This document shows, piece by piece, positions 1 through 64,000 of a stretch of 64,000 nucleotides of DNA (its first letter is position 1; each line of letters begins with the position of its first letter). The translations under genes and the position numbers were made by a program. This DNA is from Rhizobium sp. 007 (GTDB taxonomy: Bacteria > Pseudomonadota > Alphaproteobacteria > Rhizobiales > Rhizobiaceae): contig NZ_CP064191.1 in the NCBI RefSeq assembly GCF_015353075.1, positions 186,001 through 250,000 on the forward strand, given 5' to 3'. The notes under the pieces are model-generated. The model was not told the DNA's origin. It did not search any database and saw only the letters and a list, made by a program, of their open reading frames with translations.

Positions 1-265
1 GCCCATTATTGAGGATCGTCCCGCCGCTCTTCCAGTCTAGCACCAGGTCCGGGATGTCGGCCTTGATCGCGCCCCGGATATCGAGCGGCGATTGCTGCGA
101 ACCGGACGAGCAGGCACGGTTCTCCTCGGTCAAATATCCCCAGTCTTCTGGACCAGCGTCGCCGCCATAGCTCCAATGCACGCCTTCCGCTGCGAAAGCG
201 GTCTTGACGCAAAGCGGGCAAGCAGCAAGCATGGCCAAACGTTTGATGAAGTCACGCCTTTGCAT
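1..265 (-). CDS. alpha-carbonic anhydrase, N-terminal part (cut by window edge)
   Basis: Reads leftward off the window, so only about 88 N-terminal residues are seen. The product starts with a twin-arginine-like signal (MQRRDFIKRLAML, then a hydrophobic stretch ending TAFAA), so the enzyme is probably exported to the periplasm. The mature part begins HWSYGGDAGPEDWG and continues to SGSQQSPLDI, the signature start of alpha-class carbonic anhydrases, which interconvert CO2 and bicarbonate with a zinc bound by three histidines; those lie outside the window. I chose the ATG at 265 because GGGGGA lies about six bases upstream; an in-frame ATG at 271 is possible. Known context: an alpha-carbonic anhydrase gene is carried on the Mesorhizobium loti symbiosis island and expressed in nodules. 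Class certain from sequence; nodule role inferred. Confidence 0.9.
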   Translation of the reverse strand, partial: MQRRDFIKRLAMLAACPLCVKTAFAAEGVHWSYGGDAGPEDWGYLTEENRACSSGSQQSPLDIRGAIKADIPDLVLDWKSGGTILNNG

Positions 266-432
266 ATTCATTCCCCCACTCATGAGACGAGCAAATAGCG
301 CTCGCCGTAGAAGATACTCATAAAAACGATTGTCTGATGACCCATCGGTCGCAGCGGCGGTCATGATGCTTTCCAGCATAGTTGCGCGCTCGATCGGGGT
401 CTGCAGTAATTCCTCTTCATCAATAAGTCGAG
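266..432 (-). other. open frame continuous with carbonic anhydrase, possible gene remnant
   Basis: On the minus strand an open frame begins after a stop near 433 and runs without interruption into the carbonic anhydrase frame. It encodes LLQTPIERATMLESIM followed by TAAATDGSSDNRFYEYLLRR, which looks like real protein sequence rather than random translation. I do not recognise the family securely. The IS66 target site at 443-450 lies just outside, so this may be the tail of a gene broken by stop codons or by the insertion. It may instead be leader DNA that is open by chance. Confidence 0.3.
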
Positions 433-442
433 CTCAAGTTTC

Positions 443-450
443 AGTCGATA
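443..450. repeat. IS66 target-site duplication, left copy
   Basis: AGTCGATA here is identical to 3268-3275 on the far side of the IS66 element, giving exact element boundaries. Confidence 0.92.
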
Positions 451-528
451 GTATCCCCACGGTGACGGCCGCCTTGCTGAAGAGGGCTGAAGACTGCAAG
501 TCCTAGTGCAAGCACTAGGGATAGTCTT

Positions 529-921
529 ATGACAAAGCAGCTTGTTGAGGTTATCACATCGGTCGAGCGACGTCGGCGCTGGTCTCGGGAGGATAAAGAG
601 CGGCTGGTCGCGGCAACGTTTGAGCCAGGAGCCAGCGTGTCGGAGATCGCGCGATCTGCTGGTATCCATTCCGGCCAGTTGTTCCGCTGGCGAAAGGAAC
701 TGTGCCAGGTATCGGCGCCCTCAATCTCACGGTTTATCCCTGTCGAAGTTGTCGCGAGCTTGCCAGCGCCTGATGCGGTGGAAACGGCCCCGCCTGCACG
801 GTCGCGCAAGAAGACGAGCATCGTGACGATCGAGCTTGGCCGCAGCCGGCGCCTTCGCGTCGAGAGTGACATTGACACCGAAGCCCTGGTTCGGATCCTC
901 GATATCCTGGAGCGGCGATGA
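529..921 (+). CDS. tnpA: IS66 accessory protein TnpA
   Basis: A 130-residue protein of the IS66 Orf1 type. The N-terminal half carries a helix-turn-helix (RRWSREDKERLVAATFEPGA, then SEIARSAGIHSGQLFRWRKEL), which in this family is thought to bind DNA. It overlaps tnpB by four bases (ATGA), which suggests translational coupling. It is required with TnpB and TnpC for IS66 transposition in studied members; its exact biochemical role is unknown. Confidence 0.9.
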   Translation: MTKQLVEVITSVERRRRWSREDKERLVAATFEPGASVSEIARSAGIHSGQLFRWRKELCQVSAPSISRFIPVEVVASLPAPDAVETAPPARSRKKTSIVTIELGRSRRLRVESDIDTEALVRILDILERR

Positions 922-1265
922 TCCCGGTTCCGAGCGGCGTGAAGGTCTGGCTGGCAACAGGTTACACGGACATGCGAAAGGGTTTTCCCGGCCTTGCCCT
1001 GATGGTGCAGGAGACGTTGAAGCGCGATCCTCACAGCGGCCATTTGTTCTGCTTCCGCGGACGTCAGGGTGGATTGATCAAGGTGATCTGGCATGATGGC
1101 CAGGGTGCCTGCCTGTTCACCAAGAAGCTGGAACGGGGTCGCTTCTTATGGCCGTCGGCGGCCGATGGCACGCTGGTGATTACGCCGGCGCAGCTCGGTT
1201 ATTTGCTCGAAGGCATCGATTGGCGGATGCCGCAAAAAACCTGGCGGCCGACGTCGGCTGGATGA
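918..1265 (+). CDS. tnpB: IS66 Orf2 protein TnpB
   Basis: A 115-residue protein with the family signature VWLATGYTDMRKGFPGLALM near the N-terminus, then HLFCFRGRQGGLIKVIWHD and a C-terminal WRMPQKTW. This is the IS66 Orf2 (TnpB) family, an essential transposition accessory of unknown mechanism. The start overlaps the tnpA stop. Full length for the family. Confidence 0.93.
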   Translation: MIPVPSGVKVWLATGYTDMRKGFPGLALMVQETLKRDPHSGHLFCFRGRQGGLIKVIWHDGQGACLFTKKLERGRFLWPSAADGTLVITPAQLGYLLEGIDWRMPQKTWRPTSAG

Positions 1266-1310
1266 GCAAAACCGCTGGCATGACGGGAGCGAATATGATT
1301 CCATCTCGTC

Positions 1311-2948
1311 ATGACCGACGCGGCCGATCAGCTTCCCGACGACCTTGCCAGCGCTCACGCGATGATCCTCGCGGAACGTGCCGCCCGTCGTGAAGCCGAG
1401 GCCGTTGCTGCTCGTGCGCAAGCTGTGAACTCGCATTCCGATGCGCTGATCGCCCGGCTGAGACTGGAGATCGAGAAGCTCAAGCGCGACATCCATGGCA
1501 GCCGCTCGGAGCGGAAGGCCCGGCTTCTCGAACAGATGGAATTGCAGCTCGAAGAGCTGGAAGCCGACGCCAGCCAAGACGAACTGGCGGCAGAGATGGC
1601 GGCACGATCATCGACAGTCAGGGCCTTCGAGCGCAAGCGTCCATCGCGCAAACCGTTTCCCGAGCATCTGCCGCGCGAGCGCGTCGTCATTGCCGCGCCG
1701 ACAAATTGCCCGTGCTGTGGCTCGGCCAGGCTGGCGAAACTGGGCGAGGACATCACTGAGACGCTGGAGGTAATCCCGCGCCAGTGGAAGGTGATCCAGA
1801 CGGTGCGCGAGAAATTCTCCTGCCGCGAATGCGAGAAGATTACTCAGCCGCCTGCGCCCTTCCATGTGACGTCGCGTGGCTTTGCCGGGCCAAACCTGCT
1901 GGCGATGATCCTGTTTGAGAAGTTCGGTCAGCATCAGCCGCTGAACCGGCAAAGTGAGCGCTATGCCCGCGAGGGCATCGATCTCAGCCTGTCGACGCTT
2001 GCCGACCAGGTTGGCGCTTGCGCCGCGGTCTTGAAGCCAGTGCATGGATTGATCGAGGCACATGTGCTGGCTGCCGAGCGGCTGCACGGCGATGACACCA
2101 CGGTGCCGATCCTGGCGACGGGAAAGACCGAAACTGGCCGCATATGGACCTATGTCAGGGATGACCGGCCGTTCGGCGGAACATCGCCACCGGCAGCCCT
2201 CTACTATGCCTCGCGAGATCGTCGCCAGGAGCATCCCGAGAGGCATCTCAAGACCTTCACCGGCATTCTGCAGGCAGACGCATACGGCGGCTACAATCCC
2301 CTGTTCAAAGTGGATCGCAATCCAGGTCCGCTGACGCAGGCGCTGTGTTGGGCGCATGCCCGTCGCAAGTTTTTTGTGCTTGCCGACATTGCCACTAATG
2401 CGAAACGGGGAAAGAACGCAGCAACGATCTCGCCGGCTGCGCTCGAAGCGGTCAGCCGCATCGACATGCTGTTCGACATCGAGCGCGAGATCAATGGCTT
2501 ATCTGCCGGTGAACGACTGGCACGACGGCAACAAGACAGTCGTCCTCTCGTCGACGAGCTTGAGGAATGGCTTCGTTCTGAACGAACAAAGCTGTCGCGC
2601 AGCTCACCGGTCACCGAGCCCATCGATTACATGCTGAAGCGTTGGGAGGGCTTCACGTCCTTCCTCAACGACGGCCGCATCTGCCTCAGCAACAATGCTG
2701 CTGAGCGGGCCCTGCGTGGCTTTGCTCTCGGCAGAAAAGCGTGGCTCTTTGCAGGCTCTGACCGGGGTGCGGATCGCGCCGCCTTCATGGCGACGCTGAT
2801 CATGACAGCCAAGCTCAACGACATTGATCCGCAAGCTTGGCTCGCCGACGTGCTCGCCCGCATCGCCGACACCCCCATCACTAAGTTGGAGCAACTGCTC
2901 CCTTGGAATTGGTCGGCCGTGGGGGCGATTGCCGAAAAGGCGGCGTGA
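1311..2948 (+). CDS. tnpC: IS66 transposase TnpC
   Basis: A 545-residue IS66 transposase. It starts with a coiled-coil leucine-rich region (about residues 20-100), then a zinc-binding-like segment with CPCCG and CRECE (about residues 130-180), and then the DDE-type catalytic domain with GDDTTVPIL, QADAYGGYNPL and the C-terminal NNAAERALRG that holds the last acidic residue. The C-terminal IS66 domain follows (WLFAGSDRGADRAAFMATLI). All expected parts are present, so it should be active. It lies 45 bp after tnpB in the same transcript. Confidence 0.95.
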   Translation: MTDAADQLPDDLASAHAMILAERAARREAEAVAARAQAVNSHSDALIARLRLEIEKLKRDIHGSRSERKARLLEQMELQLEELEADASQDELAAEMAARSSTVRAFERKRPSRKPFPEHLPRERVVIAAPTNCPCCGSARLAKLGEDITETLEVIPRQWKVIQTVREKFSCRECEKITQPPAPFHVTSRGFAGPNLLAMILFEKFGQHQPLNRQSERYAREGIDLSLSTLADQVGACAAVLKPVHGLIEAHVLAAERLHGDDTTVPILATGKTETGRIWTYVRDDRPFGGTSPPAALYYASRDRRQEHPERHLKTFTGILQADAYGGYNPLFKVDRNPGPLTQALCWAHARRKFFVLADIATNAKRGKNAATISPAALEAVSRIDMLFDIEREINGLSAGERLARRQQDSRPLVDELEEWLRSERTKLSRSSPVTEPIDYMLKRWEGFTSFLNDGRICLSNNAAERALRGFALGRKAWLFAGSDRGADRAAFMATLIMTAKLNDIDPQAWLADVLARIADTPITKLEQLLPWNWSAVGAIAEKAA

Positions 2949-2967
2949 TCAAAGGACTGGATCGGCG

Positions 2968-3240
2968 ATGGGATACCGCAACACCACGCTCTACACCCTT
3001 AAATATGTGGCTGAGATGCTCGACGAGGACGAGGACTTTCTCCACGATTGCTCTATCGAGATGTTCTCAGAAGATGGACGCTTGAGTGCCTACGACACCT
3101 ATCCGGCATCTGAACTGAGCGAAACCATCGTCGTCTTCACTGAAGACGGAATCGATAATCTTCAGCACATCGTCAATGTACGTAGAGAAATGGGTGACGC
3201 TCCACCCAAGCCTGCCGCTATCAAACCGCCGGAGCCGTAG
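2968..3240 (+). CDS. small IS66 passenger protein, unknown function
   Basis: A 90-residue acidic protein (starts MGYRNTTLYTLKYVAEMLDE) encoded inside the IS66 element, 19 bp after tnpC and just before the right inverted repeat. Similar small genes sit at this place in some rhizobial IS66 elements, so it belongs to the transposon and not to the host region. I chose ATG 2968; an upstream in-frame start inside tnpC gives a longer but less likely product. No catalytic motif is visible and the function is unknown. Confidence 0.7.
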   Translation: MGYRNTTLYTLKYVAEMLDEDEDFLHDCSIEMFSEDGRLSAYDTYPASELSETIVVFTEDGIDNLQHIVNVRREMGDAPPKPAAIKPPEP

Positions 3241-3267
3241 CTGCTGCGGCCTTCACCGGACGGGTAC

Positions 3268-3275
3268 AGTCGATA
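3268..3275. repeat. IS66 target-site duplication, right copy
   Basis: Second copy of AGTCGATA, directly adjoining the right inverted repeat. Removing the element and one copy restores the pre-insertion sequence. Confidence 0.92.
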
Positions 3276-3433
3276 CCTTTCGTAGTTTGTTACAAAGAGC
3301 ATATCCCGTTTCGAGTCGAATCCATCCAGTCGGGAGGGTCAAAATCGTTGGAGATGTCGTCCGGGTGGACGAAACCAGGCGTTACGCCGGTGGTGATCGA
3401 TCGGCGGAGAGCGCCTGGAGGGAGCGCTTCGAC

Positions 3434-3556
3434 ATGGCGCTCGTCATGCTCAGCGTACTGATCCTGATTCTCGGCCTCGTCGGCTTCCTCCTCAATGTCT
3501 CGCCTATGCGCTGGAAAGTGATCTCTTGCACTGGCGTCCTCAGCAAGGATGATTGA
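3434..3556 (+). CDS. possible 40-residue single-span membrane peptide
   Basis: An ATG with GGAGGGA about ten bases upstream opens a short frame encoding MALVMLSVLILILGLVGFLL and a polar tail. It has one clear hydrophobic span. The frame is open upstream to about 3356 with codons resembling a real protein (VDETRRYAGGDRSAESAWRE), so this may instead be the C-terminal membrane anchor of a truncated larger gene. No family recognised. The rest of 3276-3800 shows no supportable gene. Confidence 0.3.
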   Translation: MALVMLSVLILILGLVGFLLNVSPMRWKVISCTGVLSKDD

Positions 3557-3804
3557 ACCAGCGGTGGACGGTGCCTTTGTCGCGGAGGGCAATTGAATTT
3601 CCGATTCGCGTTCGTTGACTCGATCTGAGCTGGACGAGAAACGCGTCAGCCTTGATCATAATCGTCTCGAAGACGACGCCCCTCACGCCGAGAAGCGATA
3701 AGGAGGTTCCCTCCCGCACGCATCCGTTCGATGCCGGGGCAGCAGGCAATTGCTCCCCAGCCTGGGCACTCGCGCTGGCAGGCGCATGGTATGGCTGGCT
3801 TGGA

Positions 3805-4403
3805 TTACGATCGCGCCAGAGCGGTCCCCGGAATGCCGGCTGATTGCCGCATAGAGACCGCGGTCGTGATCGGCCGAGTCGGTGTCAACGCGGGCTCCCG
3901 AAACTCGTGCCCCTTGAGCCGAACACGCCCATACGTTGCGCAAGCATGTGCGCCCTCCACAAAAACCAAGCTGGATCTTTCGGTGCCCCGGGGCCATGTG
4001 ATCTGCTTCGCCAGATACTGCTCTTCTGCCTGCGTCAGTTCGTCGTAGCCGATCAGGCTGAAGAGCTCTTCCATCCGGCAATCTCCTTCTCGATCCGGAT
4101 GTTTTTTCAGAGCGGATGCGGTCGCAGAAGTCGCATTCCGGCGATCGCTGCGCGCATGGCGTGATTGGCCCAGATGACCGTGGAGATGCCGGCGTCGCGG
4201 TCGGCAGAGACCGGCGTGTTGTAATATTTCGTCGGAACGATGCAGACCGGGAGCTTGTTGTTCCACTCTTTGGCAAAGGCGAGGATCTGGTCTGCGACAG
4301 CCTTGCGGGAATAAATGAGGATCGCATCGGCTCCGGCTTCCCGATAGGGGTCGGCTCGAAGCAGCGCTTCGTCAAGGCCATGGCCGCCGAACAAGGGCTT
4401 CAA
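3805..4403 (-). pseudogene. phosphoenolpyruvate mutase fragment (frameshifted)
   Basis: Minus-strand sequence from 4403 encodes EALLRADPYREAGADAILIY, then EILAF-like and LPVCIVPTKYYNTP and STVIWANHAMRAAI. These match the C-terminal third of PEP mutase/phosphonomutase-type enzymes of the isocitrate lyase superfamily, which make the C-P bond of phosphonates. A frameshift near 4107-4130 moves the continuation (MEELFSLIGYDELTQAEEQY) to another frame. The N-terminal two thirds, with the catalytic Asp and Mg-binding loop, are missing, because the sequence joins a GH127 fragment at about 4395. Certainly non-functional. Confidence 0.75.
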
Positions 4404-5218
4404 CGACTATTACGACCTTCCCAACGACACGGCTTACGCCGAGATCTCGCCTCCGTCGGTCTCGTCTTCTGGGCAAGCCGCACGCTCGCACGCGGCCTGG
4501 ACCGGCGCTATGCCGATATCATGGAACAGGCGCTCTATAATGCGCAATGAGCGGTCTTTCGCTCGACGGCAGGAGTTTTTCTATAGAAATCCGCTTGCGA
4601 GCAGAGGCAGGCACCACCGTTGGAAATGGCATGGCTCCCGTTGTTGCGCACCTAATTTAACATCGCCCGTCTCGTCGCCTCGATCGGCTCTTACATGTAT
4701 GCGGTGGCCGAGGACGAGATCGCGTTGCATCCCTACGATGAAGGCACGGCACGGCTGGAGCTCACGAACGGCGCTGCAGTCGAGCTGAGTCAGACGACCA
4801 ACTATCCCTGGGAGGGCGCGATCGCCTTCACGACGAGGATCGAAAGGCCGGCGCGGTTCGCGCTGTCGCTGCGAATACCGGAATAGACGGAAGGCGCGAG
4901 CTTGAGCGTAACGGCACGATGGCCGATCTTTCGGCCCATGTCGCCGACGGCTATGCCCGCATCGAACGCGAATGAGCGGCCGGCGACCGCGTGGCGCTCC
5001 ATCTGCCGCTCAAGCTTCGGCCGCACTATGCCGATCGGAAGGTCAGACAGGATGCCGGCCGCGTCGCGCTGATGAGCGGCCCGCTCGTCTATTGCCTCGA
5101 TGCAGCCGACAATGGCGGGGATGTGAACGCGATCGTTGTCCCCCGCGAGATTGCGGCCGCGGAGACGACCGTGCTCAAGGACCTGAACGACGCGGTCGCT
5201 GTCGACCTCCCGGTCAAG
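4395..5218 (+). pseudogene. GH127-family (DUF1680) glycosidase fragment, multiply broken
   Basis: Plus-strand pieces in shifting frames read FNDYYDLPNDTAYAE, LARGLDRRYADIMEQALYNA, SIGSYMYAVAEDEIALHPYD, TTNYPWEGAIAFTTRIERPA, and VALMSGPLVYCLDAADNGGD. In this order they match the middle and C-terminal parts of GH127 beta-L-arabinofuranosidase-like proteins (DUF1680). At least three frameshifts or stops are needed to join them and the N-terminal half is absent. A remnant of plant-polysaccharide use now decaying between IS fragments. Confidence 0.72.
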
Positions 5219-5249
5219 TGACGACACGGCGAACTGGGGAAAGGCGCTT

Positions 5250-5535
5250 TACCGCAAGGAATGCTCGTGCCAAATCTTGACGACGAGGCCGCGATCCCAA
5301 CGGCCTTTGCAATCGCGCGAACGTTCCAGGGCGCGGCCTCCTGCTTGGGCGTTTCCAGCGTCAGCGCGACCACCTGATCCATCAGCGCGGGATCGAGTGG
5401 CGCAATGCCGGGCGAACGGCTCTTGTCGCGCAAAAGGCATCCACGCCTTCGGTCATGAAACGCTCCTGCCATCGCTAGACGCAGGTCTTCGATCTGCCGG
5501 TCGCCGCTATAATAGCCACCGTCCCAGGCCGTCAT
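5250..5535 (-). pseudogene. IS630-type transposase fragment, N-terminal helix-turn-helix part
   Basis: Minus-strand translation gives GCLLRDKSRSPGIAPLDPAL followed by a segment ending in VGIAAS and, after a frameshift, VVKIWHEHSL. This is the N-terminal helix-turn-helix region common in rhizobial IS630-family transposases. The catalytic part is not continuous with it; a related middle segment lies just to the right in opposite orientation. Confidence 0.65.
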
Positions 5536-5544
5536 CGCTCATCA

Positions 5545-5790
5545 GGATGATCCTCGCCCGCCACCCATGCTTCTGCGGCGAACCGCAGCAACGATGGCTA
5601 GCCGCACCGCTGGCGCCGCTTCGAACTGTCGAAAGGCAAAGCTTTTGCTGAGAAACTGCACGATGTCGTCGAGCTCTACGTCTCGCCGCCGGCCGTGCCA
5701 TTGTCCTTTCCGTCGATGAAAAATAGGCGCTCGACCGAACGCAGCCGGGCCTTCTTTGAAGAAGGGGCGGGGCGGCGTTTCGTCGTTACG
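5545..5790 (+). pseudogene. IS630-type transposase fragment, middle part
   Basis: Plus-strand sequence around 5590-5760 encodes, in broken frames, PHRWRRFELSKGKAFAEKLH, DVVELYVSPPA, then a LSVDEK-like segment and DRTQPGL, the start of the IS630 catalytic domain. It faces the N-terminal fragment at 5250-5535 in opposite orientation, so a local inversion or two independent copies must be assumed. A close relative of this fragment lies at 32376-32590. Confidence 0.6.
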
Positions 5791-6597
5791 GCAAACTGCT
5801 TTTTTGTCGAACTTGGCGTAATAGAACCGAGCTTCGTGCTGCTCGGCGGAAACCGTGTCCGGCGGTTGAAACGCCAGCGGCGAGCTGAGCGCGTGGGCGC
5901 GCCATAAGAGTTTGGTCCCGCAGACCCGTAAACGCGGATTGGTCCAACTCGCCAAGGAGCGGAGCAAGGGGCGCATGGGCGCTAACGTTAATAGAAAGAT
6001 GGACATCGTTTGCCGCACACGTCCCAGGGTTTCGCCAACGAACGAGATTCCGCAGCGGCCATTCCAAGGAATATCAACTGAAAACTTCCGGTTGTGCATT
6101 GCGAACTCACGCCGAAAGACTCCACAGCATTAGTTAAAACCATCATATTTCTGCTTCTTCTGCGCTTTGTCTGTTTCGACGATGTAGCATCGACCCGGAA
6201 TGTGCCGCTCTTGGTGCATTGCGGCGAAAGGCGGTGGCGGCGTTCGCAACGACAGCCGCGTCGCTGAAAGGTGATGCGACCTTCCGGCGCATTACTCCTT
6301 GCCCCTTCCATGACTACCGCATCGCCAGATGCTGGGACATCATCCATAAACCTGGTGTCAGAAACACGACACAGCGGTGCTCGAGCCGCCGCCTAGCGAT
6401 GGCGCCTCTCGCCACTGAATTACACTCAAAAATTCGCGTCAGCGCTCATAAACCCCAGTTGGCATGAATTTTGAAACTCCCTCGCCGTACAGCGCAGGAG
6501 CTGCCAAACAGCATGGAATTATTCGACAAGTGATGGCGGAAACAAAGGTCCCATGGCTTGGGCTCGTAGCTCGAGAGCCTACTGCGAGGTGAGGAGC
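5791..6597. other. about 800 bp without a recognisable gene
   Basis: Open frames here are short, have mixed composition and match nothing I recognise. The right end is the upstream region of the LuxR-type gene; I see no clear lux-box palindrome in it. Confidence 0.5.
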
Positions 6598-7497
6598 ATG
6601 TCTGCAGCAAGCAACTTGCGCGTCGATAGCAAACGACTGATCGAGGTGAATTCCATGGAGTACCGCAGGATCACAGACGTGACTTCAACGTCTAAGGCAA
6701 TAGCCAGAATGTCCGATCAGTTTTCGCTTGATGCGCCAGTCTATTGCGAGGTGACGACTGATGAGGAGGTTGCCGTCGCGTTTGACATGTTTCTAAGCCA
6801 GCTCAATGGAGCTATTCGCATTGAACAGCTGTTCGACCGATTATTCGTTTTTGCGCGCAACTTCAACTGCCGGTGGATTGCCTATGGTGCTCCGGCGCAA
6901 TTTCAGGATCCACATAGGCAGAACGGAGGCAAACCACAGATTACATCGAATTATCCTCCCGAGTGGCAAGAGCACTGTGTCGAAAAAGGCTATGACAAGA
7001 TCGATCCCACCGTAAAGACGAGCCGGTTTCATTCGGCCGCTTTTCGGTGGAGTGAAGCGTACAAAGATGCAAGCACAACTGACAGCGAAAGACGCGTCTT
7101 CGACGAGGCTGCAAAGTTCGGCCTGAGGTCTGGTGTTACCATTCCTCTGCATGGGCCGTGTGGTAGCTTTTCGACCATGAACTTTGCTCAAACGGAAACG
7201 CGCGATCTAGAAAATATCGCGGTCGCCTACCTGCAACTTGCCGCGTTGCATTTTCATTTGCAGGTAGTGGGATGCTTGGACGTGAGCGGCGGCGATGTTC
7301 CCAGCCTTTCTGCCAGAGAAAAGGAGTGTATTCGGTGGGTAGCAAAAGGAAAATCATCATGGGACATCGGAGTTATTCTCGGAATTTCCCAAAATACAGT
7401 CAATTTCCATGTTAAAAATGTATTACGAAAATTAGAAACGGGAAGCAGGACGGTTGCCGCTTTGAAAGCTGCGCGATTAGGACTGATCGAACCGTAA
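6598..7497 (+). CDS. LuxR-family quorum-sensing-type regulator (no synthase nearby)
   Basis: A 299-residue transcription factor. An autoinducer-binding domain covers roughly residues 60-210 and keeps the acyl-homoserine-lactone contact pattern: W and Y in YPPEWQEHCVEKGYDKIDPT, the D-P pair in the same segment, W in FRWSE, and G in FGLRSGVTIP. A C-terminal LuxR helix-turn-helix follows (LSAREKECIRWVAKGKSSWD, then IGVILGISQNTVNFHVKNVL). Start ATG 6598 follows GAGGTGAGGAG; an upstream in-frame ATG at 6553 lacks such a site. It has about 60 residues before the ligand domain, longer than TraR. No luxI-type synthase lies in the window, so it is a solo here. It resembles, from memory, y4qH of pNGR234a. 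Its likely targets are the adjoining biosynthetic genes. Confidence 0.9.
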   Translation: MSAASNLRVDSKRLIEVNSMEYRRITDVTSTSKAIARMSDQFSLDAPVYCEVTTDEEVAVAFDMFLSQLNGAIRIEQLFDRLFVFARNFNCRWIAYGAPAQFQDPHRQNGGKPQITSNYPPEWQEHCVEKGYDKIDPTVKTSRFHSAAFRWSEAYKDASTTDSERRVFDEAAKFGLRSGVTIPLHGPCGSFSTMNFAQTETRDLENIAVAYLQLAALHFHLQVVGCLDVSGGDVPSLSAREKECIRWVAKGKSSWDIGVILGISQNTVNFHVKNVLRKLETGSRTVAALKAARLGLIEP

Positions 7498-7629
7498 TTT
7501 GGACTGCCATACATCAATCAGACCTCGTTAGGGCTTCAATTGACAGTTTGCCGACTATCCACGATTCTCCGTCCGCAGGCCGTTGGGAGCATTCAGTTGG
7601 AGTATTTGCTTGGCCAATCCACTATCTGG

Positions 7630-8173
7630 CCGTTGCCACGGCATCGATAGACGCGTTTGACGCTTCCCCAGGAACGGCCGTCACTTCGCGCATTTGGGCG
7701 CATAATATCGCGAACACGGCAATAACCGAATGGCGGCATATCGCCGGTTGATCGGTTTGATCTTATCGACCAGACCCGCGTCCGCAAGCGGAGCCCGCCT
7801 ACGAGCTTCCGAAGGACGTTGCTTGGAGACCCGCCGCGTTATTGGATCGAGTGACATCGAGCTTAACAAAGCTTTTTTGGGCCAACTTGAGAATTTCGCC
7901 TTCGATCGTCTTCTTGCCGAGCGGGCGCTGTCGTTCCTCGACCTGGTTCTGAAGAGCTCGATAGTCGGAATCGGATAACTCCTCCTGCGATGCTGTCGCT
8001 GCAAGCATGCGCCAGGTGAACAATTGGTTCGCCTGGATGCCATGCCGCCGAGCAAAATGCTCCCGTCGCGTCCGATTTCAATGTCTCTTGCAGATTGCGA
8101 GCCTTTCGGCCGTCAACTGGTGGCGGCGCTCCGAGCCGGACAGCACTTCTATCTTCGAATTGTGAGCAGTCAT
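7630..8173 (-). pseudogene. IS3-family (IS2-like) transposase relic
   Basis: From an ATG at 8173 on the minus strand the frame reads MTAHNSKIEVLSGSERR, the typical start of IS2-like OrfA, and soon hits a stop. Further pieces follow in other frames: NQLFTWRMLAATA, ALQNQVEERQRPLGKKTIEG, PLADAGLVDKIKPINR, and YGYCRVRDI with SVKRVYR. Several frameshifts and loss of the catalytic part make it dead. Confidence 0.75.
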
Positions 8174-8305
8174 GATGGGCACGTTACCTCGCTTACCTAA
8201 CCGTGGAGATCGCGTCCGGATTTTTTGGGCCACATATTCTGACTGGAGTAGGCGGATACTAAAGAATGGCTGGTGACCACACTACCGACGTAGGTAGGCG
8301 CATGG

Positions 8306-8329
8306 GCTGTGTTTAGCGTTTAAAACAGC
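8306..8329. promoter_or_regulatory. 24-bp imperfect dyad upstream of the aminotransferase gene
   Basis: GCTGTGTTTAGC and GTTTAAAACAGC form an inverted repeat matching at 9 of 12 paired positions, with perfect outer arms GCTGT/ACAGC. It lies about 112 bp before the aminotransferase start. Length and position suit an activator operator, for example for the LuxR-type protein encoded upstream. Assignment is inference. Confidence 0.35.
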
Positions 8330-8440
8330 AAAACAACCGCGCGAATTTCAACTGACGCTGTCTTGTGAGCAGAGCAAGATTGCATCGCGTTGTTCAAGGA
8401 GTATGCCGCGACGCTTTCGTGGCATCGTCGGGAGAAGATC

Positions 8441-9715
8441 ATGCTTCAAGAGCGTCATTCCAACTTGCTGGCCACCTTTGAAAGACTCGAATCGAACGTG
8501 CGAACGTATTCGCGATCATTTCCTGTTGTGTTCAGGAAGGGCGAAGGAGCCATCCTCGAAGACGAGGGTGGTCGTCAGTATATTGATTTTCTCTCCGGCG
8601 CGGGTGTCCTTAATTACGGGCATAACGACCGCAATTTTCTGAACCATGCTATGCAATACCTAAACGCCAACGGAATTATCCACGGGTTGGACATGGCTAC
8701 GTCAGCAAAACGAGAGTTTTTGGAGCGCTTCGAGGAAATAATATTACGTCCTCGCGGCCTGACGTACAAATTTCAGTTCACTGGTCCCACCGGCGCCAAT
8801 GCCGTCGAAGCTGCTTTGAAACTCGCACGCAAGGCCACTGGACGTCACAGTATAATTTCCTTCACCAACGGCTTTCACGGAGTGAGCTTGGGGGCGCTTT
8901 CCGTAACGGGCAATCGATACTACCGAGATGCGGCAGGCATTCCTTCCGGCGGCGTAGCGTTCATGCCTTATGACGGGTATTGGGGGCCCGATCAGGATAC
9001 TTCGGAATTTATGGAAAAGGCGCTTGCGGATGCGAGCAGTGGTTTCGATCTACCAGCAGCCGTCATTTTGGAGACTGTCCAGGGCGAGGGCGGCATCAAT
9101 CATGCGAGCAAGAGTTGGCTGCAGTCGGTGGAGCGGCTTTGCAGAGAGAAGGGTATCCTCCTAATTGTCGACGACATTCAGGCAGGTTGCGGACGAACGG
9201 GTGATTTCTTCAGCTTTGAATTTGCGGATTTATTGCCAGACATCGTTCTCTTGTCCAAGTCCCTCAGTGGCTGCGGACTGCCGCTGTCCCTTTTGCTGCT
9301 CAAACCCGAATTCGATATTTGGCGACCGGGCGAACACATCGGTACCTTCAGAGGCAATAACCTTGCCCTCGTAACGGCGACTGCTGCATTGCGAAAATAT
9401 TGGACGAATGGAGAGCTGTCTGCGCGTGTGACGAAGACAGGGCACATTATGAGCCAACGTCTTCGGGAGATTGGTGAAAGCAATCAAGATCAGAGTCTTC
9501 TCGTGCGCGGAAGGGGCATGATGCTGGGGCTCGATTGCGGCACAGGAGAACTGGCCGGGAAAATCGTCCGAAACGCCTTTGAAGAAGGGCTCGTCGTAGA
9601 GCGATGCGGCGCGGACGATCAGGTTATCAAGCTTCTCCCTCCGTTGACAATTGACGAGCAGACACTTCAACGCGGCCTGGACATTCTGGAGAAATCTGTC
9701 AACGCAAAGGCTTAA
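8441..9715 (+). CDS. class III aminotransferase, diaminobutyrate--2-oxoglutarate type (EctB-like)
   Basis: A 424-residue PLP enzyme of aminotransferase class III. It most resembles EctB-type diaminobutyrate aminotransferases, which turn aspartate-4-semialdehyde and glutamate into L-2,4-diaminobutyrate. Seen: substrate/cofactor loop QFTGPTGANAVEAALKLARK, the aspartate segment LLIVDDIQAGCGRTGDFF, and the Schiff-base lysine about residue 273 in VLLSKSLSGCGLPLS. Start ATG 8441 follows GGGAGA; an upstream TTG at 8390 is possible. No ectA or ectC follows, so ectoine is not the product; a diamino acid as precursor for an amide-linked compound fits the neighbours. Cytoplasmic. Family certain, exact substrate inferred. 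Confidence 0.85.
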   Translation: MLQERHSNLLATFERLESNVRTYSRSFPVVFRKGEGAILEDEGGRQYIDFLSGAGVLNYGHNDRNFLNHAMQYLNANGIIHGLDMATSAKREFLERFEEIILRPRGLTYKFQFTGPTGANAVEAALKLARKATGRHSIISFTNGFHGVSLGALSVTGNRYYRDAAGIPSGGVAFMPYDGYWGPDQDTSEFMEKALADASSGFDLPAAVILETVQGEGGINHASKSWLQSVERLCREKGILLIVDDIQAGCGRTGDFFSFEFADLLPDIVLLSKSLSGCGLPLSLLLLKPEFDIWRPGEHIGTFRGNNLALVTATAALRKYWTNGELSARVTKTGHIMSQRLREIGESNQDQSLLVRGRGMMLGLDCGTGELAGKIVRNAFEEGLVVERCGADDQVIKLLPPLTIDEQTLQRGLDILEKSVNAKA

Positions 9716-10371
9716 AGTGGTTACTGCATCCTGCTACACCTCCGAAGAAATGGCCGCGCTCGTGATCTAACGTCGTCGAGGCCGTAGCCGGCGCGCCAGG
9801 AAGCATGACCTGGCTTTGAGCTTTAAACAGCGAGCGCGTCATCCCGATCCGTCTGCCGAGGGCTGGTTTCGGGCGAGAACGAGCGGTCCGCCATGCCGTT
9901 GCGTCCACCCGCCTTGAACCGTGCGACTCAGCGGGACACGGTCTTTGGTGAGACGCATAGAAGCGTGCGGCTTTTGTTTGAGACGACCGCCCCCCGGCTA
10001 CCACCGCCATTTCTTATCGACGCAAAGGCGTCAGTCGGCGTTCCTGTGAATGTCCATTCGAAATCTGCAAAACTGACGTGTGGCAAATCCAGTCCCCTTT
10101 ATCCGCTCCGAATGGACAACCTCCTGAAAGCTCACATCTAGAGCGCCCCGGAATGGTACTTCTCAGCTGACCAAGCCGCAGATCGAACGCGGCCGCTGAC
10201 CCCAGCCAAGCGGGCCGGAATTGGGCCAGGTCGATTGCTTTCCCGAAAGCAAAATCAGCGTGCCGATCCTTCCCACCAACTGACTTGAGCTTCGGCTTAT
10301 CAGCTATCTGGTCTGATAGTGGACCGAGTGCTGGATGCAGAATTAGTCTCAATGGCGTTCTCAGTCCGAGG
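9716..10371. other. about 650 bp without a recognisable gene
   Basis: Short frames only, with no motif I can name. Possibly decayed mobile-element DNA, plus the leader of the nucleotidyltransferase-like gene at the right end. Confidence 0.45.
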
Positions 10372-11052
10372 ATGGCTAAAATGCTTCAGAGCTTGGCGAT
10401 CATTGTCAACGACGCACGAGAGATAATCATAGACCAGAAAGGTCGCTGCCAAGCGGCGCTAGGCTTGCCTGCGGGCACATCAGTGCTAAGTCACTTGTTG
10501 TCTCAGTTGGCGCAGGCAGGCGTGCAGAAGACGGTGATCTTAAGCCTTTATGGTGTTGGTGATCTCGGCTTGGATTTGCATAACAGCCTGAATGGCATGG
10601 AGCTCTGCTTCCGCGCTCTGCCTACGCCGAATGCCGGGCGCCTCATTGATGCAGTAACGGTAGACGAGATTAGGGAGGTATTTGGTGACGTCTTTGTTTT
10701 CACCGAGAACCTCAACATCGACTTCTCGCTTATCGAGCGCTTGGCACAGTCATCTGACAGCAACCTCGTCGTAGTAGGTAGGGCAGATAGCCAGCGATCG
10801 TTGCGCTTGCTAACAAATAAGTCGCTACGGCTTACAGCAATCCTCCCCCAGGACGCTGCCAGTGGGAGAAACGTCTCTGATTTGAGACCTGTCGGCGTTT
10901 ATAAGTTCGGGCCCAAATTCCTTCGCAGCATTGCGCGAAATCGACGGCGCCGGTCCAATGATGATCTTGAGTTTTTCGAAGCTGCATTGGGCCGTCAGGC
11001 GTATGAAATGCACGTCATACATCGTGAAACCACAGCCCGCCACGAAGGTTGA
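10372..11052 (+). CDS. divergent nucleotidyltransferase-like protein
   Basis: About 226 residues with the layout of sugar-phosphate nucleotidyltransferases (GT-A-like NTP transferase fold): an opening beta strand LAIIVNDAREIIIDQKGRC, then a helix LSHLLSQLAQAGVQKTVILS, a segment FGDVFVFTENLNIDFSLIER where the metal-binding strand is expected, and GVYKFGPKFL with DLEFFEAAL near the end. The usual glycine-rich nucleotide loop (GGxGxR) is replaced by NDARE, so classical activity is doubtful. ATG 10372 and ATG 10381 are both possible; GAGG lies before the second. It sits between the EctB-like and C-KamA genes, suggesting a role in the same pathway. Family call is moderate; function unknown. Confidence 0.6.
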   Translation: MAKMLQSLAIIVNDAREIIIDQKGRCQAALGLPAGTSVLSHLLSQLAQAGVQKTVILSLYGVGDLGLDLHNSLNGMELCFRALPTPNAGRLIDAVTVDEIREVFGDVFVFTENLNIDFSLIERLAQSSDSNLVVVGRADSQRSLRLLTNKSLRLTAILPQDAASGRNVSDLRPVGVYKFGPKFLRSIARNRRRRSNDDLEFFEAALGRQAYEMHVIHRETTARHEG

Positions 11053-11824
11053 CGTCAATCTTGAGGGGCTGCTTCTGCCTCCAGTTCCAACTTGACGCGG
11101 CGGCCACGGCAAAGGCGAAGTGGCGCGCCGCTCTCCGTTCATGCTTTGTGGACATTCGGGAAGCCGTTCCGCCGATCGGCCCAGAGATGACCCAAAGTTC
11201 ATATTCGACATCATGTTACGCTGACATCAGCGATGCCCGCCAAGCCAGGCCGATCCAAGGCATGCGAGTGCCGCAACATCCGGCGCCCTCCCGAGCCCTC
11301 TTATCTGGCTGCTTGAGGTGGGCCATTGTGGGGGCGTGTCTGTGAATAGCATTTCTTGCCGTTCTATAGTCCCGACTGAATCGAGGTGTTTGCTCTAAGC
11401 TCAAGGCGCTCCTGCGGGCAAGGATCTCCATTGAACCGCTCTGACATCAGCAATCTGAGCGCGATGGCTAACTTAGTAGCGATCTCGTCAGTGCTGACGT
11501 CTATCAGGTGTCGAGCGATGTGCCACCAGACTTGCAGCAGATCTCGGCAACCGAAACGCCTTCATCATCCTGCTTTGAAATGGACGCCTTCTGGGCGTCC
11601 GAAATCTGCAACGCCTTCACCGTTTTCCGTTCCTGTCCCAGCCAGAAAAGTGCACCGAAAAACTTTAACCAATATGGTCCGGTTTGAAGAGTTCAGCTCA
11701 TTGAGCCGACAATGACGGAGATGGAACACAGCTCCTTTGGTGCCTTCCTCTTGTTCTAGAAGGATTTTTTCATTTGGCATAGTGCATGCACGGCTGTCGC
11801 AAACGCACCACGCAGCCAGGATCA
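11053..11824. other. about 770 bp without a recognisable gene
   Basis: No convincing coding frame. It contains a hairpin (11582-11600) and a short perfect palindrome GCTCATTGAGC near 11696-11706. The right end is the leader of the winged-helix gene. Confidence 0.45.
11582..11600. terminator. stem-loop, possible weak terminator
   Basis: GGACGCC and GGCGTCC pair as a 7-bp stem around a short loop. No T-run follows, so a role in transcription end is uncertain. Confidence 0.25.
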
Positions 11825-12196
11825 ATGACCATGATCAACAACAATGCTTCTGGACCAAACTCTGACTACTTTTCTCAAGGCTCCGTCATTCCTCCTCGTG
11901 AGGCACTGACCTTTCTTGACCTCGAGCTGAATATAACCAGCCATCGTGTGCGGCGAAATGGCCACCCGATACATCTTACTCCAACAGCATTCCGTCTTTT
12001 ACATCACCTGATGAAAGACCCATTCAGGGTGTACTCCCGACCTGAACTGAAGAATGCAGCTTGGCCGGACAATGTGCATATTGGCCCCCGCACCATTGAT
12101 GTTCATATCGGCCATTTGCGCGCAGCCCTCAACCGAGTAGGCGAGCCAGGTCTCATACGAACCGTGCGGTCCCTCGGCTATGCGCTTTTCGAGTAG
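11825..12196 (+). CDS. stand-alone OmpR/PhoB-type winged-helix DNA-binding protein
   Basis: A 123-residue protein made only of a short N-terminal tail and an OmpR/PhoB C-terminal DNA-binding domain: FLDLELNITSHRVRRNGHPI, then LTPTAFRLLHHLMKDPFRVY, the recognition helix region TIDVHIGHLRAALNR and the wing IRTVRSLGYALFE. There is no receiver domain, so it is not controlled by phosphorylation in the usual way and may bind DNA constitutively or with a partner. Start ATG 11825 follows AGGA. It lies inside the putative biosynthetic cluster and is a likely local regulator. Family call firm, targets unknown. Confidence 0.85.
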   Translation: MTMINNNASGPNSDYFSQGSVIPPREALTFLDLELNITSHRVRRNGHPIHLTPTAFRLLHHLMKDPFRVYSRPELKNAAWPDNVHIGPRTIDVHIGHLRAALNRVGEPGLIRTVRSLGYALFE

Positions 12197-12688
12197 GGGT
12201 CGGCAATGCCTCGGCAGCGGGTAATAGCCCCTATATACCCCTTGATCATCGTCTTGCGTAGCAGATGGTCGAGCTAACTTCATTGGGAGTGAACCAACAT
12301 CGCGAAAAGAGTGCCTGTCTCGCGCACATGTCTCACGAACGTCATGTTGTAGTGACGGCCAGGCCAGAATGGCAGCAGACATATACGGCGAACGGGCGGC
12401 CGTGTCGTTTCTTCCATCGGACGTTCAATCGCGGAAGGAGTTCTGCCGGCATTGACAGAAAGGTCTCGCAGCCGACACTCCTGTATGTTTTGGCGTATCG
12501 GCGACATGGTGGTTTGGCGCGGCTGTCTGCTGCGCATTTTGCTTAACGAATTGAAGAATCAAAAGAAAAATTCTTAGACGAACTTTTTGCCGGTTGGGCA
12601 CGATTTTTGAATCCCTCGTAGTAAGCGGTGGAAATGCCAACATCTTCCTCTTTTATATTCAATTCACGTAACAAAAAGGAAAGCCACT

Positions 12689-12778
12689 ATGCCAACTCCA
12701 CGTCGGAAGGCACAACCCCAGCGTCGCTTTTGCGCTCGTGCCGTTCGTTTCTTAGCTTTTTTGGACCAAGCATCTTAG
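12689..12778 (+). CDS. possible 29-residue basic peptide
   Basis: An ATG preceded by AAAAAGGAAAG opens a 29-codon frame: MPTPRRKAQPQRRFCARAVR, ending in FLAFLDQAS. It is arginine-rich (7 of 29). It lies between two regulator genes in an otherwise empty 700-bp stretch. The good ribosome site argues for translation; the lack of any recognised family argues for caution. The remainder of 12197-12900 shows nothing else supportable. Confidence 0.3.
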   Translation: MPTPRRKAQPQRRFCARAVRFLAFLDQAS

Positions 12779-12900
12779 TCCGCTCACAGAAAGTCATCAG
12801 TCGTTTCGGGTTGGTCCGCACGGGATTGCGGGGCGCCCAGTTCCGCTATTCCCAAACAGTGCTTCAGGACTTTTTTAGTCGAGCAAGGAAGTAGATCAGA

Positions 12901-13758
12901 ATGGATCTCCCCGTTGTCAGTGCCATCAAGGACAGCTATGAGCGGCTGCCTCGGCAAATGAAGGTCGCCGCAAGTTGGTTGGTGGATCATCCGACTGAGG
13001 TCGCACTGCTGTCGATGAGGGAGCAAGCGCGAAGAGCGCATGTCCCTCCCACAACACTAACGCGACTAGCAAAGCGCCTTGGCTTTGACGGTTTCGACAA
13101 GTTGAAAGTTGTGTTCGCGAACAGCGTCAGGAAACGGCCACAAAGCTACACGGGATGTAAAGAGGAATTGATAGCACGAGGGGAGGCCGAAGGTGATGGC
13201 GCCATGGTTAGCGACACGGTCGAAGCACTGGATAGCTATCTCAGTGACCTCGCGAAACCCTCCACCATTGCCGCGCTCGCAGGAGCCGCCGATCTCATGG
13301 TGGAAGCAAGGCAGATCTTTTGCATCGGCCTGCGCTCGAGTTTTCCTGCGGCCCATCTTATGCATTATCTCGGGTCATTGATTGACTTGCCCATGGCATT
13401 GATTGACGGCGTAGGGGGAACCCAGAATGATGCACTCCTGTCTGCGAGCCGACGAGATGTTTTATTGGTAGTTTCAGTTCGCCCGTATAGTCGATACACA
13501 ATGCAGATCGCTGAATTCGCAGCGACGCGCGGTGCGAAGCTCGTGGCGTTGACGGACAGCGAGCTCTCCCCTATTGCCAAAATCTCTGAAACTGTAATTC
13601 GCGTTCGGACCGAAGTGCCTTCGGTCTTTCACACCATGACTCCGGCGTTCGCGGCGGTAGAATGTCTCTTGCAATTGATCGCAGCCAGACGCGGCAGCTG
13701 CGCGATTCAAGCTTTGGCAGCCAACGAAGCAGATCTCGCAGCACTAGATCAGCAGTGA
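12901..13758 (+). CDS. RpiR-family transcriptional regulator 1
   Basis: A 285-residue protein with the RpiR two-domain layout. The N-terminal helix-turn-helix lies at about residues 5-80 (RLPRQMKVAASWLVDHPTEV, then VPPTTLTRLAKRLGFDGFDK). The C-terminal SIS sugar-isomerase-type ligand domain lies at about 120-260 (QIFCIGLRSSFPAAHLMHYL, VLLVVSVRPYSRYTMQIAEF, LVALTDSELSPIAK). Such proteins sense phosphosugars or related ligands. Start ATG 12901 has AAGGA upstream. It ends about 165 bp before a sigma-54 promoter and is transcribed toward the C-KamA gene. It is clearly related to the second RpiR protein at 38280-39188, so the two halves of the region share regulator types. Confidence 0.9.
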   Translation: MDLPVVSAIKDSYERLPRQMKVAASWLVDHPTEVALLSMREQARRAHVPPTTLTRLAKRLGFDGFDKLKVVFANSVRKRPQSYTGCKEELIARGEAEGDGAMVSDTVEALDSYLSDLAKPSTIAALAGAADLMVEARQIFCIGLRSSFPAAHLMHYLGSLIDLPMALIDGVGGTQNDALLSASRRDVLLVVSVRPYSRYTMQIAEFAATRGAKLVALTDSELSPIAKISETVIRVRTEVPSVFHTMTPAFAAVECLLQLIAARRGSCAIQALAANEADLAALDQQ

Positions 13759-13922
13759 TAGGAGTTTAAAAACTATTTGCGACAAGGTCCTTCGCGATTG
13801 GGTCCGTCTCGTTTCCTTCGCTCGGTTGACGACGGTTCTGTCGATATACTGAACCGAAGTATTCCCGTCGCTGCGGCTCCAAACGCTTGAACTATAAGGC
13901 TCGTGCCGCACTGTCCCCTAAT

Positions 13923-13938
13923 TGGCACGCCGATTGCT
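13923..13938 (+). promoter_or_regulatory. sigma-54 (RpoN) -24/-12 promoter
   Basis: TGGCACGCCGATTGCT fits the RpoN consensus TGGCACG-N4-TTGCW exactly, with GG and GC elements in correct spacing. It lies about 67 bp before ATG 14005 of the C-KamA gene and points toward it. In rhizobia such promoters are commonly activated by NifA in nodules, by NtrC, or by DctD. I see no perfect TGT-N10-ACA NifA site within 150 bp upstream, so the activator is open. Confidence 0.85.
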
Positions 13939-14004
13939 TGGGGACACGCCGAATTATTCCTTGCGATAGTGGCAAACCGCAGACTTCAGCTGAGGAGGTT
14001 TAAA

Positions 14005-16656
14005 ATGAAATGCACTCGAACGCTCAAGATCACTCCAGCGGACGCTGCACTGTTGAGCGCGATCCCGCCAATCAAAGTTTTGCCGCGTCCGACGCAGGTG
14101 CCGCTGTCATTCGCCCAGCAGCGGCTTTGGTTCCATTCGCATCTGACGGGCGGCCGGGACGCCTGTCACTTGCAGATGAGGCTTCGGCTCCGAGGCAAGC
14201 TCGACGACGCGGCGCTGCAGTCCGCCTTGGACGGGCTGGTGGCGCGTCATGAGGTGCTGCGCACCACCATCGGAGTGGATGGCGACGAACCATTCCAGCG
14301 AGTGGGGCCGGCTAACGTCGGTCTGCCGCTAAAACAAGACGATGTCATAATGGGAGCCGCCGCGGAGGCGACCCTCGCGATGTTGATAAGCAATGAAGCG
14401 CAGGCACCATTCGACGTCGAAGCCGGGCCGCTGGTCCGCGGGCGGCTTGTGCGTTTGACAGTGGACGACCACGTGCTGCTGATCACCATGCACAACATGG
14501 TCTCCGATGAACACTCATTGAACATCCTGACGCACGAGTTCATCGAGCTCTATACCGCCGTCCGGACTGGCCGCCCGCATCAGCTGGCGCCGTTGCCGGT
14601 GCAGTATGCGGACTACGCGCTTTGGCAGCGCAGTTGCCTGGTGAGAGAGGTGTTAGAGCGGCAATCGGAATACTGGGGGCGGATGCTGGCGGGTGCCCCA
14701 ACAGCTTTGAAGCTGCCGAGGGACCGGCTGCACTCAGCGCGGGCTGACTACAAGGCCAATTCCGTCGAGTTCGTTTGGCACGAGCCGCTGACCGCGCAGC
14801 TCATGGCGCAGAGCCGACGTTTTGGGACTACGCTGTTCGTGACTATGCTGGCGGGCTGGGCGTTTTGGTTGGCAAGGTTATCGGGTCAGGAGGAATTAAG
14901 CATCGAAATGCCAGGCGCCAACCGCACGCGCACAGAGGTTTCTAGGCTTATTGGGCCCTTCATTAACACCCCGGTGTTGCGGATCGATTTGTCGGGCGAT
15001 CCTACGTTTGAGGCATTGCTGGAGCAAGTGAACACGGCCGTGCTTTTGGCGCAGGTATATCAGGACTTGCCTTTTGATCAGGTGATCGAACGCGTCAATC
15101 CGCGAAAGCAGGCCCACACCGCAATCATACATGCTATACCTGCATCGTCAAACAACCCTGGGGCGCCAGTGGAATTGCCGGGGCTGAGCCTCGAGTACAT
15201 CGGCGTTGACGAACGTGTCGCGCAACATGATCTGGCGCTTGAGCTTGGTGAGGTAGGTGAGACGATTCACGGAAGGCTTGTCTACGCGACGTCGCTGTTC
15301 GACCAGAGCACGGTCGAGCAATTCGCGAGGTATTTGCAGCAGGCGCTGAGCCAGATGGCGGTCGACTTCGGCCAGCGGGTTTGGTCGGTGCCACTGTTGG
15401 AGAAGGAAGGGAGTCGTCTTTCGGCAGAGTCGAAGCCGAGGGAAGTGGCTTTTTACCAGGATCGCTGCGTTGACGAGCTGCTTGAGTCGCAGCCGGAGCT
15501 GGACGCGGTTCATTGCGAGGACGAGAACCTGAGCTATCGTGAACTGAACGCGCGGATCTCCGCGGCGCCTCAAGTTCGCCAAGTTCAAGCATCGGTCGAC
15601 AACTTGGACGCGATCGAGGGAGCGCGCGACGGAACCGAGGGGGAGCTACAAGCTAACAGCATCACGCGTTATCATGTAACAAAATTCTATCGAGAACAAA
15701 TCACCGACAAGACTTATTCCGAGCAGCTTAGACATATCGTCGAGCCCTCATTCGAAGAGTTCGAGAGTCCCGGCAATCTGGATACGAGCGGCGAGCACGA
15801 CAACACCGTCGTGCCCGGATTTCAGCACAAATACCCTCAGACGGGGTTGTTGCTGGTAACGGACCGTTGCGCTTCATATTGCCGTTATTGCTTTCGCAAA
15901 CGCATCGTGGGTAAAAATTCCGATGAAGTTGCAACAGATTTCGCGCGAATTTCAAAATATATTAGAGGACACCCCGAAATAACTAACGTGCTGCTATCCG
16001 GCGGCGACCCGTTCATGCTTAGCACTGCCAAGCTCGAAAAAATCCTGGATAGTATGCTGCCGATCCCGCATTTGAATTCGATTAGGTTCGGCACGAAAAT
16101 GGTCGCCTACGAGCCTAAGAGGTTTGAGGATCCCGCTTTATTACCTTTGTTCCAGCGGATCAATGACGCAGGTAAGGCCGCAGTGATCGTCACACATTTC
16201 GATCACATCGGTGAAATCTCGGTCGATGCAGAACGCAATATTCGTTCCTTGGGTGCACAAGGCGTGCAGTTCCTCAACCAATCGGTACTTCTTAGGCGTA
16301 TCAATGATAGTCCCGAAATCTTGGCCGCGACGTTCGCCAAGTGCCACCAAATGGGTGTCCACCCCTATTATCTCTTCCAAGGTAGGCCGGTAAAAGGCGC
16401 ATCGCATTTTCAGGTTTCACTGCGCCGCGGACTAGAGATTGCCCACGGCATCAACCAACGCCTCAGCGGTATTCAAAAGACCTTCAAATACATCATGTCG
16501 CATTACACAGGAAAGATCGAGATCCTCGATCTTGGAACCGATGGCCGCATGTATATGCGATATCATCAAAACAAAACTCCGGAAAAAATTGGAAAGATCT
16601 TTTCACGACTGTACGCCGAGGGTGCATGCTGGTTGGATGATTTGCCCGAGGGATGA
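14005..16656 (+). CDS. NRPS condensation-domain / KamA-type radical SAM aminomutase fusion
   Basis: An 883-residue fusion. Residues about 30-490 form a nonribosomal-peptide condensation domain (LSFAQQRLWFHSHL near the start), but the HHxxxDG motif reads HNMVSDE at 163-169: the second, catalytic His is Asn and the Gly is Glu, so it is probably catalytically dead. Residues about 490-530 are the first stretch of an adenylation domain (LDAVHCEDENLSYRELNARI), which then breaks off. From about 552 a KamA-family radical SAM aminomutase follows, with the CxxxCxxC iron-sulfur motif at C622, C626, C629 and the PLP-lysine segment HYTGK with K837. The lysine-recognising segment QCDLSxG of true lysine 2,3-aminomutases is QGRPVKG (792-798), and the second Asp region also differs, so the substrate may not be lysine (glutamate or another amino acid is possible). 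Start ATG 14005 follows GAGGAGG. Driven by the sigma-54 promoter. Confidence 0.88.
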   Translation: MKCTRTLKITPADAALLSAIPPIKVLPRPTQVPLSFAQQRLWFHSHLTGGRDACHLQMRLRLRGKLDDAALQSALDGLVARHEVLRTTIGVDGDEPFQRVGPANVGLPLKQDDVIMGAAAEATLAMLISNEAQAPFDVEAGPLVRGRLVRLTVDDHVLLITMHNMVSDEHSLNILTHEFIELYTAVRTGRPHQLAPLPVQYADYALWQRSCLVREVLERQSEYWGRMLAGAPTALKLPRDRLHSARADYKANSVEFVWHEPLTAQLMAQSRRFGTTLFVTMLAGWAFWLARLSGQEELSIEMPGANRTRTEVSRLIGPFINTPVLRIDLSGDPTFEALLEQVNTAVLLAQVYQDLPFDQVIERVNPRKQAHTAIIHAIPASSNNPGAPVELPGLSLEYIGVDERVAQHDLALELGEVGETIHGRLVYATSLFDQSTVEQFARYLQQALSQMAVDFGQRVWSVPLLEKEGSRLSAESKPREVAFYQDRCVDELLESQPELDAVHCEDENLSYRELNARISAAPQVRQVQASVDNLDAIEGARDGTEGELQANSITRYHVTKFYREQITDKTYSEQLRHIVEPSFEEFESPGNLDTSGEHDNTVVPGFQHKYPQTGLLLVTDRCASYCRYCFRKRIVGKNSDEVATDFARISKYIRGHPEITNVLLSGGDPFMLSTAKLEKILDSMLPIPHLNSIRFGTKMVAYEPKRFEDPALLPLFQRINDAGKAAVIVTHFDHIGEISVDAERNIRSLGAQGVQFLNQSVLLRRINDSPEILAATFAKCHQMGVHPYYLFQGRPVKGASHFQVSLRRGLEIAHGINQRLSGIQKTFKYIMSHYTGKIEILDLGTDGRMYMRYHQNKTPEKIGKIFSRLYAEGACWLDDLPEG

Positions 16657-16984
16657 AATCCAAAGGCTCGCGTTTCTGGTTGTCGGCCCGTTTTCGCAAG
16701 GCAACGATGCGGAGATCGATATATCGCGCTTCCGCAGCCCGAAGAAGCTTGCCGTTACGCAAGGCTTGTACTCTCGACGTCTTCGATTGGCGGAAAGACC
16801 TATCGTAAGTATTCGGCAACGATCGGCGAGGGCCGCAGGGCTTTTTTGCGTGAACGACGGTTCCACTGATGGCTAGCGCATCGACTTGTTTGAAGATCGC
16901 AAAGCCGATGGCGGAAACGTTCACTTGGAGTGCCCGCTCCGGAGGTAAGATCGTCCAAGGCGCGGTCGCTGAAGTGCTCAGGGT
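16657..16984. other. about 330 bp without a recognisable gene
   Basis: No motif-bearing frame. It separates the C-KamA gene from the IS21 terminal repeats. Confidence 0.4.
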
Positions 16985-17085
16985 GCGGGTTTCGGTAATT
17001 CGCGGACAGGGATTCCATTAAATCTCGGACAGCGATTTCACTAAATCCGGGACAGCATTTCCGCTAATTCCCTGACAGTCTTTCG
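16985..17085. repeat. tandem imperfect repeats of an IS21-family left end
   Basis: Four spaced copies of a unit of about 22-25 bp ending in GGACAG or TGACAG, each with a TAAT or TAAA core (for example TTTCACTAAATCCGGGACAG). Multiple terminal repeats of this kind are typical transposase-binding sites at the ends of IS21-family elements, and istA follows directly. Confidence 0.7.
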
Positions 17086-17158
17086 GCGATTACAACATCG
17101 ACTTTCGTACGCGCCGTTTTTGCCATTCTGAGCCTCGATTTGAACGAGGGGCTGATGA

Positions 17159-18470
17159 ATGGCGAGACGGAAACAGCCGAGACTTACTGACGTGAAGGAC
17201 ATTCGATCGATATTGCGACTGACGCACGAACAGGGGCTTTCGGTTCGTGCGATATCGGAACGGCTGAAGATCGCAAAATGACCATTTCGACGTATCTGCT
17301 GCGGGCGCGTGAAGCCGGGCTGACGGGCTGGCCGTTGCCGCCTGGGTTTGACGAGGACGCTGTTTTGCTGCGTCGCCTGTTCCATCGTCGTTGCCGCCCG
17401 CCCCAGGACATGCACGAGCCCGACTGGGGCAAGATCGCCAGCGAATTAAAGCGAAAGGGCGTGACGCTGACTCGCGGACCGCGGCCCAACGGTTATGGAT
17501 ATACATGGTTCTGTGAGCGGTTCGCCGCTTTCGAACAGCGCGCCAGCGCCACCTTTCGCAATCGCCACACTGCCGGCGCGGCGATACAGACCGACTACGC
17601 CGGCCACACCGTCCGGGTGATCGATCCGGCGACGGGTCGAGATTTGGCCGGCGCAGATCTTTGTCGCGGTTCTGCCGCCCTCCTTGTACACCTTCGCCTA
17701 TGCAAGCTTCACTCAACGGCTGCCGGACTGGATCGAGGGTCAGCAACGGGCGCTGCGCTTCTTCGCTGGCGTGACGAAAGCGATCGTCTGCGACAACCTC
17801 AAGGCCGGCGTTGCCAAGCCCTTGTGATTTGAGCCGGCCATCAACGCCACTTTTGCAGCATTCGCCGAGCATTGCGACACGACGATCCTGCCGACCCGTC
17901 CAAAACGGCCGAAGGACAAGGCACAGGTCGAAGGCAGCGTTCTCATCGTTGAGCGCTGGATCCTGGCGCGGCTGAGAAACGTCCGCTTCTTCAGCCTCGT
18001 CGATCTCAACGTGCGGATCAGCCAGCTTCTCAACGATCTCAATAACCGACCGATGCGACGGGTTGGCAAATCCCGACGTCAGCTCTTCGAGGAGATCGAA
18101 CGCGAAGCGCTTGCACCCTTGCCGGCAACCGCATTCGAATATTCCGAATGGAAATCGGCAAAGGTTCATCCCGACTACCATGTCGAAGTCGATAAGGCCT
18201 TCTATTCCGTGCCGCACCGCCTGATCGGCCGCCAGGTCGATGTCCGGCTCACAAGCCGGATCGTCGAGATCTTCCACGATCACCAACGCGTCGCCCGCCA
18301 CCGCCGGACGTCGCAGCGGTCACCGTCAACGAGCACATGCCTAAGACACATCAGCACTATGCCAACACGACGTCCGCGAGCCTCATCAAGCAGGCTGCAA
18401 AGATTGGCCGCAACGTTCGCGGAGTCAGCGTATACGCTGCCTGTGTCGATACTATCTTCCTAAGTAGGTG
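17159..18470 (+). pseudogene. istA: IS21-family transposase istA, frameshifted
   Basis: Starts MARRKQPRLTDVKDIRSILR with an IstA helix-turn-helix (GLSVRAISERLKI), reaches a stop at about 17280, then continues in shifted frames: AIQTDYAGHTVRVIDPATGR, LYTFAYASFTQRLPDWIEGQ, KAIVCDNLKAGVAKPL, RPKRPKDKAQVEGSVLIVER, and a C-terminus with KTHQHYANTTSASLI. The D, D, E core is recognisable (QTDYAG, CDNLKAG, KAQVE) but the frame is broken at least four times. istB is not adjacent; an istB relic lies at 55664-56107. Confidence 0.85.
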
Positions 18471-18622
18471 CACGCGGCCGATGTCGCCGTTTAAAGGTGC
18501 CAAGCCACCGCCAAAACTCCAGTTCGGACTAGGTTTTGGGATCGCACCTGAGAGAGCGGGCCGTTGCGGGCGTGTAGGCCGCACAGGTCAGACGTGGCCA
18601 TCCTGTGGACGTGTGACCGGTC

Positions 18623-19852
18623 ATGCATCAACTTTCAAAACGGCAGGGCTCATACCGCGATCTTTTGAAGATCCCTGGCCTCTTCCCTCTCATCGTTGCT
18701 GCGACCCTGTCCCGTCTGGCCGGGCGCATGTTCGTCCTCACATTGGTTCTGTTCGCCCTGGCGCAGTTTTCGTCATCGGCGCTGGCAGGGTGGCTGACAT
18801 TTGCAGCGATCGTTCCTGGTCTGATTGTAAGCCCTCTCGCGAGCGTTCTGCTCGATCGCGTAGGGCCGACAATTGCGGTTAGGATCGACATGATCGCCAG
18901 CGCAGTCTTCGTCGTCGCGATCAGTTTCGTCGGTTGGGCCGGTTGGTCCAGTCCGCCGGCCTTGTTCATCCTGGTGATGCTGTTCTCGCTCACCGGGCCT
19001 TTGGGCGCCGCGGGAACCCGCATTCTGCTCCCGCGGCTCGTTCCACCCGGCGCGCTTGATCGGGCCAACGCACTGGACATCGCAGTCTACGCCATCGTCG
19101 ATGTCGTTGGGCCGGCGATGGCGGGTGTCGTCCTCGCCTGGCTTGGGCCAGAAGCTGCGATGGCTATGATCGCCGCAGCGTACGCTGGTGCCGCGATCTG
19201 CTTGCCCCACGTCCAACACTTGCCGGGATCGGATTCCACACACACATCTTTCTTGCGTCAAACGATCGAAGGCATTCAGATGGTGGCGCGGCAGCCGACC
19301 CTCCGCGGCCTAGCCGTCTCCTATTCACTGTATGAGATCACATGGGGCGCCCTCTACGTTGTGGTTCCGGTTTACGTGGCCGATCACTACGCCACGGCGG
19401 CGGGCGATCCAGTAACCGGGCTTTTGTGGGCTGCGATGGGTATTGCCGGAGGCGTCAGTGCGCTCCTTGCCGGGCATGTGCGCACAACTGGACGCGAGCG
19501 CGGTGTCATGGCCGCCGGAATGCTTGTCACCGCATTTGCAGCATGGCCGGTTGGGGCGGAATTCGGATTCGGCGGTCTGGCAACCGGCCTGATGCTCGCC
19601 GGCGTGGCGTCCGGGCCTATCAGTGTCGCACTGCTGACCTTGCGCCAACGCCGTACCGATCCGCAACAGCTTGGGCGCGTGCTTTCCATTTCGATCAGCC
19701 TGAACGGCGCCGGTTTCCCGCTGGGCTCGGCCATTGCTGGGATGGTGATCCCTGAATCGTTGTCAGCCACATTCGCTCTGGCAGGTATCGCCTCCGTCGT
19801 TGCAGCCATCGCAAGCATGTCGATCCCTTCGGACACAGCGCCGGCGGCCTGA
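18623..19852 (+). CDS. major facilitator superfamily exporter
   Basis: A 409-residue integral membrane protein with about 11-12 hydrophobic spans. The MFS loop motif is partly visible (SVLLDRVGPTIAVRIDM between spans 2 and 3), and a central cytoplasmic segment (SFLRQTIEGIQMVARQPTLR) matches the EntS/DHA3-type exporters used for siderophores and macrolides. Located downstream of the putative biosynthetic genes in the same direction, it is a good candidate exporter for their product. It resembles, from memory, y4rN of pNGR234a. The start is poorly supported by a ribosome site. Transport class firm; substrate inferred. Confidence 0.85.
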   Translation: MHQLSKRQGSYRDLLKIPGLFPLIVAATLSRLAGRMFVLTLVLFALAQFSSSALAGWLTFAAIVPGLIVSPLASVLLDRVGPTIAVRIDMIASAVFVVAISFVGWAGWSSPPALFILVMLFSLTGPLGAAGTRILLPRLVPPGALDRANALDIAVYAIVDVVGPAMAGVVLAWLGPEAAMAMIAAAYAGAAICLPHVQHLPGSDSTHTSFLRQTIEGIQMVARQPTLRGLAVSYSLYEITWGALYVVVPVYVADHYATAAGDPVTGLLWAAMGIAGGVSALLAGHVRTTGRERGVMAAGMLVTAFAAWPVGAEFGFGGLATGLMLAGVASGPISVALLTLRQRRTDPQQLGRVLSISISLNGAGFPLGSAIAGMVIPESLSATFALAGIASVVAAIASMSIPSDTAPAA

Positions 19853-19904
19853 TGCTTCGCCGCTGTAATGTCGCTTTTCAGCGGCCGAGCGATACCGAGG
19901 GGCA

Positions 19905-19935
<31 letters not shown>

Positions 19936-20293
19936 CGTTGTGAACCGGCGCTGAACTTTGACCCCGTATTGGAGTGCGCCCTTTGGGGTGGACATGGATC
20001 AGGCTGCTGATTTGCCAGTCTGGCGGATGTGTTGATCCTCGAACTCTTGGGGGCTCAAAGTAGCCGAGCGCTGAATGGAGCCATCGTTTGTTGTTGTAGG
20101 CCTCCTCGATGAAGTGGGGAAGGTGCTCGGTGATCTCTTCGAAGGTTTCGAAGGCCATCGGATAGACCGCCTCGACTTTCAGCGTGTTCATGAAGCTCTC
20201 TGCCTTGGCGTTGTCATAAGGGTTGCCCCGGCGACCCATTGAACCGATCAGGCCGTTGGCGGCCAGTGTCTCGCGGTAGAGCTCGGCAGCATA
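19936..20293 (-). pseudogene. IS3-family transposase OrfB, C-terminal piece (split by IS30)
   Basis: Minus-strand sequence encodes AELYRETLAANGLIGSMGRR, GNPYDNAKAESFMNTLKVEA (last catalytic Glu) and AYNNKRWLHSALGYFEPP, the end of an IS3-type integrase domain, with a frameshift near the C-terminus. The upstream half lies at 21760-22598, beyond the IS30 insertion. The likely element end lies near 19936 (GTTGTGAACCGGCGCTGAAC). Confidence 0.85.
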
Positions 20294-20296
20294 CTG

Positions 20297-21756
20297 GGCA
20301 GATTCAACCGGTCGTCGCAACATCTTGAACAAGGATGTTACGATGAAGCCTCACAAGCGTCGTTCAGATCGCTCGACACGAAGCAAACTACGTTCGCCGG
20401 GCCGGCCACCAGTCTGGCAGCGTGAGAATCTTTGCCGCTTCTGGCAGGGTATTTCGTCTGGTCAGACGAGTGAGGACGCGGCGGTAGACGCCGGCGTTTC
20501 GGCACCGGTCGGAGCGCGATGGTTTCGGAGTTCAGGAGGAATGCCACCAACGCATTTGGCCCCATCGGCAAAGGCGCCGGGCGGGCGATATCTAACATTT
20601 TCAGAGCGCGAGGACATTGCAATCGAAGTCGCCAAAGGCACCTGCATCCGGGCCATCGCACGCAAACTCGGCAGGTCGCCGAGCACGATCTCTCGCGAGC
20701 TGCGGCGGAACGCAGCCACACGAGGTGGGAACTTGGACTATCGGGCCAGTACAGCGCAATGGCATGCCGATCGCGCCTCCCTTCGTCCAAGGCCAGGCAA
20801 GCTCGTCACAAACCCTGCTCTGCGCGATTATGTTCAGGAACGGCTAGCAGGTACGATTACCAAAGGAGATGGCGTCGGATTTACCGGCCCTGATGTGATA
20901 TGGAAGGGGCGCCGTGCTGTTCACCGCCAGAGCAGGCGCTGGTCAACGGCCTGGAGCCCGGAGCAGATTGCGCATAGGCTTCGGCTCGATTTCCCCGAGG
21001 ATCCGACCATGCGCATCAGCCATGAGGCTATTTACCAAGCGCTGTATATCCAGGGACGTGGTGCACTGCGTCGGGAGCTAACCGCCTGCCTGCGGTCCGG
21101 ACGGGCTTTGCGCATGCCTCGGGAACGAGCCCGAAACCGCGGCAAGTCCTTCATTGGCGACGCAATACTGATCAGCCAGCGGCCGCCCGAGGTTGAGGAT
21201 AGAGCCGTGCCCGGACATTGGGAAGGGGACCTCATCCTTGGCTTGGGAAGCTCCGCAATCGGTACACTGGTCGAACGTGCTACGCGCTTCACGATGCTGC
21301 TGCACCTGCCGCGCATGGAGGGCTATCAACCCGGAAAGAGCATCAAAAATGGTCCGGCGCTGGCCGGCCACGGTGCCGAAGCTGTACGCGATGCCATAAC
21401 GAGATCGATCACAAGTCTTCCAGAGACGTTGCGCCAGTCGCTTACCTGGGATCAGGGCGCAGAAATGGCCCAGCATGCACTTCTGCGGGTCGACACGGGA
21501 CTACAGATCTACTTTTGCGATCCCCAAAGCCCCTGGCAGCGCGGCACAAACGAAAACACGAATGGCATATTGCGGCAGTATTTTCCTAAAGGCACCGATC
21601 TCAGCAAACATACCTCCGACGAACTCGATGCGGTCGCCCATGCTATCAATACAAGGCCACGCAAAACACTTGGCTGGAGAACACCAGCGGAAGCACTCGA
21701 CGAATTCCTCTCAAACGTTAAAATCCACAGTGTTGCGACGACCGGTTGAATCTGCC
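20297..21756 (+). mobile_element. intact IS30-family element nested in an IS3-family element
   Basis: 1460 bp bounded by inverted repeats starting GGCAGATTCAACCGGTCGTC on the left and the same sequence on the other strand at the right end. A 3-bp direct repeat CTG flanks it (20294-20296 and 21757-21759). It interrupts the IS3-type OrfB in its catalytic core: the two host halves meet as HHSDRGSQ and YAAELY when the IS30 is removed. The insertion is therefore younger than the IS3 element. Confidence 0.92.
20343..21749 (+). CDS. IS30-family transposase
   Basis: About 468 residues. An N-terminal helix-turn-helix region is followed by the IS30 signature YLTFSEREDIAIEVAKGTCI and IARKLGRSPSTISRELRRN (about residues 85-125), then the DDE domain with GHWEGDLILGLGSSAIGTLV (first Asp), LTWDQGAEMAQH (second Asp) and WQRGTNENTNGILRQYFPKG (Glu). 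All catalytic residues are present and the frame is open, so it is probably active. Start ATG 20343 follows AAGGA; an upstream TTG at 20325 is less likely. Confidence 0.93.
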   Translation: MKPHKRRSDRSTRSKLRSPGRPPVWQRENLCRFWQGISSGQTSEDAAVDAGVSAPVGARWFRSSGGMPPTHLAPSAKAPGGRYLTFSEREDIAIEVAKGTCIRAIARKLGRSPSTISRELRRNAATRGGNLDYRASTAQWHADRASLRPRPGKLVTNPALRDYVQERLAGTITKGDGVGFTGPDVIWKGRRAVHRQSRRWSTAWSPEQIAHRLRLDFPEDPTMRISHEAIYQALYIQGRGALRRELTACLRSGRALRMPRERARNRGKSFIGDAILISQRPPEVEDRAVPGHWEGDLILGLGSSAIGTLVERATRFTMLLHLPRMEGYQPGKSIKNGPALAGHGAEAVRDAITRSITSLPETLRQSLTWDQGAEMAQHALLRVDTGLQIYFCDPQSPWQRGTNENTNGILRQYFPKGTDLSKHTSDELDAVAHAINTRPRKTLGWRTPAEALDEFLSNVKIHSVATTG

Positions 21757-21759
21757 CTG

Positions 21760-22598
21760 CGAGCCGCGGTCGGAATGGTGGACCACGCCCGGCGGCGGCT
21801 TTCTCCTGTCAATGGCCGCCTCAAGGCTGTCACCGTCAGCCGTGCGTCGATCGATTGACCGATGGCGTAACCGACGATCAACCGCGACCAGGCATTGAGG
21901 ATGATGCGACGTAGATGAAACGGGTCGGCAGGGAAACATAGGTGATCTCGCTGACCCAAAGCTGGTTGGGAGCCGCTCGGATGTCCTTCGCCAGGTTCGG
22001 GAAGATCGGGCCGTCGTGATCGCTGTCGGTCGTGGCGATGAACCGTCGCCTGATCTTAGGCCGCAGATCGTGTTCGCGCATGAGGCGGTCAATCTTCTTG
22101 TGGTTCACGACAAGGCCCTGCTGCCGCAGGGCCGCACCGACGTGGCGGTAGCCGTAGAACTCGAGCTCGTCGTAGATCGCGAACGTCGCTTCGACGATCG
22201 CGGTGTCGTCGGCCGATCTTTCCGGGCGGTCATAATAGGTGGAGCGCTTCCCATCAGCCGGCATCCTTCCGCCACGGAGATGCCGCGGGGCCGGTGATGA
22301 CGGATGTAGTCCCGTCGGTCGCGGTGCCTTTTCACAGCCCCTTTGCGAACGTCAGCTCCAGTGCCTGTTTGCCGACCAGCCGCTTCAGCGCCGCGATCGA
22401 GGCCTCGTATCCCTGGATGAGGTCGGCGGCCTGCGCATCGTCGTCAAATGCGCCTTCCTCGTATTTTCGTGACCCAGATGCGGATAAGATTGCACGACAC
22501 GTCGTGGCGTTTTGTCAGACCATGCAACGGTTCGCCGGCGAGGAATCCTGCACGACCTGACGTTTAAATTCGACGCTGTGACTGCGGTGCTTTGCCAT
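21760..22598 (-). pseudogene. IS3-family transposase OrfA and N-terminal OrfB (split by IS30)
   Basis: OrfA starts at 22598 with MAKHRSHSVEFKRQVVQ and continues through frameshifts to AQAADLIQGYEASIAALKRL. OrfB pieces read YDELEFYGYRHVGAALRQQG, RLMREHDLRPKIRRRF, NQLWVSEITYVSLPTRFIYV and, after a shift, WSRLIVGYAIGQSIDARLTV. The frame is broken in both parts independent of the IS30 insertion, so the element was already decaying or has since decayed. Confidence 0.85.
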
Positions 22599-22688
22599 GA
22601 GTCTTCTTTCCGAGAACCCGGTAGGCCGGTCAATTCCTCACCCGGGTCTATCCACCCAAGGACCGCACTTCATTATCCGCATTAGCTG

Positions 22689-22724
22689 TGTAGACTTGAG
22701 GACGTTGCTGTTCGGGACCAGACG
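22689..22724 (+). promoter_or_regulatory. two near-matches to the NifA upstream activator sequence
   Basis: TGT-N10-ACG occurs at 22689-22704 and again at 22709-22724, each one base off the NifA consensus TGT-N10-ACA. They lie about 90-120 bp before the sigma-54 promoter at 22801, the usual distance for NifA sites. Two imperfect sites so placed are suggestive, not proof. Confidence 0.35.
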
Positions 22725-22800
22725 CACGTGAGACGCAGGTAGTCGCCGCCGCGGGATTAAGCGCATGTTTTTGCATATCCTTTCTAACACATCCTCGTCG

Positions 22801-22816
22801 TGGCACACCAATTGCA
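22801..22816 (+). promoter_or_regulatory. second sigma-54 (RpoN) -24/-12 promoter
   Basis: TGGCACACCAATTGCA keeps both essential dinucleotides (GG and GC) at correct spacing and matches the consensus except G to A at the seventh base. It points rightward to a short frame at 22876-22974 and then into IS debris. Either it drives a short peptide or RNA, or its gene was lost. Confidence 0.7.
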
Positions 22817-22875
22817 TCGGCGTCGCGAAGAAGCCGTTACGATCATTGCGTCTCATACTTAAGGAAGGGGGTCCG

Positions 22876-22974
22876 TTGAAGACCTCGAACGATCCCAAGT
22901 ATCGCGCTCCACCCGATGGCTACGAAGGCTTATTGTCTAAGGTCCTACTGCGAAGTGCGCGTCTGCTGAAGTAA
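22876..22974 (+). CDS. possible 32-residue peptide behind the sigma-54 promoter
   Basis: A strong ribosome site (AAGGAAGGGG) lies five bases before TTG 22876, which opens a frame reading MKTSNDPKYRAPPDGYEGLL then SKVLLRSARLLK. It begins about 50 bp after the predicted transcription start. The frame extends upstream to ATG 22765, but that lies before the -24 element. It could be a real short peptide or the truncated N-terminus of a lost protein. No family recognised. Confidence 0.35.
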   Translation: MKTSNDPKYRAPPDGYEGLLSKVLLRSARLLK

Positions 22975-23114
22975 GTTGTTTTTCTTTCTTGTTCTTGCTG
23001 TTAACAGCCTCTGGTTGTAGGTGGCAAGCCAAGGCCGTTCAGGCGGCATAATTCCAACGCATGAGTGTGTGGACTGAAAGCCGGTCGGTGGAAGACGCAT
23101 GATGGGGCAGGGGC

Positions 23115-23177
23115 GAATGCGCGCGTGTATCTCGCCTGCGGGGCGACCGACATGCGCAAAGGGATCGACGGCCGCGA
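23115..23177 (+). pseudogene. IS66 TnpB N-terminal scrap
   Basis: Plus-strand sequence encodes RVYLACGATDMRKGIDG, the unmistakable start of IS66 TnpB, and then breaks off. Differs from the intact copy at 918-1265, so it is from another element. Confidence 0.7.
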
Positions 23178-23325
23178 CGCCTGGCAATATTCATCGCCCA
23201 CGCCTTAAGCCAGGACCATATTCTGACCACCGTCAGCATGACTTGAGCCGCTTCATAGAGCAGCGTTCGCATCATTGTGTCACCACACAGGGAAATCCGG
23301 CCGACGCGATTGCTCTCACCAGATT
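23178..23325 (-). pseudogene. IS110/IS1111-type transposase C-terminal scrap
   Basis: Minus-strand translation gives SGESNRVGRISLCGDTMMRT, LLYEAAQVMLTVVRIWSWLK and AWAMNIARRRG, the C-terminal Tnp20-type region of IS110-family transposases. Closely similar to the matching part of the copy at 44377-45414. Confidence 0.75.
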
Positions 23326-23545
23326 GGTTCATCACTGGGCCAGCACTAATGCAGGGCCAAAATCCGTGGCAAGGCTTCAAGTCGGTCTATGTCGCACGCG
23401 CCGCTCTGGCATGCCGGAACCAACGAGATCTCCCGCCTCCAGATCGTGCAGACGAAAGCGGCTGCTAGCATATTGTCATCGCAGCCATCGATGGACTGAA
23501 GGTTGTGCAGAGGCGATAACCTATAGACCATCGTACAAACCTTCG

Positions 23546-24841
23546 CTAGTGCGTCAGGCCAGAGCCCGGATGAAGTCTGCTGCTTTCACTGACCCCCCCA
23601 TGCGCGCCAGCTTCTTGGTCCTGATCACGCGAACTTGCAATTGGTGTCATCGACCAATCAATCAGGTCTACGGCACGTTGAAGTATCGCTTTGGTGCGTG
23701 CAAGATCTGGCGAAGCGGCGATGACATGTCCGATCTTGTCTCGTTCATCACCTTTCCTGACGATCGGAGTCCCAGGTTCGATAAAAATCTTTACCTCTTG
23801 GACACCTGGTACCGCAGCCGCCCGAGTGTCCCCACCGATGGTATCGAGGATGCCATCGCGATCAGGAATTAGGACCCGCGCGGCCGCGGTATCCGAACGA
23901 CTCTGGCGAAAAGTGCATTCCTCTCCGATGACAAGCTTGATGTGTTCGGCGATGAGATCGATGCCGTACGCCAGCTTGACCAGTTGAGAATTAGGTGTAC
24001 CCGCAAGACGAGGATTGACTTCAATTATAACTGGGCCGAGCTTCGTCCACCGTAAATCAATGTTCTTTGGCCCCCAGCCAAGACCGAGGGCTTGCAGACA
24101 GCTGAGCGAAACATCTACGAGGCGGTTATGCCTGTAATCGGTCAGAAAGGCGGGATAGATGTACTCACGACAGACGAAATGCGGTGGGTCGCCGAAGTCA
24201 GCGGCGCCAATTCCGATGACCTCATTTTCCATTATTTCAACGCTATAGTGGGGCCCTTGCGCGAATTCTTCGACCAGTATTCTTGGCGAACACTGCCATC
24301 TGTGATCTCCCAATAGATAGTCCGTATGTTCGGCAAGCTCATCCACATTGCGGCACAATCGGACACCGCTGCTGCCGATGCCGACGGCTGGCTTGACAAT
24401 CACCGGAAAGTCAATTTCGGTAGCAGAGTCTTTTACGCCCATAGCATCTACCGCGAAGCGAAATGCAGGCACAGGTACACCGCACTCCGCAAGAAGCTGA
24501 CGTTGAGCGAACTTGTCGCAGCATCGCTCAACCGCTGCGGGGTTCGGTCCCGGCAGACCGAAGTGCTGGCAGAGCTTGCCGACGGCCGCGTATAGTGACT
24601 CCCGCGCGCTGGTTATGCCAGCAACGTCGGCGGACCGGGATAACCTAGAACATACCTGTATCATCGCGGCAAGGTTATCTGTGTCGACACAGATTGTCTC
24701 ACAGTCACTTCCTACAAGATAGTCATACTGACTTGGATCAGCTGACAGAGTAATCGGATGAAGACCAAGACGCTGGGCCGCCTGGATGTACAGCGGGCCA
24801 TTACTTGCGCCTTCAAGGAGAACGAGAGCTCTTTTTCGCAT
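23546..24841 (-). CDS. ATP-grasp carboxylate-amine ligase paralog A
   Basis: A 431-residue ATP-grasp protein of the carbamoyl-phosphate-synthase/D-Ala-D-Ala-ligase-like superfamily, in which ATP activates a carboxylate as acyl phosphate for attack by an amine. Visible parts: N-terminal pre-ATP-grasp domain (MRKRALVLLEGASNGPLYIQ), the segment GLPGPNPAAVERCCDKFAQR, the ATP-binding lysine and glycine loop in VIVKPAVGIGSSGVRLCRNV, a substrate-side RILVEEFAQGPHYSVEIM, and the Mg-binding pair in IIEVNPRL. Its C-terminal tail after WSMTPIASS (about 25 residues) is unlike the other three. Start ATG 24841 follows GGAG. First of four close paralogs at 23.5-36.4 kb; it lacks the clear upstream element shared by the other three. 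Family firm, substrates unknown. Confidence 0.87.
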   Translation of the reverse strand: MRKRALVLLEGASNGPLYIQAAQRLGLHPITLSADPSQYDYLVGSDCETICVDTDNLAAMIQVCSRLSRSADVAGITSARESLYAAVGKLCQHFGLPGPNPAAVERCCDKFAQRQLLAECGVPVPAFRFAVDAMGVKDSATEIDFPVIVKPAVGIGSSGVRLCRNVDELAEHTDYLLGDHRWQCSPRILVEEFAQGPHYSVEIMENEVIGIGAADFGDPPHFVCREYIYPAFLTDYRHNRLVDVSLSCLQALGLGWGPKNIDLRWTKLGPVIIEVNPRLAGTPNSQLVKLAYGIDLIAEHIKLVIGEECTFRQSRSDTAAARVLIPDRDGILDTIGGDTRAAAVPGVQEVKIFIEPGTPIVRKGDERDKIGHVIAASPDLARTKAILQRAVDLIDWSMTPIASSRDQDQEAGAHGGVSESSRLHPGSGLTH

Positions 24842-25370
24842 TGACTGGTGACTCCGAAAGATTGCATGAAGTGCTGTCGCCCTTCACACCGCAACCGGCC
24901 CACTTCGCGGCCGAACAACGATTAAGATCACGTAGCAGCAGACGCTATTCTGTTGAAGGCGATCCGAATTCTCCATTCGAAACAGAAGGTCGCCAGTAGG
25001 TGACGGACATGAATGCTGTCTCGGTTTGATAGCAGTGTGGATTTGCATGCACATGGGACTGAATGCAGCCGCTTTCAGTCACTATTGCAGTTGACGAATA
25101 CCAACGAATACCCCGAGCCTATACTACCATCCTTAATAGCTGCACGGGACGAGATTGTCCCACAGTCGGGGGCGAACTGTGGTTTGGGAGGAGGCCGCTC
25201 AGGCGCGTGTGATGGTGACGCACTCACCGTTGCTCCGCCGCCGCCCATACGCGAGATGCAAGTTGCAGCGTCGGGCGGATTTACGACGGGGACGGCTGCG
25301 CTTCTCTCGCGACGGCCCACATGAAACCGGCCAGTTCGCGGGCGATCGCCGTGCAAACCACGTCGTGCGC
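24842..25370. other. about 530 bp without a recognisable gene
   Basis: Leader region of ATP-grasp paralog A followed by sequence with no supportable frame; ends in the IS110 relic. Confidence 0.4.
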
Positions 25371-26400
25371 TTACCCCGCCCGTTCAACATTCGATAGCGC
25401 GACGTTAGCCGGGTCTGCGCCTTTCATGCGATTTCCCGCACTTTCGGTGGAGCTTGTTCCAGACGATACAGCTTTTTCGCGCCCATTTTCGGAGGATGCC
25501 GATAAGTCCACGCGCTCTCGACCAGCATATGTCGAACTCTTCCGTTCCCTGCTTTGGTGATGCCACTCCTCCTGACTTTCTCTCCCGGTTGATCGTTCTT
25601 CAGGAACAAGGCCGAGATATCCCATGAGCTGGCGTGTGTTCTCGATCCGACAGCACATCGCCGGTTTCGGTGGCGAATGTCACGGCGACGATCAGGTCCA
25701 CGCCGCGTAATGTCTGCAATGCACGAACGATCGGCGCCAGCGACCAGGCAAAGCAACGAACTCCTCGATCGCACCTTCCAGCCGTTGGACCCGTTCGTTC
25801 GGGATGCGCACCGCCTCGACCATTTCCTGGAGTGCGATTTGATGTTCCGGGTGATCAAACTGTTGCTCCTGCAGCCAGCGCAGATAACGCATCGTCCAGC
25901 CGTTCTTGCGCGGATAGATACGACCGTGCTTGAGCATGAAGGCGCTTATCAGTTGGCGGTGCACACGCGATGTATCGACTGCCGCCGCTCGAGCGCGAAC
26001 GAGATCGCCTATGGCCTCATCCCCTTCGTCCGGAACCACACCGCGGTCAGCTCGGCGGCCCGCAACAGGCGGGCGAGCGAAAGTGCATCTCAGCGGTTCG
26101 TCTTCACCCGATCACCGGGCTTCCTTGGGATCAGTAAGGGCGCGACCACGGTGCAATCGTGGCCATCGGATCAAGCGATCGAGACCGTAGCCGGTGGAAC
26201 CGGCTTCATAACAGAAATGCACGTGCTCAAACTTTGTGGCTATTCGCTGAATCACCCGGCGCATGACTGCGTCCGACGCCTCAACTTCATGGAAAGAAGG
26301 ACCTCTCCGTTCCGACTGCCATCCGCAATCGCGATGGCACTCTTCAGCTTGGCAACACTAATTCCGACAAAGGCTTCTCTATAAGCCGACATGGCTCGTC
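25371..26400 (-). pseudogene. IS110-family transposase relic
   Basis: From about 26395 on the minus strand: AYREAFVGISVAKLKSAIAI (N-terminal DEDD domain start; the usual Asp is Ser in GIS), then MVPDEGDEAIGDLVRARAAA, HGRIYPRKNGWTMRYLRWLQ, FDHPEHQIALQEMVEAVRIP, and in shifted frames YLGLVPEERSTGRES and WTYRHPPK. Several frame breaks. A different IS110 subgroup from the element at 44377. Confidence 0.8.
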
Positions 26401-26552
26401 CTACTGTGATGAGGATAGGCTCGGCAAGCCCGAGCAACCCTCGAACGCGCAGTGTGTAGGGCGAGCCACACTTCACGTTTTCAGAGGCGGACATACTGTA
26501 TTACAACAGACAAGCCGGGCTTAGCAAACACGGCGCCGAAGTCGATCCTCAA

Positions 26553-26584
26553 ACTTTACAGGATCTTCACAACCGCAAATCGCT
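26553..26584 (+). promoter_or_regulatory. conserved upstream element of ATP-grasp genes, copy 1
   Basis: Contains CTTTACAGGATCTTCACAAC followed by CGCAAATCGCT. The same element, with a few differences, lies upstream of paralogs C and D (32116-32147 and 36462-36493) in the same orientation relative to the gene, here about 90 bp before the start codon. Probably a shared promoter or activator site. Confidence 0.55.
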
Positions 26585-26673
26585 CGACAATGTTAGGTTC
26601 CCGCGCGTCTGAGATCAGCCACCGGTAAGAGCTGGTGGCAATTCCGAATTACGCACGCGGGGGTCAGGAGCCA

Positions 26674-27903
26674 ATGGCAAACAGAGCACTTATCCTGCTT
26701 GAAGGTCATAAGAGTAACGGTCCGCTCTACATTCAGGCGGCCCAGCGTCTTGATCTTCATCCAATTACTCTGACAACGGATCCAACTCAATACCATTATC
26801 TGGAAAGGGAGAAGATTGATGCAATCCGTGTTGATACGAAGAGTCTCGATTCGCTGATTCGCGTGTGTTCTCGGCTACGGACGACCTATGACATTGTCGG
26901 CATTACGGGGTTTTCGGGCCTCGACGAGTCGTTATATTTGACCGTTGCGAAGCTCTGCCAACACTTCGGTCTACCAGGACCGAACCCCGCAGCGGTTGAG
27001 CGATGCTGCGACAAGTTCGTTCAGCGACAGTGTCTCGCGAAGGCTGGAGTTCCAATGCCTGCCTTTCGCTTGGCGGCAGATGCTATGGGAGTAAAAGACT
27101 CTGCTACCGAGATTGGCTTTCCGGTGGTAGTTAAACCAGCTGTAGGGAGCGGCAGCAGCGGTGTCCGACTGTGCCGCGACGTCAGTGAATTAACGGAACA
27201 TACGAACTATCTGTTGGGAGGGAAGCACACATGGCCGTGCGAGCCTCGTATACTGGTCGAACAATTCGCGCGAGGGCCGTCTTATAGCACTGATACGATG
27301 GGAGATATGGTCATCGCCGTTGGTGCGGCGGAGTTCGACCAACCACCGTATTTCGTCGTTCGCGAAAGCGTCTTTCCAGCCCGGCTAACTGGTGATGACT
27401 ATAGACGCATCGTCGATGTTTCACTGAGCTGTTTGCAAGCCCTCGGTCTTAGTTGGGGGCCAACGAACATTGAATTTCGATGGACGAAGCAAGGCCCCGT
27501 CGTTATTGAAGTTAATCCGCGGCTTCCCGGTTGGACCACTCCCCGTTTAATTCAACTGGCTTACGGAGTTGATCTCATCACCGAGCACATCAATCTTGTC
27601 ACCGGTGAGAAATGCGATTTGCGTGCAACACATTTGCTCACTGCAGCGGCGCGGTTCCTAGTTCCTCATCGCGATGGTATCCTTGATTGGCTCGACGGCG
27701 ACAGTCGGGCGGCTGCGGTACCTGGTGTCGCTGAGGTCAGATTTTATGTTAAACCAAACACCCTGATCGTCAGAAAAGGCGATTACTTGGACTCTGTTGG
27801 TCATATTATCGCGGCTTCACCCAGCTTTGCGCAAACTGAGGCCATACTCAACCGTGCTGTTGACTTAATAAGCTGGTCAATCAATGGTTGCGTTTGTGTC
27901 TAG
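26674..27903 (+). CDS. ATP-grasp carboxylate-amine ligase paralog B
   Basis: 409 residues, colinear with paralogs A, C and D. It starts MANRALILLEGHKSNGPLYI, has GLPGPNPAAVERCCDKFVQR (about 100-120), the ATP-binding FPVVVKPAVGSGSSGVRLCR (about 150-170), RILVEQFARGPSYS, and the metal-binding VVIEVNPRLPG (about 285-295), then a C-terminal domain with GDSRAAAVPGVAEVRFYVKP. Start ATG 26674 follows CAGGAG; an upstream frame extension lacks a ribosome site. It is the only paralog on the plus strand. Its tail (WSINGCVCV) is short and Cys-containing, unlike the WSITPF tails of C and D. Likely forms an amide between amino-acid-like substrates; specificity unknown. Confidence 0.87.
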   Translation: MANRALILLEGHKSNGPLYIQAAQRLDLHPITLTTDPTQYHYLEREKIDAIRVDTKSLDSLIRVCSRLRTTYDIVGITGFSGLDESLYLTVAKLCQHFGLPGPNPAAVERCCDKFVQRQCLAKAGVPMPAFRLAADAMGVKDSATEIGFPVVVKPAVGSGSSGVRLCRDVSELTEHTNYLLGGKHTWPCEPRILVEQFARGPSYSTDTMGDMVIAVGAAEFDQPPYFVVRESVFPARLTGDDYRRIVDVSLSCLQALGLSWGPTNIEFRWTKQGPVVIEVNPRLPGWTTPRLIQLAYGVDLITEHINLVTGEKCDLRATHLLTAAARFLVPHRDGILDWLDGDSRAAAVPGVAEVRFYVKPNTLIVRKGDYLDSVGHIIAASPSFAQTEAILNRAVDLISWSINGCVCV

Positions 27904-28179
27904 CGGCCTAGCGCGCAGCAAGCGAGCACCGGCGTGGAATCATTAGTGTTCTCCGGTAGGGATTGGGTTGCTGACCAATCTGTACGACAGATGTATCCAT
28001 CCGGCCAGGCTTGCAATTACCCATAAGTAACTGACTCGCTTACGAAAATTTTCAGTAAAATCTTGAATCAAAAGTCTCACTTGTGGTTCTTTGTCGAGCA
28101 TCTGATTCGTTTAAGGCGGTGCTGTATGTCGGTCGAGACGATGTGACGGCTGATAATGACAGCCATTGGAGCAAGCAGT

Positions 28180-28392
28180 AAATAGACGCGGCGTCTTTCA
28201 AGGATGCGCGCCTTGGCCGACTCTGCACAGAACTTTTACGACAGCTTGGAGAGCACATGGGCGGCTCTATTCCTTTCGCGTGCCAGGACTGGGCCGCCAC
28301 CAAAGCGGCTTATCGGTTTTTCTCCAACCCGAATGTTGAGGAAGGCGATATCCTCAACGGCCATTTTGCCGCGACCGCTCAACGCTATGATG
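28180..28392 (+). pseudogene. IS4/Tn5-type transposase N-terminal fragment
   Basis: The frame reads RLGRLCTELLRQLGEHMGGS, then IPFACQDWAATKAAYRFFSN and PNVEEGDILNGHFAATAQRY, the DNA-binding N-terminus of Tn5-like IS4-family transposases. It is cut abruptly where the IS91-type element begins. The 27904-28179 stretch before it shows nothing. Confidence 0.8.
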
Positions 28393-29291
28393 CCTGCAGC
28401 GGCCCGTAGCGGATCCGATGGAAGCCCTCGGGCAGGACGTGTAACAGAAAGCGGCGGATGAACTCATCGGCCGACACGGTCATCACCTGTTGCCGATCGC
28501 CGTGCCGACAATCCTTCCAGCGGAAACGCACCGCGCCATCCTCGATAGGCGAAGGGCGGCTTGGCAAAGACGACCCACTCGGCCCTTCGCAGCGGCGCCA
28601 AATAGCGCCGGAAGGCGTTGCGTTCGCTCAGGGCCCGCAAGTCGGAGAAGAACTGCAGTTTGCCGGCGTCGAAGGCTTTCTCCAGGTGCTCCAGGAACAA
28701 TCGTCGGAACAGGCGTGAGAGAACGCGGACCGGCAGGAAGAAGCCCGGCTTGCAGGCGATCCATCGCGTGCCGTCCGGCGAGAACCCGCCACCCGGGACG
28801 ACGCAGTGCAGATGGGGTGGTGCAACAAATTTTGCCCCCAGGTGTGCAGCACGGCGAAGAAACCGATCTCGGCGCCGAGATGCTTTGGGTCGGCAGCGAT
28901 GGTGCGTAGCGTCTCGGCGGTGGCGCGGAAGAGCAAGCCGTAGACGAGCGCCTTGTTCTGATAGGCGATGGCGGCAATGGGCGCCGGCAGCGTGAAGACG
29001 GCATGAAAGTACTGTGTATCGAGCAGCTCGGCCCGTCGATCCTCCAGCCATTGCGCACGGGCCAGCGATTGGCAGCGGGGACAATGTCTGTCGCGGCAGC
29101 TGTTGAAGGCGATTGCGCCTGTGTCCGCATTGATCGCACGCTTCCACGTGCCCACCGAGCGCGGCGGTGCGGCACAACTCGATCGACGTCACGACGCGGC
29201 GCTGAGCGGTCGACAGCGATGTGTGCTGGGCACGATAGGCCTCGCCGTAGCGGCGGAGTATGTCCGCCACTTCCGGCCCCGAACGGACCAT
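28385..29291 (-). pseudogene. IS91-family transposase, frameshifted
   Basis: Minus-strand frames give VADILRRYGEAYRAQHTSLS, the zinc-finger-like CRDRHCPRCQSLARAQWLED, YFHAVFTLPAPIAAIAYQNK, the HUH-type LHCVVPGGGFSPDGTRW, and a C-terminus with EFIRRFLLHVLPEGFHRIRY. IS91 elements transpose by rolling circle. At least three frameshifts break it (near 28800, 29130 and 28500). Confidence 0.85.
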
Positions 29292-29298
29292 CGGGAGC

Positions 29299-30178
29299 TC
29301 AGAAGTACTGAGGCTTGGCGGGCGGCGGCAAGGTGGGCGCTGGACGTGGCAAGAGCTCGAAGGGGCTCGCGGTAGCGCAGACCTTGTTGGTGGCGATGCG
29401 CAGATAATGGGCGGTAGTCGCCAGGCTGCGGTGACCGAGCAGCAATTGAATGGTGCGCACGTCGGCGCCTGCCTCAAGGAGATGGACGGCGAAGGCGTGC
29501 CGCAAACTGTGCGGCGTCACCGGTTTGGACAAGCGGGAGAGATCGTGCGCTTTCGCGCAGGCTTGCCCAACTGCATCCCGAGTGATCGGGTGGCTGGTGC
29601 GATCTCCGGGGAAGAGCCACTCCTTTGGCCGCCGCATCCTCCAATAATCGCGCAGGATCTCCAGGAGCTTGGGCACAACATCACATAGCGGTCCTTCTGG
29701 CCTTTGCCCTGCTCGACACGGACGACCATTCTCTGGCTGTCAATGTCCGTGGGCTTCAGGTGCACTGCTTCCGAAATGCGTAGACCGGCGGCATAGCAGG
29801 TGGTCAGGATCGCGTGATGTTTGAGATCGAGCACGCAGCCGAGAAACCGCTGCACTTCATCCGGACTGAGGACGATCGGGAGCTTCTGTGGCTTCTTGGG
29901 AAGCGGGAGGACCTCTTCAGGCACCCAGTCTCTTTCAAGCGTCACCTTGTAGAGAAAACGCGGCGCCGAAATGGCGGTGTGGATCGAGCCCGGCGCCAGC
30001 TGCTTCTCGTTGGCCAGATAGACCTGATAGATCCGGACGTCCTCGCGTCCGAGCAAGTCCGGCGACTTGCCGAAGTGTCGTGCAACCGCGACACCTGATT
30101 GCAGATACGAGAGTTGGGTATTGAGCGAGAAATTGCGACCTGCATGTCCTCGCTCATGCGCTGGCGAAGTGGGGTCAT
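29299..30178 (-). pseudogene. tyrosine-recombinase partner of the IS91-like element, frameshifted
   Basis: Begins MTPLRQRMSEDMQ at 30178 and shifts frame at once; the next frame carries DVRIYQVYLANEKQLAPGSI, then the catalytic region [20 protein letters not shown] (Arg), and another frame has [20 protein letters not shown] (His-x-x-Arg) and [15 protein letters not shown] (His and Tyr nucleophile). IS91-type elements of rhizobia often carry such an integrase just upstream of the transposase. Two or more frameshifts inactivate it. Confidence 0.82.
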
Positions 30179-30345
30179 GACGAGCTCCTCTGTCCGATGG
30201 AATGGGCTAAAATAGCCGTCCCATCCTCGCGCAGTTGGGGCTCCTACTGAATACGTGACCTCCTTGCCGCGCCGGCGTAGCGGAGCAGGTTTGGATGAGC
30301 GAGGCGATAGTCGCCCAGTGTTCGGCCCTGGCATCCAAGCCGCGT

Positions 30346-30501
30346 TCATAATGCCGGGTTTCTGACGTTCGAAGCAAGGTCACTTATCCCTTCCATCCCC
30401 TGTTTGGCCAAACCGTATTGGTAACCGGCAGCCATGAGCACGAGGGCGTTGAACATCTGCTCATTCGGCAGGCCCATGGTGGTTCTTTCAAATCCCTGCA
30501 T
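30346..30501 (-). CDS. possible 51-residue small protein
   Basis: Minus-strand ATG at 30501 opens MQGFERTTMGLPNEQMFNAL, then VLMAAGYQYGLAKQGMEGIS and DLASNVRNPAL. The composition is protein-like (helical, amphipathic) and not that of an IS gene. Only a weak ribosome site (CAGGAT) is seen. No family recognised. The rest of 30179-30783 holds no gene I can support. Confidence 0.35.
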   Translation of the reverse strand: MQGFERTTMGLPNEQMFNALVLMAAGYQYGLAKQGMEGISDLASNVRNPAL

Positions 30502-30783
30502 GGATGTTTGATCCTGCGACAAGTTCGATCGAGATTGTAGTCGAGCCGCGCCTTTCGGCAACCAAGCTCGTTGAACTGCGCGCTTTCATTGATTCTCTCG
30601 TAACCTGTTGCTCGATGCAAGAAGCCGAAGGGATAGGTCATGAGAAAGCAGTTTCGCATGCAATTAGTCTAGATCTGTTCGTCACAGCCCGGCCGGTAGA
30701 CCTGAGCGACACCCAGCGCCAAGAAGTGGGGCATTCTGCGATGATCGGTGAATCCGGTCGTCGCTACCGCAGTGCTCCACCGG

Positions 30784-32019
30784 CTATTGCACCACGCCGT
30801 CATTCTGTTCGGGCGGAAACGGAGTAATCGACCAATCGATCAAGTCGACGGCCTGCTGCAATATCGCCTCAGTTCGAGCAAGGTCGGGTGAAACGGCGCG
30901 TACATATCCCATGGAGTCTCGGTAATCGCCTTTCCTGACGATCGGTGCCTTGGGTTTCACATTCAATTTAACCTCGGCGATCCCGGAGACCGCAGCCGCC
31001 CTACGGTCGCCATCGATCCAATCGAGGATGCCATCGCGCTCAGGAAGCAGGGACCGCCAGGCCGCGATGTGGGAACGCGTTTTGCGCAAATCCCATTCAT
31101 CCCCGATGGCAAGCTTGATATGCTCGCTGACGAGATCAACACCGTAAGCGAGCTGAATGTGTTGAGGGCAGCCGCCAAGCCGCGGATTGACTTCAATGAC
31201 CACTGGGCCACGCTTCGTCCAGCGGAGTTCAATGCACGATGGGCCCCAGCCAAGGCCAAGAACTCGCAAAGAGCTTAGCGAAACATCCGCGATTTGCCCA
31301 TTCTCGTCATCGGTTAGTGGGGCTGGAAAGACGCCCTGACGAAAGACGAAATGGGGTGGGTGGTCGAAATCGGAGGCCTCGATCCCAAAGACCTCGTTTC
31401 CCATCATATGAGCGATGTAATGGGGACCTTCGGCGAATTCTTCCACCAATATTCTCGGCGAAGATCGCCATACGTGCTTCCCCCCCAACAAATAAGTCGT
31501 ATGATCGGCCACCTCATCGACGTTGCGGCACAACCGGACACCGCTGCTCCCGCTGCCTACGGCTGGCTTGATAACCACTGGCAGGCCGATCCCCGCAGCA
31601 GAAATTTCAACCTCAGTCGCATTCGCTGACAAGCGGTAAGCAGGTATTGGGACGCCAGCCTCCGCAAGGAGCTGATGTTGAGTGAATTTGTCGCAGCACC
31701 GCTCAACGGCTGCGGGGTTCGGTCCCGGTAGACCGAAATGCCGGCAGAGCTTGGCAACGGTTGCATAGACCGACTCTTGGGCGCTCGTAATGCCGACAAT
31801 GTCATACGTTTCACCCAGCCGAGAACATTCGCGAATCAGCGTATTGAGATTGCCTGTATCGACCCGGATCGCCTCAATGCTTTCCGCCGCAAGATAGTCG
31901 TACTGAGCTGGATCAGCCGACAGGGTAATTGGATGAAGTCCAAGACGCTGGGCCGCTTGGACGTACAGCGGACCATTGTTCCTGGTGCCTTCAACTATGA
32001 TAAGGGCTCTTCTTGCCAT
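30784..32019 (-). CDS. ATP-grasp carboxylate-amine ligase paralog C
   Basis: 411 residues, start ATG 32019 with GGAGGTG upstream (an in-frame ATG at 32037 is less likely). Same layout as paralog D, which it resembles most: MARRALIIVEGTRNNGPLYV, GLPGPNPAAVERCCDKFTQH, LPVVIKPAVGSGSSGVRLCR, RILVEEFAEGPHYIAHMMGN, CIELRWTKRGPVVIEVNPRL, and a C-terminal GDRRAAAVSGIAEVKLNVKP with tail WSITPFPPEQNDGVVQ. ATP- and Mg-binding residues are intact, so it is probably active. Upstream element at 32116-32147. Chemistry inferred from the superfamily: amide bond formation with ATP hydrolysis, in the cytoplasm. Confidence 0.88.
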   Translation of the reverse strand: MARRALIIVEGTRNNGPLYVQAAQRLGLHPITLSADPAQYDYLAAESIEAIRVDTGNLNTLIRECSRLGETYDIVGITSAQESVYATVAKLCRHFGLPGPNPAAVERCCDKFTQHQLLAEAGVPIPAYRLSANATEVEISAAGIGLPVVIKPAVGSGSSGVRLCRNVDEVADHTTYLLGGKHVWRSSPRILVEEFAEGPHYIAHMMGNEVFGIEASDFDHPPHFVFRQGVFPAPLTDDENGQIADVSLSSLRVLGLGWGPSCIELRWTKRGPVVIEVNPRLGGCPQHIQLAYGVDLVSEHIKLAIGDEWDLRKTRSHIAAWRSLLPERDGILDWIDGDRRAAAVSGIAEVKLNVKPKAPIVRKGDYRDSMGYVRAVSPDLARTEAILQQAVDLIDWSITPFPPEQNDGVVQ

Positions 32020-32115
32020 GGGCGTTGACACCTCCACTTGTGCTGTAGCCGCTTGAGCGACGCGGGCGTTTTGTCCGTGCGTGAGCTCAAATTTCAGGGC
32101 AAACGTAGCACTATG

Positions 32116-32147
32116 AGCGATTTACAGTCGCAAAGATTCTGTGAAGT
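32116..32147 (-). promoter_or_regulatory. conserved upstream element of ATP-grasp genes, copy 2
   Basis: On the minus strand reads ACTTCACAGAATCTTTGCGA then CTGTAAATCGCT, matching copies 1 and 3. It lies about 97 bp before the start of paralog C. Confidence 0.55.
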
Positions 32148-32375
32148 TATCTGAAAGTATCTGTTGCGATGTTTTGCGGATCTAGTGGCTTGATCGAAAC
32201 AAAAGAGTCCGATTATGATTTCCTTTTCGACATGCGGTTTGCGACGATAGCGCATGCGCACAGCTATTACATTCGATGTTTCGGCCGCCGACCGGCATGG
32301 CCCTTTAGGCCATTTTATTTCCGCAAGTACCTCGCCGCAGAAGCACGTGTGGCGGGTGAAGATCATTTTGATGAG

Positions 32376-32590
32376 CGGTGATGGTCTTGGACTGTCGCGA
32401 TCATGGAGGCGACTGGCACGAGCATGGTCTTGCACCGCACCGCTGGCGCAGCTTCAAACTATCGAATGATAAGGCTTTTGCCAAGAAACTACACGACGTC
32501 GTCGGACTATACGTCTCGCCGCTAGCCCATGCCTTGTCCTGTCCGTCGATAAAAAAGCCAAATTTAGGCACTTGAGAGGTGGCTCGGGAA
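32376..32590 (+). pseudogene. IS630-type transposase fragment (second copy)
   Basis: Encodes DWHEHGLAPHRWRSFKLSND and KAFAKKLHDVVGLYVSPLAH, then a LSVDKK-like end. Same segment of the same kind of transposase as 5545-5790, with many nucleotide identities, so it is a dispersed repeat. Confidence 0.7.
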
Positions 32591-32619
32591 ATTGAACGGT
32601 TGTGATAAATGGCTTTCGG

Positions 32620-34030
32620 CTCATGAACACTGTCAAGCGAAGCGAGGAATTGACCCCGCCTGTTGCCTCACCGAAGAATGTTACCAAACGATTTGGTGGG
32701 TGGAAGAACCGGCGTCATCCAGTCGCCATTGAGTATCTCAAGGGCCGAGTCCTGACGCCAGGCTTTCACCGCCATCTGCACCGTCCGCAGGCTTTTGTTC
32801 GTGAACCGTGTCCGATCGACGTTCATCAGCCGCTACAGTACGACGGCTGCCGAGACTGTCGGCTCAGCCTCCGGCCATGCCCGAATCTGAGCTTCATACG
32901 GCCCGAGCATGGTCGGCCTCTTCGGATAGGGTTTGGTCCGCCGATATGACCTTTTATGCGTAGGTCGCACCTCGCCAGCTTTCCAAGATTAGCGGTGAAG
33001 CGCTGCAGGTTGATGACGACAGGTTCCTCAGGCGTTACTTGCACTCCACGCCGATCGACGCGTCTTCCCAAATCCTCCTGCGCCGCACGGATGCCAGTGA
33101 AGAGCATTACCGGGTCCGCCGTGGCTTCGGCACCCACGAACCTGCCATAGCCGACCAGCCGTCGAACGATGGCGCCGTTCTTCTGCTCGACCCATGCCTG
33201 ATCATTCTTCCGATAGGCACGGGAACGGGTCACTTCCAACCCTTGACATCGGCACCAAGAAACCACGAGTTCATTCATGAAGGCACTGCCATTGTCGAAG
33301 TCAGCGCCCAGCAGCGGAAAGGGAAACAGCGACCTGGCACATTTAAAGGCAGCGATCACAAGACCGCTTTCTCGCGTCCGCACCGCACGCATTCGGTCCA
33401 CCCTGTGGCAATATCGGTCAGCACCATTATCTGTACGAAGCTGCCGGATGAAGAGGTGCCGGAATGCGCCACGAAGTCGACCTCGACATAACCTGGCGGC
33501 GGATCGTTCCAGTCCCCGAACGTGCGCACAGGAACCGACCGCCGAACCGCAGAACTCATTCCGGCACGGCGGCGTTGTCCGCCGCGGGCCACAGCACGCA
33601 CTTCCGACAGGAGGCGATCCATGGTCGCTGCGTTGATTGTCAGCAGCTTGTCCCGCAGCTCGATATCAAGATCCAGCCGGCCATGCCGCTCAAGAGCCGG
33701 CAGCAAGATGGGGATCAGCGGCTTGAGGCGTTTCGAGCAGAGGCGGTCGGATGCTTCCCACAATGCTACCAGTGCCTCCCGAACATCGGCGCCATAGGGA
33801 TATTGTCTAGTGGGTGACGAGCCGGTCGCTCGACGGCGGAGCACTCGGATCGCATGCTTGCGGTGATAACCGGTACCTGCGACGAACTCGTCCAGAATCC
33901 GTTGCTTGTCGGCCCGGCAGCTCGATCGATATCGCTCGACAATCGCTTCGACCAATTCCGACCCTCGCCACCCATCCTCCGAACCAGGATGACAACGACG
34001 GCTTCATCCCCTCGGGACGGGGACCCTATC
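32620..34030 (-). pseudogene. integrase-type DDE transposase relic
   Basis: Pieces on the minus strand read VEAIVERYRSSCRADKQRIL, DEFVAGTGYHRKHAIRVLRR, WNDPPPGYVEVDFVAHSG and IMVLTDIATGWTE (first Asp region), PLLGADFDNGSAFMNELVVS (second Asp), RKNDQAWVEQKNGAIVRRLV (Glu). An integrase-core transposase with the DDE residues recognisable but in at least three frames. Family not named with certainty. Confidence 0.72.
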
Positions 34031-34113
34031 GGTAACAATCAACGTGAGGCAATGCGGGGTCAGTTTCTCATTTCGCCTGACAAACACGGCAGTATGCCGG
34101 GAACAGGGAGCTA

Positions 34114-35038
34114 TGATGACGAAACGACCCCGCCGCAGCCATAGCCCCGCCTTTAACGTGAAAGTCGCGCTTGCCTCGATAGAGCCGAAGACGTCTTCGA
34201 TGACGGTCGGACGGAAGCCCCGAATCGGCCGTTTTTGTCAAAAGCCTGCATCCCAAGACTGGCGAACTGACGCTGGAGAACGATTTTTTAGCAGGCGCGC
34301 TCGGGACTGTTGAGCGGAAAGCGATGATCGACCGGAACCACGGTTTCCCGCCAAGCCCAGATACTCCGCATCAGCCGTGGCAGCGTCTATTACCTGCCCC
34401 GGCTGGCGTTGGGGCCTGATCTGGTCCTGATGCGCCGGATCGACGAACTGCATCTGGACTATCCATACGCCGGAAGCCTGATACTTCAAGGGCTTTTGAA
34501 GGCCGAAGGGCATGATGTTGGACGCCTGCGTCTACCCGTATCTCCTGAAGAACCTCGCCATCACCCGGCCCAATGTTCCGATGGCGCGGGGCTCGTCTAT
34601 CTCTGCGCGCCGTCGTGGACGGGTTCAGCCGCCGGGTTCTGTCCTGTCGGCTGTCGATCACCATGGAGACGGCGTTCTGTATCGAAGCTGTCGAGGAAGC
34701 GCTGTCGCGTTACGGCAAGCCCGACATAACACCGACCAGGGCAGCCAGGGCAGATTCACCTATATCGACTTCATCAAGGTGCTGAAGGATGCCGAAATCA
34801 GCATCTCCATGGACGGCAAAGGGGCCTGGCGGCACAACTTCTTCGTCGAGCGTCTCTGGCGCTCGATCAAATACGATGAGGTACGTCTCCACGCCTATAA
34901 GTCGGCCCCAGAGGCCCGCGCCGGGATTGGCCGGTATCTGGCTTCCTATGACGGCCGACGCCCACATTCATCCCTTGACCGGCAGACGCCGGATCAGGCT
35001 TACTTCAACGCGCTGACGCCGATGATGGCGGCAGCGTA
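34114..35038 (+). pseudogene. IS3-family transposase relic with preserved right end
   Basis: Starts MTKRPRRSHSPAFNVKVALA (OrfA), with GELTLENDF in a shifted frame, then OrfB pieces DLVLMRRIDELHLDYPYAGS, RAVVDGFSRRVLSCRLSI, DQGSQGRFTYIDFIKVLKDA, FFVERLWRSIKYDEVRLHAY and PHSSLDRQTPDQAYFNALTP. Broken by frameshifts and small deletions. The terminal sequence 35041-35096 recurs at 36600-36680 and 43434-43505. Confidence 0.82.
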
Positions 35039-35040
35039 AT

Positions 35041-35096
35041 CGAGGCGGGAATCCACTTAGCAAAACGCCCCAAGTTGTTCAGACAAATCGAGCCAC
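35041..35096. repeat. IS3-type element terminus, copy 1 of 3
   Basis: About 55 bp reading CGAGGCGGGAATCCACTTAG onward to GACAAATCGAGCCACC. The reverse complement occurs at 36600-36680 and 43434-43505, each joined to a transposase C-terminus. Three copies of one IS end, facing different ways, give substrate for recombination. Confidence 0.8.
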
Positions 35097-35098
35097 CC

Positions 35099-36358
35099 CT
35101 AGGAGAGAAGGGGCCGCATATCTTTACTATTCGCTAAGGTTGGAAATGGTGTGATCGACCAACTAATTAAGTCGACGGCACGCTGAAGTATGGTGTCCGC
35201 AAGAGCAAGGCTGGATGAAGTAACGATCACATATCCAATAGGGTCTCGGGAATCGTTTTTCCGGACGATCAGCGTCTTGGGTTTAACATATAATTTGACC
35301 TCCACAACACCTGGTACGGCAGCCGCCCGACTGTCGCCATCGATCCAGTCGAGGATGCCATCGCGCTCAGGAAGCAAGATTCGCACGGCCGCAGTCCTCG
35401 AATGCCTTTTGCGCAAATCCCATTCCTCGCCGATGACAAGCTTGATGTGCTCGGCGACGAGATCGACCCCGTAGGCCAGTCGGATCAGTTTAGGTTGCCC
35501 AATACCAAGACGCGGATTGACTTCAATGACTACTGGGCCATGCTTCGTCCAGCGGAGTTCAATGCACGTTGGGCCCCAACCAAGGCCAAGTGCTCGCAAA
35601 CAGCTTAGCGAAACATCGGCGATTCGCTGATGCTCATGCTCAATTAGCGCGGCCGGACATGTGGTTTCGCGACCGACGAAATGTGGCGGCGGGCCGAACT
35701 TGGCGGCGGTAATTCCAATGACCTCATTTCCCATTAGATCAGCGATATAAAAGGGTCCTTTTGCGAATTCTTCTACCAAGACTCTCGGCAAAGATTGCCA
35801 TACGTGCTTCCCGCCCAATAGATAGGTCGCATGTTCGGCTACCTCATCGACGTTGCGGCACAACCGGACACCGCTGCCGCCGCAGCCCATTGCTGGCTTA
35901 ACGATCACAGGCAGGCCGATCTCTACAGCAGAGCTTTGCACTTCCGTCGCGTTCGCTGCCAAACGATAAGCAGGTACTGGAACGCCCGCTTCTGCGAGAA
36001 GCTGACGTTGAGTGAATTTGTCGCAGCACCGTTCAACGGCTGCGGGATTCGGTCCCGGTCGACCGAAATGCCGGCAGAGTTTGGCAACTGTCGTAGGGAT
36101 AGACTCGTCGAGTCCCGCAAAGCCGATGATGCCCGCGATGTCATATGTGGTACGCAGCCGGGAACATTCGTCGATCAGCGCATCGAGATTGTCTGTATTT
36201 ATACGAATTGCCTCGGTCCCGTTTGCCGCAAGATAGTCGTATTGAGTCGGGTCCGCCGCCAGGGAAATTGGATGAAGACCAAGACGCTGGGCCGCTTGGA
36301 TGTATAGTGGCCCATCACCTCTTGACCCTTCAACCATGATGAGCGCTCTTTCTGCCAT
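35099..36358 (-). CDS. ATP-grasp carboxylate-amine ligase paralog D
   Basis: 419 residues, start ATG 36358 with AGGGGAT upstream. Same domains as paralogs A-C: MAERALIMVEGSRGDGPLYI, GRPGPNPAAVERCCDKFTQR, LPVIVKPAMGCGGSGVRLCR (here the glycine loop reads GCGGSG in place of GSGSSG), RVLVEEFAKGPFYIADLMGN, CIELRWTKHGPVVIEVNPRL, and GDSRAAAVPGVVEVKLYVKP with tail WSITPFPTLANSKDMRPLLS. The stop codon is only a few bases from an IS3-type terminus at 35041-35096, so that element inserted right behind the gene. Probably active. The altered loop may change nucleotide or substrate binding. Confidence 0.88.
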   Translation of the reverse strand: MAERALIMVEGSRGDGPLYIQAAQRLGLHPISLAADPTQYDYLAANGTEAIRINTDNLDALIDECSRLRTTYDIAGIIGFAGLDESIPTTVAKLCRHFGRPGPNPAAVERCCDKFTQRQLLAEAGVPVPAYRLAANATEVQSSAVEIGLPVIVKPAMGCGGSGVRLCRNVDEVAEHATYLLGGKHVWQSLPRVLVEEFAKGPFYIADLMGNEVIGITAAKFGPPPHFVGRETTCPAALIEHEHQRIADVSLSCLRALGLGWGPTCIELRWTKHGPVVIEVNPRLGIGQPKLIRLAYGVDLVAEHIKLVIGEEWDLRKRHSRTAAVRILLPERDGILDWIDGDSRAAAVPGVVEVKLYVKPKTLIVRKNDSRDPIGYVIVTSSSLALADTILQRAVDLISWSITPFPTLANSKDMRPLLS

Positions 36359-36461
36359 TGGCTTTATCCCCTACGTGATGTGTGGCGGTTCTGAGACTAC
36401 ATCGGCATCTTACTTTTTTCGCCGTGCCTGGCTCAGAGTTTGCCGTTAGCCTACCATCGTC

Positions 36462-36493
36462 AGCGATTTACGGTAGTAAAGATCGTGTAAATT
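36462..36493 (-). promoter_or_regulatory. conserved upstream element of ATP-grasp genes, copy 3
   Basis: On the minus strand reads AATTTACACGATCTTTACTA then CCGTAAATCGCT, about 104 bp before the start of paralog D. The flanking GCAACAGATGCTT is also shared with paralog C (GCAACAGATACTT). Confidence 0.55.
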
Positions 36494-36599
36494 ATGCGAA
36501 GCATCTGTTGCAGATCGTGTCCCGTAAGGTGGTGTAGGTCCTGAGGTGGCCATCAGTGTTTTTCCGGCAGGGTCGGGTTGTTCAAAGCCGACCTGATGG

Positions 36600-36720
36600 A
36601 AAGACCAGCGATGACAGAGGTGGCTCGGTTTGTCTGAACAACTCGGTGCGGTTTGCTAAGTGGATTCCGGCCTCGATTATGCTGCTGCCTTTATTGGCAT
36701 CAGCGCGTTGAAGTAAGCCT
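36600..36720 (-). pseudogene. IS3-type element terminus with transposase C-terminal scrap, copy 2 of 3
   Basis: Carries the shared terminus and a minus-strand scrap reading LTSDQAYFNALMPIKAAA, the last residues of the same OrfB as at 34114-35038. Confidence 0.75.
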
Positions 36721-38279
36721 GATCCGAGGTAAGCGCGTCACTGCCGAACGGTGTGAATCTGACACTGGAATGCTGTGTTGTGGACGATTCTCGATGGCAT
36801 GGATATCGATGCGGTGGTTCGCCATCCGGTTTGGCAATATCTGATGGGATGGTTGCCGCCCGCACCAAATGGCATCGCAGTGTGCCAGAACAGTGGATAA
36901 TGTACAATGTATTGCGCCTACATCAGCGGGTATTTGACATACGCTTCCATCGTTACCCTCGACGAGGCCTGCTGAGCCAAACCTTCGTCAAAGAAGGAAA
37001 CGGAGGGCGAGTACATCGATCGCGATTAGGTGCGCCGGTCCGATGATCGACACACCGGTTGTATCGGTACTCATGGTTCGATAATCATTTGCTTAGTGGC
37101 ACAAGCATGCGTAAGTGGCGCATGATTGCCTTGTCAGTCAGGCAAACCTGCTCCTTGTGGTTGCGATGGAGTCGACAAATCGGCCGCTGTGCGGTGCGTG
37201 CCATTTCAGAGCCTCACAAATCCTGGCTAAGCTTCACGAGCGAGCACAATATCGTTTGCCGGCCTATCTGCCTCCGTTCTGTACCAGTCAATTGCCCCCA
37301 CATCATAAGTCAGTTGCCGCGAAAGGACATTCACAGCGCCCTTCTGCCTCGGCAGAGTTCATCCGTTGTAGCCACGCATCACGCGCGACACCGCTCTACC
37401 GATTATGACCGCTGACGGCAGGCCCTCATTGATACGGATCAACGGTATGATTTCCTTTGAAGTGAGGTTCGGAGTCACCTCGCTGCAATCCGCACAGCTC
37501 GGGGACCACACTCATGCGCTGCTCCGTTAGCAACGGATAAACCGGCCTGAACATCCAGTACGGCCTGCGAGCGGTACGGCAAGCGACAGGAACGGCAAAG
37601 GCCCATTCCACGAAGTTCGCTAAAGTTCACAGCTTTGCGGCGGTAGCCAGATTCCGCCCCGAAAGAGAGGCCGGCAGAGCAGCGTTCCAAGCCTTTGTGG
37701 TGCAATTTTCACCCGAAGGGCAAAAAATAACGCCTGATGGCCCGCCCAATGCTGTTGGAGAAAATCAGCAACGTGGCCAATGCGACGAGGGCCGTCAGCT
37801 CAAGCCCATGGGCTGTTGGATCGCTGATGATGGTGTGAACGCCATGTGGCAAGAGCCAGCTACGGACGCATTTGAGAATTGCTCCCCCCAACGCCTGGAG
37901 CGGGATCTGAAAATCACGAGTGAGACGTTGGCACTGTTCGTTCGGTCGTTCGGTCCTGGTTGAACGCGACCGTTCCCTTTCCGGAAGACGCTCAGGCCGT
38001 AGCTCGCGCGAAGGCGGCTGAGTGTTACGACCAGTTCATGGCTCGCTTGGCGCTCGATAGTCGCGGGGTCCGAAGCTTTATCAGGAGGTATCGGACGAGG
38101 TCGACGAGTGTGGTTAGCAGGAAATGGACATGTAGGGAGGTGGAGGTGGTGCCTCTGATCGCCAGCAGCTGTGACGTCTCTGGGGATCTCCCAGTCTTAC
38201 GGATCGTGATGAGACTTCGAGCTACCGACCGGCTGTGACGAGTTCGCCAAAGGCTTGTCAGTCATCGGGCTGAAGGGTG
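36721..38279. other. about 1.55 kb without a recognisable gene
   Basis: Only short frames with no known motif. It separates the ATP-grasp region from the uptake region and is probably decayed mobile DNA. A TGGCAC at 37097 lacks a matching -12 element. Confidence 0.45.
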
Positions 38280-39188
38280 TCATATCTTCCGGCGCGGGAT
38301 GGAACTTGCGTATGTATTCATCGACAGAAGATGCTGATCTGCTCGTCTAAGCTCGTGCAGGGAAGCAACTCGGTCACGAGCTGCTAACAGTCCGCACAAC
38401 ACTTCCGAAATGGCCAGAGCCGGCGTCAAAGTATGGAAGAAGGTTTGGCTCTCTGTAGAGAAAAGCACGACATTCTCAGCGATGGTCACGAGAGGAGAAA
38501 CCTCACTATCTGTGATCGCAACAATTCCAACGCCTTTTTCCCTAGCAGCTTCAGCAAGTTCCAAAGTTTGGTGTGAGTAAGGATTTATCGAAATTGCCAG
38601 CAAAACGTCTTGGCTCGTGGCGCGAATAAGCGCATCGCCGCTTGTACCGGCAGGACTATCGAGATGAACAGTCTTTTCGCCAAGCAATGTCATGACGTAG
38701 TGGAAATGCCAAGCCACTGAGTGGCAAGATCGCAACCCCAGAACGTAAACTCTCCTGGCTTCGCCTAGGCGCTCGGCGATGATGTTGAGCCGCATCAGCG
38801 TTTCTGGTTCACAGAGACGAGCAACTTGTGCAGAGAGGCCTTGTAACATACGTTGCGCCAGTCCTTCCCCGTTTGCGGCCCCCTCGTTTCGCTGCAACGC
38901 ACGAGCGGCAAACCCCTCCGCGCTCACCCGAATGACGTCCGCATGCTGGCCCCGAAAGTCTTCGTAACCGGAGAATCCGAGAAACTTTGCTAATCGCGTC
39001 ATCGTCGAGGGTTGCACGCCCGCATTACGGGCGAGTTCTCGCATCGACACGAGCGCGACTTCCTGAGGATGCTCCAAGATATGACGAGCCGCCTGCTGCA
39101 GTTGTTGCGACATATCGTCAAACCGCTCGATAATTCGAGCGTGCAAAGGGCCTTTTTGCAACATTTGCCTCACATCATCAGCTGCCAT
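38280..39188 (-). CDS. RpiR-family transcriptional regulator 2, probable regulator of the uptake genes
   Basis: 302 residues. An N-terminal RpiR helix-turn-helix (about 20-95: ERFDDMSQQLQQAARHILEH, AGVQPSTMTRLAKFLGFSGY) and a C-terminal SIS ligand domain (about 145-270: RRVYVLGLRSCHSVAWHFHY, VLLAISINPYSHQTLELAEA, IVAITDSEVSPLVTIAENVV). It is divergent from the aminotransferase gene, with a 207-bp shared promoter region that holds one perfect and one partial AAAACANNTGTTGCA motif. The same motif precedes the solute-binding-protein and amidotransferase genes, so this protein is the best candidate to bind it. Start ATG 39188 follows GGATGAGG. Related to RpiR 1 at 12901. Confidence 0.9.
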   Translation of the reverse strand: MAADDVRQMLQKGPLHARIIERFDDMSQQLQQAARHILEHPQEVALVSMRELARNAGVQPSTMTRLAKFLGFSGYEDFRGQHADVIRVSAEGFAARALQRNEGAANGEGLAQRMLQGLSAQVARLCEPETLMRLNIIAERLGEARRVYVLGLRSCHSVAWHFHYVMTLLGEKTVHLDSPAGTSGDALIRATSQDVLLAISINPYSHQTLELAEAAREKGVGIVAITDSEVSPLVTIAENVVLFSTESQTFFHTLTPALAISEVLCGLLAARDRVASLHELRRADQHLLSMNTYASSIPRRKI

Positions 39189-39278
39189 ACCTCATCCGGA
39201 CCTTCTCTCCAGCGAACAAAAAAGTCAAATCACCAGAGGCGGTTCCCACCATATAGTGCTCACAGTCCATTCATTTAG

Positions 39279-39290
39279 AAAACAAATGCA
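39279..39290. promoter_or_regulatory. partial copy of the RpiR-linked motif
   Basis: AAAACAAATGCA, a shortened form of the 15-bp motif, 28 bp left of the full copy in the same divergent promoter. Confidence 0.35.
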
Positions 39291-39306
39291 TCAAAAGTTT
39301 TGTTGT

Positions 39307-39321
39307 AAAACAGTTGTTGCA
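39307..39321 (+). promoter_or_regulatory. AAAACANNTGTTGCA motif, aminotransferase/RpiR promoter
   Basis: AAAACAGTTGTTGCA, with an inverted core AACA-N2-TGTT. It lies 75 bp before the aminotransferase start and between the divergent genes, as expected for an operator used for autoregulation and control of the neighbour. Confidence 0.65.
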
Positions 39322-39395
39322 TACTCGAGCAAAATCTGCAATTCAATATTCGAACGCGCCGGTCCCGGCTAAACGGTCAGCTGAGATATTTTTGT

Positions 39396-40721
39396 ATGAC
39401 TAAAATCCTTCATCGAAACATCGGTACGAATCTGCCCAAGGCCGTCGCGGGCGAAGGCATCTACATCACGGATAGCGAGGGTCGAAGGTACATAGACGGG
39501 TCAGGCGGCGCCGCCGTCAGTTGCCTTGGCCACAACCATTCGGAAGTGCTTGCAGCGATGAAGGCGCAGATGGGGCGCATCAGCTATGCTCATACTTCGT
39601 TCTTCACCACCGATATCGCTGAACAGCTTGCTGAGCAGCTTGTTGAGCTTGCGCCGGAGGGTCTGGACTATGTTTACCTGGTCTCTGGCGGCTCCGAAGC
39701 CGTCGAGGCCGCGCTTAAGATGGCGCGCCAGCATTTCGTGGAGGTTGGCCAGCCTGAACGACGCCATATCATCGCACGTCGGCAGAGCTATCACGGAAAC
39801 ACAATTGGAGCGCTGGCAACCGGTGGAAATGAATGGCGCCGCGCACAGTTCAAGCCTCTCTTGCCTGAGACCCATCATGTCTCACCGTGCTACGCCTATC
39901 GCGACATGCAGACTGGTGAAACACCGGAGGCTTACGCCGAACGGCTCGCCGCCGAACTGGAGGCTAAGGTCATCGAGTTGGGAGACGACAGGGTCATGGC
40001 ATTCGTTGCGGAACCCTTAGTTGGCGCGACGCTGGGCGCCGTGGGGCCGGTTGCTGACTACTTCAAGCGGGTGCGGGACATCTGCGACAAGTATGGGATC
40101 TTGCTCATCCTCGACGAAGTCATGTGCGGGATGGGCCGCACCGGAACGATATTCGCGTTGGAGCAGGAAGGAATCGTTCCCGATCTGGTGACCATTGCGA
40201 AGGGCTTGGGCGGTGGTTTCCAGCCAATCGGAGCGGTGCTGCTGTCTGAAAATATCTATCGCGCATTTGCGGAAGGTTCGGGGCTGTTCCAGCACGGACA
40301 TACTTACATCGGGCATCCGATCGCTGCGGCGGCAGCCAGCAAAGTGGTCGAGATCCTCAAACGCCCGGAAATGATGGTCAACGTCGTAAAGATGGGTGAT
40401 CGGCTTCAGGCTGGACTTGATGCGGCACTAGGCCAATCCCCTTACGTTGGCGACATCCGTGGCCGGGGTCTGTTTCGTGGCGTGGAAATTGTCGCGGACA
40501 AGGACACGAAGCAACCGTTCAATCCAGCTCGAAAAATTCACTCGAGGATTAAAGGAGAGGCAATGCAGCGTGGCCTGATGTGCTATCCGATGGGTGGCAC
40601 CATTGATGGCAAGCAAGGCGATCATGTGCTGCTGGCTCCGCCCTACATCGTTCAACCCGAGCAGATCGACCTCATCGTCGAGCGGCTCGCTGCAGCAATC
40701 AATGCGGCCATTGAGAGTTGA
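39396..40721 (+). CDS. class III aminotransferase (omega-transaminase type)
   Basis: 441-residue PLP enzyme of class III. Cofactor loop VYLVSGGSEAVEAALKMARQ, aspartate segment LLILDEVMCGMGRTGTIFAL, Schiff-base Lys about 269 in VTIAKGLGGGFQPIGAVLL. Full length for the family. It probably removes an amino group from a beta-, gamma- or omega-amino acid released by the hydrolases of this region, using pyruvate or 2-oxoglutarate. It is nine bases from the next gene, so they form an operon. It resembles, from memory, y4uB of pNGR234a. Different subgroup from the EctB-like enzyme at 8441. Substrate inferred. Confidence 0.9.
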   Translation: MTKILHRNIGTNLPKAVAGEGIYITDSEGRRYIDGSGGAAVSCLGHNHSEVLAAMKAQMGRISYAHTSFFTTDIAEQLAEQLVELAPEGLDYVYLVSGGSEAVEAALKMARQHFVEVGQPERRHIIARRQSYHGNTIGALATGGNEWRRAQFKPLLPETHHVSPCYAYRDMQTGETPEAYAERLAAELEAKVIELGDDRVMAFVAEPLVGATLGAVGPVADYFKRVRDICDKYGILLILDEVMCGMGRTGTIFALEQEGIVPDLVTIAKGLGGGFQPIGAVLLSENIYRAFAEGSGLFQHGHTYIGHPIAAAAASKVVEILKRPEMMVNVVKMGDRLQAGLDAALGQSPYVGDIRGRGLFRGVEIVADKDTKQPFNPARKIHSRIKGEAMQRGLMCYPMGGTIDGKQGDHVLLAPPYIVQPEQIDLIVERLAAAINAAIES

Positions 40722-40730
40722 GGCTCCGTC

Positions 40731-41318
40731 ATGAATGCCTTGCGTCTAACACCATCTCCCTGTCTTCCTCTTACCGACGAAGAGTGGCCCACAGAAATTG
40801 CAGATATGAAGGCAGGCTTCGCCGGAGCGCTGAACGTGTACCGAACAATGGCGCACCATCCAGCATTGCTGAAGGCCTGGGCTCCGCTGCGCCAGCATAT
40901 CGTCAAAGACAGCGCTTTGGGGGCCATTCGGTCGGAACTCGTTATCCTGAGATCCGCCCATCGGATGGGCGCGGATTATGAGTGGGCCCATCACGTTAGC
41001 CGCGCCCGATCTCTTGGTATTTCAGATGCACGAATTCAAGCTATACGCGGCTCGCCCGATGGGGAAGATGGACTAATTGCCCGGGCCGTTGATGCGCTTT
41101 TCGATGGCTTCCAGTTGCCCGCAAGTCTCGAACGAGCGCTATCAGCCGCGATCGGGACGCAAGCTGTCATCGACCTCATGGCGACAGTCGGGTTCTATTC
41201 CATATTGGGCTACATCCTCCTGACCTATAAAACCCCGATAGACGAAGCCGTCGCGGCAGTAATGACGGAGCGGCCACTAACTGAAATTCTGGACTATGGC
41301 CGCGGATCCATGAGTTAG
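40731..41318 (+). CDS. carboxymuconolactone decarboxylase-like (AhpD-fold) protein
   Basis: 195 residues with the AhpD-like helical fold: the segment SELVILRSAHRMGADYEWAH followed by HVSRARSLGISDARIQAI is the typical active-site helix pair of the carboxymuconolactone decarboxylase family. The CxxC of peroxidase-type AhpD is missing (SAHRMGADYEWAHH instead), so it is not a disulfide reductase; the Glu/His pair suggests an acid-base function. Translated from ATG 40731 just after the aminotransferase (TGAGG as ribosome site). A role in the same catabolic route is likely; the reaction is unknown. Confidence 0.75.
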   Translation: MNALRLTPSPCLPLTDEEWPTEIADMKAGFAGALNVYRTMAHHPALLKAWAPLRQHIVKDSALGAIRSELVILRSAHRMGADYEWAHHVSRARSLGISDARIQAIRGSPDGEDGLIARAVDALFDGFQLPASLERALSAAIGTQAVIDLMATVGFYSILGYILLTYKTPIDEAVAAVMTERPLTEILDYGRGSMS

Positions 41319-41384
41319 GCGTTTTGTTAGGCGGAACGAAGAAGCTTTGGTCTGGAAGGCCACACCGCTTCACAGGATATCGCA

Positions 41385-41852
41385 ATGATCGAGCTAGATC
41401 GCATAGATATGGCGCTTCTTGAGGCAGTTCAGAAGAATAATCGCCTGAGCTCAGAAGAACTTGCAGAGGCAGTCCACCTCTCTCCGACAGCATGCCAACG
41501 TCGCTTAAAGCGATTGCGCAACGAAGGAGTTATCGAAGCGGATGTGTCGATCGTATCGCCCAAAGCAGTCGGACGACAAATTACGATGATTGTTCTGGTC
41601 TCTCTTGAACGAGAGAGAGCTGACATCGTCGACCGATTCAAAGGTGCGGTTCGAAATACACGGGAGGTAATGATTGGCTACTATGTAACTGGAGATGCCG
41701 ACTTCATACTTGTTGTCACTGCGAAAGACATGGAGGGGTATGAACAGTTCACCCGTCGCTTCTTCTATGAGAACCCCGATATCAAGGGATTCAAGACAAT
41801 GGTTGTCATGGATCGCGTCAAAGCCACTTTCGCCTTTCCCGTGGAGGTTTAA
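41385..41852 (+). CDS. Lrp/AsnC-family transcriptional regulator
   Basis: 155 residues, full length for the family. N-terminal helix-turn-helix (NRLSSEELAEAVHLSPTACQ, then RRLKRLRNEGVIEADVSIV) and C-terminal RAM ligand domain (about 70-145: REVMIGYYVTGDADFILVVT, FFYENPDIKGFKTMVVMDRV). Lrp-type proteins respond to amino acids and often control neighbouring amino-acid catabolic genes, fitting the transaminase before it and the amidohydrolase after it. Start ATG 41385 follows AGGATA. A terminator-like hairpin follows at 41948-41972. It resembles, from memory, y4tD. Confidence 0.9.
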   Translation: MIELDRIDMALLEAVQKNNRLSSEELAEAVHLSPTACQRRLKRLRNEGVIEADVSIVSPKAVGRQITMIVLVSLERERADIVDRFKGAVRNTREVMIGYYVTGDADFILVVTAKDMEGYEQFTRRFFYENPDIKGFKTMVVMDRVKATFAFPVEV

Positions 41853-41947
41853 CATCTGCTGCCCTGGGCCCAGTGGTAGACGAGAGAGGTTCCGAAGGGT
41901 CACCGATATACGTCAGCGAGATACTAGTCCCACTCGCGAGGGTACCG

Positions 41948-41972
41948 AGAGCCGGCAAAATCCCGGCTTTTG
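41948..41972 (+). terminator. probable rho-independent terminator after the Lrp gene
   Basis: AGCCGG and CCGGCT pair as a 6-bp stem around a short loop and are followed by TTTTG. It lies about 100 bp after the Lrp stop and ahead of the amidohydrolase gene. Confidence 0.5.
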
Positions 41973-42047
41973 CGTTGCACCGAGGCGCTGCCGGTAAACG
42001 TCGGCAAATTGCGGTCATAACAAAACGAAAGTAGGGGAAGTTCACAA

Positions 42048-43265
42048 ATGAGGAATCTCACAACCGACCTGCTCTCCAGGATAGAGCGCGATGCGGTTAT
42101 CGAGGTGCGTCACGCCATGCATCGCGAGCCGGAACTTTCAAACGCTGAGTGGAAAACGCAACAGCGGATTATCGAGATGCTGGCAACTTTCGGCGTAACA
42201 GGCGCCAAAACGTTTCACGAAACAGGCGTGTACATTGATATAGAAGGATCAGCACCTGGTCCCGCACGCTCGGTCGCGCTGCGCGGGGACATCGACGCAC
42301 TACCGATTCAGGAAGACCGCGATGACCTGCCCTATACGTCGCAAGTGCCGGGTGTAATGCACGCCTGTGGCCACGACATGCACGGATCGATTGCCTTGGG
42401 AACGGCTCTTGCTTTTCACCGAATGCGAACAAACTTCTCCGGAAAAATTCGAATTTTCTTCCAGCCGGCGGAAGAGGCCGAGCCGCTCGGCGGTCGTACG
42501 GTGCTGGAAGAAAATCTGCTCGACGGCTTCGACGCCGCAGTCGGGTTTCATGTCCGGACGGATATCCCGGTGGGCTCCTACGGTGCTCGGGCGGGCGCTG
42601 TGACGAATTCATCCGACCAGTTTACGCTCGAAATTACTGGAACGATGGCCCACGGTGCGAAACCACATGCGGGAGTGGACGCGATTGCCATCGCTGGCGC
42701 GTTCATCAACGAGGTTCAGAAGGTGGTTTCCCGCGAAATGCCGGTAGACGATCGAGCGATCGTGACAATCGGGACGATCCATGGCGGAGAAGCGACAAAC
42801 ATCATCTGCCCATCCGTCAAGATGACGGGTACGATCCGGACCGCCAGTTTCGAGCGGCGGGAACTCCTAGTCCGACGCGTCCGCGAGGTTGCCGAAGGTG
42901 TCGCCACGATGCATCGGGGCACCGCAGGATTCAGTTCTCAATTTGGCGAGCCCCCTGTGGTCAACGACCGCGCCATGGTCGAACATTTCCGACAGCTTGT
43001 CGTTCAAACTGTGGGCGAGGACAAGTATGTTGAAGGAGCGTCGAGCGCTGGCAGCGATGACTTCGGCTTTTACTCAAGCTGCGTGCCATCGATCTATTTT
43101 TGGTTCGGCAGCAAAGAGCCAGGCAACGAGTCCGGCGTCCACACACCTAGTTTCGGGGCCTCTGACAAGGTTCTGATCCCGACAACAGAGCTAGCGATCC
43201 GGTACTGTTGGGATCTTTTGCACGCTGACGGGATCTACCCAGCCCATTCAGGATGCCATTCTTGA
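42048..43265 (+). CDS. M20-family metal-dependent amidohydrolase
   Basis: 405 residues, peptidase family M20D (aminoacylase / IAA-amino-acid hydrolase type). Metal-site motifs are present: ALRGDIDALPIQEDRDDLPY, GVMHACGHDMHGSIALGTAL, FFQPAEEAEPLGGRTVLEEN, and late SSAGSDDFGFY. Such enzymes cut N-acyl-amino-acid or amide bonds with two zinc or manganese ions. No signal peptide, so it acts in the cytoplasm on imported substrate. Start ATG 42048 follows GGGGAAG. It resembles, from memory, y4tI. In context it would release amino acids for the nearby transaminase. Family firm, substrate unknown. Confidence 0.92.
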   Translation: MRNLTTDLLSRIERDAVIEVRHAMHREPELSNAEWKTQQRIIEMLATFGVTGAKTFHETGVYIDIEGSAPGPARSVALRGDIDALPIQEDRDDLPYTSQVPGVMHACGHDMHGSIALGTALAFHRMRTNFSGKIRIFFQPAEEAEPLGGRTVLEENLLDGFDAAVGFHVRTDIPVGSYGARAGAVTNSSDQFTLEITGTMAHGAKPHAGVDAIAIAGAFINEVQKVVSREMPVDDRAIVTIGTIHGGEATNIICPSVKMTGTIRTASFERRELLVRRVREVAEGVATMHRGTAGFSSQFGEPPVVNDRAMVEHFRQLVVQTVGEDKYVEGASSAGSDDFGFYSSCVPSIYFWFGSKEPGNESGVHTPSFGASDKVLIPTTELAIRYCWDLLHADGIYPAHSGCHS

Positions 43266-43433
43266 GATGCCCGGGAATGAGCGCCGGCCTGCTGCGCTTG
43301 GACAAGGTGCCGCTGCGACTTTAGATGCCCTTCCCAGGTCTCTCCGTTGCCGCGAAAAGAGGCTATCCTGATGACCTCACCCATCTTGGCGGACGCGTTT
43401 GCTCTGCGATACTTCGCAATTTCGGCACCAATG

Positions 43434-43735
43434 ACAGAGGTGGCTCGGTTTGTCTGAACAACTTGGGGCGTTTTGCTAAGTGGATTCCCGCCTCGATTAC
43501 GCTGCCGCCATCATCGGCGTCAGCGCGTTGAAGTAAGCCTGATCCGGCGTCTGCCGGTCAAGGGATGAATGTGGGCGTCGGGTATTATAAAAACGGAGAT
43601 AGCGGCCGATCCCAGCTCGGGCCTCCGGCACGCTTTTGTAGGCGTGCAGATAGACCTCCTCATATTTGATCGACCGCAGAGCCAGATCCCGCGAAGAGGC
43701 GACAACCATCTGCGGGGGCTGCGAAGCGGCAACGG
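43434..43735 (-). pseudogene. IS3-type terminus with transposase C-terminal fragment, copy 3 of 3
   Basis: Minus-strand sequence encodes VYLHAYKSVPEARAGIGRYL, then YNTRRPHSSLDRQTPDQAYF, the last 60 residues of the IS3-family OrfB, followed by the shared terminus at 43434-43505. The rest of the element is gone. Confidence 0.8.
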
Positions 43736-43779
43736 TGATCCTCACAAGAACCAGTGCCAGAAACGAGAGTAGTCTCATG

Positions 43780-43917
43780 AGTTGGGGGCTTAAGCTGCGT
43801 GAGCGGTTGGGCTTCAAGCGCGCCGCAGTGGCGGTCGCGCGAAAGCTCGCGGTCATCATGCACAGCATGCTCAAGACGGGAGAGATGTTCAACGCATTGG
43901 CTGGCGCCACCGCATAA
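43780..43917 (+). pseudogene. IS110-family transposase C-terminal scrap
   Basis: Encodes WGLKLRERLGFKRAAVAVAR then KLAVIMHSMLKTGEMFN, the end of an IS110/IS1111-type transposase. The 43918-44376 stretch that follows holds no gene and may include IS110-type end sequence. Confidence 0.7.
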
Positions 43918-44376
43918 GCGAGAGTGTCAGCCTTCTTCCCTCAGCGTCGTCAAAATCTGATTTGAGGCACTGAGCGTCCCTGCTGCGGACGTGGGTCGGA
44001 TCATTCCGTTTTACTGGCCGCAGCTCGGTCGAGACTGCGCATCAAACATAGGAAGATTCCACCTGAGTAGACCCATTATGCGGCGACCATGTGACGACCG
44101 CGGAGACAACCCTGCTCCCGGCACCGGACAGCTCTGAGAAACCATGGCCGCTGAGGCCCGATCCGACCAATCAATTTACGCTGCGTTGCGCGTTCCGCAA
44201 TACGGGGACAACGCCGAATGCCCAAAACACCTTGACTAACGGAATGCGATTAGATGGGATATTCGGCTTTGCGTCTCAGCGTTGACCATTGCGGATTGCG
44301 GTGCTGCGCTTCTGGCTGATGGTAAAACGAGGTCATGTCTCTCAACAGCCTCAAACATCAAAGGGAGAAGCGCAGC

Positions 44377-45414
44377 ATGAAACACTATTGTGCACTGGAC
44401 GTATCGGTGAAAGAGACCGCGGTCTGCATTGTCGATGAGACAGGCAAGGTTTGCCGGTAGACGAAAGTTGCCAGTCACCCTGAGGATTTGATCTCGGTGA
44501 TCAAGGATCCGAAGTGGCAGATTGGACGGATCGGTCTTGAAGCCGGACCACTGTCGCAATGGCTTTATGAAGGACTTGCCAAGGCGGGATTGCCGGTGAT
44601 CTGCATCGAGACCAGGCATGCCAAGGCATTTTTGAAAGCCCAACCGAATAAGACGGACCGCAACGATGCGCGTGGCATGGCGCAGATGATGCGCGTCAAT
44701 CTCTATCGGCCTGTGCATGTGAAGACATTGACGAGCCAGAAGCACCGAGCATTGCTGACCGCGCGCAAACTCTTGCAGGAAAAAGCCATCGCCATCGCGA
44801 ATGACATTCGTGGATCGTTGCGCAACTTCGGTCTGAAAGTCGGATTGGCCGGCAAGATCAAATTCGAGGAGCGGATCAATGAGCTCGTCGAAGACAGGCC
44901 TGATCTATACGAAATCATGCAGCCATTGTTGGCTGCACGCAAACTGCTGCGGGACGAGTTCACCAAGCTGCACAAGAAGGTTTTGGATTTGGTCCGCGAC
45001 GATGAGGTATGTCGCCGATTGACGACGATCCCTGGTGTCGGCCCGGTTGTCGCTCTCACCTATACGGCAACCATCGATACTCCTGGCCGTTTTGCACATT
45101 CAAAGGCGGTCGGTTCTGTGCTCGGGCTGACGCCGAAACTGAACGAGTCTGGTGAAAGCAAACGGGTCGGGCGAGTATCCTGTTGCGGTGACGCAATGAT
45201 GCGATCCCTGCTTTACGAAGCAGCGCAAGTTCTGCTTGTAAACGTTAAGAAATGGTCGTGGCTAAAAGCTTGGGCGATGAATATCGCCAAACGCCGCGGC
45301 AGGCAAAAGGCGGTTGTAGCCTCGGCCCGACGGCTTGCTGTGATCATGCATCGCATGTGGAGTGACGGAACCGAATTCTGTTGGACACGGGAGAGCTTGC
45401 CTGTTGCTGCGTAA
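44377..45414 (+). pseudogene. IS110/IS1111-type transposase with one in-frame amber stop
   Basis: The frame from ATG 44377 reads MKHYCALDVSVKETAVCIVD (first catalytic Asp) then meets TAG at 44458-44460 after KVCR and continues without other damage for 315 codons: IGRIGLEAGPLSQWLYEGLA (Glu), PNKTDRNDARGMAQMMRVNL (two Asp), and the C-terminal IPGVGPVVALTYTATIDTPG, KRVGRVSCCGDAMMRSLLYE. All DEDD residues are present. One point mutation or a readthrough would restore it. A restart at ATG 44488 would lack the first Asp. Confidence 0.88.
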
Positions 45415-45759
45415 TTAGCAACAAGGTGACAACAACAAAAGGAGACAAGATTCCGCCGCCGGTGGAAAGATGTCCTTCGCGGGACGACGGATGGGGTGAG
45501 TTCGCGTGGTTGTCTTGGTACGGTCGTTTATTGCGATCAGGTCGCCGATTAGATTGTTCCGCCTCATTCTTCTGGTCCCATAATGGGAGGGCTATGCAGG
45601 CCGATCCCGTAGAGAAGCGCGATACTGCGAAGACATCAATCACCATAGCTACGGACAGTCAGAAGGTGCTTGACCTCACCACGCCGAATAGAGAAGACAA
45701 CGCTGCCACGGCTGAAGCCGAGAAGCTTCGCCTGTCGCACGACGGACAGATCATTTCTT

Positions 45760-45900
45760 TCCGCTCAGCAGTCCGGCTTTGCCGAGCGCACCGGATAAAA
45801 AATCAATCTCTAACGTCAGTTCGCCGATCTTCGCATGGAGCGTTTTGACATCGACGGTCGGACCTGCCGGTTCTGCTTTGGCTTCATCGCCAAACACGCC
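45760..45900 (-). pseudogene. IS3-family OrfA fragment
   Basis: Minus-strand frame reads GDEAKAEPAGPTVDVKTLHA, then KIGELTLEIDFLSGALGKAG, the leucine-zipper end of an IS3 OrfA like that at 34114. Other parts of 45415-45985 show nothing recognisable. Confidence 0.65.
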
Positions 45901-45985
45901 CGTCGCCCCTCAAGGAGCTGAAGGGACCGTGTACCCGCCGATCTTTCACTTGGATTGAGATGAATGAATCACTATCGTCATTATT

Positions 45986-46000
45986 AAAACATACGTTGCC
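45986..46000 (+). promoter_or_regulatory. degenerate copy of the RpiR-linked motif before binding protein 1
   Basis: AAAACATACGTTGCC, two differences from AAAACANNTGTTGCA, 138 bp before the start codon of the solute-binding-protein gene. Confidence 0.45.
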
Positions 46001-46138
46001 ACAGTTTCGGCATTGCGATAGATGTTCATTGGGCGCTGGCAACGCGGAGCAAAAGCGGCTGCCTTGTCAAAAGACCCGATTTCAGAGGCCTGTGGGCCGC
46101 CGCGCCTGCGGCCAAAGGTTCAAAAGGGGAACTAAATC

Positions 46139-47743
46139 ATGGAAATTTCTCGACGCGATCTCTTCAAAGTCAGCATGGCAGCCGCGACTGCTTTGACGAT
46201 CCCATCCATCCTGCGGGCACAGGCCGCAGGTGTCGATCCAAGGACTATTCGGATGGTGAAAACTGGCGATCTTCAGGTTTTTGATCCCATATTCACGACG
46301 GCGAATATTACGGCCGACCACGGGGCGGCAATCTACGACACTCTTTTCTCGGTCGATTCCAAATTTGAACCGCGTCCGCAGATGGTGGAGAAGTGGACTG
46401 TTTCCGAAGACCAAAAGACCTACACGTTCGTGCTTCGCGATGGCCTGGCATGGCACGATGGTTCACCTGTCACTGCCGCCGACTGTGTGGCTTCGATCCG
46501 TCGTTGGGGACAGGTTCATCCAGGCGGCCGATTGATCATGGAATTGGCCAATGACGTCTCACGGGTCGACGCCAAGACTTTCACCATCGCCCTGAAGGAG
46601 CCGCTGGGGCTATTGATGGACATACTTGCGGACCTGACGCCGCCTTGCCTCTTCATTATGCGAGAGAAGGATGCAAGCCGCCCTGCTACCGAGCAGGTGA
46701 CAACGAACATCGGGTCAGGTCCGTTCAAGTTCAATGAAGCTCTCGCCAAACCCGGCGCTAGCTTCACCTATGATCGGAACGAAAAATATGTACCACGCAA
46801 CGAGATCGCCGATGGGCTGGCTGGTGGCAAAGTAGTCAAGGTAGATCGCGTGATCTGGGAGAACATCGCCGATCAGCAGACTTCTCTTTCTGCGCTACAA
46901 ACCGGTGAGATTGATTTTCTTCAGGGGCCTCCTGTGGATCTGTACTCAGTAGTCGAGAATGATGCAAACTTGGAACTCGAAGTTCTCAACAAAGGCGGGG
47001 ATGACATTTGCCTCCGTATGAATTTCCTGCAGAAGCCTTTCGACAACGTGAAAGCACGTCAAGCTCTGCTTCACCTGATCGACCAAGAAGCACTCTTGCA
47101 GGCAATGGCTCCGGACCCAAAATTTGGTCGCCCGGTCACCTCCATATTCGGCAATAATACTCCGATGACGAACGATGAGAACACCGGGTGGTTCAAGAAG
47201 GGTGGCAACCCTGAAAAGGCCAAGCAACTCTTCAGCGAAGCGGGATATGCTGGTGAGAAGATCGTAATTCTGCAGCCTACCAACGTAGCGAAGTTCAACG
47301 ATGCGTCGCAAATTGTTGCGTCTGCGCTGCGAAAAATTGGGATCAATGCTGTACTGGCGCCGAGCGACTGGGGCGGCTTGGTCGCGCGCAGAGCGAACAA
47401 AGGTCCGGTTGAGAACGGTGGCTGGAACATCTTCATCACGGATGAAATCGACTACTCGCTAGCAAATCCCCTCGGCACACCGTTCCTCGTGGCTAGCGGC
47501 AAAAAAGCTTGGTACGGGTGGCCGAAGAGCGACGAATACGAAGCGCTCCGGGCCAACTGGGCAAAGGTTAATACGCTGGAGGAGCGGAAGGCGCTTGCCA
47601 GAAAGATGCAACGCGTCTGGTGGGACTTTGTCGGGGACATTAGGCTTGGGCAAATCGTCTCGCCTGTTGCACGCCGGAAAGCGCTCACAGGAGTCATCTG
47701 CATGCCGCAGATCATCCCTATGTGGAGTATGCTGAAGATTTAA
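46139..47743 (+). CDS. peptide ABC transporter periplasmic solute-binding protein 1
   Basis: 534 residues, SBP family 5 (DppA/OppA type). The Tat-type signal MEISRRDLFKVSMAAATALT directs folded export to the periplasm. Family hallmarks: AIYDTLFSVDSKFEPRPQMV, YTFVLRDGLAWHDGSPVTAA, GSGPFKFNEALAKPGASFTY, ALLHLIDQEALLQAMAPDP, EYEALRANWAKVNTLEERKA. Full length. It should capture a peptide-like solute and deliver it to the permeases at 48375-50196. Start ATG 46139 follows AAGGGGA. It is one of three intact paralogs (also 58889 and 62325) plus two relics. It resembles, from memory, y4tO. A relic of another binding protein lies between it and the permease genes. Confidence 0.93.
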   Translation: MEISRRDLFKVSMAAATALTIPSILRAQAAGVDPRTIRMVKTGDLQVFDPIFTTANITADHGAAIYDTLFSVDSKFEPRPQMVEKWTVSEDQKTYTFVLRDGLAWHDGSPVTAADCVASIRRWGQVHPGGRLIMELANDVSRVDAKTFTIALKEPLGLLMDILADLTPPCLFIMREKDASRPATEQVTTNIGSGPFKFNEALAKPGASFTYDRNEKYVPRNEIADGLAGGKVVKVDRVIWENIADQQTSLSALQTGEIDFLQGPPVDLYSVVENDANLELEVLNKGGDDICLRMNFLQKPFDNVKARQALLHLIDQEALLQAMAPDPKFGRPVTSIFGNNTPMTNDENTGWFKKGGNPEKAKQLFSEAGYAGEKIVILQPTNVAKFNDASQIVASALRKIGINAVLAPSDWGGLVARRANKGPVENGGWNIFITDEIDYSLANPLGTPFLVASGKKAWYGWPKSDEYEALRANWAKVNTLEERKALARKMQRVWWDFVGDIRLGQIVSPVARRKALTGVICMPQIIPMWSMLKI

Positions 47744-47976
47744 GCAGGCGGTGCCCTTATTCTCGCGGGATAGTCCGACCATTGCTACATTGTGATGGAC
47801 GGGATTCGTGTGTTGCGATCAGAACATCGTCCCGCGCCGTAATCGGCACGGTGCAGGTCGGCTGCCCCGGCCAGCTAAGCGCGGCGTGAGCGGCAACGCG
47901 TCCATTGAGCTTCGTCTCGCAGCAACGCAACGAGGTCGAGGAGTGAATGCAACGTTTGAGTTATAAAGTATAAAAT

Positions 47977-47991
47977 AAAACACATGTTGCA
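47977..47991 (+). promoter_or_regulatory. AAAACANNTGTTGCA motif before a binding-protein relic and the permeases
   Basis: AAAACACATGTTGCA, a perfect match. To its left TGCAACGTTT (47949-47958) forms a larger inverted repeat with it around a very AT-rich spacer. It precedes the relic at 48040 and the transporter operon. Confidence 0.65.
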
Positions 47992-48039
47992 CATCGGGGT
48001 AAGCTGGAGTACATAAGGTGGGACGCTAGCGTCCGCGAC

Positions 48040-48368
48040 GCCACCTATCCGAACTTTTCGGAAGGTCGTCGCAACAAAAAGCTGGGAGGAGCTGCGACCA
48101 TGATAATTCGCGACGCGAAGACGCCGCGCCAATAGCGGTCCAATCCAGGAAGGTTGGAGCATCTTCATCACGAACGATATGAACTATCGCCAACGGGGCT
48201 CTGTCCTCAATGCAGGTGGGAAAAGCCGCGGTTTGGGACGAATATCAAGCATGGAACTTCGTTGGCGACATTCGACTCGGTCAGTTCGTATCCGCGAGAA
48301 ACGAGGCGCTTTCCGGAGTCTTCGAGATGCTGCAACCTGTCGCCAAGTGGAACATGCAAAAGGTCTAA
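48040..48368 (+). pseudogene. relic of a fourth solute-binding protein
   Basis: In shifting frames the sequence gives EGWSIFITNDMN, then, in the last frame, WNFVGDIRLGQFVSARNEAL and SGVFEMLQPVAKWNMQKV with a stop just before the permease gene. This is the C-terminus of the same binding-protein family as at 46139. The N-terminal 400 residues were deleted, but the upstream motif at 47977 stayed. Probably the original binding protein of the operon, replaced by the copy at 46139. Confidence 0.8.
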
Positions 48369-48374
48369 GGAACA

Positions 48375-49316
48375 ATGGGCATTTACATCCTTCGAAGGTT
48401 GGTTTCGGCGATCGCTGTAATGGTGATGGTCGGAGTCTTCGTCTTCCTGCTGCTCAGGCTAGCGCCCGGCGATCCGGCAGCGATAATCGCTGGCGACGCG
48501 GCTACGCCGGAGATGATCGCCGGCATCCGCGAACAGTTGGGACTAACCGATCCGCTGCCAGTCCAGTTCGTACGTTGGGCGACTTCCATCCTCGGCGGGG
48601 ACTTTGGGACTTCGATCTTTACGGGGCGCCCGGTCCTTGAGCTCATCGCGGACCGACTAGAGCCCACTCTTTCCCTGTCCTTCATGACAATCATTTCTTC
48701 TGTAACGATAGGAGTGTACTTTGGCGTCTTTGCTGCATGGCGCGCCGGTGGCGTCGTCGATCGCGCTCTCGCAGGATTTGCGGCGGTTGGTTTTTCTGTT
48801 CCGGTTTTTGTCATCGGGTATGCTCTCGTATACTACTTTGCAATCACAACTCATTGGTTGCCCGTTCAAGGTTACGCGCCCATTAGCAGTGGCACCGGCA
48901 CTTGGTTCGTGCACCTCGTTCTGCCGACGCTGACTCTGGGTGTTGGCTATGTGGCGTTCATCGCGCGGATCACGCGATCAAGCATGCTTGAAGTACTGTC
49001 GGAAGATTACATGCGAACGGCTGCGGCAAAGGGCGCGTCGACATACGCCATGCTTTTTCACCACGCCCTGAAGAATGCCGGGGTGCCAATCCTCACCGTC
49101 ATCGGCTTGAGTTTGGCGGGTTTGATATCTGGCGTCGTTATTACCGAGACCGTGTTTAACATCCCCGGCGTTGGTCGTCTCGTAGTCGATGCGATCAACA
49201 ATCGTGACTATCCTATTATTCAGGCCGTTCTAATCCTTGTTTCGGGCCTTTACGTGCTGATCAACCTTGCGGTTGATCTCTCCTATACCCTGGTCGACCC
49301 TCGTATTCGGTACTGA
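48375..49316 (+). CDS. ABC transporter permease, DppB type
   Basis: 313 residues, six membrane spans, with the DppB/OppB N-terminal signature MGIYILRRLVSAIAVMVMVG, APGDPAAIIAGDAATPEMIA and the coupling-helix EAA region YMRTAAAKGASTYAMLFHHA. First of the two permeases forming the channel. Start ATG 48375 follows AAGGA. It overlaps the relic region and is two bases from the next gene, so they are co-translated. It resembles, from memory, y4tP. Confidence 0.94.
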   Translation: MGIYILRRLVSAIAVMVMVGVFVFLLLRLAPGDPAAIIAGDAATPEMIAGIREQLGLTDPLPVQFVRWATSILGGDFGTSIFTGRPVLELIADRLEPTLSLSFMTIISSVTIGVYFGVFAAWRAGGVVDRALAGFAAVGFSVPVFVIGYALVYYFAITTHWLPVQGYAPISSGTGTWFVHLVLPTLTLGVGYVAFIARITRSSMLEVLSEDYMRTAAAKGASTYAMLFHHALKNAGVPILTVIGLSLAGLISGVVITETVFNIPGVGRLVVDAINNRDYPIIQAVLILVSGLYVLINLAVDLSYTLVDPRIRY

Positions 49317-49317
49317 T

Positions 49318-50196
49318 ATGACACTCTCTGCTCAGCTTGAACCCGTGCCGGCGCCCCGGCTAGAAATTGCTCATCTTCCTCGTCTAATTAGGCGGCATCC
49401 ACTCGTGTTTGTAGGTGGCGGCCTATTGACGGTATTGGTGGTTCTGGCGGTTGCCGCACCGCTGTACGCAGGCGATCCAGTAAACATGGACCCGTTTTCT
49501 CGTCTGCAGGCGCCTTCACCTGAGAAGTGGTTTGGAAGCGACCACCTGGGCCGGGACGTGTTTTCTCGAACTATCTTTGGTGCCCGCATTTCCCTCATAG
49601 TGGGGTTGCTTTCGGCGATTTTCGCCTCTGCCGCCGGGCTCCTGATCGGCATCCTCGCCGGTTATAGTCGGAGTTTTGACAATATCGTTATGCGGATCAT
49701 GGACGGCTTGATGTCGATTCCGACAATTTTGCTGGCTATCGCACTCATTTCTCTAACTGGTCCCGGGATTGGTATCCTCATCGTCGCCATAACGATCCCA
49801 CAATTGCCAAGCGTGACGCGGTTGGTTCGTTCGGTAGTTCTCAGTGTTCGAGAACGACCCTACGTCGAGGCTGCACTTTGCGGTGGCGCGCGCCTCCCGA
49901 GGGTGTTGTGGCGCCATATCCTTCCGAGCACGATCTCACCTCTTATGGTTCAGAGCGCCATTGTATGTGCGGATGCAATCCTCACAGAAGCCGGCCTCAG
50001 CTTTCTGGGCGTGGGCGTGCCTCCCGAGATTCCCAGCTGGGGGAATATGATTTCGAACTCTCGCCTGTTTCTCGGCATCGCTCCCATGACGGTCTTTGCG
50101 CCAGGCATCTTTCTCGCCGTCACCGTCCTTGCCGTCAACTTGCTTGGGGATGGGTTGCGTGACATGTTTGATCCCCGTGCAAAGCGGAGACGCTGA
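49318..50196 (+). CDS. ABC transporter permease, DppC type
   Basis: 292 residues, DppC/OppC type with the N-terminal cytosolic tail and first span, the segment [20 protein letters not shown] and the EAA coupling region [20 protein letters not shown]. Start ATG 49318, one base after the stop of the DppB-type gene. It pairs with it to form the membrane channel. It resembles, from memory, y4tQ. Confidence 0.94.
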
Positions 50197-50197
50197 C

Positions 50198-51205
50198 ATG
50201 AAAATGCAGAAAAACACAGATAGCCAGTTGCTTCTGGATGTTCGCGACCTTGAGACCCACTTTTATGGTGAGGAGAGCGTTACACGTGCTCTAAGCGGCG
50301 TTAGTTTTCAGGTGAACAGCGGCGAAACACTTGGCGTGGTCGGTGAATCGGGCTGTGGGAAGAGTGTCACCGCCCTGTCAATCCTTCGTTTGCTGCCAAA
50401 ACGCACAGCAAAGACCATTGGTGGTGAGATCCTTTTCAAAGGGCGCAACCTTATCAATCTCTCGGAGCGGGAAATGAGAAAGATCCGCGGCGACCGTATT
50501 GCCATGATCTTTCAGGAGCCGATGACAAGTTTGAGCCCGGTTCACACCATTGGTCGTCAAATCGCCGAAGCTGTCCAAATTCATACGGGTGCTTCCCGCT
50601 CAGAGGCGTTGGAAAAATCGCTTGAAATGCTTCGCATGGTGCGCATTGCCGATCCCGAACGACGCTTGTACAACTACCCCCATGAGATGTCAGGTGGGAT
50701 GCGTCAGCGCGCCATGATTGCCATGGCGCTCGCTTGTTCACCCGAGCTTTTGATCGCGGATGAGCCGACCACGGCGCTAGACGTCACTATCCAGGCGCAG
50801 ATCCTGAGACTGATCGTTGACTTGAAAGAGCGCACGGGTACCGCGGTCATGTTGATCACACATGACTTAGGCGTAGTTGCAGAGACGTGTCAGCGTGTCA
50901 TCGTCATGTATGCGGGTAGGATCATCGAGCAGACTACGGTGAAGGATTTGTTCGATTATCCTCTGCATCCCTACACAAAGGGCCTTATGCGATCCATGCC
51001 CGATCCCAGACGTGGGCGGCAGCAGCGACTAGCAGAAATCCCTGGAATCGTTCCTAGTTTGCGCGAGCCGATCGTAGGATGCAGTTTTGCGCCTCGTTGC
51101 CCGTTTGCGACGGGAATATGCCGTGAACAAGCGCCGAGCCTGCGTGACGTCAGGCCTGCCCATTCTGCAGCATGCTGGCGAGCCGAGGAGGTAATGGGCG
51201 CATGA
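50198..51205 (+). CDS. ABC transporter ATPase, DppD type
   Basis: 335 residues. Walker [21 protein letters not shown], signature [20 protein letters not shown], Walker [21 protein letters not shown], and the C-terminal oligopeptide-transporter domain with cysteines ([18 protein letters not shown]), which in this family can hold an iron-sulfur cluster. Start ATG 50198 directly follows the permease stop, and it overlaps the next gene by four bases. Confidence 0.94.
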
Positions 51206-52242
51206 GTGGTCCTTTGCTTAAAGTTGAGAATCTGGCCAAGCATTATCCGTTCGGTGGGGGCTTCCTGAAGAAGACAATCCCAGTGGTCCGGGCGGTCGAA
51301 GACGTTTCCTTTACCGTTGAGCCCGGGGAAACTCTTTGCATTGTAGGCGAATCCGGCTGCGGTAAGTCCACAGTCGCGCGGCTCTTGATGCGGTTGGTGG
51401 ATCCGACAGGCGGGCGGGTCCTGGTCGACGGCACCGATATTGCCGGACTAAAGAAGAATGCTCTTCGAGCCTCGCGGCGTCGGATGCAGATGGTTTTTCA
51501 AGATCCATTCTCTTCGTTGAACCCGCGTCTCACCGCAGGAGAGATCATCACCGAGCCTGTCGAGAACTTCGAACGGCTAAACCGCAAAGACCGCCAAGCT
51601 CTGGCGGCCGACCTCCTGCGAAAGGTCGGGTTGTCGCCGGAGATGATGCACAGGCTTCCGTCCGAGATGTCTGGCGGGCAGCGGCAGCGCCTGGGTATCG
51701 CCCGTGCATTGGCCCTCAAGCCGTCGCTCATCATTGCCGACGAAGCAGTCTCGGCTCTTGATGTATCCGTGCAGGCGCAAATCCTAAATCTTCTGATGGA
51801 TATCCAGCAGCAGATGGGTATCGCCTTTGTCTTTATCTCGCATGACCTCAGTGTCGTTGAACATATTGGCCATCGCGTGGCGGTCATGTACCTCGGTCGG
51901 ATCGTGGAGCTGGCGCCATGCGACGCGCTTTTCGCCAAACCAGTTCACCCATACACAGAGGCGCTAATCGCGGCTGCACCTATACCAGACCCCCAGCGGG
52001 TTCGGATGGAAGTGCCCCTTGAAGGGGAGGTACCCAGCCCTGTCAATCCACCGTGCGGATGTGCGTTTCACCCGCGCTGCCCTCTTGCAATCGAACGGTG
52101 CCGAGTTGAAGTGCCGGCGCTGGTTCATATGGCGGACGGCCGAGTGGTGGCGTGCCATGTGCGCGCTCCGGCGGCGGGCACCAACGAACAGTTGTCTACG
52201 GCGGCTCACCCGTCAGTCGCTGTGGAACAGCCTCTGGGCTGA
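51202..52242 (+). CDS. ABC transporter ATPase, DppF type
   Basis: 346 residues. Walker [21 protein letters not shown], signature [20 protein letters not shown], Walker [21 protein letters not shown], and the C-terminal cysteine domain [20 protein letters not shown]. Fifth component of the transporter; the ATGA overlap with the DppD-type gene couples translation. It resembles, from memory, y4tS. Confidence 0.94.
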
Positions 52243-52258
52243 TGATGTCAACGAGGCA

Positions 52259-53653
52259 ATGAACAACTTGGAAGAGAGAAATATAGTGGACCAATTGGCA
52301 GAAAATAGCGTCTCCCGACAAGAGGCGAGCAATTACGATTCCATTGGTTCGGTCGCGACGAACGTAGCAGACGGCTTCACTCTGGTCGCTGTGGGCGACC
52401 TTATCGTGTCTCGAGCGATCACGAAAAACAACAACCCCGGGTTAGGCGAAGTGGCCGAACTTCTGCAAGGAGTTGATGTTACGTTTGGCAATCTAGAAAC
52501 GAACATCTTTGACAGCCGATACTTCACCGGAAGTCCCCAAGCCGAATATGGCGGTGCGTATCACGTCAGCCTGCCAGTTGTTGGACCCGCTTTGAAGGCA
52601 ATGGGGTTCAATATCGTAAGTTACGCCAACAATCACACGTTCGATTGGGGCGTTGAAGGCATGCGAGAGACTTGCCGGGCTCTCGACCAGAACGAAATCA
52701 TTCATGCAGGTGTCGGCGAAAACCTTTCGCAAGCTGGCGCCGCTCGTTTTGTCGAAAGCCCGCGTGGCCGGGTGGCGCTGGTATCGTTTGCAACGACGTT
52801 TCCGCCGATGTCCCGGGCATGTGATCCCGCCGGCGAGGCGCCCGGCAGACCAGGCCTTAATGCCCTTCGATTGGCAAGGAGCGTGGTCGTGGCGCCCCAC
52901 ATGCTCGTGAGCCTGAGGGAGATACGCGATTCTCTGCCAAACTACGTACGCGATCATGCGGACGACGACCTGGTCGAGCTTGCTGGTGTGACCTACAAAG
53001 CCGGTGAGAAAGCAGGCTACAGCTATGAGCCCCATCCCGGCGACGTTTCTCATATCCTGCGCAATCTGAGACGGGGTAAACAGTTCTCTGACTTCTGCAT
53101 TGTGACGAATCACGGACACGAACCGGGAAATTGGAGCCAAGAACCAGCTGATTATGAGAGAGCGTTCGCGCACTCGCTGATCGATGCTGGGGCCGACGCA
53201 TACATCGTACATGGCCCCCACCAATTGCGCGGAATAGAAATCTACAAGGGCCGGCCAATCTTCTATAGCCTTGGAAACTTCATGATGGATGACCTGCGGA
53301 CCCCCGTGGGCGCTGACATGTTTGACGCTTACGGCAAAGACGAACAGGCTGACACGGACGCTGAAGTCACGGTCGCCGAAATGGCATCGGGATATACAAC
53401 AGCTCCAGGTTTTAAGGATCCGGTTTTCTACGAAAGTATTGTGACCTCAAGCCGGTTCGAGGGAAACAGACTTGTTGAACTGCAGCTCCACCCGATCGAA
53501 CTTGGACATTCGAAAAGGTTTGCGAACCGTGGCATCCCATGTCTTGCACCTCCGGCCAAAGCGAAATCAATTCTGGAACGTCTCCAGAAGTTGTCGGCGC
53601 CCTTTGGCACTGAGATCAGCATCGAAGACGATGTAGGAATTATCAGATGTTGA
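52259..53653 (+). CDS. CapA-type metallophosphoesterase-like protein
   Basis: 464 residues of the CapA family (poly-gamma-glutamate synthesis protein CapA/PgsA, calcineurin-like fold). Motifs in order: LVAVGDLIVSRAI, DVTFGNLETNI, FNIVSYANNHTFDWGVEGM, CIVTNHGHEPGNW, ADAYIVHGPHQLRGIEIYKG and RPIFYSLGNFMMDDLRTP. No signal peptide or membrane span, unlike Bacillus CapA, so it acts in the cytoplasm. Start ATG 52259 is 17 bp after the DppF-type stop, in one operon with the transporter. Other members are linked to poly-glutamate or to modified peptides, which fits an amide-linked imported compound. ATG 52259 is preferred, though GTG 52288 has a better ribosome site. Reaction unknown. Confidence 0.85.
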   Translation: MNNLEERNIVDQLAENSVSRQEASNYDSIGSVATNVADGFTLVAVGDLIVSRAITKNNNPGLGEVAELLQGVDVTFGNLETNIFDSRYFTGSPQAEYGGAYHVSLPVVGPALKAMGFNIVSYANNHTFDWGVEGMRETCRALDQNEIIHAGVGENLSQAGAARFVESPRGRVALVSFATTFPPMSRACDPAGEAPGRPGLNALRLARSVVVAPHMLVSLREIRDSLPNYVRDHADDDLVELAGVTYKAGEKAGYSYEPHPGDVSHILRNLRRGKQFSDFCIVTNHGHEPGNWSQEPADYERAFAHSLIDAGADAYIVHGPHQLRGIEIYKGRPIFYSLGNFMMDDLRTPVGADMFDAYGKDEQADTDAEVTVAEMASGYTTAPGFKDPVFYESIVTSSRFEGNRLVELQLHPIELGHSKRFANRGIPCLAPPAKAKSILERLQKLSAPFGTEISIEDDVGIIRC

Positions 53654-53843
53654 CGCATCCGGACCGAGCCATGAAAAGCCATGGGTCGAGGCTTTGCCCG
53701 CCTCTCAATGTCGGGCTCTGGCGCGCTTGATGAGATTTCACACGGTCATGCAGCCTTGCGCGAAAGCGATAATGGACATTGCTCTCGCGGGCGTTTCCGG
53801 CTCCCCCATACCCGCCTTAGTATGTTGATATAGGAATGATCTG

Positions 53844-54980
53844 ATGAAACAGCCTCCAATCTTCCCTCCGCCCTTTCCAGTCGACGAATTCCGCTCGCGC
53901 CTCGCAGCGTTGCGCAAGGGGATGGCCGAGCGCGGCGTGGATATGCTCATCGTGGACCAACGTGAACACCGGGCCTATTTCAGCGGTTTCTCGTCAACAG
54001 CGGCCATGTACCAAGCCTTGCTCATCCCCCTCGACCAAGAGCCCATTGCAGTGATCCGTGGCCTCGATTCTCCCAGCTTTAGCGAGGCAAGTCGTTTCGG
54101 CGATTATGTAGCATTTTCTGATAACGAAAACCCGATTAAGGTCGCAGCCGAGACGATCAAATCCCGTGGCTTTGGAGCCTCGGCAATAGGCGTCGAGCGC
54201 GATAGCCATATTCTCACGGTGAACCGCGCATTGGAGTTCGAAAGTCTGCTCCCAGATGCCAAGTTCGTCGATTTCTCCCGCGTCATGTGGGAAATGCGGC
54301 TCGTCAAATCCCCGCTGGAGCTTGCTTGTCTAACAGTGGCCGCCGAGATCTGCGACCGTGCGGCGGCGGCAGCCTTCGAGGTAGCCCAGGTTGGCGTTAA
54401 CGAGCGCGAAGTTTTTGCGGCCATGACGAGCGAAGCGTGGCGTAGTGGCGCTGATAATGCGCAGGTCGGTGTTATGTCGTCCGGCCCTCGCTCGGGAACT
54501 TTGCACTCGTCCCTCGGCGACCGCATGCTGGCTGAAGGGGATATCGTACACCTGGAGCCGGTTCCACATTTTCGTGGTTATACCTCGCGACTTATGCGCC
54601 CGAAATCAATCGGTGCTCCGACCGATGAACAAATCCGGACTGCCGAAACAATGATCCAAATTCAGGACGAGCAGTTCCGCACCATGAGGCCGGGCGTCAA
54701 TGCAAAAGATGTTGACCGCGTCGTACGCGAGGGGATGCTGGAGGCTGGACTGCGCGACAGCTACGCGAATATTACCGGCTATACGCTCGGCCTAAAGAGC
54801 CCCCCTCGCACCAGCGATTTCACCCGTGTTTTCCTGGCGGATAGCGACTGGAAACTCGAGCAGAATCAAGTTTTCCACATGTACACATCGGCGCGTGGCA
54901 TGGCCTTCAGCGAAACCATCGTCGTCACGACCGAAGGGGGAACGCGCTTAACCAAAATGGATCGTAGGCTTTTCTGCTGA
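53844..54980 (+). CDS. M24-fold (Xaa-Pro peptidase / creatinase-like) protein lacking metal ligands
   Basis: 378 residues with the creatinase N-domain (about 10-150) and the pita-bread M24 C-domain (about 160-370). In metallo-members the five ligands are Asp, Asp, His, Glu, Glu. Here the aligned segments read VHLEPVPHFRGYTSRLMR (Asp to Glu and Asp to Arg), ITGYTLGL (His to Tyr), QVFHMYTSARG (Glu to Tyr) and AFSETIVVTTEGG (Glu to Ser), so a dinuclear metal site is very unlikely. It keeps the fold and a conserved His in SGTLHSSLGD. Like creatinase, it may be a metal-free hydrolase or lyase. Start ATG 53844 follows AGGAATGA, about 190 bp after the CapA-type gene. It resembles, from memory, y4tM. 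Confidence 0.85.
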   Translation: MKQPPIFPPPFPVDEFRSRLAALRKGMAERGVDMLIVDQREHRAYFSGFSSTAAMYQALLIPLDQEPIAVIRGLDSPSFSEASRFGDYVAFSDNENPIKVAAETIKSRGFGASAIGVERDSHILTVNRALEFESLLPDAKFVDFSRVMWEMRLVKSPLELACLTVAAEICDRAAAAAFEVAQVGVNEREVFAAMTSEAWRSGADNAQVGVMSSGPRSGTLHSSLGDRMLAEGDIVHLEPVPHFRGYTSRLMRPKSIGAPTDEQIRTAETMIQIQDEQFRTMRPGVNAKDVDRVVREGMLEAGLRDSYANITGYTLGLKSPPRTSDFTRVFLADSDWKLEQNQVFHMYTSARGMAFSETIVVTTEGGTRLTKMDRRLFC

Positions 54981-55522
54981 CGTCCGGCTCTCAAGCGACC
55001 ACTTAGGCCGAAACGAAGAGCGATCATCTTCTCGATTCGTAGTTTCGTGATCCTCGCGCGCCGCTTCGGCCTTCTGCAGAAGGCCGGATCGGCCCTTTTC
55101 GCGAAGCCGGTAACCGTCGCCATGGATTATGATCACCGCCGATGATGGGTAGTGGTTCAAGCCGGAGACGCGAAACCATCCGGCGAAGGCGTCACCGGAG
55201 GGAAACGGAGACGCCTCCCGATTGAGAATGCTGTGTTGAAAAACCTACAGCGTTTTTCCGCCCTTCAAATAAAGAAGCGCACAATACTCGCTTCACATGC
55301 AGGTATGCTATGCGGAGGTGACCCCTTTCACGATTTGGCGGTTAGCTTCGGAGGTCCGTGGATAGAGGCGGATGAGACCCCGCCGCATCCGTCTCTGTTC
55401 GAGCTTGCGCTCGCACCATTACGTGATCAAAGCGCGCTGCGTGCGCTCGACCGGTCAGCTCCGCTCTTATACCGCCGGCCGTCGACACGCTCGACAACGT
55501 TCACCAGCCCATGTGGGTGCGT
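54981..55522. other. about 540 bp without a recognisable gene
   Basis: No motif-bearing frame. It ends in the IS21-type terminal repeats. Confidence 0.4.
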
Positions 55523-55620
55523 ATTCCGATGAAGCCGGCCATCGATTCCGATTTGAAGCCGGCCAGTCATTCCGATTTCATTCCGGCCAGCATTCCGATT
55601 TGAAGCCGGCCATTTTCCGG
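55523..55620. repeat. tandem imperfect repeats of another IS21-type end
   Basis: Four copies of a unit of about 23 bp, ATTCCGATTTGAAGCCGGCC, with small changes, spaced by 2-4 bases. They lie just beyond the istB relic as expected for the right end of an IS21-family element. The sequence differs from the repeats at 16985-17085, so two different IS21 elements were present. Confidence 0.75.
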
Positions 55621-55663
55621 ACTGATCCTGGGTCTCGTTGATGTTTGGGTTGGGTTTCGTTTC

Positions 55664-56107
55664 AGGTCAAGCTTGGAGTGTGTCGGACGGTATTGGTGGT
55701 CGCTGTTTTCGCATGCTCTCGCCAGTGAGATCGATGCGATAGGCGTTGTGAACGAGGCGGTCCAAGATGGCATCTGCCAGGGTCGGGTTTGCGATGATCT
55801 CGTACCAGCGATCCAAGGGCACCTGACTGGTTATGATCGTCGAGCGACGCTCGTAGCGATCTTCGATGATCTCAAGGAGATCGCGGCGCTGATCATCGTT
55901 GAGTTTTTCCGGGCCCCAATCGTCGAGAATGAGAAGGTCGGTCTTGGCGAGAGATTTGAGGATCCTGCCGTATCGCCCGTCACCTCTTGCAAGCGCGAGC
56001 GTGGCGAACAGCCGGGGAACCCGGTGGTATGCGACGGAGAAATCCTCCCGACATGGCCAAGGTCCGGAGTTCCGTGCTCGCAACTTCTGCCAGAAACCCA
56101 AGCGCAA
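55664..56107 (-). pseudogene. istB: IS21-family helper istB, truncated
   Basis: Minus-strand frame reads YHRVPRLFATLALARGDGRY, GRILKSLAKTDLLILDDWGP (Walker B), DLLEIIEDRYERRSTIITSQ and VPLDRWYEIIANPTLADAIL, ending after DRLVHNAYRIDLTGESMRKQ. This is the C-terminal part of the IstB ATPase; Walker A and the N-terminal third are missing. No istA adjoins it. Confidence 0.85.
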
Positions 56108-56574
56108 GCGAGGGCGGCGGGGTACATGTCGAAGACGCTGCCGCCCTGTAGTCTTATAGCATTTGCTGCGGTCGTGGCCGCGGGCACGGGAGTGGCGATC
56201 CCGAATCCTATGCTGCTGTGGACATGCAACGGCGCTTCAGAACTCATGAATCCTTTATTGAGATCTTGCGAACCCCAATAATGTAGGCCGAAAAGCTCGA
56301 AGCGTGACCGTCCCTCGATCATCACCTGCATCTCGGTGATCCGTTCTCTCAGCGGGCGCGGCCTCTTTCATGCCATCTCCTCAGATTAAATACTTGTCTG
56401 GATCCCGACCCCTAGGCCGAAGTTACTGCGTTAATTTCACCAATCTGGGCCGCGGCGCTACAAGGTGCGGCGCAATGGCTCCATCACCCGATAGTTACGG
56501 CCATCGAGACCCACATCGCCGCAGGCATAGTGAAGTCTTGATGGCGCACGTTGCTGAATGTCCACATTGCGATT
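56108..56574. other. about 470 bp without a recognisable gene
   Basis: No supportable frame between the istB relic and the amidotransferase gene. Confidence 0.4.
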
Positions 56575-57414
56575 TCATTCGGCGGCGTGCGCTACGCCAA
56601 GCCTTGCGGCGGCGCGGGCGCGAACTGCATCTCCGAAGACTCGAAAGATGCGTGCGGATGGCTCGTCGGTTTTTATCCAGTATTCGGGATGCCATTGCAC
56701 CCCAAGGGCAAAAGCGCGTGCGCTCCGGACCGACACCGCTTCGATAGTTCCATCCTCGGCCCGCGCCTCGACCTCAAGCTCCTCCGCTAACCGGTCAATT
56801 GCCTGGCGATGGAGAGAATTCACAATGATATTGTCTGCATCGACGATGCTGGCAAGGCAACTATCTGACGCAATGGTCAAGCTCTGGTGGATGGCATACC
56901 GCTCATCGCGGTTATCGCTCGGCACCTCCCGATGATCAAGGTTTCCGGGCTTGTCTTGAATTTCGGTCGCAAGTGTCCCGCCGAGTGCGACATTCAATTC
57001 CTGAAGCCCGCGGCAGATCGCAAGCACAGGGAGCCCTTCGGCAATTGCCTTGCGGATTAACGGCAATGTGGTTGAATCCCTCGCAGGATCATAGGGGCCA
57101 TTTGCTTGGCTCCCGTCACCGCCATAGAGCGATGGATGCACGTTCGTCCCGGAGCCTGTGACAATCAGTCCATCAATAGCGGCAAAGAGCTGATCGAAGT
57201 CAATTCGGTCTCCCAATGAAGGAACGATCAAAGGAAAAACCCCTGCACCTCCAACCGCCGCCTCGATATACTGCACAGGAGTCGCGTGCCAGAGATATTT
57301 GTATACCTCGACGACATCCGCCGAAATAGCAACAAGCGGCTGACGAGGCAGTGCGCGGCCAATCGTGGAACCTGTGGCGCCTACATCGTCACGTACATCT
57401 TTGCCCCGCATCAT
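56575..57414 (-). CDS. class-I glutamine amidotransferase-like hydrolase (peptidase C26, PuuD type)
   Basis: 279 residues of the gamma-glutamyl-hydrolase/PuuD group. The nucleophile elbow VLAICRGLQELNVALGG holds the Cys; the His and Glu of the triad are in FALGVQWHPEYW near the C-terminus; VPSLGDRIDFDQLFAAIDGL and TNVHPSLYGG are typical of PuuD. Such enzymes hydrolyse gamma-glutamyl amides, as in gamma-glutamyl-GABA in putrescine degradation. Cytoplasmic. Start ATG 57414 follows GGAAGG, and a one-mismatch copy of the RpiR-linked motif lies 50 bp upstream. A second copy of the gene survives as a relic at 60701. It suggests that the imported compound contains a gamma-glutamyl or similar amide bond (inference). 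Confidence 0.9.
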   Translation of the reverse strand: MMRGKDVRDDVGATGSTIGRALPRQPLVAISADVVEVYKYLWHATPVQYIEAAVGGAGVFPLIVPSLGDRIDFDQLFAAIDGLIVTGSGTNVHPSLYGGDGSQANGPYDPARDSTTLPLIRKAIAEGLPVLAICRGLQELNVALGGTLATEIQDKPGNLDHREVPSDNRDERYAIHQSLTIASDSCLASIVDADNIIVNSLHRQAIDRLAEELEVEARAEDGTIEAVSVRSARAFALGVQWHPEYWIKTDEPSARIFRVFGDAVRARAAARLGVAHAAE

Positions 57415-57463
57415 CTTAGCCTTCCTAATGGGTTTGCTTCATTTAGTTCATTTATTTAAATCA

Positions 57464-57478
57464 TGCAACATTTGTGTT
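57464..57478 (-). promoter_or_regulatory. RpiR-linked motif before the amidotransferase gene
   Basis: On the minus strand AACACAAATGTTGCA, one difference from AAAACANNTGTTGCA, in the same orientation to its gene as the other copies. Confidence 0.55.
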
Positions 57479-57828
57479 ATTAGTTGAAACGAGGGCGTGG
57501 CCGCACCTCTCACTGCGGTCTCTTTCGGATTTCCCCAATAGCCACCAACGAAAAAAGGCCCACCTTTTGCAAGGCCGATCGAAAGCGGTCTGGTTGAAGT
57601 GAGTTCCTACAAAGTGTCAAAGGTAATTGAAGTGCTTCTGCTACGCGGCGAGGCTTGACCATGAAATCGGCATCAACAGTAGGATGGCTGTTTTTCGCAG
57701 ACCCAATCAAAAGTCGGCCCCCGTGGACGCCAAGTCAATGCAACGGAACCGGCATAGGATTTGGCCAAGTGGCAACGATCGTCTGCGCAGTGGACGCCGG
57801 ATCGCCGGCACCAACCTGAAAAGCAGGA

Positions 57829-57857
57829 CCTCGACCATCGTGCTGCGATGGTCGAGG
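57829..57857 (-). terminator. strong stem-loop after the binding-protein relic
   Basis: CCTCGACCATCG and CGATGGTCGAGG form a perfect 12-bp stem with a 5-base loop. On the minus strand it is followed by TCCTGCTTTTC. It lies just beyond the stop of the minus-strand binding-protein relic, so it is likely its former terminator. Confidence 0.65.
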
Positions 57858-57884
57858 TGTTCTGTATGATAGTGTTCTCAGGCC

Positions 57885-58405
57885 TTCTGCATATTCCACA
57901 TCGCGACAACGCCTTGCGGCGTCTCGACGAGCCCCGTGAGCATCTTCCGGCGCGCGATTGGCGACACAATTTGGCTAAGTACACGTCGCCCGCAAAATCC
58001 CACCAGATCCTTTGCATCTTGCGTGCGAGGGCCTTGTGCTCTTCGAGCGTTTCGAGACCTTCCCATTTGGCCCGAAGCGCCTCATATTCGTCACTCTTCG
58101 GCCAGCCGTACCAGCTCTTCTCACCATTCGCCGTAAGGAAGATTTCGCTGATCGGATTGCTCAAGGCAGCGTTTGCGACGTCCGTGAGAAATATGCTCCA
58201 GCCGCCTTTCTCAACGGGACCCTTGTTTGCCCGGCGCGCGACGAGCCCACCCCAGTCGCTCGGCGCAAGCTCGGCATTGACCCCAATCTTGCGCAACTGG
58301 GCCGCCACAAGCTGTGCGGCATTATTAAGAGATGCGATGTTGGTTGGCTGGAGAATAACGATCTTCTCGCCGGCATATCCAGCCTCCCGATGTATCTGTA
58401 GTCCG
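57885..58405 (-). pseudogene. relic of a fifth solute-binding protein, C-terminal third
   Basis: Minus-strand frame reads AGYAGEKIVILQPTNIASLN, LRKIGVNAELAPSDWGGLVA, WYGWPKSDEYEALRAKWEGL, then a one-base shift and IVSPIARRKMLTGLVETPQG with the end MWNMQKA. Very close to the C-terminus of the protein at 46139-47743. The first two thirds are missing. Confidence 0.88.
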
Positions 58406-58763
58406 TCGGCTTGCCTGGCCGGGAGAAGTCGAGCACGACATCCTTGTGGTAGGACCCACGGACCGCAGTCTAAAAAGCCTTCTTGGATCCTAGCGCCCTC
58501 CGCAGAGCGGGATTGATAGGTGAATATCTGCAATCTGGCGTCCTATCATGAAAGTCGGCAATACCGGATACTTCAATGTTTTCCGATCGACCAATCAAGT
58601 TTGCTTCCTCCGGTTGTGAATTGAAGAAAAATCACAGCCTGTATGAAAAACCTCAACCTCAACACACCCGGGAACATCCGAGGCAAAGACCTTAGCGCAG
58701 GAACTGTCTATTCGATCGATGGTATCTTGCTAGGTGATACGATTGGAGCATATAATACGATAC

Positions 58764-58778
58764 AAAACAAATGTTGCA
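58764..58778 (+). promoter_or_regulatory. AAAACANNTGTTGCA motif before binding protein 2
   Basis: AAAACAAATGTTGCA, perfect match, 110 bp before the start codon. A second half-like segment TTGCAACAAAACAT lies at 58847-58860, next to the ribosome site. Confidence 0.65.
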
Positions 58779-58888
58779 AGTTCGTTTATGGAATGGTAGC
58801 TGTGACGACTGACAGCGGGTCATGAGCAAGACTGGCTACAAAGCTACGCTAATTACTTGCAACAAAACATAAAGAAGGGAACCGAAGC

Positions 58889-60493
58889 ATGACGATCTCT
58901 CGACGCGAATTCTTCAAAGTGAGTCTGGCCGCCGGAGCGGCTCTCTCGACCCCGTCGGTCCTGCGCTCTAAGGCAGCGGCTGCCGAACCTCTAACGATCC
59001 GTATGGTAAGGGACAACCTTAAGGTCTATGATCCAATTTGGACCACATCCGGCGTAACCGCTAATCATGGCGCGGCAATCTACGACACATTGTTCGCCCT
59101 TGATTCGAAATTCATGCCGCAACCACAAATGGTGGGCAACTGGGGCGTTTCCGAGGACAAAAGGACTTACACGTTCGAACTGAGGGATGGCTTGGCGTGG
59201 CATGACGGCACTCCAGTCACTGCGGCTGACTGTGTTGCATCGCTTCGCCGGTGGGCAAAAGTCCATCCCGGTGGAAAATTGATCATGGCACGGGCAAGAG
59301 ACATCTCTGCGAAGGATCAACGCACCTTCATTATAGCACTCAACGAACCTCTTTCGTTGCTGATCAATATTCTAGGGGACGTCACTGCGCCACTGCCATT
59401 CATGATGCGTGAAAAAGACGCAGAGCTCCCTGCCACTGAGCAGGTAACCTCAAACATTGGGTCGGGCCCCTTCAAGTTCAACAAAGACCTTGCTAGGCCC
59501 GGCGCCAGCTTTACATATGATCGCAACGATCAATATGTACCGCGACAGGAAGCTTCTGACGGATTGGCCGGCGGCAAGATCGTGAACGTAGATCACGTGG
59601 TTTGGAACATCATCTCGGACCAGCAGACTGCTCTAGCAGCACTTCAAGCGGGCGAGGTCGATCTCCTTGACAGTCCGGCAGTTGATCTTCTGTCAGTCAT
59701 CGATGCTGATCCTAACCTTGAGGTTCGGGACCTGAATCAAGGGGGGTTGAACAATGTCCTGCGGATGAACTTCTTGCAGCCTCCGTTCAACAATGTGAAG
59801 GCCCGTCAGGCCTTACTCCATCTGATTGACCAGGAAGCGTTCCTAAATATCCTGTTCCCGGATCCAAGATTCCGTAGCACCGTTACATCTATATTCGGAC
59901 ATTCCACGCTTTACACAAATGATGCAAATACGGGATGGTTCAAGAAGGGAGGGGATCCGGAGAAGGCCAAGCAGCTCTTCAAGGAGGCCGGATATGTGGG
60001 CGAGAAGGTTCTCATTCTCCAACCGACTGACTTGGGATTGGCAGCAAGTAGCGCCTGCCAACTGCTAGCAGACACCCTACGCAAAGTTGGAGTCAATGCA
60101 GAGCTTGCTTCGATGGCTTGGGGTGAGCTTGCCACGCGCCGGTCTAACAAAGGCCCAGTCGACAATGGTGGCTGGAGTCTCTTCATTTCGGACCAGTCAG
60201 ACTACGCCCTTGGAAATCCCATTGGCTCGCCTTTCTTGGTCGCGAGCGGTGACGACGCCTGGTACGGTTGGCCGAAATCCGATGAGTATGAGGCGTTGCG
60301 GGCCAAATGGGCGGACGTTGAAACGCTTGACCAACGCAAGGATCTGGCTCGGCAGATGCAAACTGTATGGTGGGATTTCGTCGGCGATATGAGGCTTGGT
60401 CAAAATTCCCAGCCTATTGCGTATAGAAAAGCTCTAACCGGCCTGATTGGTATGCCGCAGATTCTTCCCATGTGGAATCTCAGGAAAGCGTAG
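58889..60493 (+). CDS. peptide ABC transporter periplasmic solute-binding protein 2
   Basis: 534 residues, SBP family 5, colinear with the proteins at 46139 and 62325. Tat-type signal MTISRREFFKVSLAAGAALS; then YDTLFALDSKFMPQPQMVGN, YTFELRDGLAWHDGTPVTAA, GSGPFKFNKDLARPGASFTY, RQALLHLIDQEAFLNILFPD, EYEALRAKWADVETLDQRKD. Start ATG 58889 follows AGAAGGGA. No permease genes adjoin it, so it probably feeds the transporter at 48375-52242 with a related ligand. A strong terminator follows at 60528. Confidence 0.93.
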   Translation: MTISRREFFKVSLAAGAALSTPSVLRSKAAAAEPLTIRMVRDNLKVYDPIWTTSGVTANHGAAIYDTLFALDSKFMPQPQMVGNWGVSEDKRTYTFELRDGLAWHDGTPVTAADCVASLRRWAKVHPGGKLIMARARDISAKDQRTFIIALNEPLSLLINILGDVTAPLPFMMREKDAELPATEQVTSNIGSGPFKFNKDLARPGASFTYDRNDQYVPRQEASDGLAGGKIVNVDHVVWNIISDQQTALAALQAGEVDLLDSPAVDLLSVIDADPNLEVRDLNQGGLNNVLRMNFLQPPFNNVKARQALLHLIDQEAFLNILFPDPRFRSTVTSIFGHSTLYTNDANTGWFKKGGDPEKAKQLFKEAGYVGEKVLILQPTDLGLAASSACQLLADTLRKVGVNAELASMAWGELATRRSNKGPVDNGGWSLFISDQSDYALGNPIGSPFLVASGDDAWYGWPKSDEYEALRAKWADVETLDQRKDLARQMQTVWWDFVGDMRLGQNSQPIAYRKALTGLIGMPQILPMWNLRKA

Positions 60494-60527
60494 CGCCCGA
60501 CAAGAGTATAACTCGCACGAGTCAGAC

Positions 60528-60566
60528 GTTCGGCCATCGCTATGACAGCGATGGCCGAATGTTTTA
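60528..60566 (+). terminator. rho-independent terminator after binding protein 2
   Basis: TTCGGCCATCGCT and AGCGATGGCCGAA form a perfect 13-bp stem with a 5-base loop (60529-60559), followed by TGTTTTAC. It lies 35 bp after the stop codon. Confidence 0.8.
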
Positions 60567-60636
60567 CTTCAGAAGGAGCCTCCACGGACTGTGGTGCTGG
60601 CGAGTCAAACTTACCAAACGTCGCACATCCCGCGGT

Positions 60637-60651
60637 AAAACAAATGTTGCA
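60637..60651 (+). promoter_or_regulatory. AAAACANNTGTTGCA motif before the amidotransferase relic
   Basis: AAAACAAATGTTGCA, identical to the copy at 58764 and 50 bp before the relic start, the same distance as at the intact amidotransferase gene. Confidence 0.6.
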
Positions 60652-60700
60652 TCCTATTCAAGAATGAATTAAACGGAGCAAGTCCATATGAGGGGCCGAA

Positions 60701-60935
60701 ATGAATGAGAGCAAAGACTTACGTGGCGGATTTATGCGGCCGCATCTACGGGTGTCCGCCCACTGCGTCGTCAGCCGCTTGTTGCCATTTCGGCGGATGT
60801 CGTTGAGCTATACAAATATCTCTGGCAGGCGACGCCGTTGCAGGTGCAGGGGTCTTTCCTTTGATCGTTCCTTCATTTGGAGACAGACTTGACTTCGATC
60901 AGCTCTTTACGCGGTCCGCGCCCACGCGGCCACAA
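60701..60935 (+). pseudogene. relic of a second amidotransferase (PuuD-type) gene
   Basis: Starting at an ATG after the motif, shifted frames read RPLVAISADVVELYKYL, then TPLQ and FPLIVPSFGDRLDFDQLFT, matching residues about 25-75 of the intact protein at 56575-57414 almost word for word. The frame is broken and the rest is missing, ending near the IS630 insertion at 61004. A duplicated gene that was lost. Confidence 0.8.
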
Positions 60936-61003
60936 AGCGTCGTGCAGCGCACGTTGCTGAATATATTTGCAAAGCAGAAATTCAGCAACGATGGCGTCAT
61001 CTA

Positions 61004-62045
61004 GAGCGCGTCCATTGAACGCGGAATCGGAATTGGGGTGACAGGCGTTGCTTGCCGTGATTCCTTACCTTCGAATCAGGAGGTATCGATGTCACGTGCT
61101 TTAAGCGATGATCTTCGCAGCCGCGTTCTCGCAGCTTCTGCAGACGGATTGTCTGCCCGCTCGGCAGCGGCGCGGTTTGGGATTGGAATTTCGACTGCGA
61201 TTGCCTGGATTGCCAACGCCCGACAGGGGCGACTGACTGCGGCCAAGCAAGGCCGACGCTCCGGCTCGAGACTTGATGAGCATGAGACATTTATCATCGG
61301 CCTGATCGATCATGAAAGAGACATCACGCTCAACGAGATGGTGCTGCGCCTGGGTAATGAGAGGTCCGTATCGATCGGCCGTAGTGCTCTTGACGTGTGG
61401 CTTCGCAAGCGGGGCTGGACCTTTAAAAAAAGACCGCACATGCATTGGAGCAGGAGCGAGACGACCTGTTGAGCCGGCGTCAGGACTGGTTTGATGGCCA
61501 GCTCGATCTCGATCCCACCAAGCTGGTTTTTATCGATGAGACCGGTCTTTCCACGAAGATGGCGCGGCTGCGCGGGCGATCTCTGTGCGGAGAACGCTGC
61601 CGGTCGGCGGTTCCCCATGGCCACTGGAAAACCACGACCTTTACAGGCGCGCTGAGGCTTTCCGGAATGACGGCTCCGATGGTACTCGATGGCCCGATGA
61701 ACGGCGTGGCCTTCCTGGCCTATATCGAGCAGGTTCTCGTCCCGACACTCAGTTCGGGTGACATTGTCATCATGGACAATTTGCCTGCTCACAAAGCAGA
61801 GGGTGTCCGCCAAGCCATCGAAGCTGCTGGCGGCCGGCTGCTTTATCTCCCGCCCTATAGTCCTGATTTCAACCCGATCGAAATGGCCTTTTCCAAACTG
61901 AAAGCGCTTCTGCGGGCAAAGGCCGAGCGCTCCGTTGATGCGTTGTGGGACACCGTCGGGAAAATCGTCACGCTCTTCAAACCGCAGGAATGGGCAAACT
62001 ACTTCGCAGCAGCCGGATATGACCCCGATTAAAGCGGACGCGCTC
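61004..62045 (+). mobile_element. intact IS630-family element
   Basis: 1042 bp with inverted ends GAGCGCGTCC and its complement, flanked by TA on both sides (61002-61003 and 62046-62047). TA is the only target site used by IS630/mariner elements. It carries a transposase in two overlapping frames. Confidence 0.92.
61089..62032 (+). CDS. IS630 transposase made by frameshifting (two overlapping frames)
   Basis: The first frame (61089-61472) gives the helix-turn-helix part: [40 protein letters not shown]. The second frame (61445-62032) gives the DDE domain: [20 protein letters not shown] (Asp), [20 protein letters not shown] (Asp), [20 protein letters not shown] (Glu). The join lies at a run of seven A at 61425-61431 (TTTAAAAAAAG), where the first frame reads FKKRPHMHW and the shifted one continues [12 protein letters not shown]. 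Programmed frameshifting at such A-runs is known in IS630 elements and makes the full transposase. Element boundaries and residues are intact, so it is likely active. Confidence 0.9.
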
Positions 62046-62324
62046 TAGCTGTCGGAAACCTCCTGGCATGAGCGACGACTTGGAGGGGCTGGGGAAGCGC
62101 TCTGATCAAAACCGGACTGTCCGACAGCACTGGAATACCCAATTCTGTTCCCGAATTGAACCTGTGACCACGCTGGCGGTGGAGACGCACGAGAACTGGC
62201 TTGAGGCCACCGTTACTTCAACACGGACGAACTGAAGGAGCACAAGAAGGATACGATCCGCGAATCCGCTTAGCGAGCCAGCTGAGCCGCCCCGTTTTGC
62301 AGAGCTTGACGCACACAATCGGCC
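62046..62324. other. short stretch with possible gene tail
   Basis: One plus-strand frame ends in NTDELKEHKKDTIRESA before a stop near 62270 and looks protein-like, but I cannot assign it. Nothing else is seen. Confidence 0.3.
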
Positions 62325-63920
62325 TTAGGCTTTCTTCATACTCCATAGTGCTCTGAGACCTGGAGTACTGACAAGATCCGTAAGTGTCCTGCGACGCACA
62401 ATCGGCGAAACAACTCCACAGAGAAAAATGGTGCCGGCAATGTCCCACCATATTTTCTGCATTTGCCGAGCAAGTGCCTTGCGCTCCTCTAGACTGCCTA
62501 CATCCATCCACCTCGCCCTTACAGCCTCAAACTCGTCGCTCTTCACCCAGCCAGAGAAGCCCGCCTCGCCAATTGGAGCAAGCCAAGACATGGCCATCGG
62601 ATCACGAAAGCTAAAATCCGAAGAAGACGTGATAGTGATGCTCCAGCCGCCGCTATCAACGGAACCTTTGTTTTCCGTACGTGCTATCACGCCGCTCCAA
62701 TCACTTGGTGCGAGCTCTGTATTTACTCCGATTTTTCGGAGCATTGTTGCCAATAACTGCGCGACGTCACTAAAGGCCCTAATACTCGTGGCTTGGAGGA
62801 TGACAACCTTCTCCCCTGAGTACCCAGCTTCCTGAAGTAACCGCTTCGCCGCTTCGGGGTCTCCAGCCTTTTTATACCAGCTCGTATTTTCGTCGTTAGA
62901 ATACACGGAACTATTTCCAAATAAAGACGTAACAGGCTCTGTGTACTTCGGGTTGGGCATGGCAACATACGCGAATGCCTCCTGATCGACGAGGTGGAGT
63001 ATGGCCTGACGCGCCTTAACGTTATCAAAGGGCTTCTGCAGACAATTCAACCGCAACAAAAAGTCGTCTCCATTGTCCATTGGCTGAAGCGCGAGGTTGG
63101 GATCGCTATCGATCATTGAAAAAAAATCGGGAGGGGCGTGTTCCATGAAGTCAATTTCGCCCGCCTGAAGGGCCGCAAATGCGGTCTGCTGGTCGCTGAT
63201 GTTATCCCAAATGACGCGGTCGACGTTGACCACCTTGCCGCCTGCATACATATCGGGCGGCTCCGCACGCGGCACATAATTTTCGTTGCGATCGTAAGTA
63301 ACGCTTGCGCCCGGCTTGGCGAGATCATGATTGAACCTGAAAGGCCCCGAGCCAATATTCGCGGTAACCTGCTCGTTTGGGGGACGAATTGCATCCTTCT
63401 CTTGCATGACAAAAATACGTTCGGCCGCCAAGATGTCTATCAGCAAGCTCAGCGGCTCCTTGAGCTCAATAATAAAGGTCTTATCGTCCCTGGTTGAAAT
63501 ATCCTTTACTCGTTCCGTTACCAGCGGTCCAACACCCGCTTTCATCTGACCCCAGCGGCGAAGCGAGGCGACACAGTCAGCCGCAGTGACTGGAGTGCCG
63601 TCATGCCACGCCAAGCCATCCCGCAGTTCGAATGTATAAATCCTCTTGTCCTCGGAAACGCCCCACTTTCCCACCATCTGTGGTTGCGGTTTCATTCTGG
63701 TGTCAAGGCCAAACAGGGTGTCATAAATTGCGAGGGCGTGATCCCAAGTTATAGTTGAATACGAATAGTACGGATCATAGGCAAGGAGGTGACTGTGCAT
63801 CGCCATGCGAACGGTACCCGGCGCCGTTGAGGCAGCATGCACGCGCGGGATCGGCGGGAAGGATAGTGCAGCTCCTGCCGCCATGCCCATCTTGATGATG
63901 TCGCGCCGAGATATATTCAT
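62325..63920 (-). CDS. peptide ABC transporter periplasmic solute-binding protein 3
   Basis: 531 residues, SBP family 5. Tat-type signal MNISRRDIIKMGMAAGAALS; YDTLFGLDTRMKPQPQMVGK, YTFELRDGLAWHDGTPVTAA, GSGPFRFNHDLAKPGASVTY, RQAILHLVDQEAFAYVAMPN, EFEAVRARWMDVGSLEERKA. The most divergent of the three, so its ligand may differ. Start ATG 63920 follows GGGAGGTG. No AAAACANNTGTTGCA motif is seen in the 80 bases of upstream sequence available. It has no permease nearby and probably shares the transporter at 48375-52242. Confidence 0.93.
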   Translation of the reverse strand: MNISRRDIIKMGMAAGAALSFPPIPRVHAASTAPGTVRMAMHSHLLAYDPYYSYSTITWDHALAIYDTLFGLDTRMKPQPQMVGKWGVSEDKRIYTFELRDGLAWHDGTPVTAADCVASLRRWGQMKAGVGPLVTERVKDISTRDDKTFIIELKEPLSLLIDILAAERIFVMQEKDAIRPPNEQVTANIGSGPFRFNHDLAKPGASVTYDRNENYVPRAEPPDMYAGGKVVNVDRVIWDNISDQQTAFAALQAGEIDFMEHAPPDFFSMIDSDPNLALQPMDNGDDFLLRLNCLQKPFDNVKARQAILHLVDQEAFAYVAMPNPKYTEPVTSLFGNSSVYSNDENTSWYKKAGDPEAAKRLLQEAGYSGEKVVILQATSIRAFSDVAQLLATMLRKIGVNTELAPSDWSGVIARTENKGSVDSGGWSITITSSSDFSFRDPMAMSWLAPIGEAGFSGWVKSDEFEAVRARWMDVGSLEERKALARQMQKIWWDIAGTIFLCGVVSPIVRRRTLTDLVSTPGLRALWSMKKA

Positions 63921-64000
63921 GATTCACCTCCCGTTTTGGACTTAGTTAACTGAGTTTTAGCAGCACCTCGCCTCGAAGCACTCCGGTACGAACCTCGAAA

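What the first reader, a model, noticed from the sequence alone, without database searches (positions are those of the whole stretch)
6598..63920. Candidate undescribed synthesis-plus-uptake system for an amide-linked small molecule on a symbiotic replicon
The left half carries precursor and ligase functions (EctB-like transaminase, C-KamA aminomutase fusion, four ATP-grasp ligases, MFS exporter) with a consensus sigma-54 promoter and a LuxR solo. The right half carries a complete peptide ABC transporter with several binding proteins, M20 and C26 amide hydrolases, a transaminase, and RpiR/Lrp regulators. Rhizopines are known to be made under NifA/sigma-54 control in bacteroids and used by free-living kin through linked mos/moc genes. 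The gene content here suggests the same logic with diamino- or beta-amino-acid chemistry. The linkage and motifs are seen; the product and the two-sided role are inference.
Basis: partly seen in the sequence, partly recalled or inferred. Interest (0 to 1): 0.8.

Follow-up and report, generated by a model that had tools for sequence, protein, structure and literature searches.

The report
Nodule amide synthesis-and-uptake gene set
On the plasmids that let soil bacteria live in legume nodules lies a recurrent, largely undescribed gene set that probably makes a small amide from unusual amino acids, with genes for taking up and breaking down such amides in the same neighbourhood; what the compound is, and whether both gene sets handle the same one, is not yet shown.

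Summary
The gene content described is real. The left half has LuxR, EctB, a Condensation-KamA fusion, MFS and four intact ligases (LAL); the right half has an aminotransferase, Lrp, M20, Opp transporter, M24, C26 and three binding proteins. The KamA clade occurs in five legume-symbiont genera; the LAL clade in 8 of 297 Rhizobiaceae genomes, all 8 NodA-positive. A sigma-54 promoter precedes 25 of 39 KamA or C-KamA genes against 0 of 82 uptake genes; 18 of the 25 have a NifA-type site. The halves are loosely linked: LAL-M20 median 26 kb (p 0.011) against NodA-M20 115 kb (p 0.88). Two plasmids carry both without nodA or nifH. Published proteomics finds such enzymes abundant in pea bacteroids. The M24 has an ectoine-hydrolase-like, metal-less site, so both halves point to 2,4-diaminobutyrate (DABA). 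Corrections: the C domain mostly lacks its catalytic His, and KamA is probably not a lysine aminomutase. Best reading: a rhizopine-like system with DABA/beta-amino-acid chemistry. The product and the two-sided role are unproven; ectoine-type scavenging beside an unrelated cluster remains a serious rival.

The parts
6553..7497 (+). LuxR-type regulator (autoinducer-binding + GerE); no luxI among the 40 window ORFs scanned
   Evidence: Pfam
8390..9715 (+). EctB/Dat diaminobutyrate-2-oxoglutarate transaminase; 73% to the ectB gene product beside nifH in R. leguminosarum UPM791
   Evidence: TIGR02407 647.9 bits > cut-off 552.2
10285..11052 (+). unknown 255-aa protein; its family is in 4 of 44 KamA loci
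   Evidence: no Pfam match
11786..12196 (+). DNA-binding protein (Trans_reg_C); a winged-helix gene is annotated at the same place in T136 and T1473
12901..13758 (+). RpiR-family regulator
13839..13854 (+). decayed NifA upstream site (TGT-N10-AAC), 84 bases before the promoter; intact TGT-N10-ACA in 18 of 25 relatives and window rows with a promoter
13923..13938 (+). sigma-54 (-24/-12) promoter of C-KamA
14005..16656 (+). C-KamA: degenerate NRPS condensation domain fused to a KamA-type radical SAM aminomutase
18623..19852 (+). MFS exporter
22709..22724 (+). UAS-like TGT-N10-ACG before the orphan promoter
   Evidence: sequence
22801..22816 (+). orphan sigma-54 promoter, 78% over 211 bp to the region before stand-alone KamA in Sinorhizobium saheli; no KamA gene follows it here
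23546..24841 (-). LAL1, ATP-grasp L-amino-acid ligase family
   Evidence: LAL_C2
26635..27903 (+). LAL2, ATP-grasp L-amino-acid ligase family
30784..32037 (-). LAL3, ATP-grasp L-amino-acid ligase family
35099..36358 (-). LAL4, ATP-grasp L-amino-acid ligase family
38280..39188 (-). RpiR-family regulator of the uptake half
39396..40721 (+). class-III aminotransferase (NF005685)
40731..41318 (+). carboxymuconolactone decarboxylase-family protein
41385..41852 (+). Lrp/AsnC regulator, 85% to UPM791 Lrp
42048..43265 (+). M20 amidohydrolase (TIGR01891), symbiotic clade
46139..47743 (+). family-5 substrate-binding protein a
48375..49316 (+). Opp-type permease B
49267..50196 (+). Opp-type permease C
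50096..51205 (+). Opp-type ATPase D
51172..52242 (+). Opp-type ATPase F
52019..53653 (+). PGA_cap (CapA-like) protein
53844..54980 (+). metal-less M24 hydrolase with ectoine-hydrolase-like (DoeA) site
56575..57414 (-). C26 gamma-glutamyl hydrolase-like protein
57673..58533 (-). binding-protein remnant
58889..60493 (+). family-5 substrate-binding protein b (67% to a)
62325..63920 (-). family-5 substrate-binding protein c (57% to a)

Best explanation
The window carries one copy of a symbiotic-replicon system that makes a small non-ribosomal amide in bacteroids and, some tens of kilobases away, genes to import and degrade such a compound. Proposed route: EctB makes 2,4-diaminobutyrate (DABA) from aspartate semialdehyde. 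KamA, switched on by NifA/sigma-54, makes a beta-amino acid (probably from an acidic amino acid, not lysine). The LAL ligases join these by amide bonds and the MFS protein exports the product. Free-living kin import it by the Opp transporter, open it with the ectoine-hydrolase-like M24 and the M20 amidohydrolase, and return DABA to central metabolism with class-III aminotransferase and aldehyde dehydrogenase. Shown here: gene content, symbiont-restricted distribution of KamA and LAL, conserved KamA promoter, loose linkage, metal-less M24 site. Published: DABA formation by the EctB homologue, and high abundance of several of these enzyme types in bacteroids of one strain. Inferred: the amide product, export, the beta-amino acid, and that both halves handle the same molecule.
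For: Clades: KamA 39 of 42 genome loci in five symbiont genera; LAL in 8 of 297 Rhizobiaceae genomes, all 8 NodA-positive (p 1.8e-11). Regulation: sigma-54 site before 25 of 39 KamA/C-KamA genes against 0 of 82 uptake genes; 18 of 25 with TGT-N10-ACA. Linkage: LAL-M20 median 26 kb, 10 of 12 plasmids within 45 kb, combined p 0.011; NodA-M20 p 0.88. 19 of 20 M20-clade genomes of the genus (148 searched) also have LAL. pHRC017 and the ml66 plasmid carry LAL, KamA, EctB and M20 without nodA or nifH. UPM791 has nifH, ectB, ligases, MFS, ABC, M20, M24 in one run. Chemistry: EctB; DoeA-like M24 site in 17 of 18. Expression: PMC7950203 Table 2; PMC10228743 abstract; msi260 NifA2-dependence, PMC3538637.
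Against: No product is known. LAL (2 of 28) and EctB (0 of 12) lack strict sigma-54 sites, and PMC10228743 reports no evident NifA site before dat. The window's own NifA upstream site is decayed, and the promoter itself is decayed in T136 and T1473. UPM791 KamA is only 33% identical to the window's, a different subfamily. In P. phymatum an ATP-grasp gene is up, not down, in a nifA mutant, while M81 and ABC genes of its plasmid are NifA-dependent. In T1473 the halves are 348 kb apart, and in ml66 the distance is no better than chance. The uptake half occurs without LAL, EctB, nodA or nifH on a Phyllobacterium plasmid. 14 of 33 LAL genomes lack the M20 clade, and one M20 genome lacks LAL. The genus correlation is confounded by nodulation; within 60 NodA plasmids it is weak (p 0.031). 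True EutB/EutC sit beside M20 in NXC14, pointing to ectoine.
Confidence: 0.48

Rival explanations
1. Two unrelated modules share the symbiotic region: a NifA-linked biosynthetic cluster on the left, and on the right a scavenging pathway for ectoine-type solutes or peptides from soil and plant.
For: The M24 has the DoeA-like site; EutB and EutC equivalogs flank M20 in NXC14 and are annotated beside it in Mim1, NXC24, R. gallicum M101 and NGR234. A Phyllobacterium plasmid has the right half alone. Linkage is loose.
Against: M24 and M20 of the window fall far below the DoeA and DoeB2 cut-offs. In the plasmid collection all 44 records with M20 at 69% or more are rhizobial, Phyllobacterium included; in genomes one of 3 Rhizobiaceae carriers was NodA-negative. 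M20 sits closer to LAL than to nodA. Both halves point to DABA.
Confidence: 0.3
2. The left half makes an intracellular bacteroid solute or vitamin precursor (DABA for pantothenate, beta-amino-acid osmolyte), with no signalling or feeding role.
For: PMC10228743 ties Dat to homoserine use and pantothenate and shows DABA in pea nodules. Beta-glutamate is a known osmolyte (recalled).
Against: Four ligases and an MFS exporter go beyond DABA or a free osmolyte. The catabolic genes nearby are not explained.
Confidence: 0.15
3. The left half makes an inhibitor or metallophore used against competitors or for metal uptake.
For: MFS with distant similarity to the enterobactin exporter EntS (50 bits, far below its cut-off of 324), ligase family with known antibiotic members (BacD among the matched structures), LuxR regulator.
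Against: No resistance gene or TonB receptor appeared among the 40 window ORFs scanned. NifA control puts it in nitrogen-fixing bacteroids, away from competitors (inference).
Confidence: 0.07

Closest known systems
Rhizopine (mos/moc) system of Sinorhizobium meliloti L5-30
   Same: Made in nodules under NifA control; synthesis and catabolism genes in the same strain, closely linked on the Sym plasmid by the title of its reference 17 (PMC6668481 passages)
   Different: No inositol chemistry seen in the window; amino-acid ligases and aminomutase instead; linkage is looser; product unknown
Dat/C189 diaminobutyrate aminotransferase of R. leguminosarum UPM791 (PMC10228743)
   Same: EctB is 73% identical to the ectB product beside nifH in UPM791, which I take to be Dat from its place and size
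   Different: Explained there by homoserine and pantothenate; in the abstract and passages I read, the neighbouring ligases, exporter and uptake genes are not discussed; aminomutase and rhizopine occur 0 times in the main text
Ectoine/hydroxyectoine degradation (doeABCD, eutBC, ehu)
   Same: DoeA-like metal-less M24, M20 with distant DoeB2 similarity, Lrp, class-III aminotransferase, aldehyde dehydrogenase just past the window
   Different: M24 and M20 fail the DoeA/DoeB2 cut-offs; no EutB/EutC among the window ORFs scanned; transporter is Opp-type
L-amino-acid ligases (BL00235, BacD, LAL_C2 family)
   Same: LAL_C2 domain and ATP-grasp with EVNPR
   Different: Own clade, 56-72% within itself among seven members, nearly confined to symbionts; substrates unknown
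KamA aminomutases (lysine, glutamate, arginine 2,3-aminomutase, EpmB)
   Same: CxxxCxxC cluster and a conserved C-terminal Lys
   Different: Below every equivalog cut-off; lysine-binding Asp293 and Asp330 (recalled) replaced by Arg and Ser

Membership tests
Classical rhizopine system | mos/moc inositol-derivative genes | tested here: not met
   No such domains among the 40 distinct window ORFs scanned with Pfam, of 152 listed at 100 aa or more; I ran no search with mos/moc sequences
Classical rhizopine system | NifA/sigma-54 control of synthesis | tested here: inconclusive
   Promoter found for C-KamA/KamA (25 of 39), not for LAL or EctB; the window's own UAS is decayed
Classical rhizopine system | Catabolic genes for the same compound linked on the Sym plasmid | tested here: inconclusive
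   Loose linkage; identity of the compound not testable here
Classical rhizopine system | Product found in nodules and used by free-living kin | not testable with these tools
   Needs metabolomics and growth tests
NifA/sigma-54 regulon | -24/-12 site plus TGT-N10-ACA upstream, conserved before KamA/C-KamA | tested here: met
   25 of 39, UAS in 18 of 25 against 32 of 1640 control windows; for the window copy the promoter is intact but the UAS is decayed
EctB diaminobutyrate transaminase | TIGR02407 cut-off | tested here: met
   647.9 > 552.2
Lysine 2,3-aminomutase | TIGR03820 cut-off and both lysine-binding Asp | tested here: not met
   177.9 < 525.4; Arg265 at the Asp293 place by the alignment to 2a5h; Ser303 at the Asp330 place by my own reading of the motif, since that alignment ends before it; residue roles recalled
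Glutamate 2,3-aminomutase | TIGR04368 cut-off | tested here: not met
   172.8 < 650; a basic residue at the first site resembles it (recalled)
Catalytic NRPS condensation domain | HHxxxDG with second His | tested here: not met
   Window has HNMVSDE; second His in 2 of 17 rows
Ectoine hydrolase DoeA | TIGR02993 cut-off | tested here: not met
   110 < 613
Ectoine hydrolase DoeA | metal-less M24 site as in the solved DoeA | tested here: met
   Glu, Tyr, Phe, Glu align with 6twk; same pattern, last residue Glu or Gln, in 17 of 18 M24 proteins
Ectoine synthesis | EctA and EctC beside EctB | tested here: not met
   No such domains among the 40 window ORFs scanned; rest of the genome not tested
L-amino-acid ligase (LAL_C2) | PF18603 cut-off and intact ATP-grasp | tested here: met
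   47.2-59.1 bits > 29.4 in 4 of 4; EVNPR and no inner stop in 4 of 4

The most novel reading that the evidence does not exclude
A second chemical class of rhizopine: a family of nodule-made DABA/beta-amino-acid amides spread over five rhizobial genera, built (in the one strain with proteome data) by some of the most abundant bacteroid enzymes, with the ligase, aminomutase and uptake parts reshuffled between strains so that each lineage feeds its own kin, and with scavengers such as Phyllobacterium that carry the uptake half alone.
Probability: 0.35. Interest if true: 0.92.

Novelty: new variant of a known kind. Interest (0 to 1): 0.76.

Why it matters
The rhizopine idea, that nodule bacteria feed their free-living kin with a private compound, rests on one inositol chemistry made by a few species (PMC6668481 passage). 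If this set works alike, the same logic would be far more common in rhizobia, with amino-acid chemistry, and would explain why bacteroids of R. leguminosarum UPM791 make so much of enzymes (DABA aminotransferase, aminomutase, ligase) that have no settled role. It makes a long-standing question (who benefits from nodule products) testable by deleting single genes in well-used strains such as R. leguminosarum UPM791 or R. tropici CIAT 899, and offers a new orthogonal signal for root-bacteria engineering.

Tried and rejected
The C domain as the amide-forming enzyme: rejected, because the second His is lost in 15 of 17 rows (two rows, L010 and L040, look like one strain, and L047 and L061 are partial), and fused and stand-alone KamA are intermixed on the tree (17 fused of 46, not monophyletic), so the domain seems to be lost repeatedly. 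Yet it is still under purifying selection (dN/dS 0.32-0.39 in 7 pairs against 0.11-0.18 for KamA), so it may have another role. KamA as lysine 2,3-aminomutase: not supported. Right half as plain ectoine degradation: cut-offs not met, but kept as a rival. Sigma-54 control of all synthesis genes: not supported for LAL and EctB at the strict threshold; a looser threshold gave LAL 8 of 28 forward against 4 of 28 reverse and EctB 2 of 12 against 0 of 12, too few to say. The strict scan also misses nifH itself (0 of 1), which has a variant -12, so misses are not proof of absence. Genus-wide LAL x M20 correlation (p 3.5e-14) is confounded by nodulation. Papers: y4rH/y4qD gave 0 papers; aminomutase+nodule+rhizobi gave 16, of which 14 were seen in the listing only.
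Full report
OBSERVATION. The window is bases 186001-250000 of a 441-kb contig of a 7.6-Mb genome; the same contig carries a nodA match at 126086. The named genes are all there. Two details change. The 917-aa frame starts upstream of the sigma-54 site; relatives and a Shine-Dalgarno-like sequence put the start at ATG 14005, so the promoter at 13923 lies in front of the gene. The Lrp gene is at 41385-41852. Seven IS elements or remnants were seen in the window. Past the right edge, the class-III aminotransferase and aldehyde dehydrogenase that follow Lrp in UPM791 recur at 95% and 81% identity (window coordinates 72023-74995), with an amidase, a thiolase and a glutamate-type dehydrogenase.

DISTRIBUTION. 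A search of one genome per species with the KamA domain gave 42 loci; 39 (73-86% identity) are in Microvirga, Mesorhizobium, Rhizobium, Sinorhizobium/Ensifer and Bradyrhizobium, and 3 (43-44%) in Cloacimonadota. Among plasmids, 27 of 28 records (E at most 1e-60) are rhizobial and one is Paenibacillus at 38%. The LAL clade (E at most 1e-100) is in 8 of 297 Rhizobiaceae genomes; all 8 are among the 19 with NodA matches (17 of them strong), Fisher p 1.8e-11 counting 8 of 17 against 0 of 280. The M20 clade is in 3 of the 297, one of them NodA-negative. Among plasmids, 44 of 713 records match M20 at 69% or more, all in rhizobial genera including Phyllobacterium; the next is 48.5%. LAL matches 135 plasmid records at E at most 1e-20, 77 of them at 60% or more; the 60 rows shown are all rhizobial, the other 75 were not seen.

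REGULATION. Upstream regions of 211 genes in the window and 56 fetched loci (276 before dropping) were scanned for TGGCAC-N5-TTGC with at least 9 of 10 letters; regions under 300 bases and near-identical ones were dropped, and a KamA directly behind a C domain was not counted twice. Hits in the gene's own direction: 13 of 15 C-KamA, 12 of 24 stand-alone KamA, 2 of 28 LAL, 0 of 12 EctB, 2 of 2 GluTR-like, 0 of 82 uptake genes, 2 of 40 others (one of them fixA). In the reverse direction: 2 of 89 synthesis genes, 0 of 82 uptake, 0 of 40 others. KamA/C-KamA against uptake gives p 2.9e-16; 18 of 25 have TGT-N10-ACA in the expected interval against 32 of 1640 control windows. In the window itself the upstream site is decayed, and in T136 and T1473 the promoter is. 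The second perfect site (22801) is related to the region before stand-alone KamA in S. saheli (78% over 211 bp) and R. mongolense (77% over 167 bp), but no KamA follows it. Loci and genes share ancestry, so these p-values overstate independence.

LINKAGE. Sixteen complete plasmids were searched whole. Six were chosen for KamA or as UPM791, ten for the M20 clade, so co-occurrence counts are biased, distances less so. LAL is in 13 of 16, M20 in 15, EctB in 13 (60% identity or more), NodA in 12, nifH in 12. Rotation test: LAL-M20 n=12, median 26 kb, combined p 0.011; KamA-M20 n=10, 31 kb, p 0.015; EctB-M20 n=13, 54 kb, p 0.046; LAL-EctB n=12, 15 kb, p 2.6e-4; NifH-EctB n=11, 21 kb, p 8.8e-5; NifH-LAL n=11, 34 kb, p 0.014; NifH-M20 n=11, 61 kb, p 0.19; NodA-M20 n=11, 115 kb, p 0.88; NodA-LAL n=11, 84 kb, p 0.78. 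Against linkage: T1473 348 kb, and ml66 no better than chance. pHRC017 and the ml66 plasmid carry LAL, KamA, EctB and M20 without nodA or nifH, so the set does not merely ride with those genes. The plasmids are related, so p-values overstate independence. In the genus (148 genomes), 33 have LAL, 20 have M20, 19 have both; this is confounded by nodulation. Of 60 NodA plasmids sampled from 231, 4 have both, 4 M20 only, 7 LAL (first 60 LAL rows) only, 45 neither, p 0.031.

CHEMISTRY. EctB passes its equivalog cut-off. KamA fails all; Arg265 stands where lysine 2,3-aminomutase has Asp293, and Ser303, by my reading of the conserved motif, where it has Asp330. From recall, glutamate 2,3-aminomutase has Lys and Asn there, so an acidic substrate is my guess. 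The M24 proteins of the uptake regions (18 aligned) lack most metal ligands of prolidase (ligands recalled); 17 show the Glu/Tyr/Phe/Glu-or-Gln pattern that the solved ectoine hydrolase DoeA shows in the alignment; the R. tropici one does not. M20 is nearest among solved structures to YxeP, ILR1-like hydrolase, an M20-family peptidase and acyl-glutamine aminoacylase. So the left half makes DABA and the right half looks like DABA/ectoine-type breakdown: a chemical link independent of position.

PUBLISHED EVIDENCE. PMC7950203 (passages and section 17, part 1): among the 50 most abundant pea-bacteroid proteins of UPM791 are a DABA aminotransferase, a KamA, a D-Ala-D-Ala ligase-type protein and a GluTR-like protein, none detected in vegetative cells. 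I matched them to genes by name, size (within one residue) and order; they lie between nifHDK and nifA, with ABC, M20 and M24 genes in between. That KamA is only 33% identical to the window's, so two KamA subfamilies seem to have been recruited. PMC10228743 (abstract, passages): the DABA aminotransferase makes DABA in pea nodules, mutants form smaller nodules and compete less, expression is host-dependent with no evident NifA site, and the role is read as homoserine and pantothenate metabolism. PMC3538637 (passages): a putative DABA transaminase gene is NifA2-dependent in M. loti nodules (1339 to 5 units) without a NifA promoter, and its mutant is fully effective. PMC8305402 (passages): ectB, a D-Ala-D-Ala ligase gene and matE fall strongly in a nifA mutant, but an ATP-grasp gene rises. 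I found no paper that links synthesis and uptake genes of this kind (searches; open-access library only, most hits seen as listings).

VERDICT. A real, recurrent, partly NifA-controlled amide-synthesis set in legume symbionts: I hold this at about 0.85. That the nearby uptake set serves the same compound, in rhizopine fashion: about 0.48. Known in pieces, not as a system, as far as these searches show.

Noticed in passing
G000:C3, e.g. 137182-145155, 218137-219657, 429266-430786: Very large NRPS genes (open frames up to 7116 aa) on another replicon of the same genome, with C domains about 45% identical to the one fused to KamA.
   Followed up: no
L078 (NZ_CP104970 30133-47311): Phyllobacterium zundukense from a Vicia nodule carries the uptake half at 82-97% identity (M24 97.6%) on a plasmid without LAL, EctB, nodA or nifH: a possible scavenger. 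Its other replicons were not searched.
   Followed up: partly
L076 20928-21875; L077 27539-28477: Two paralogues (59%) with only a weak GlutR_N match (tested for the first) lie beside the ligases in UPM791; one appears to be the top-50 bacteroid protein called glutamyl-tRNA reductase. Possibly a different, unknown enzyme.
   Followed up: partly
L073-L075: The nearest non-rhizobial relatives found for the symbiotic KamA clade are in Cloacimonadota MAGs (43-44%), with the same Arg and Ser residues.
   Followed up: no
L079, L080, L082, L085, L087: EutB/EutC hydroxyectoine genes next to the M20 gene on several rhizobial plasmids, including pNGR234a (family membership tested for L080 only).
   Followed up: partly
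L048 about 17.0 kb: R. leguminosarum Norway pRLN3 carries a second KamA-family gene about 7 kb from the first, only about 32% identical to both the window's and UPM791's KamA.
   Followed up: no
NZ_CP049701 160596-161645; B. diazoefficiens 113-2 bll8231-bll8232: In Bradyrhizobium, KamA-type genes appear with gamma-glutamyltransferase annotation, and a bll8232 aminomutase and bll8231 gamma-glutamyltranspeptidase pair is listed among nodule genes in PMC8632152 (one passage).
   Followed up: no
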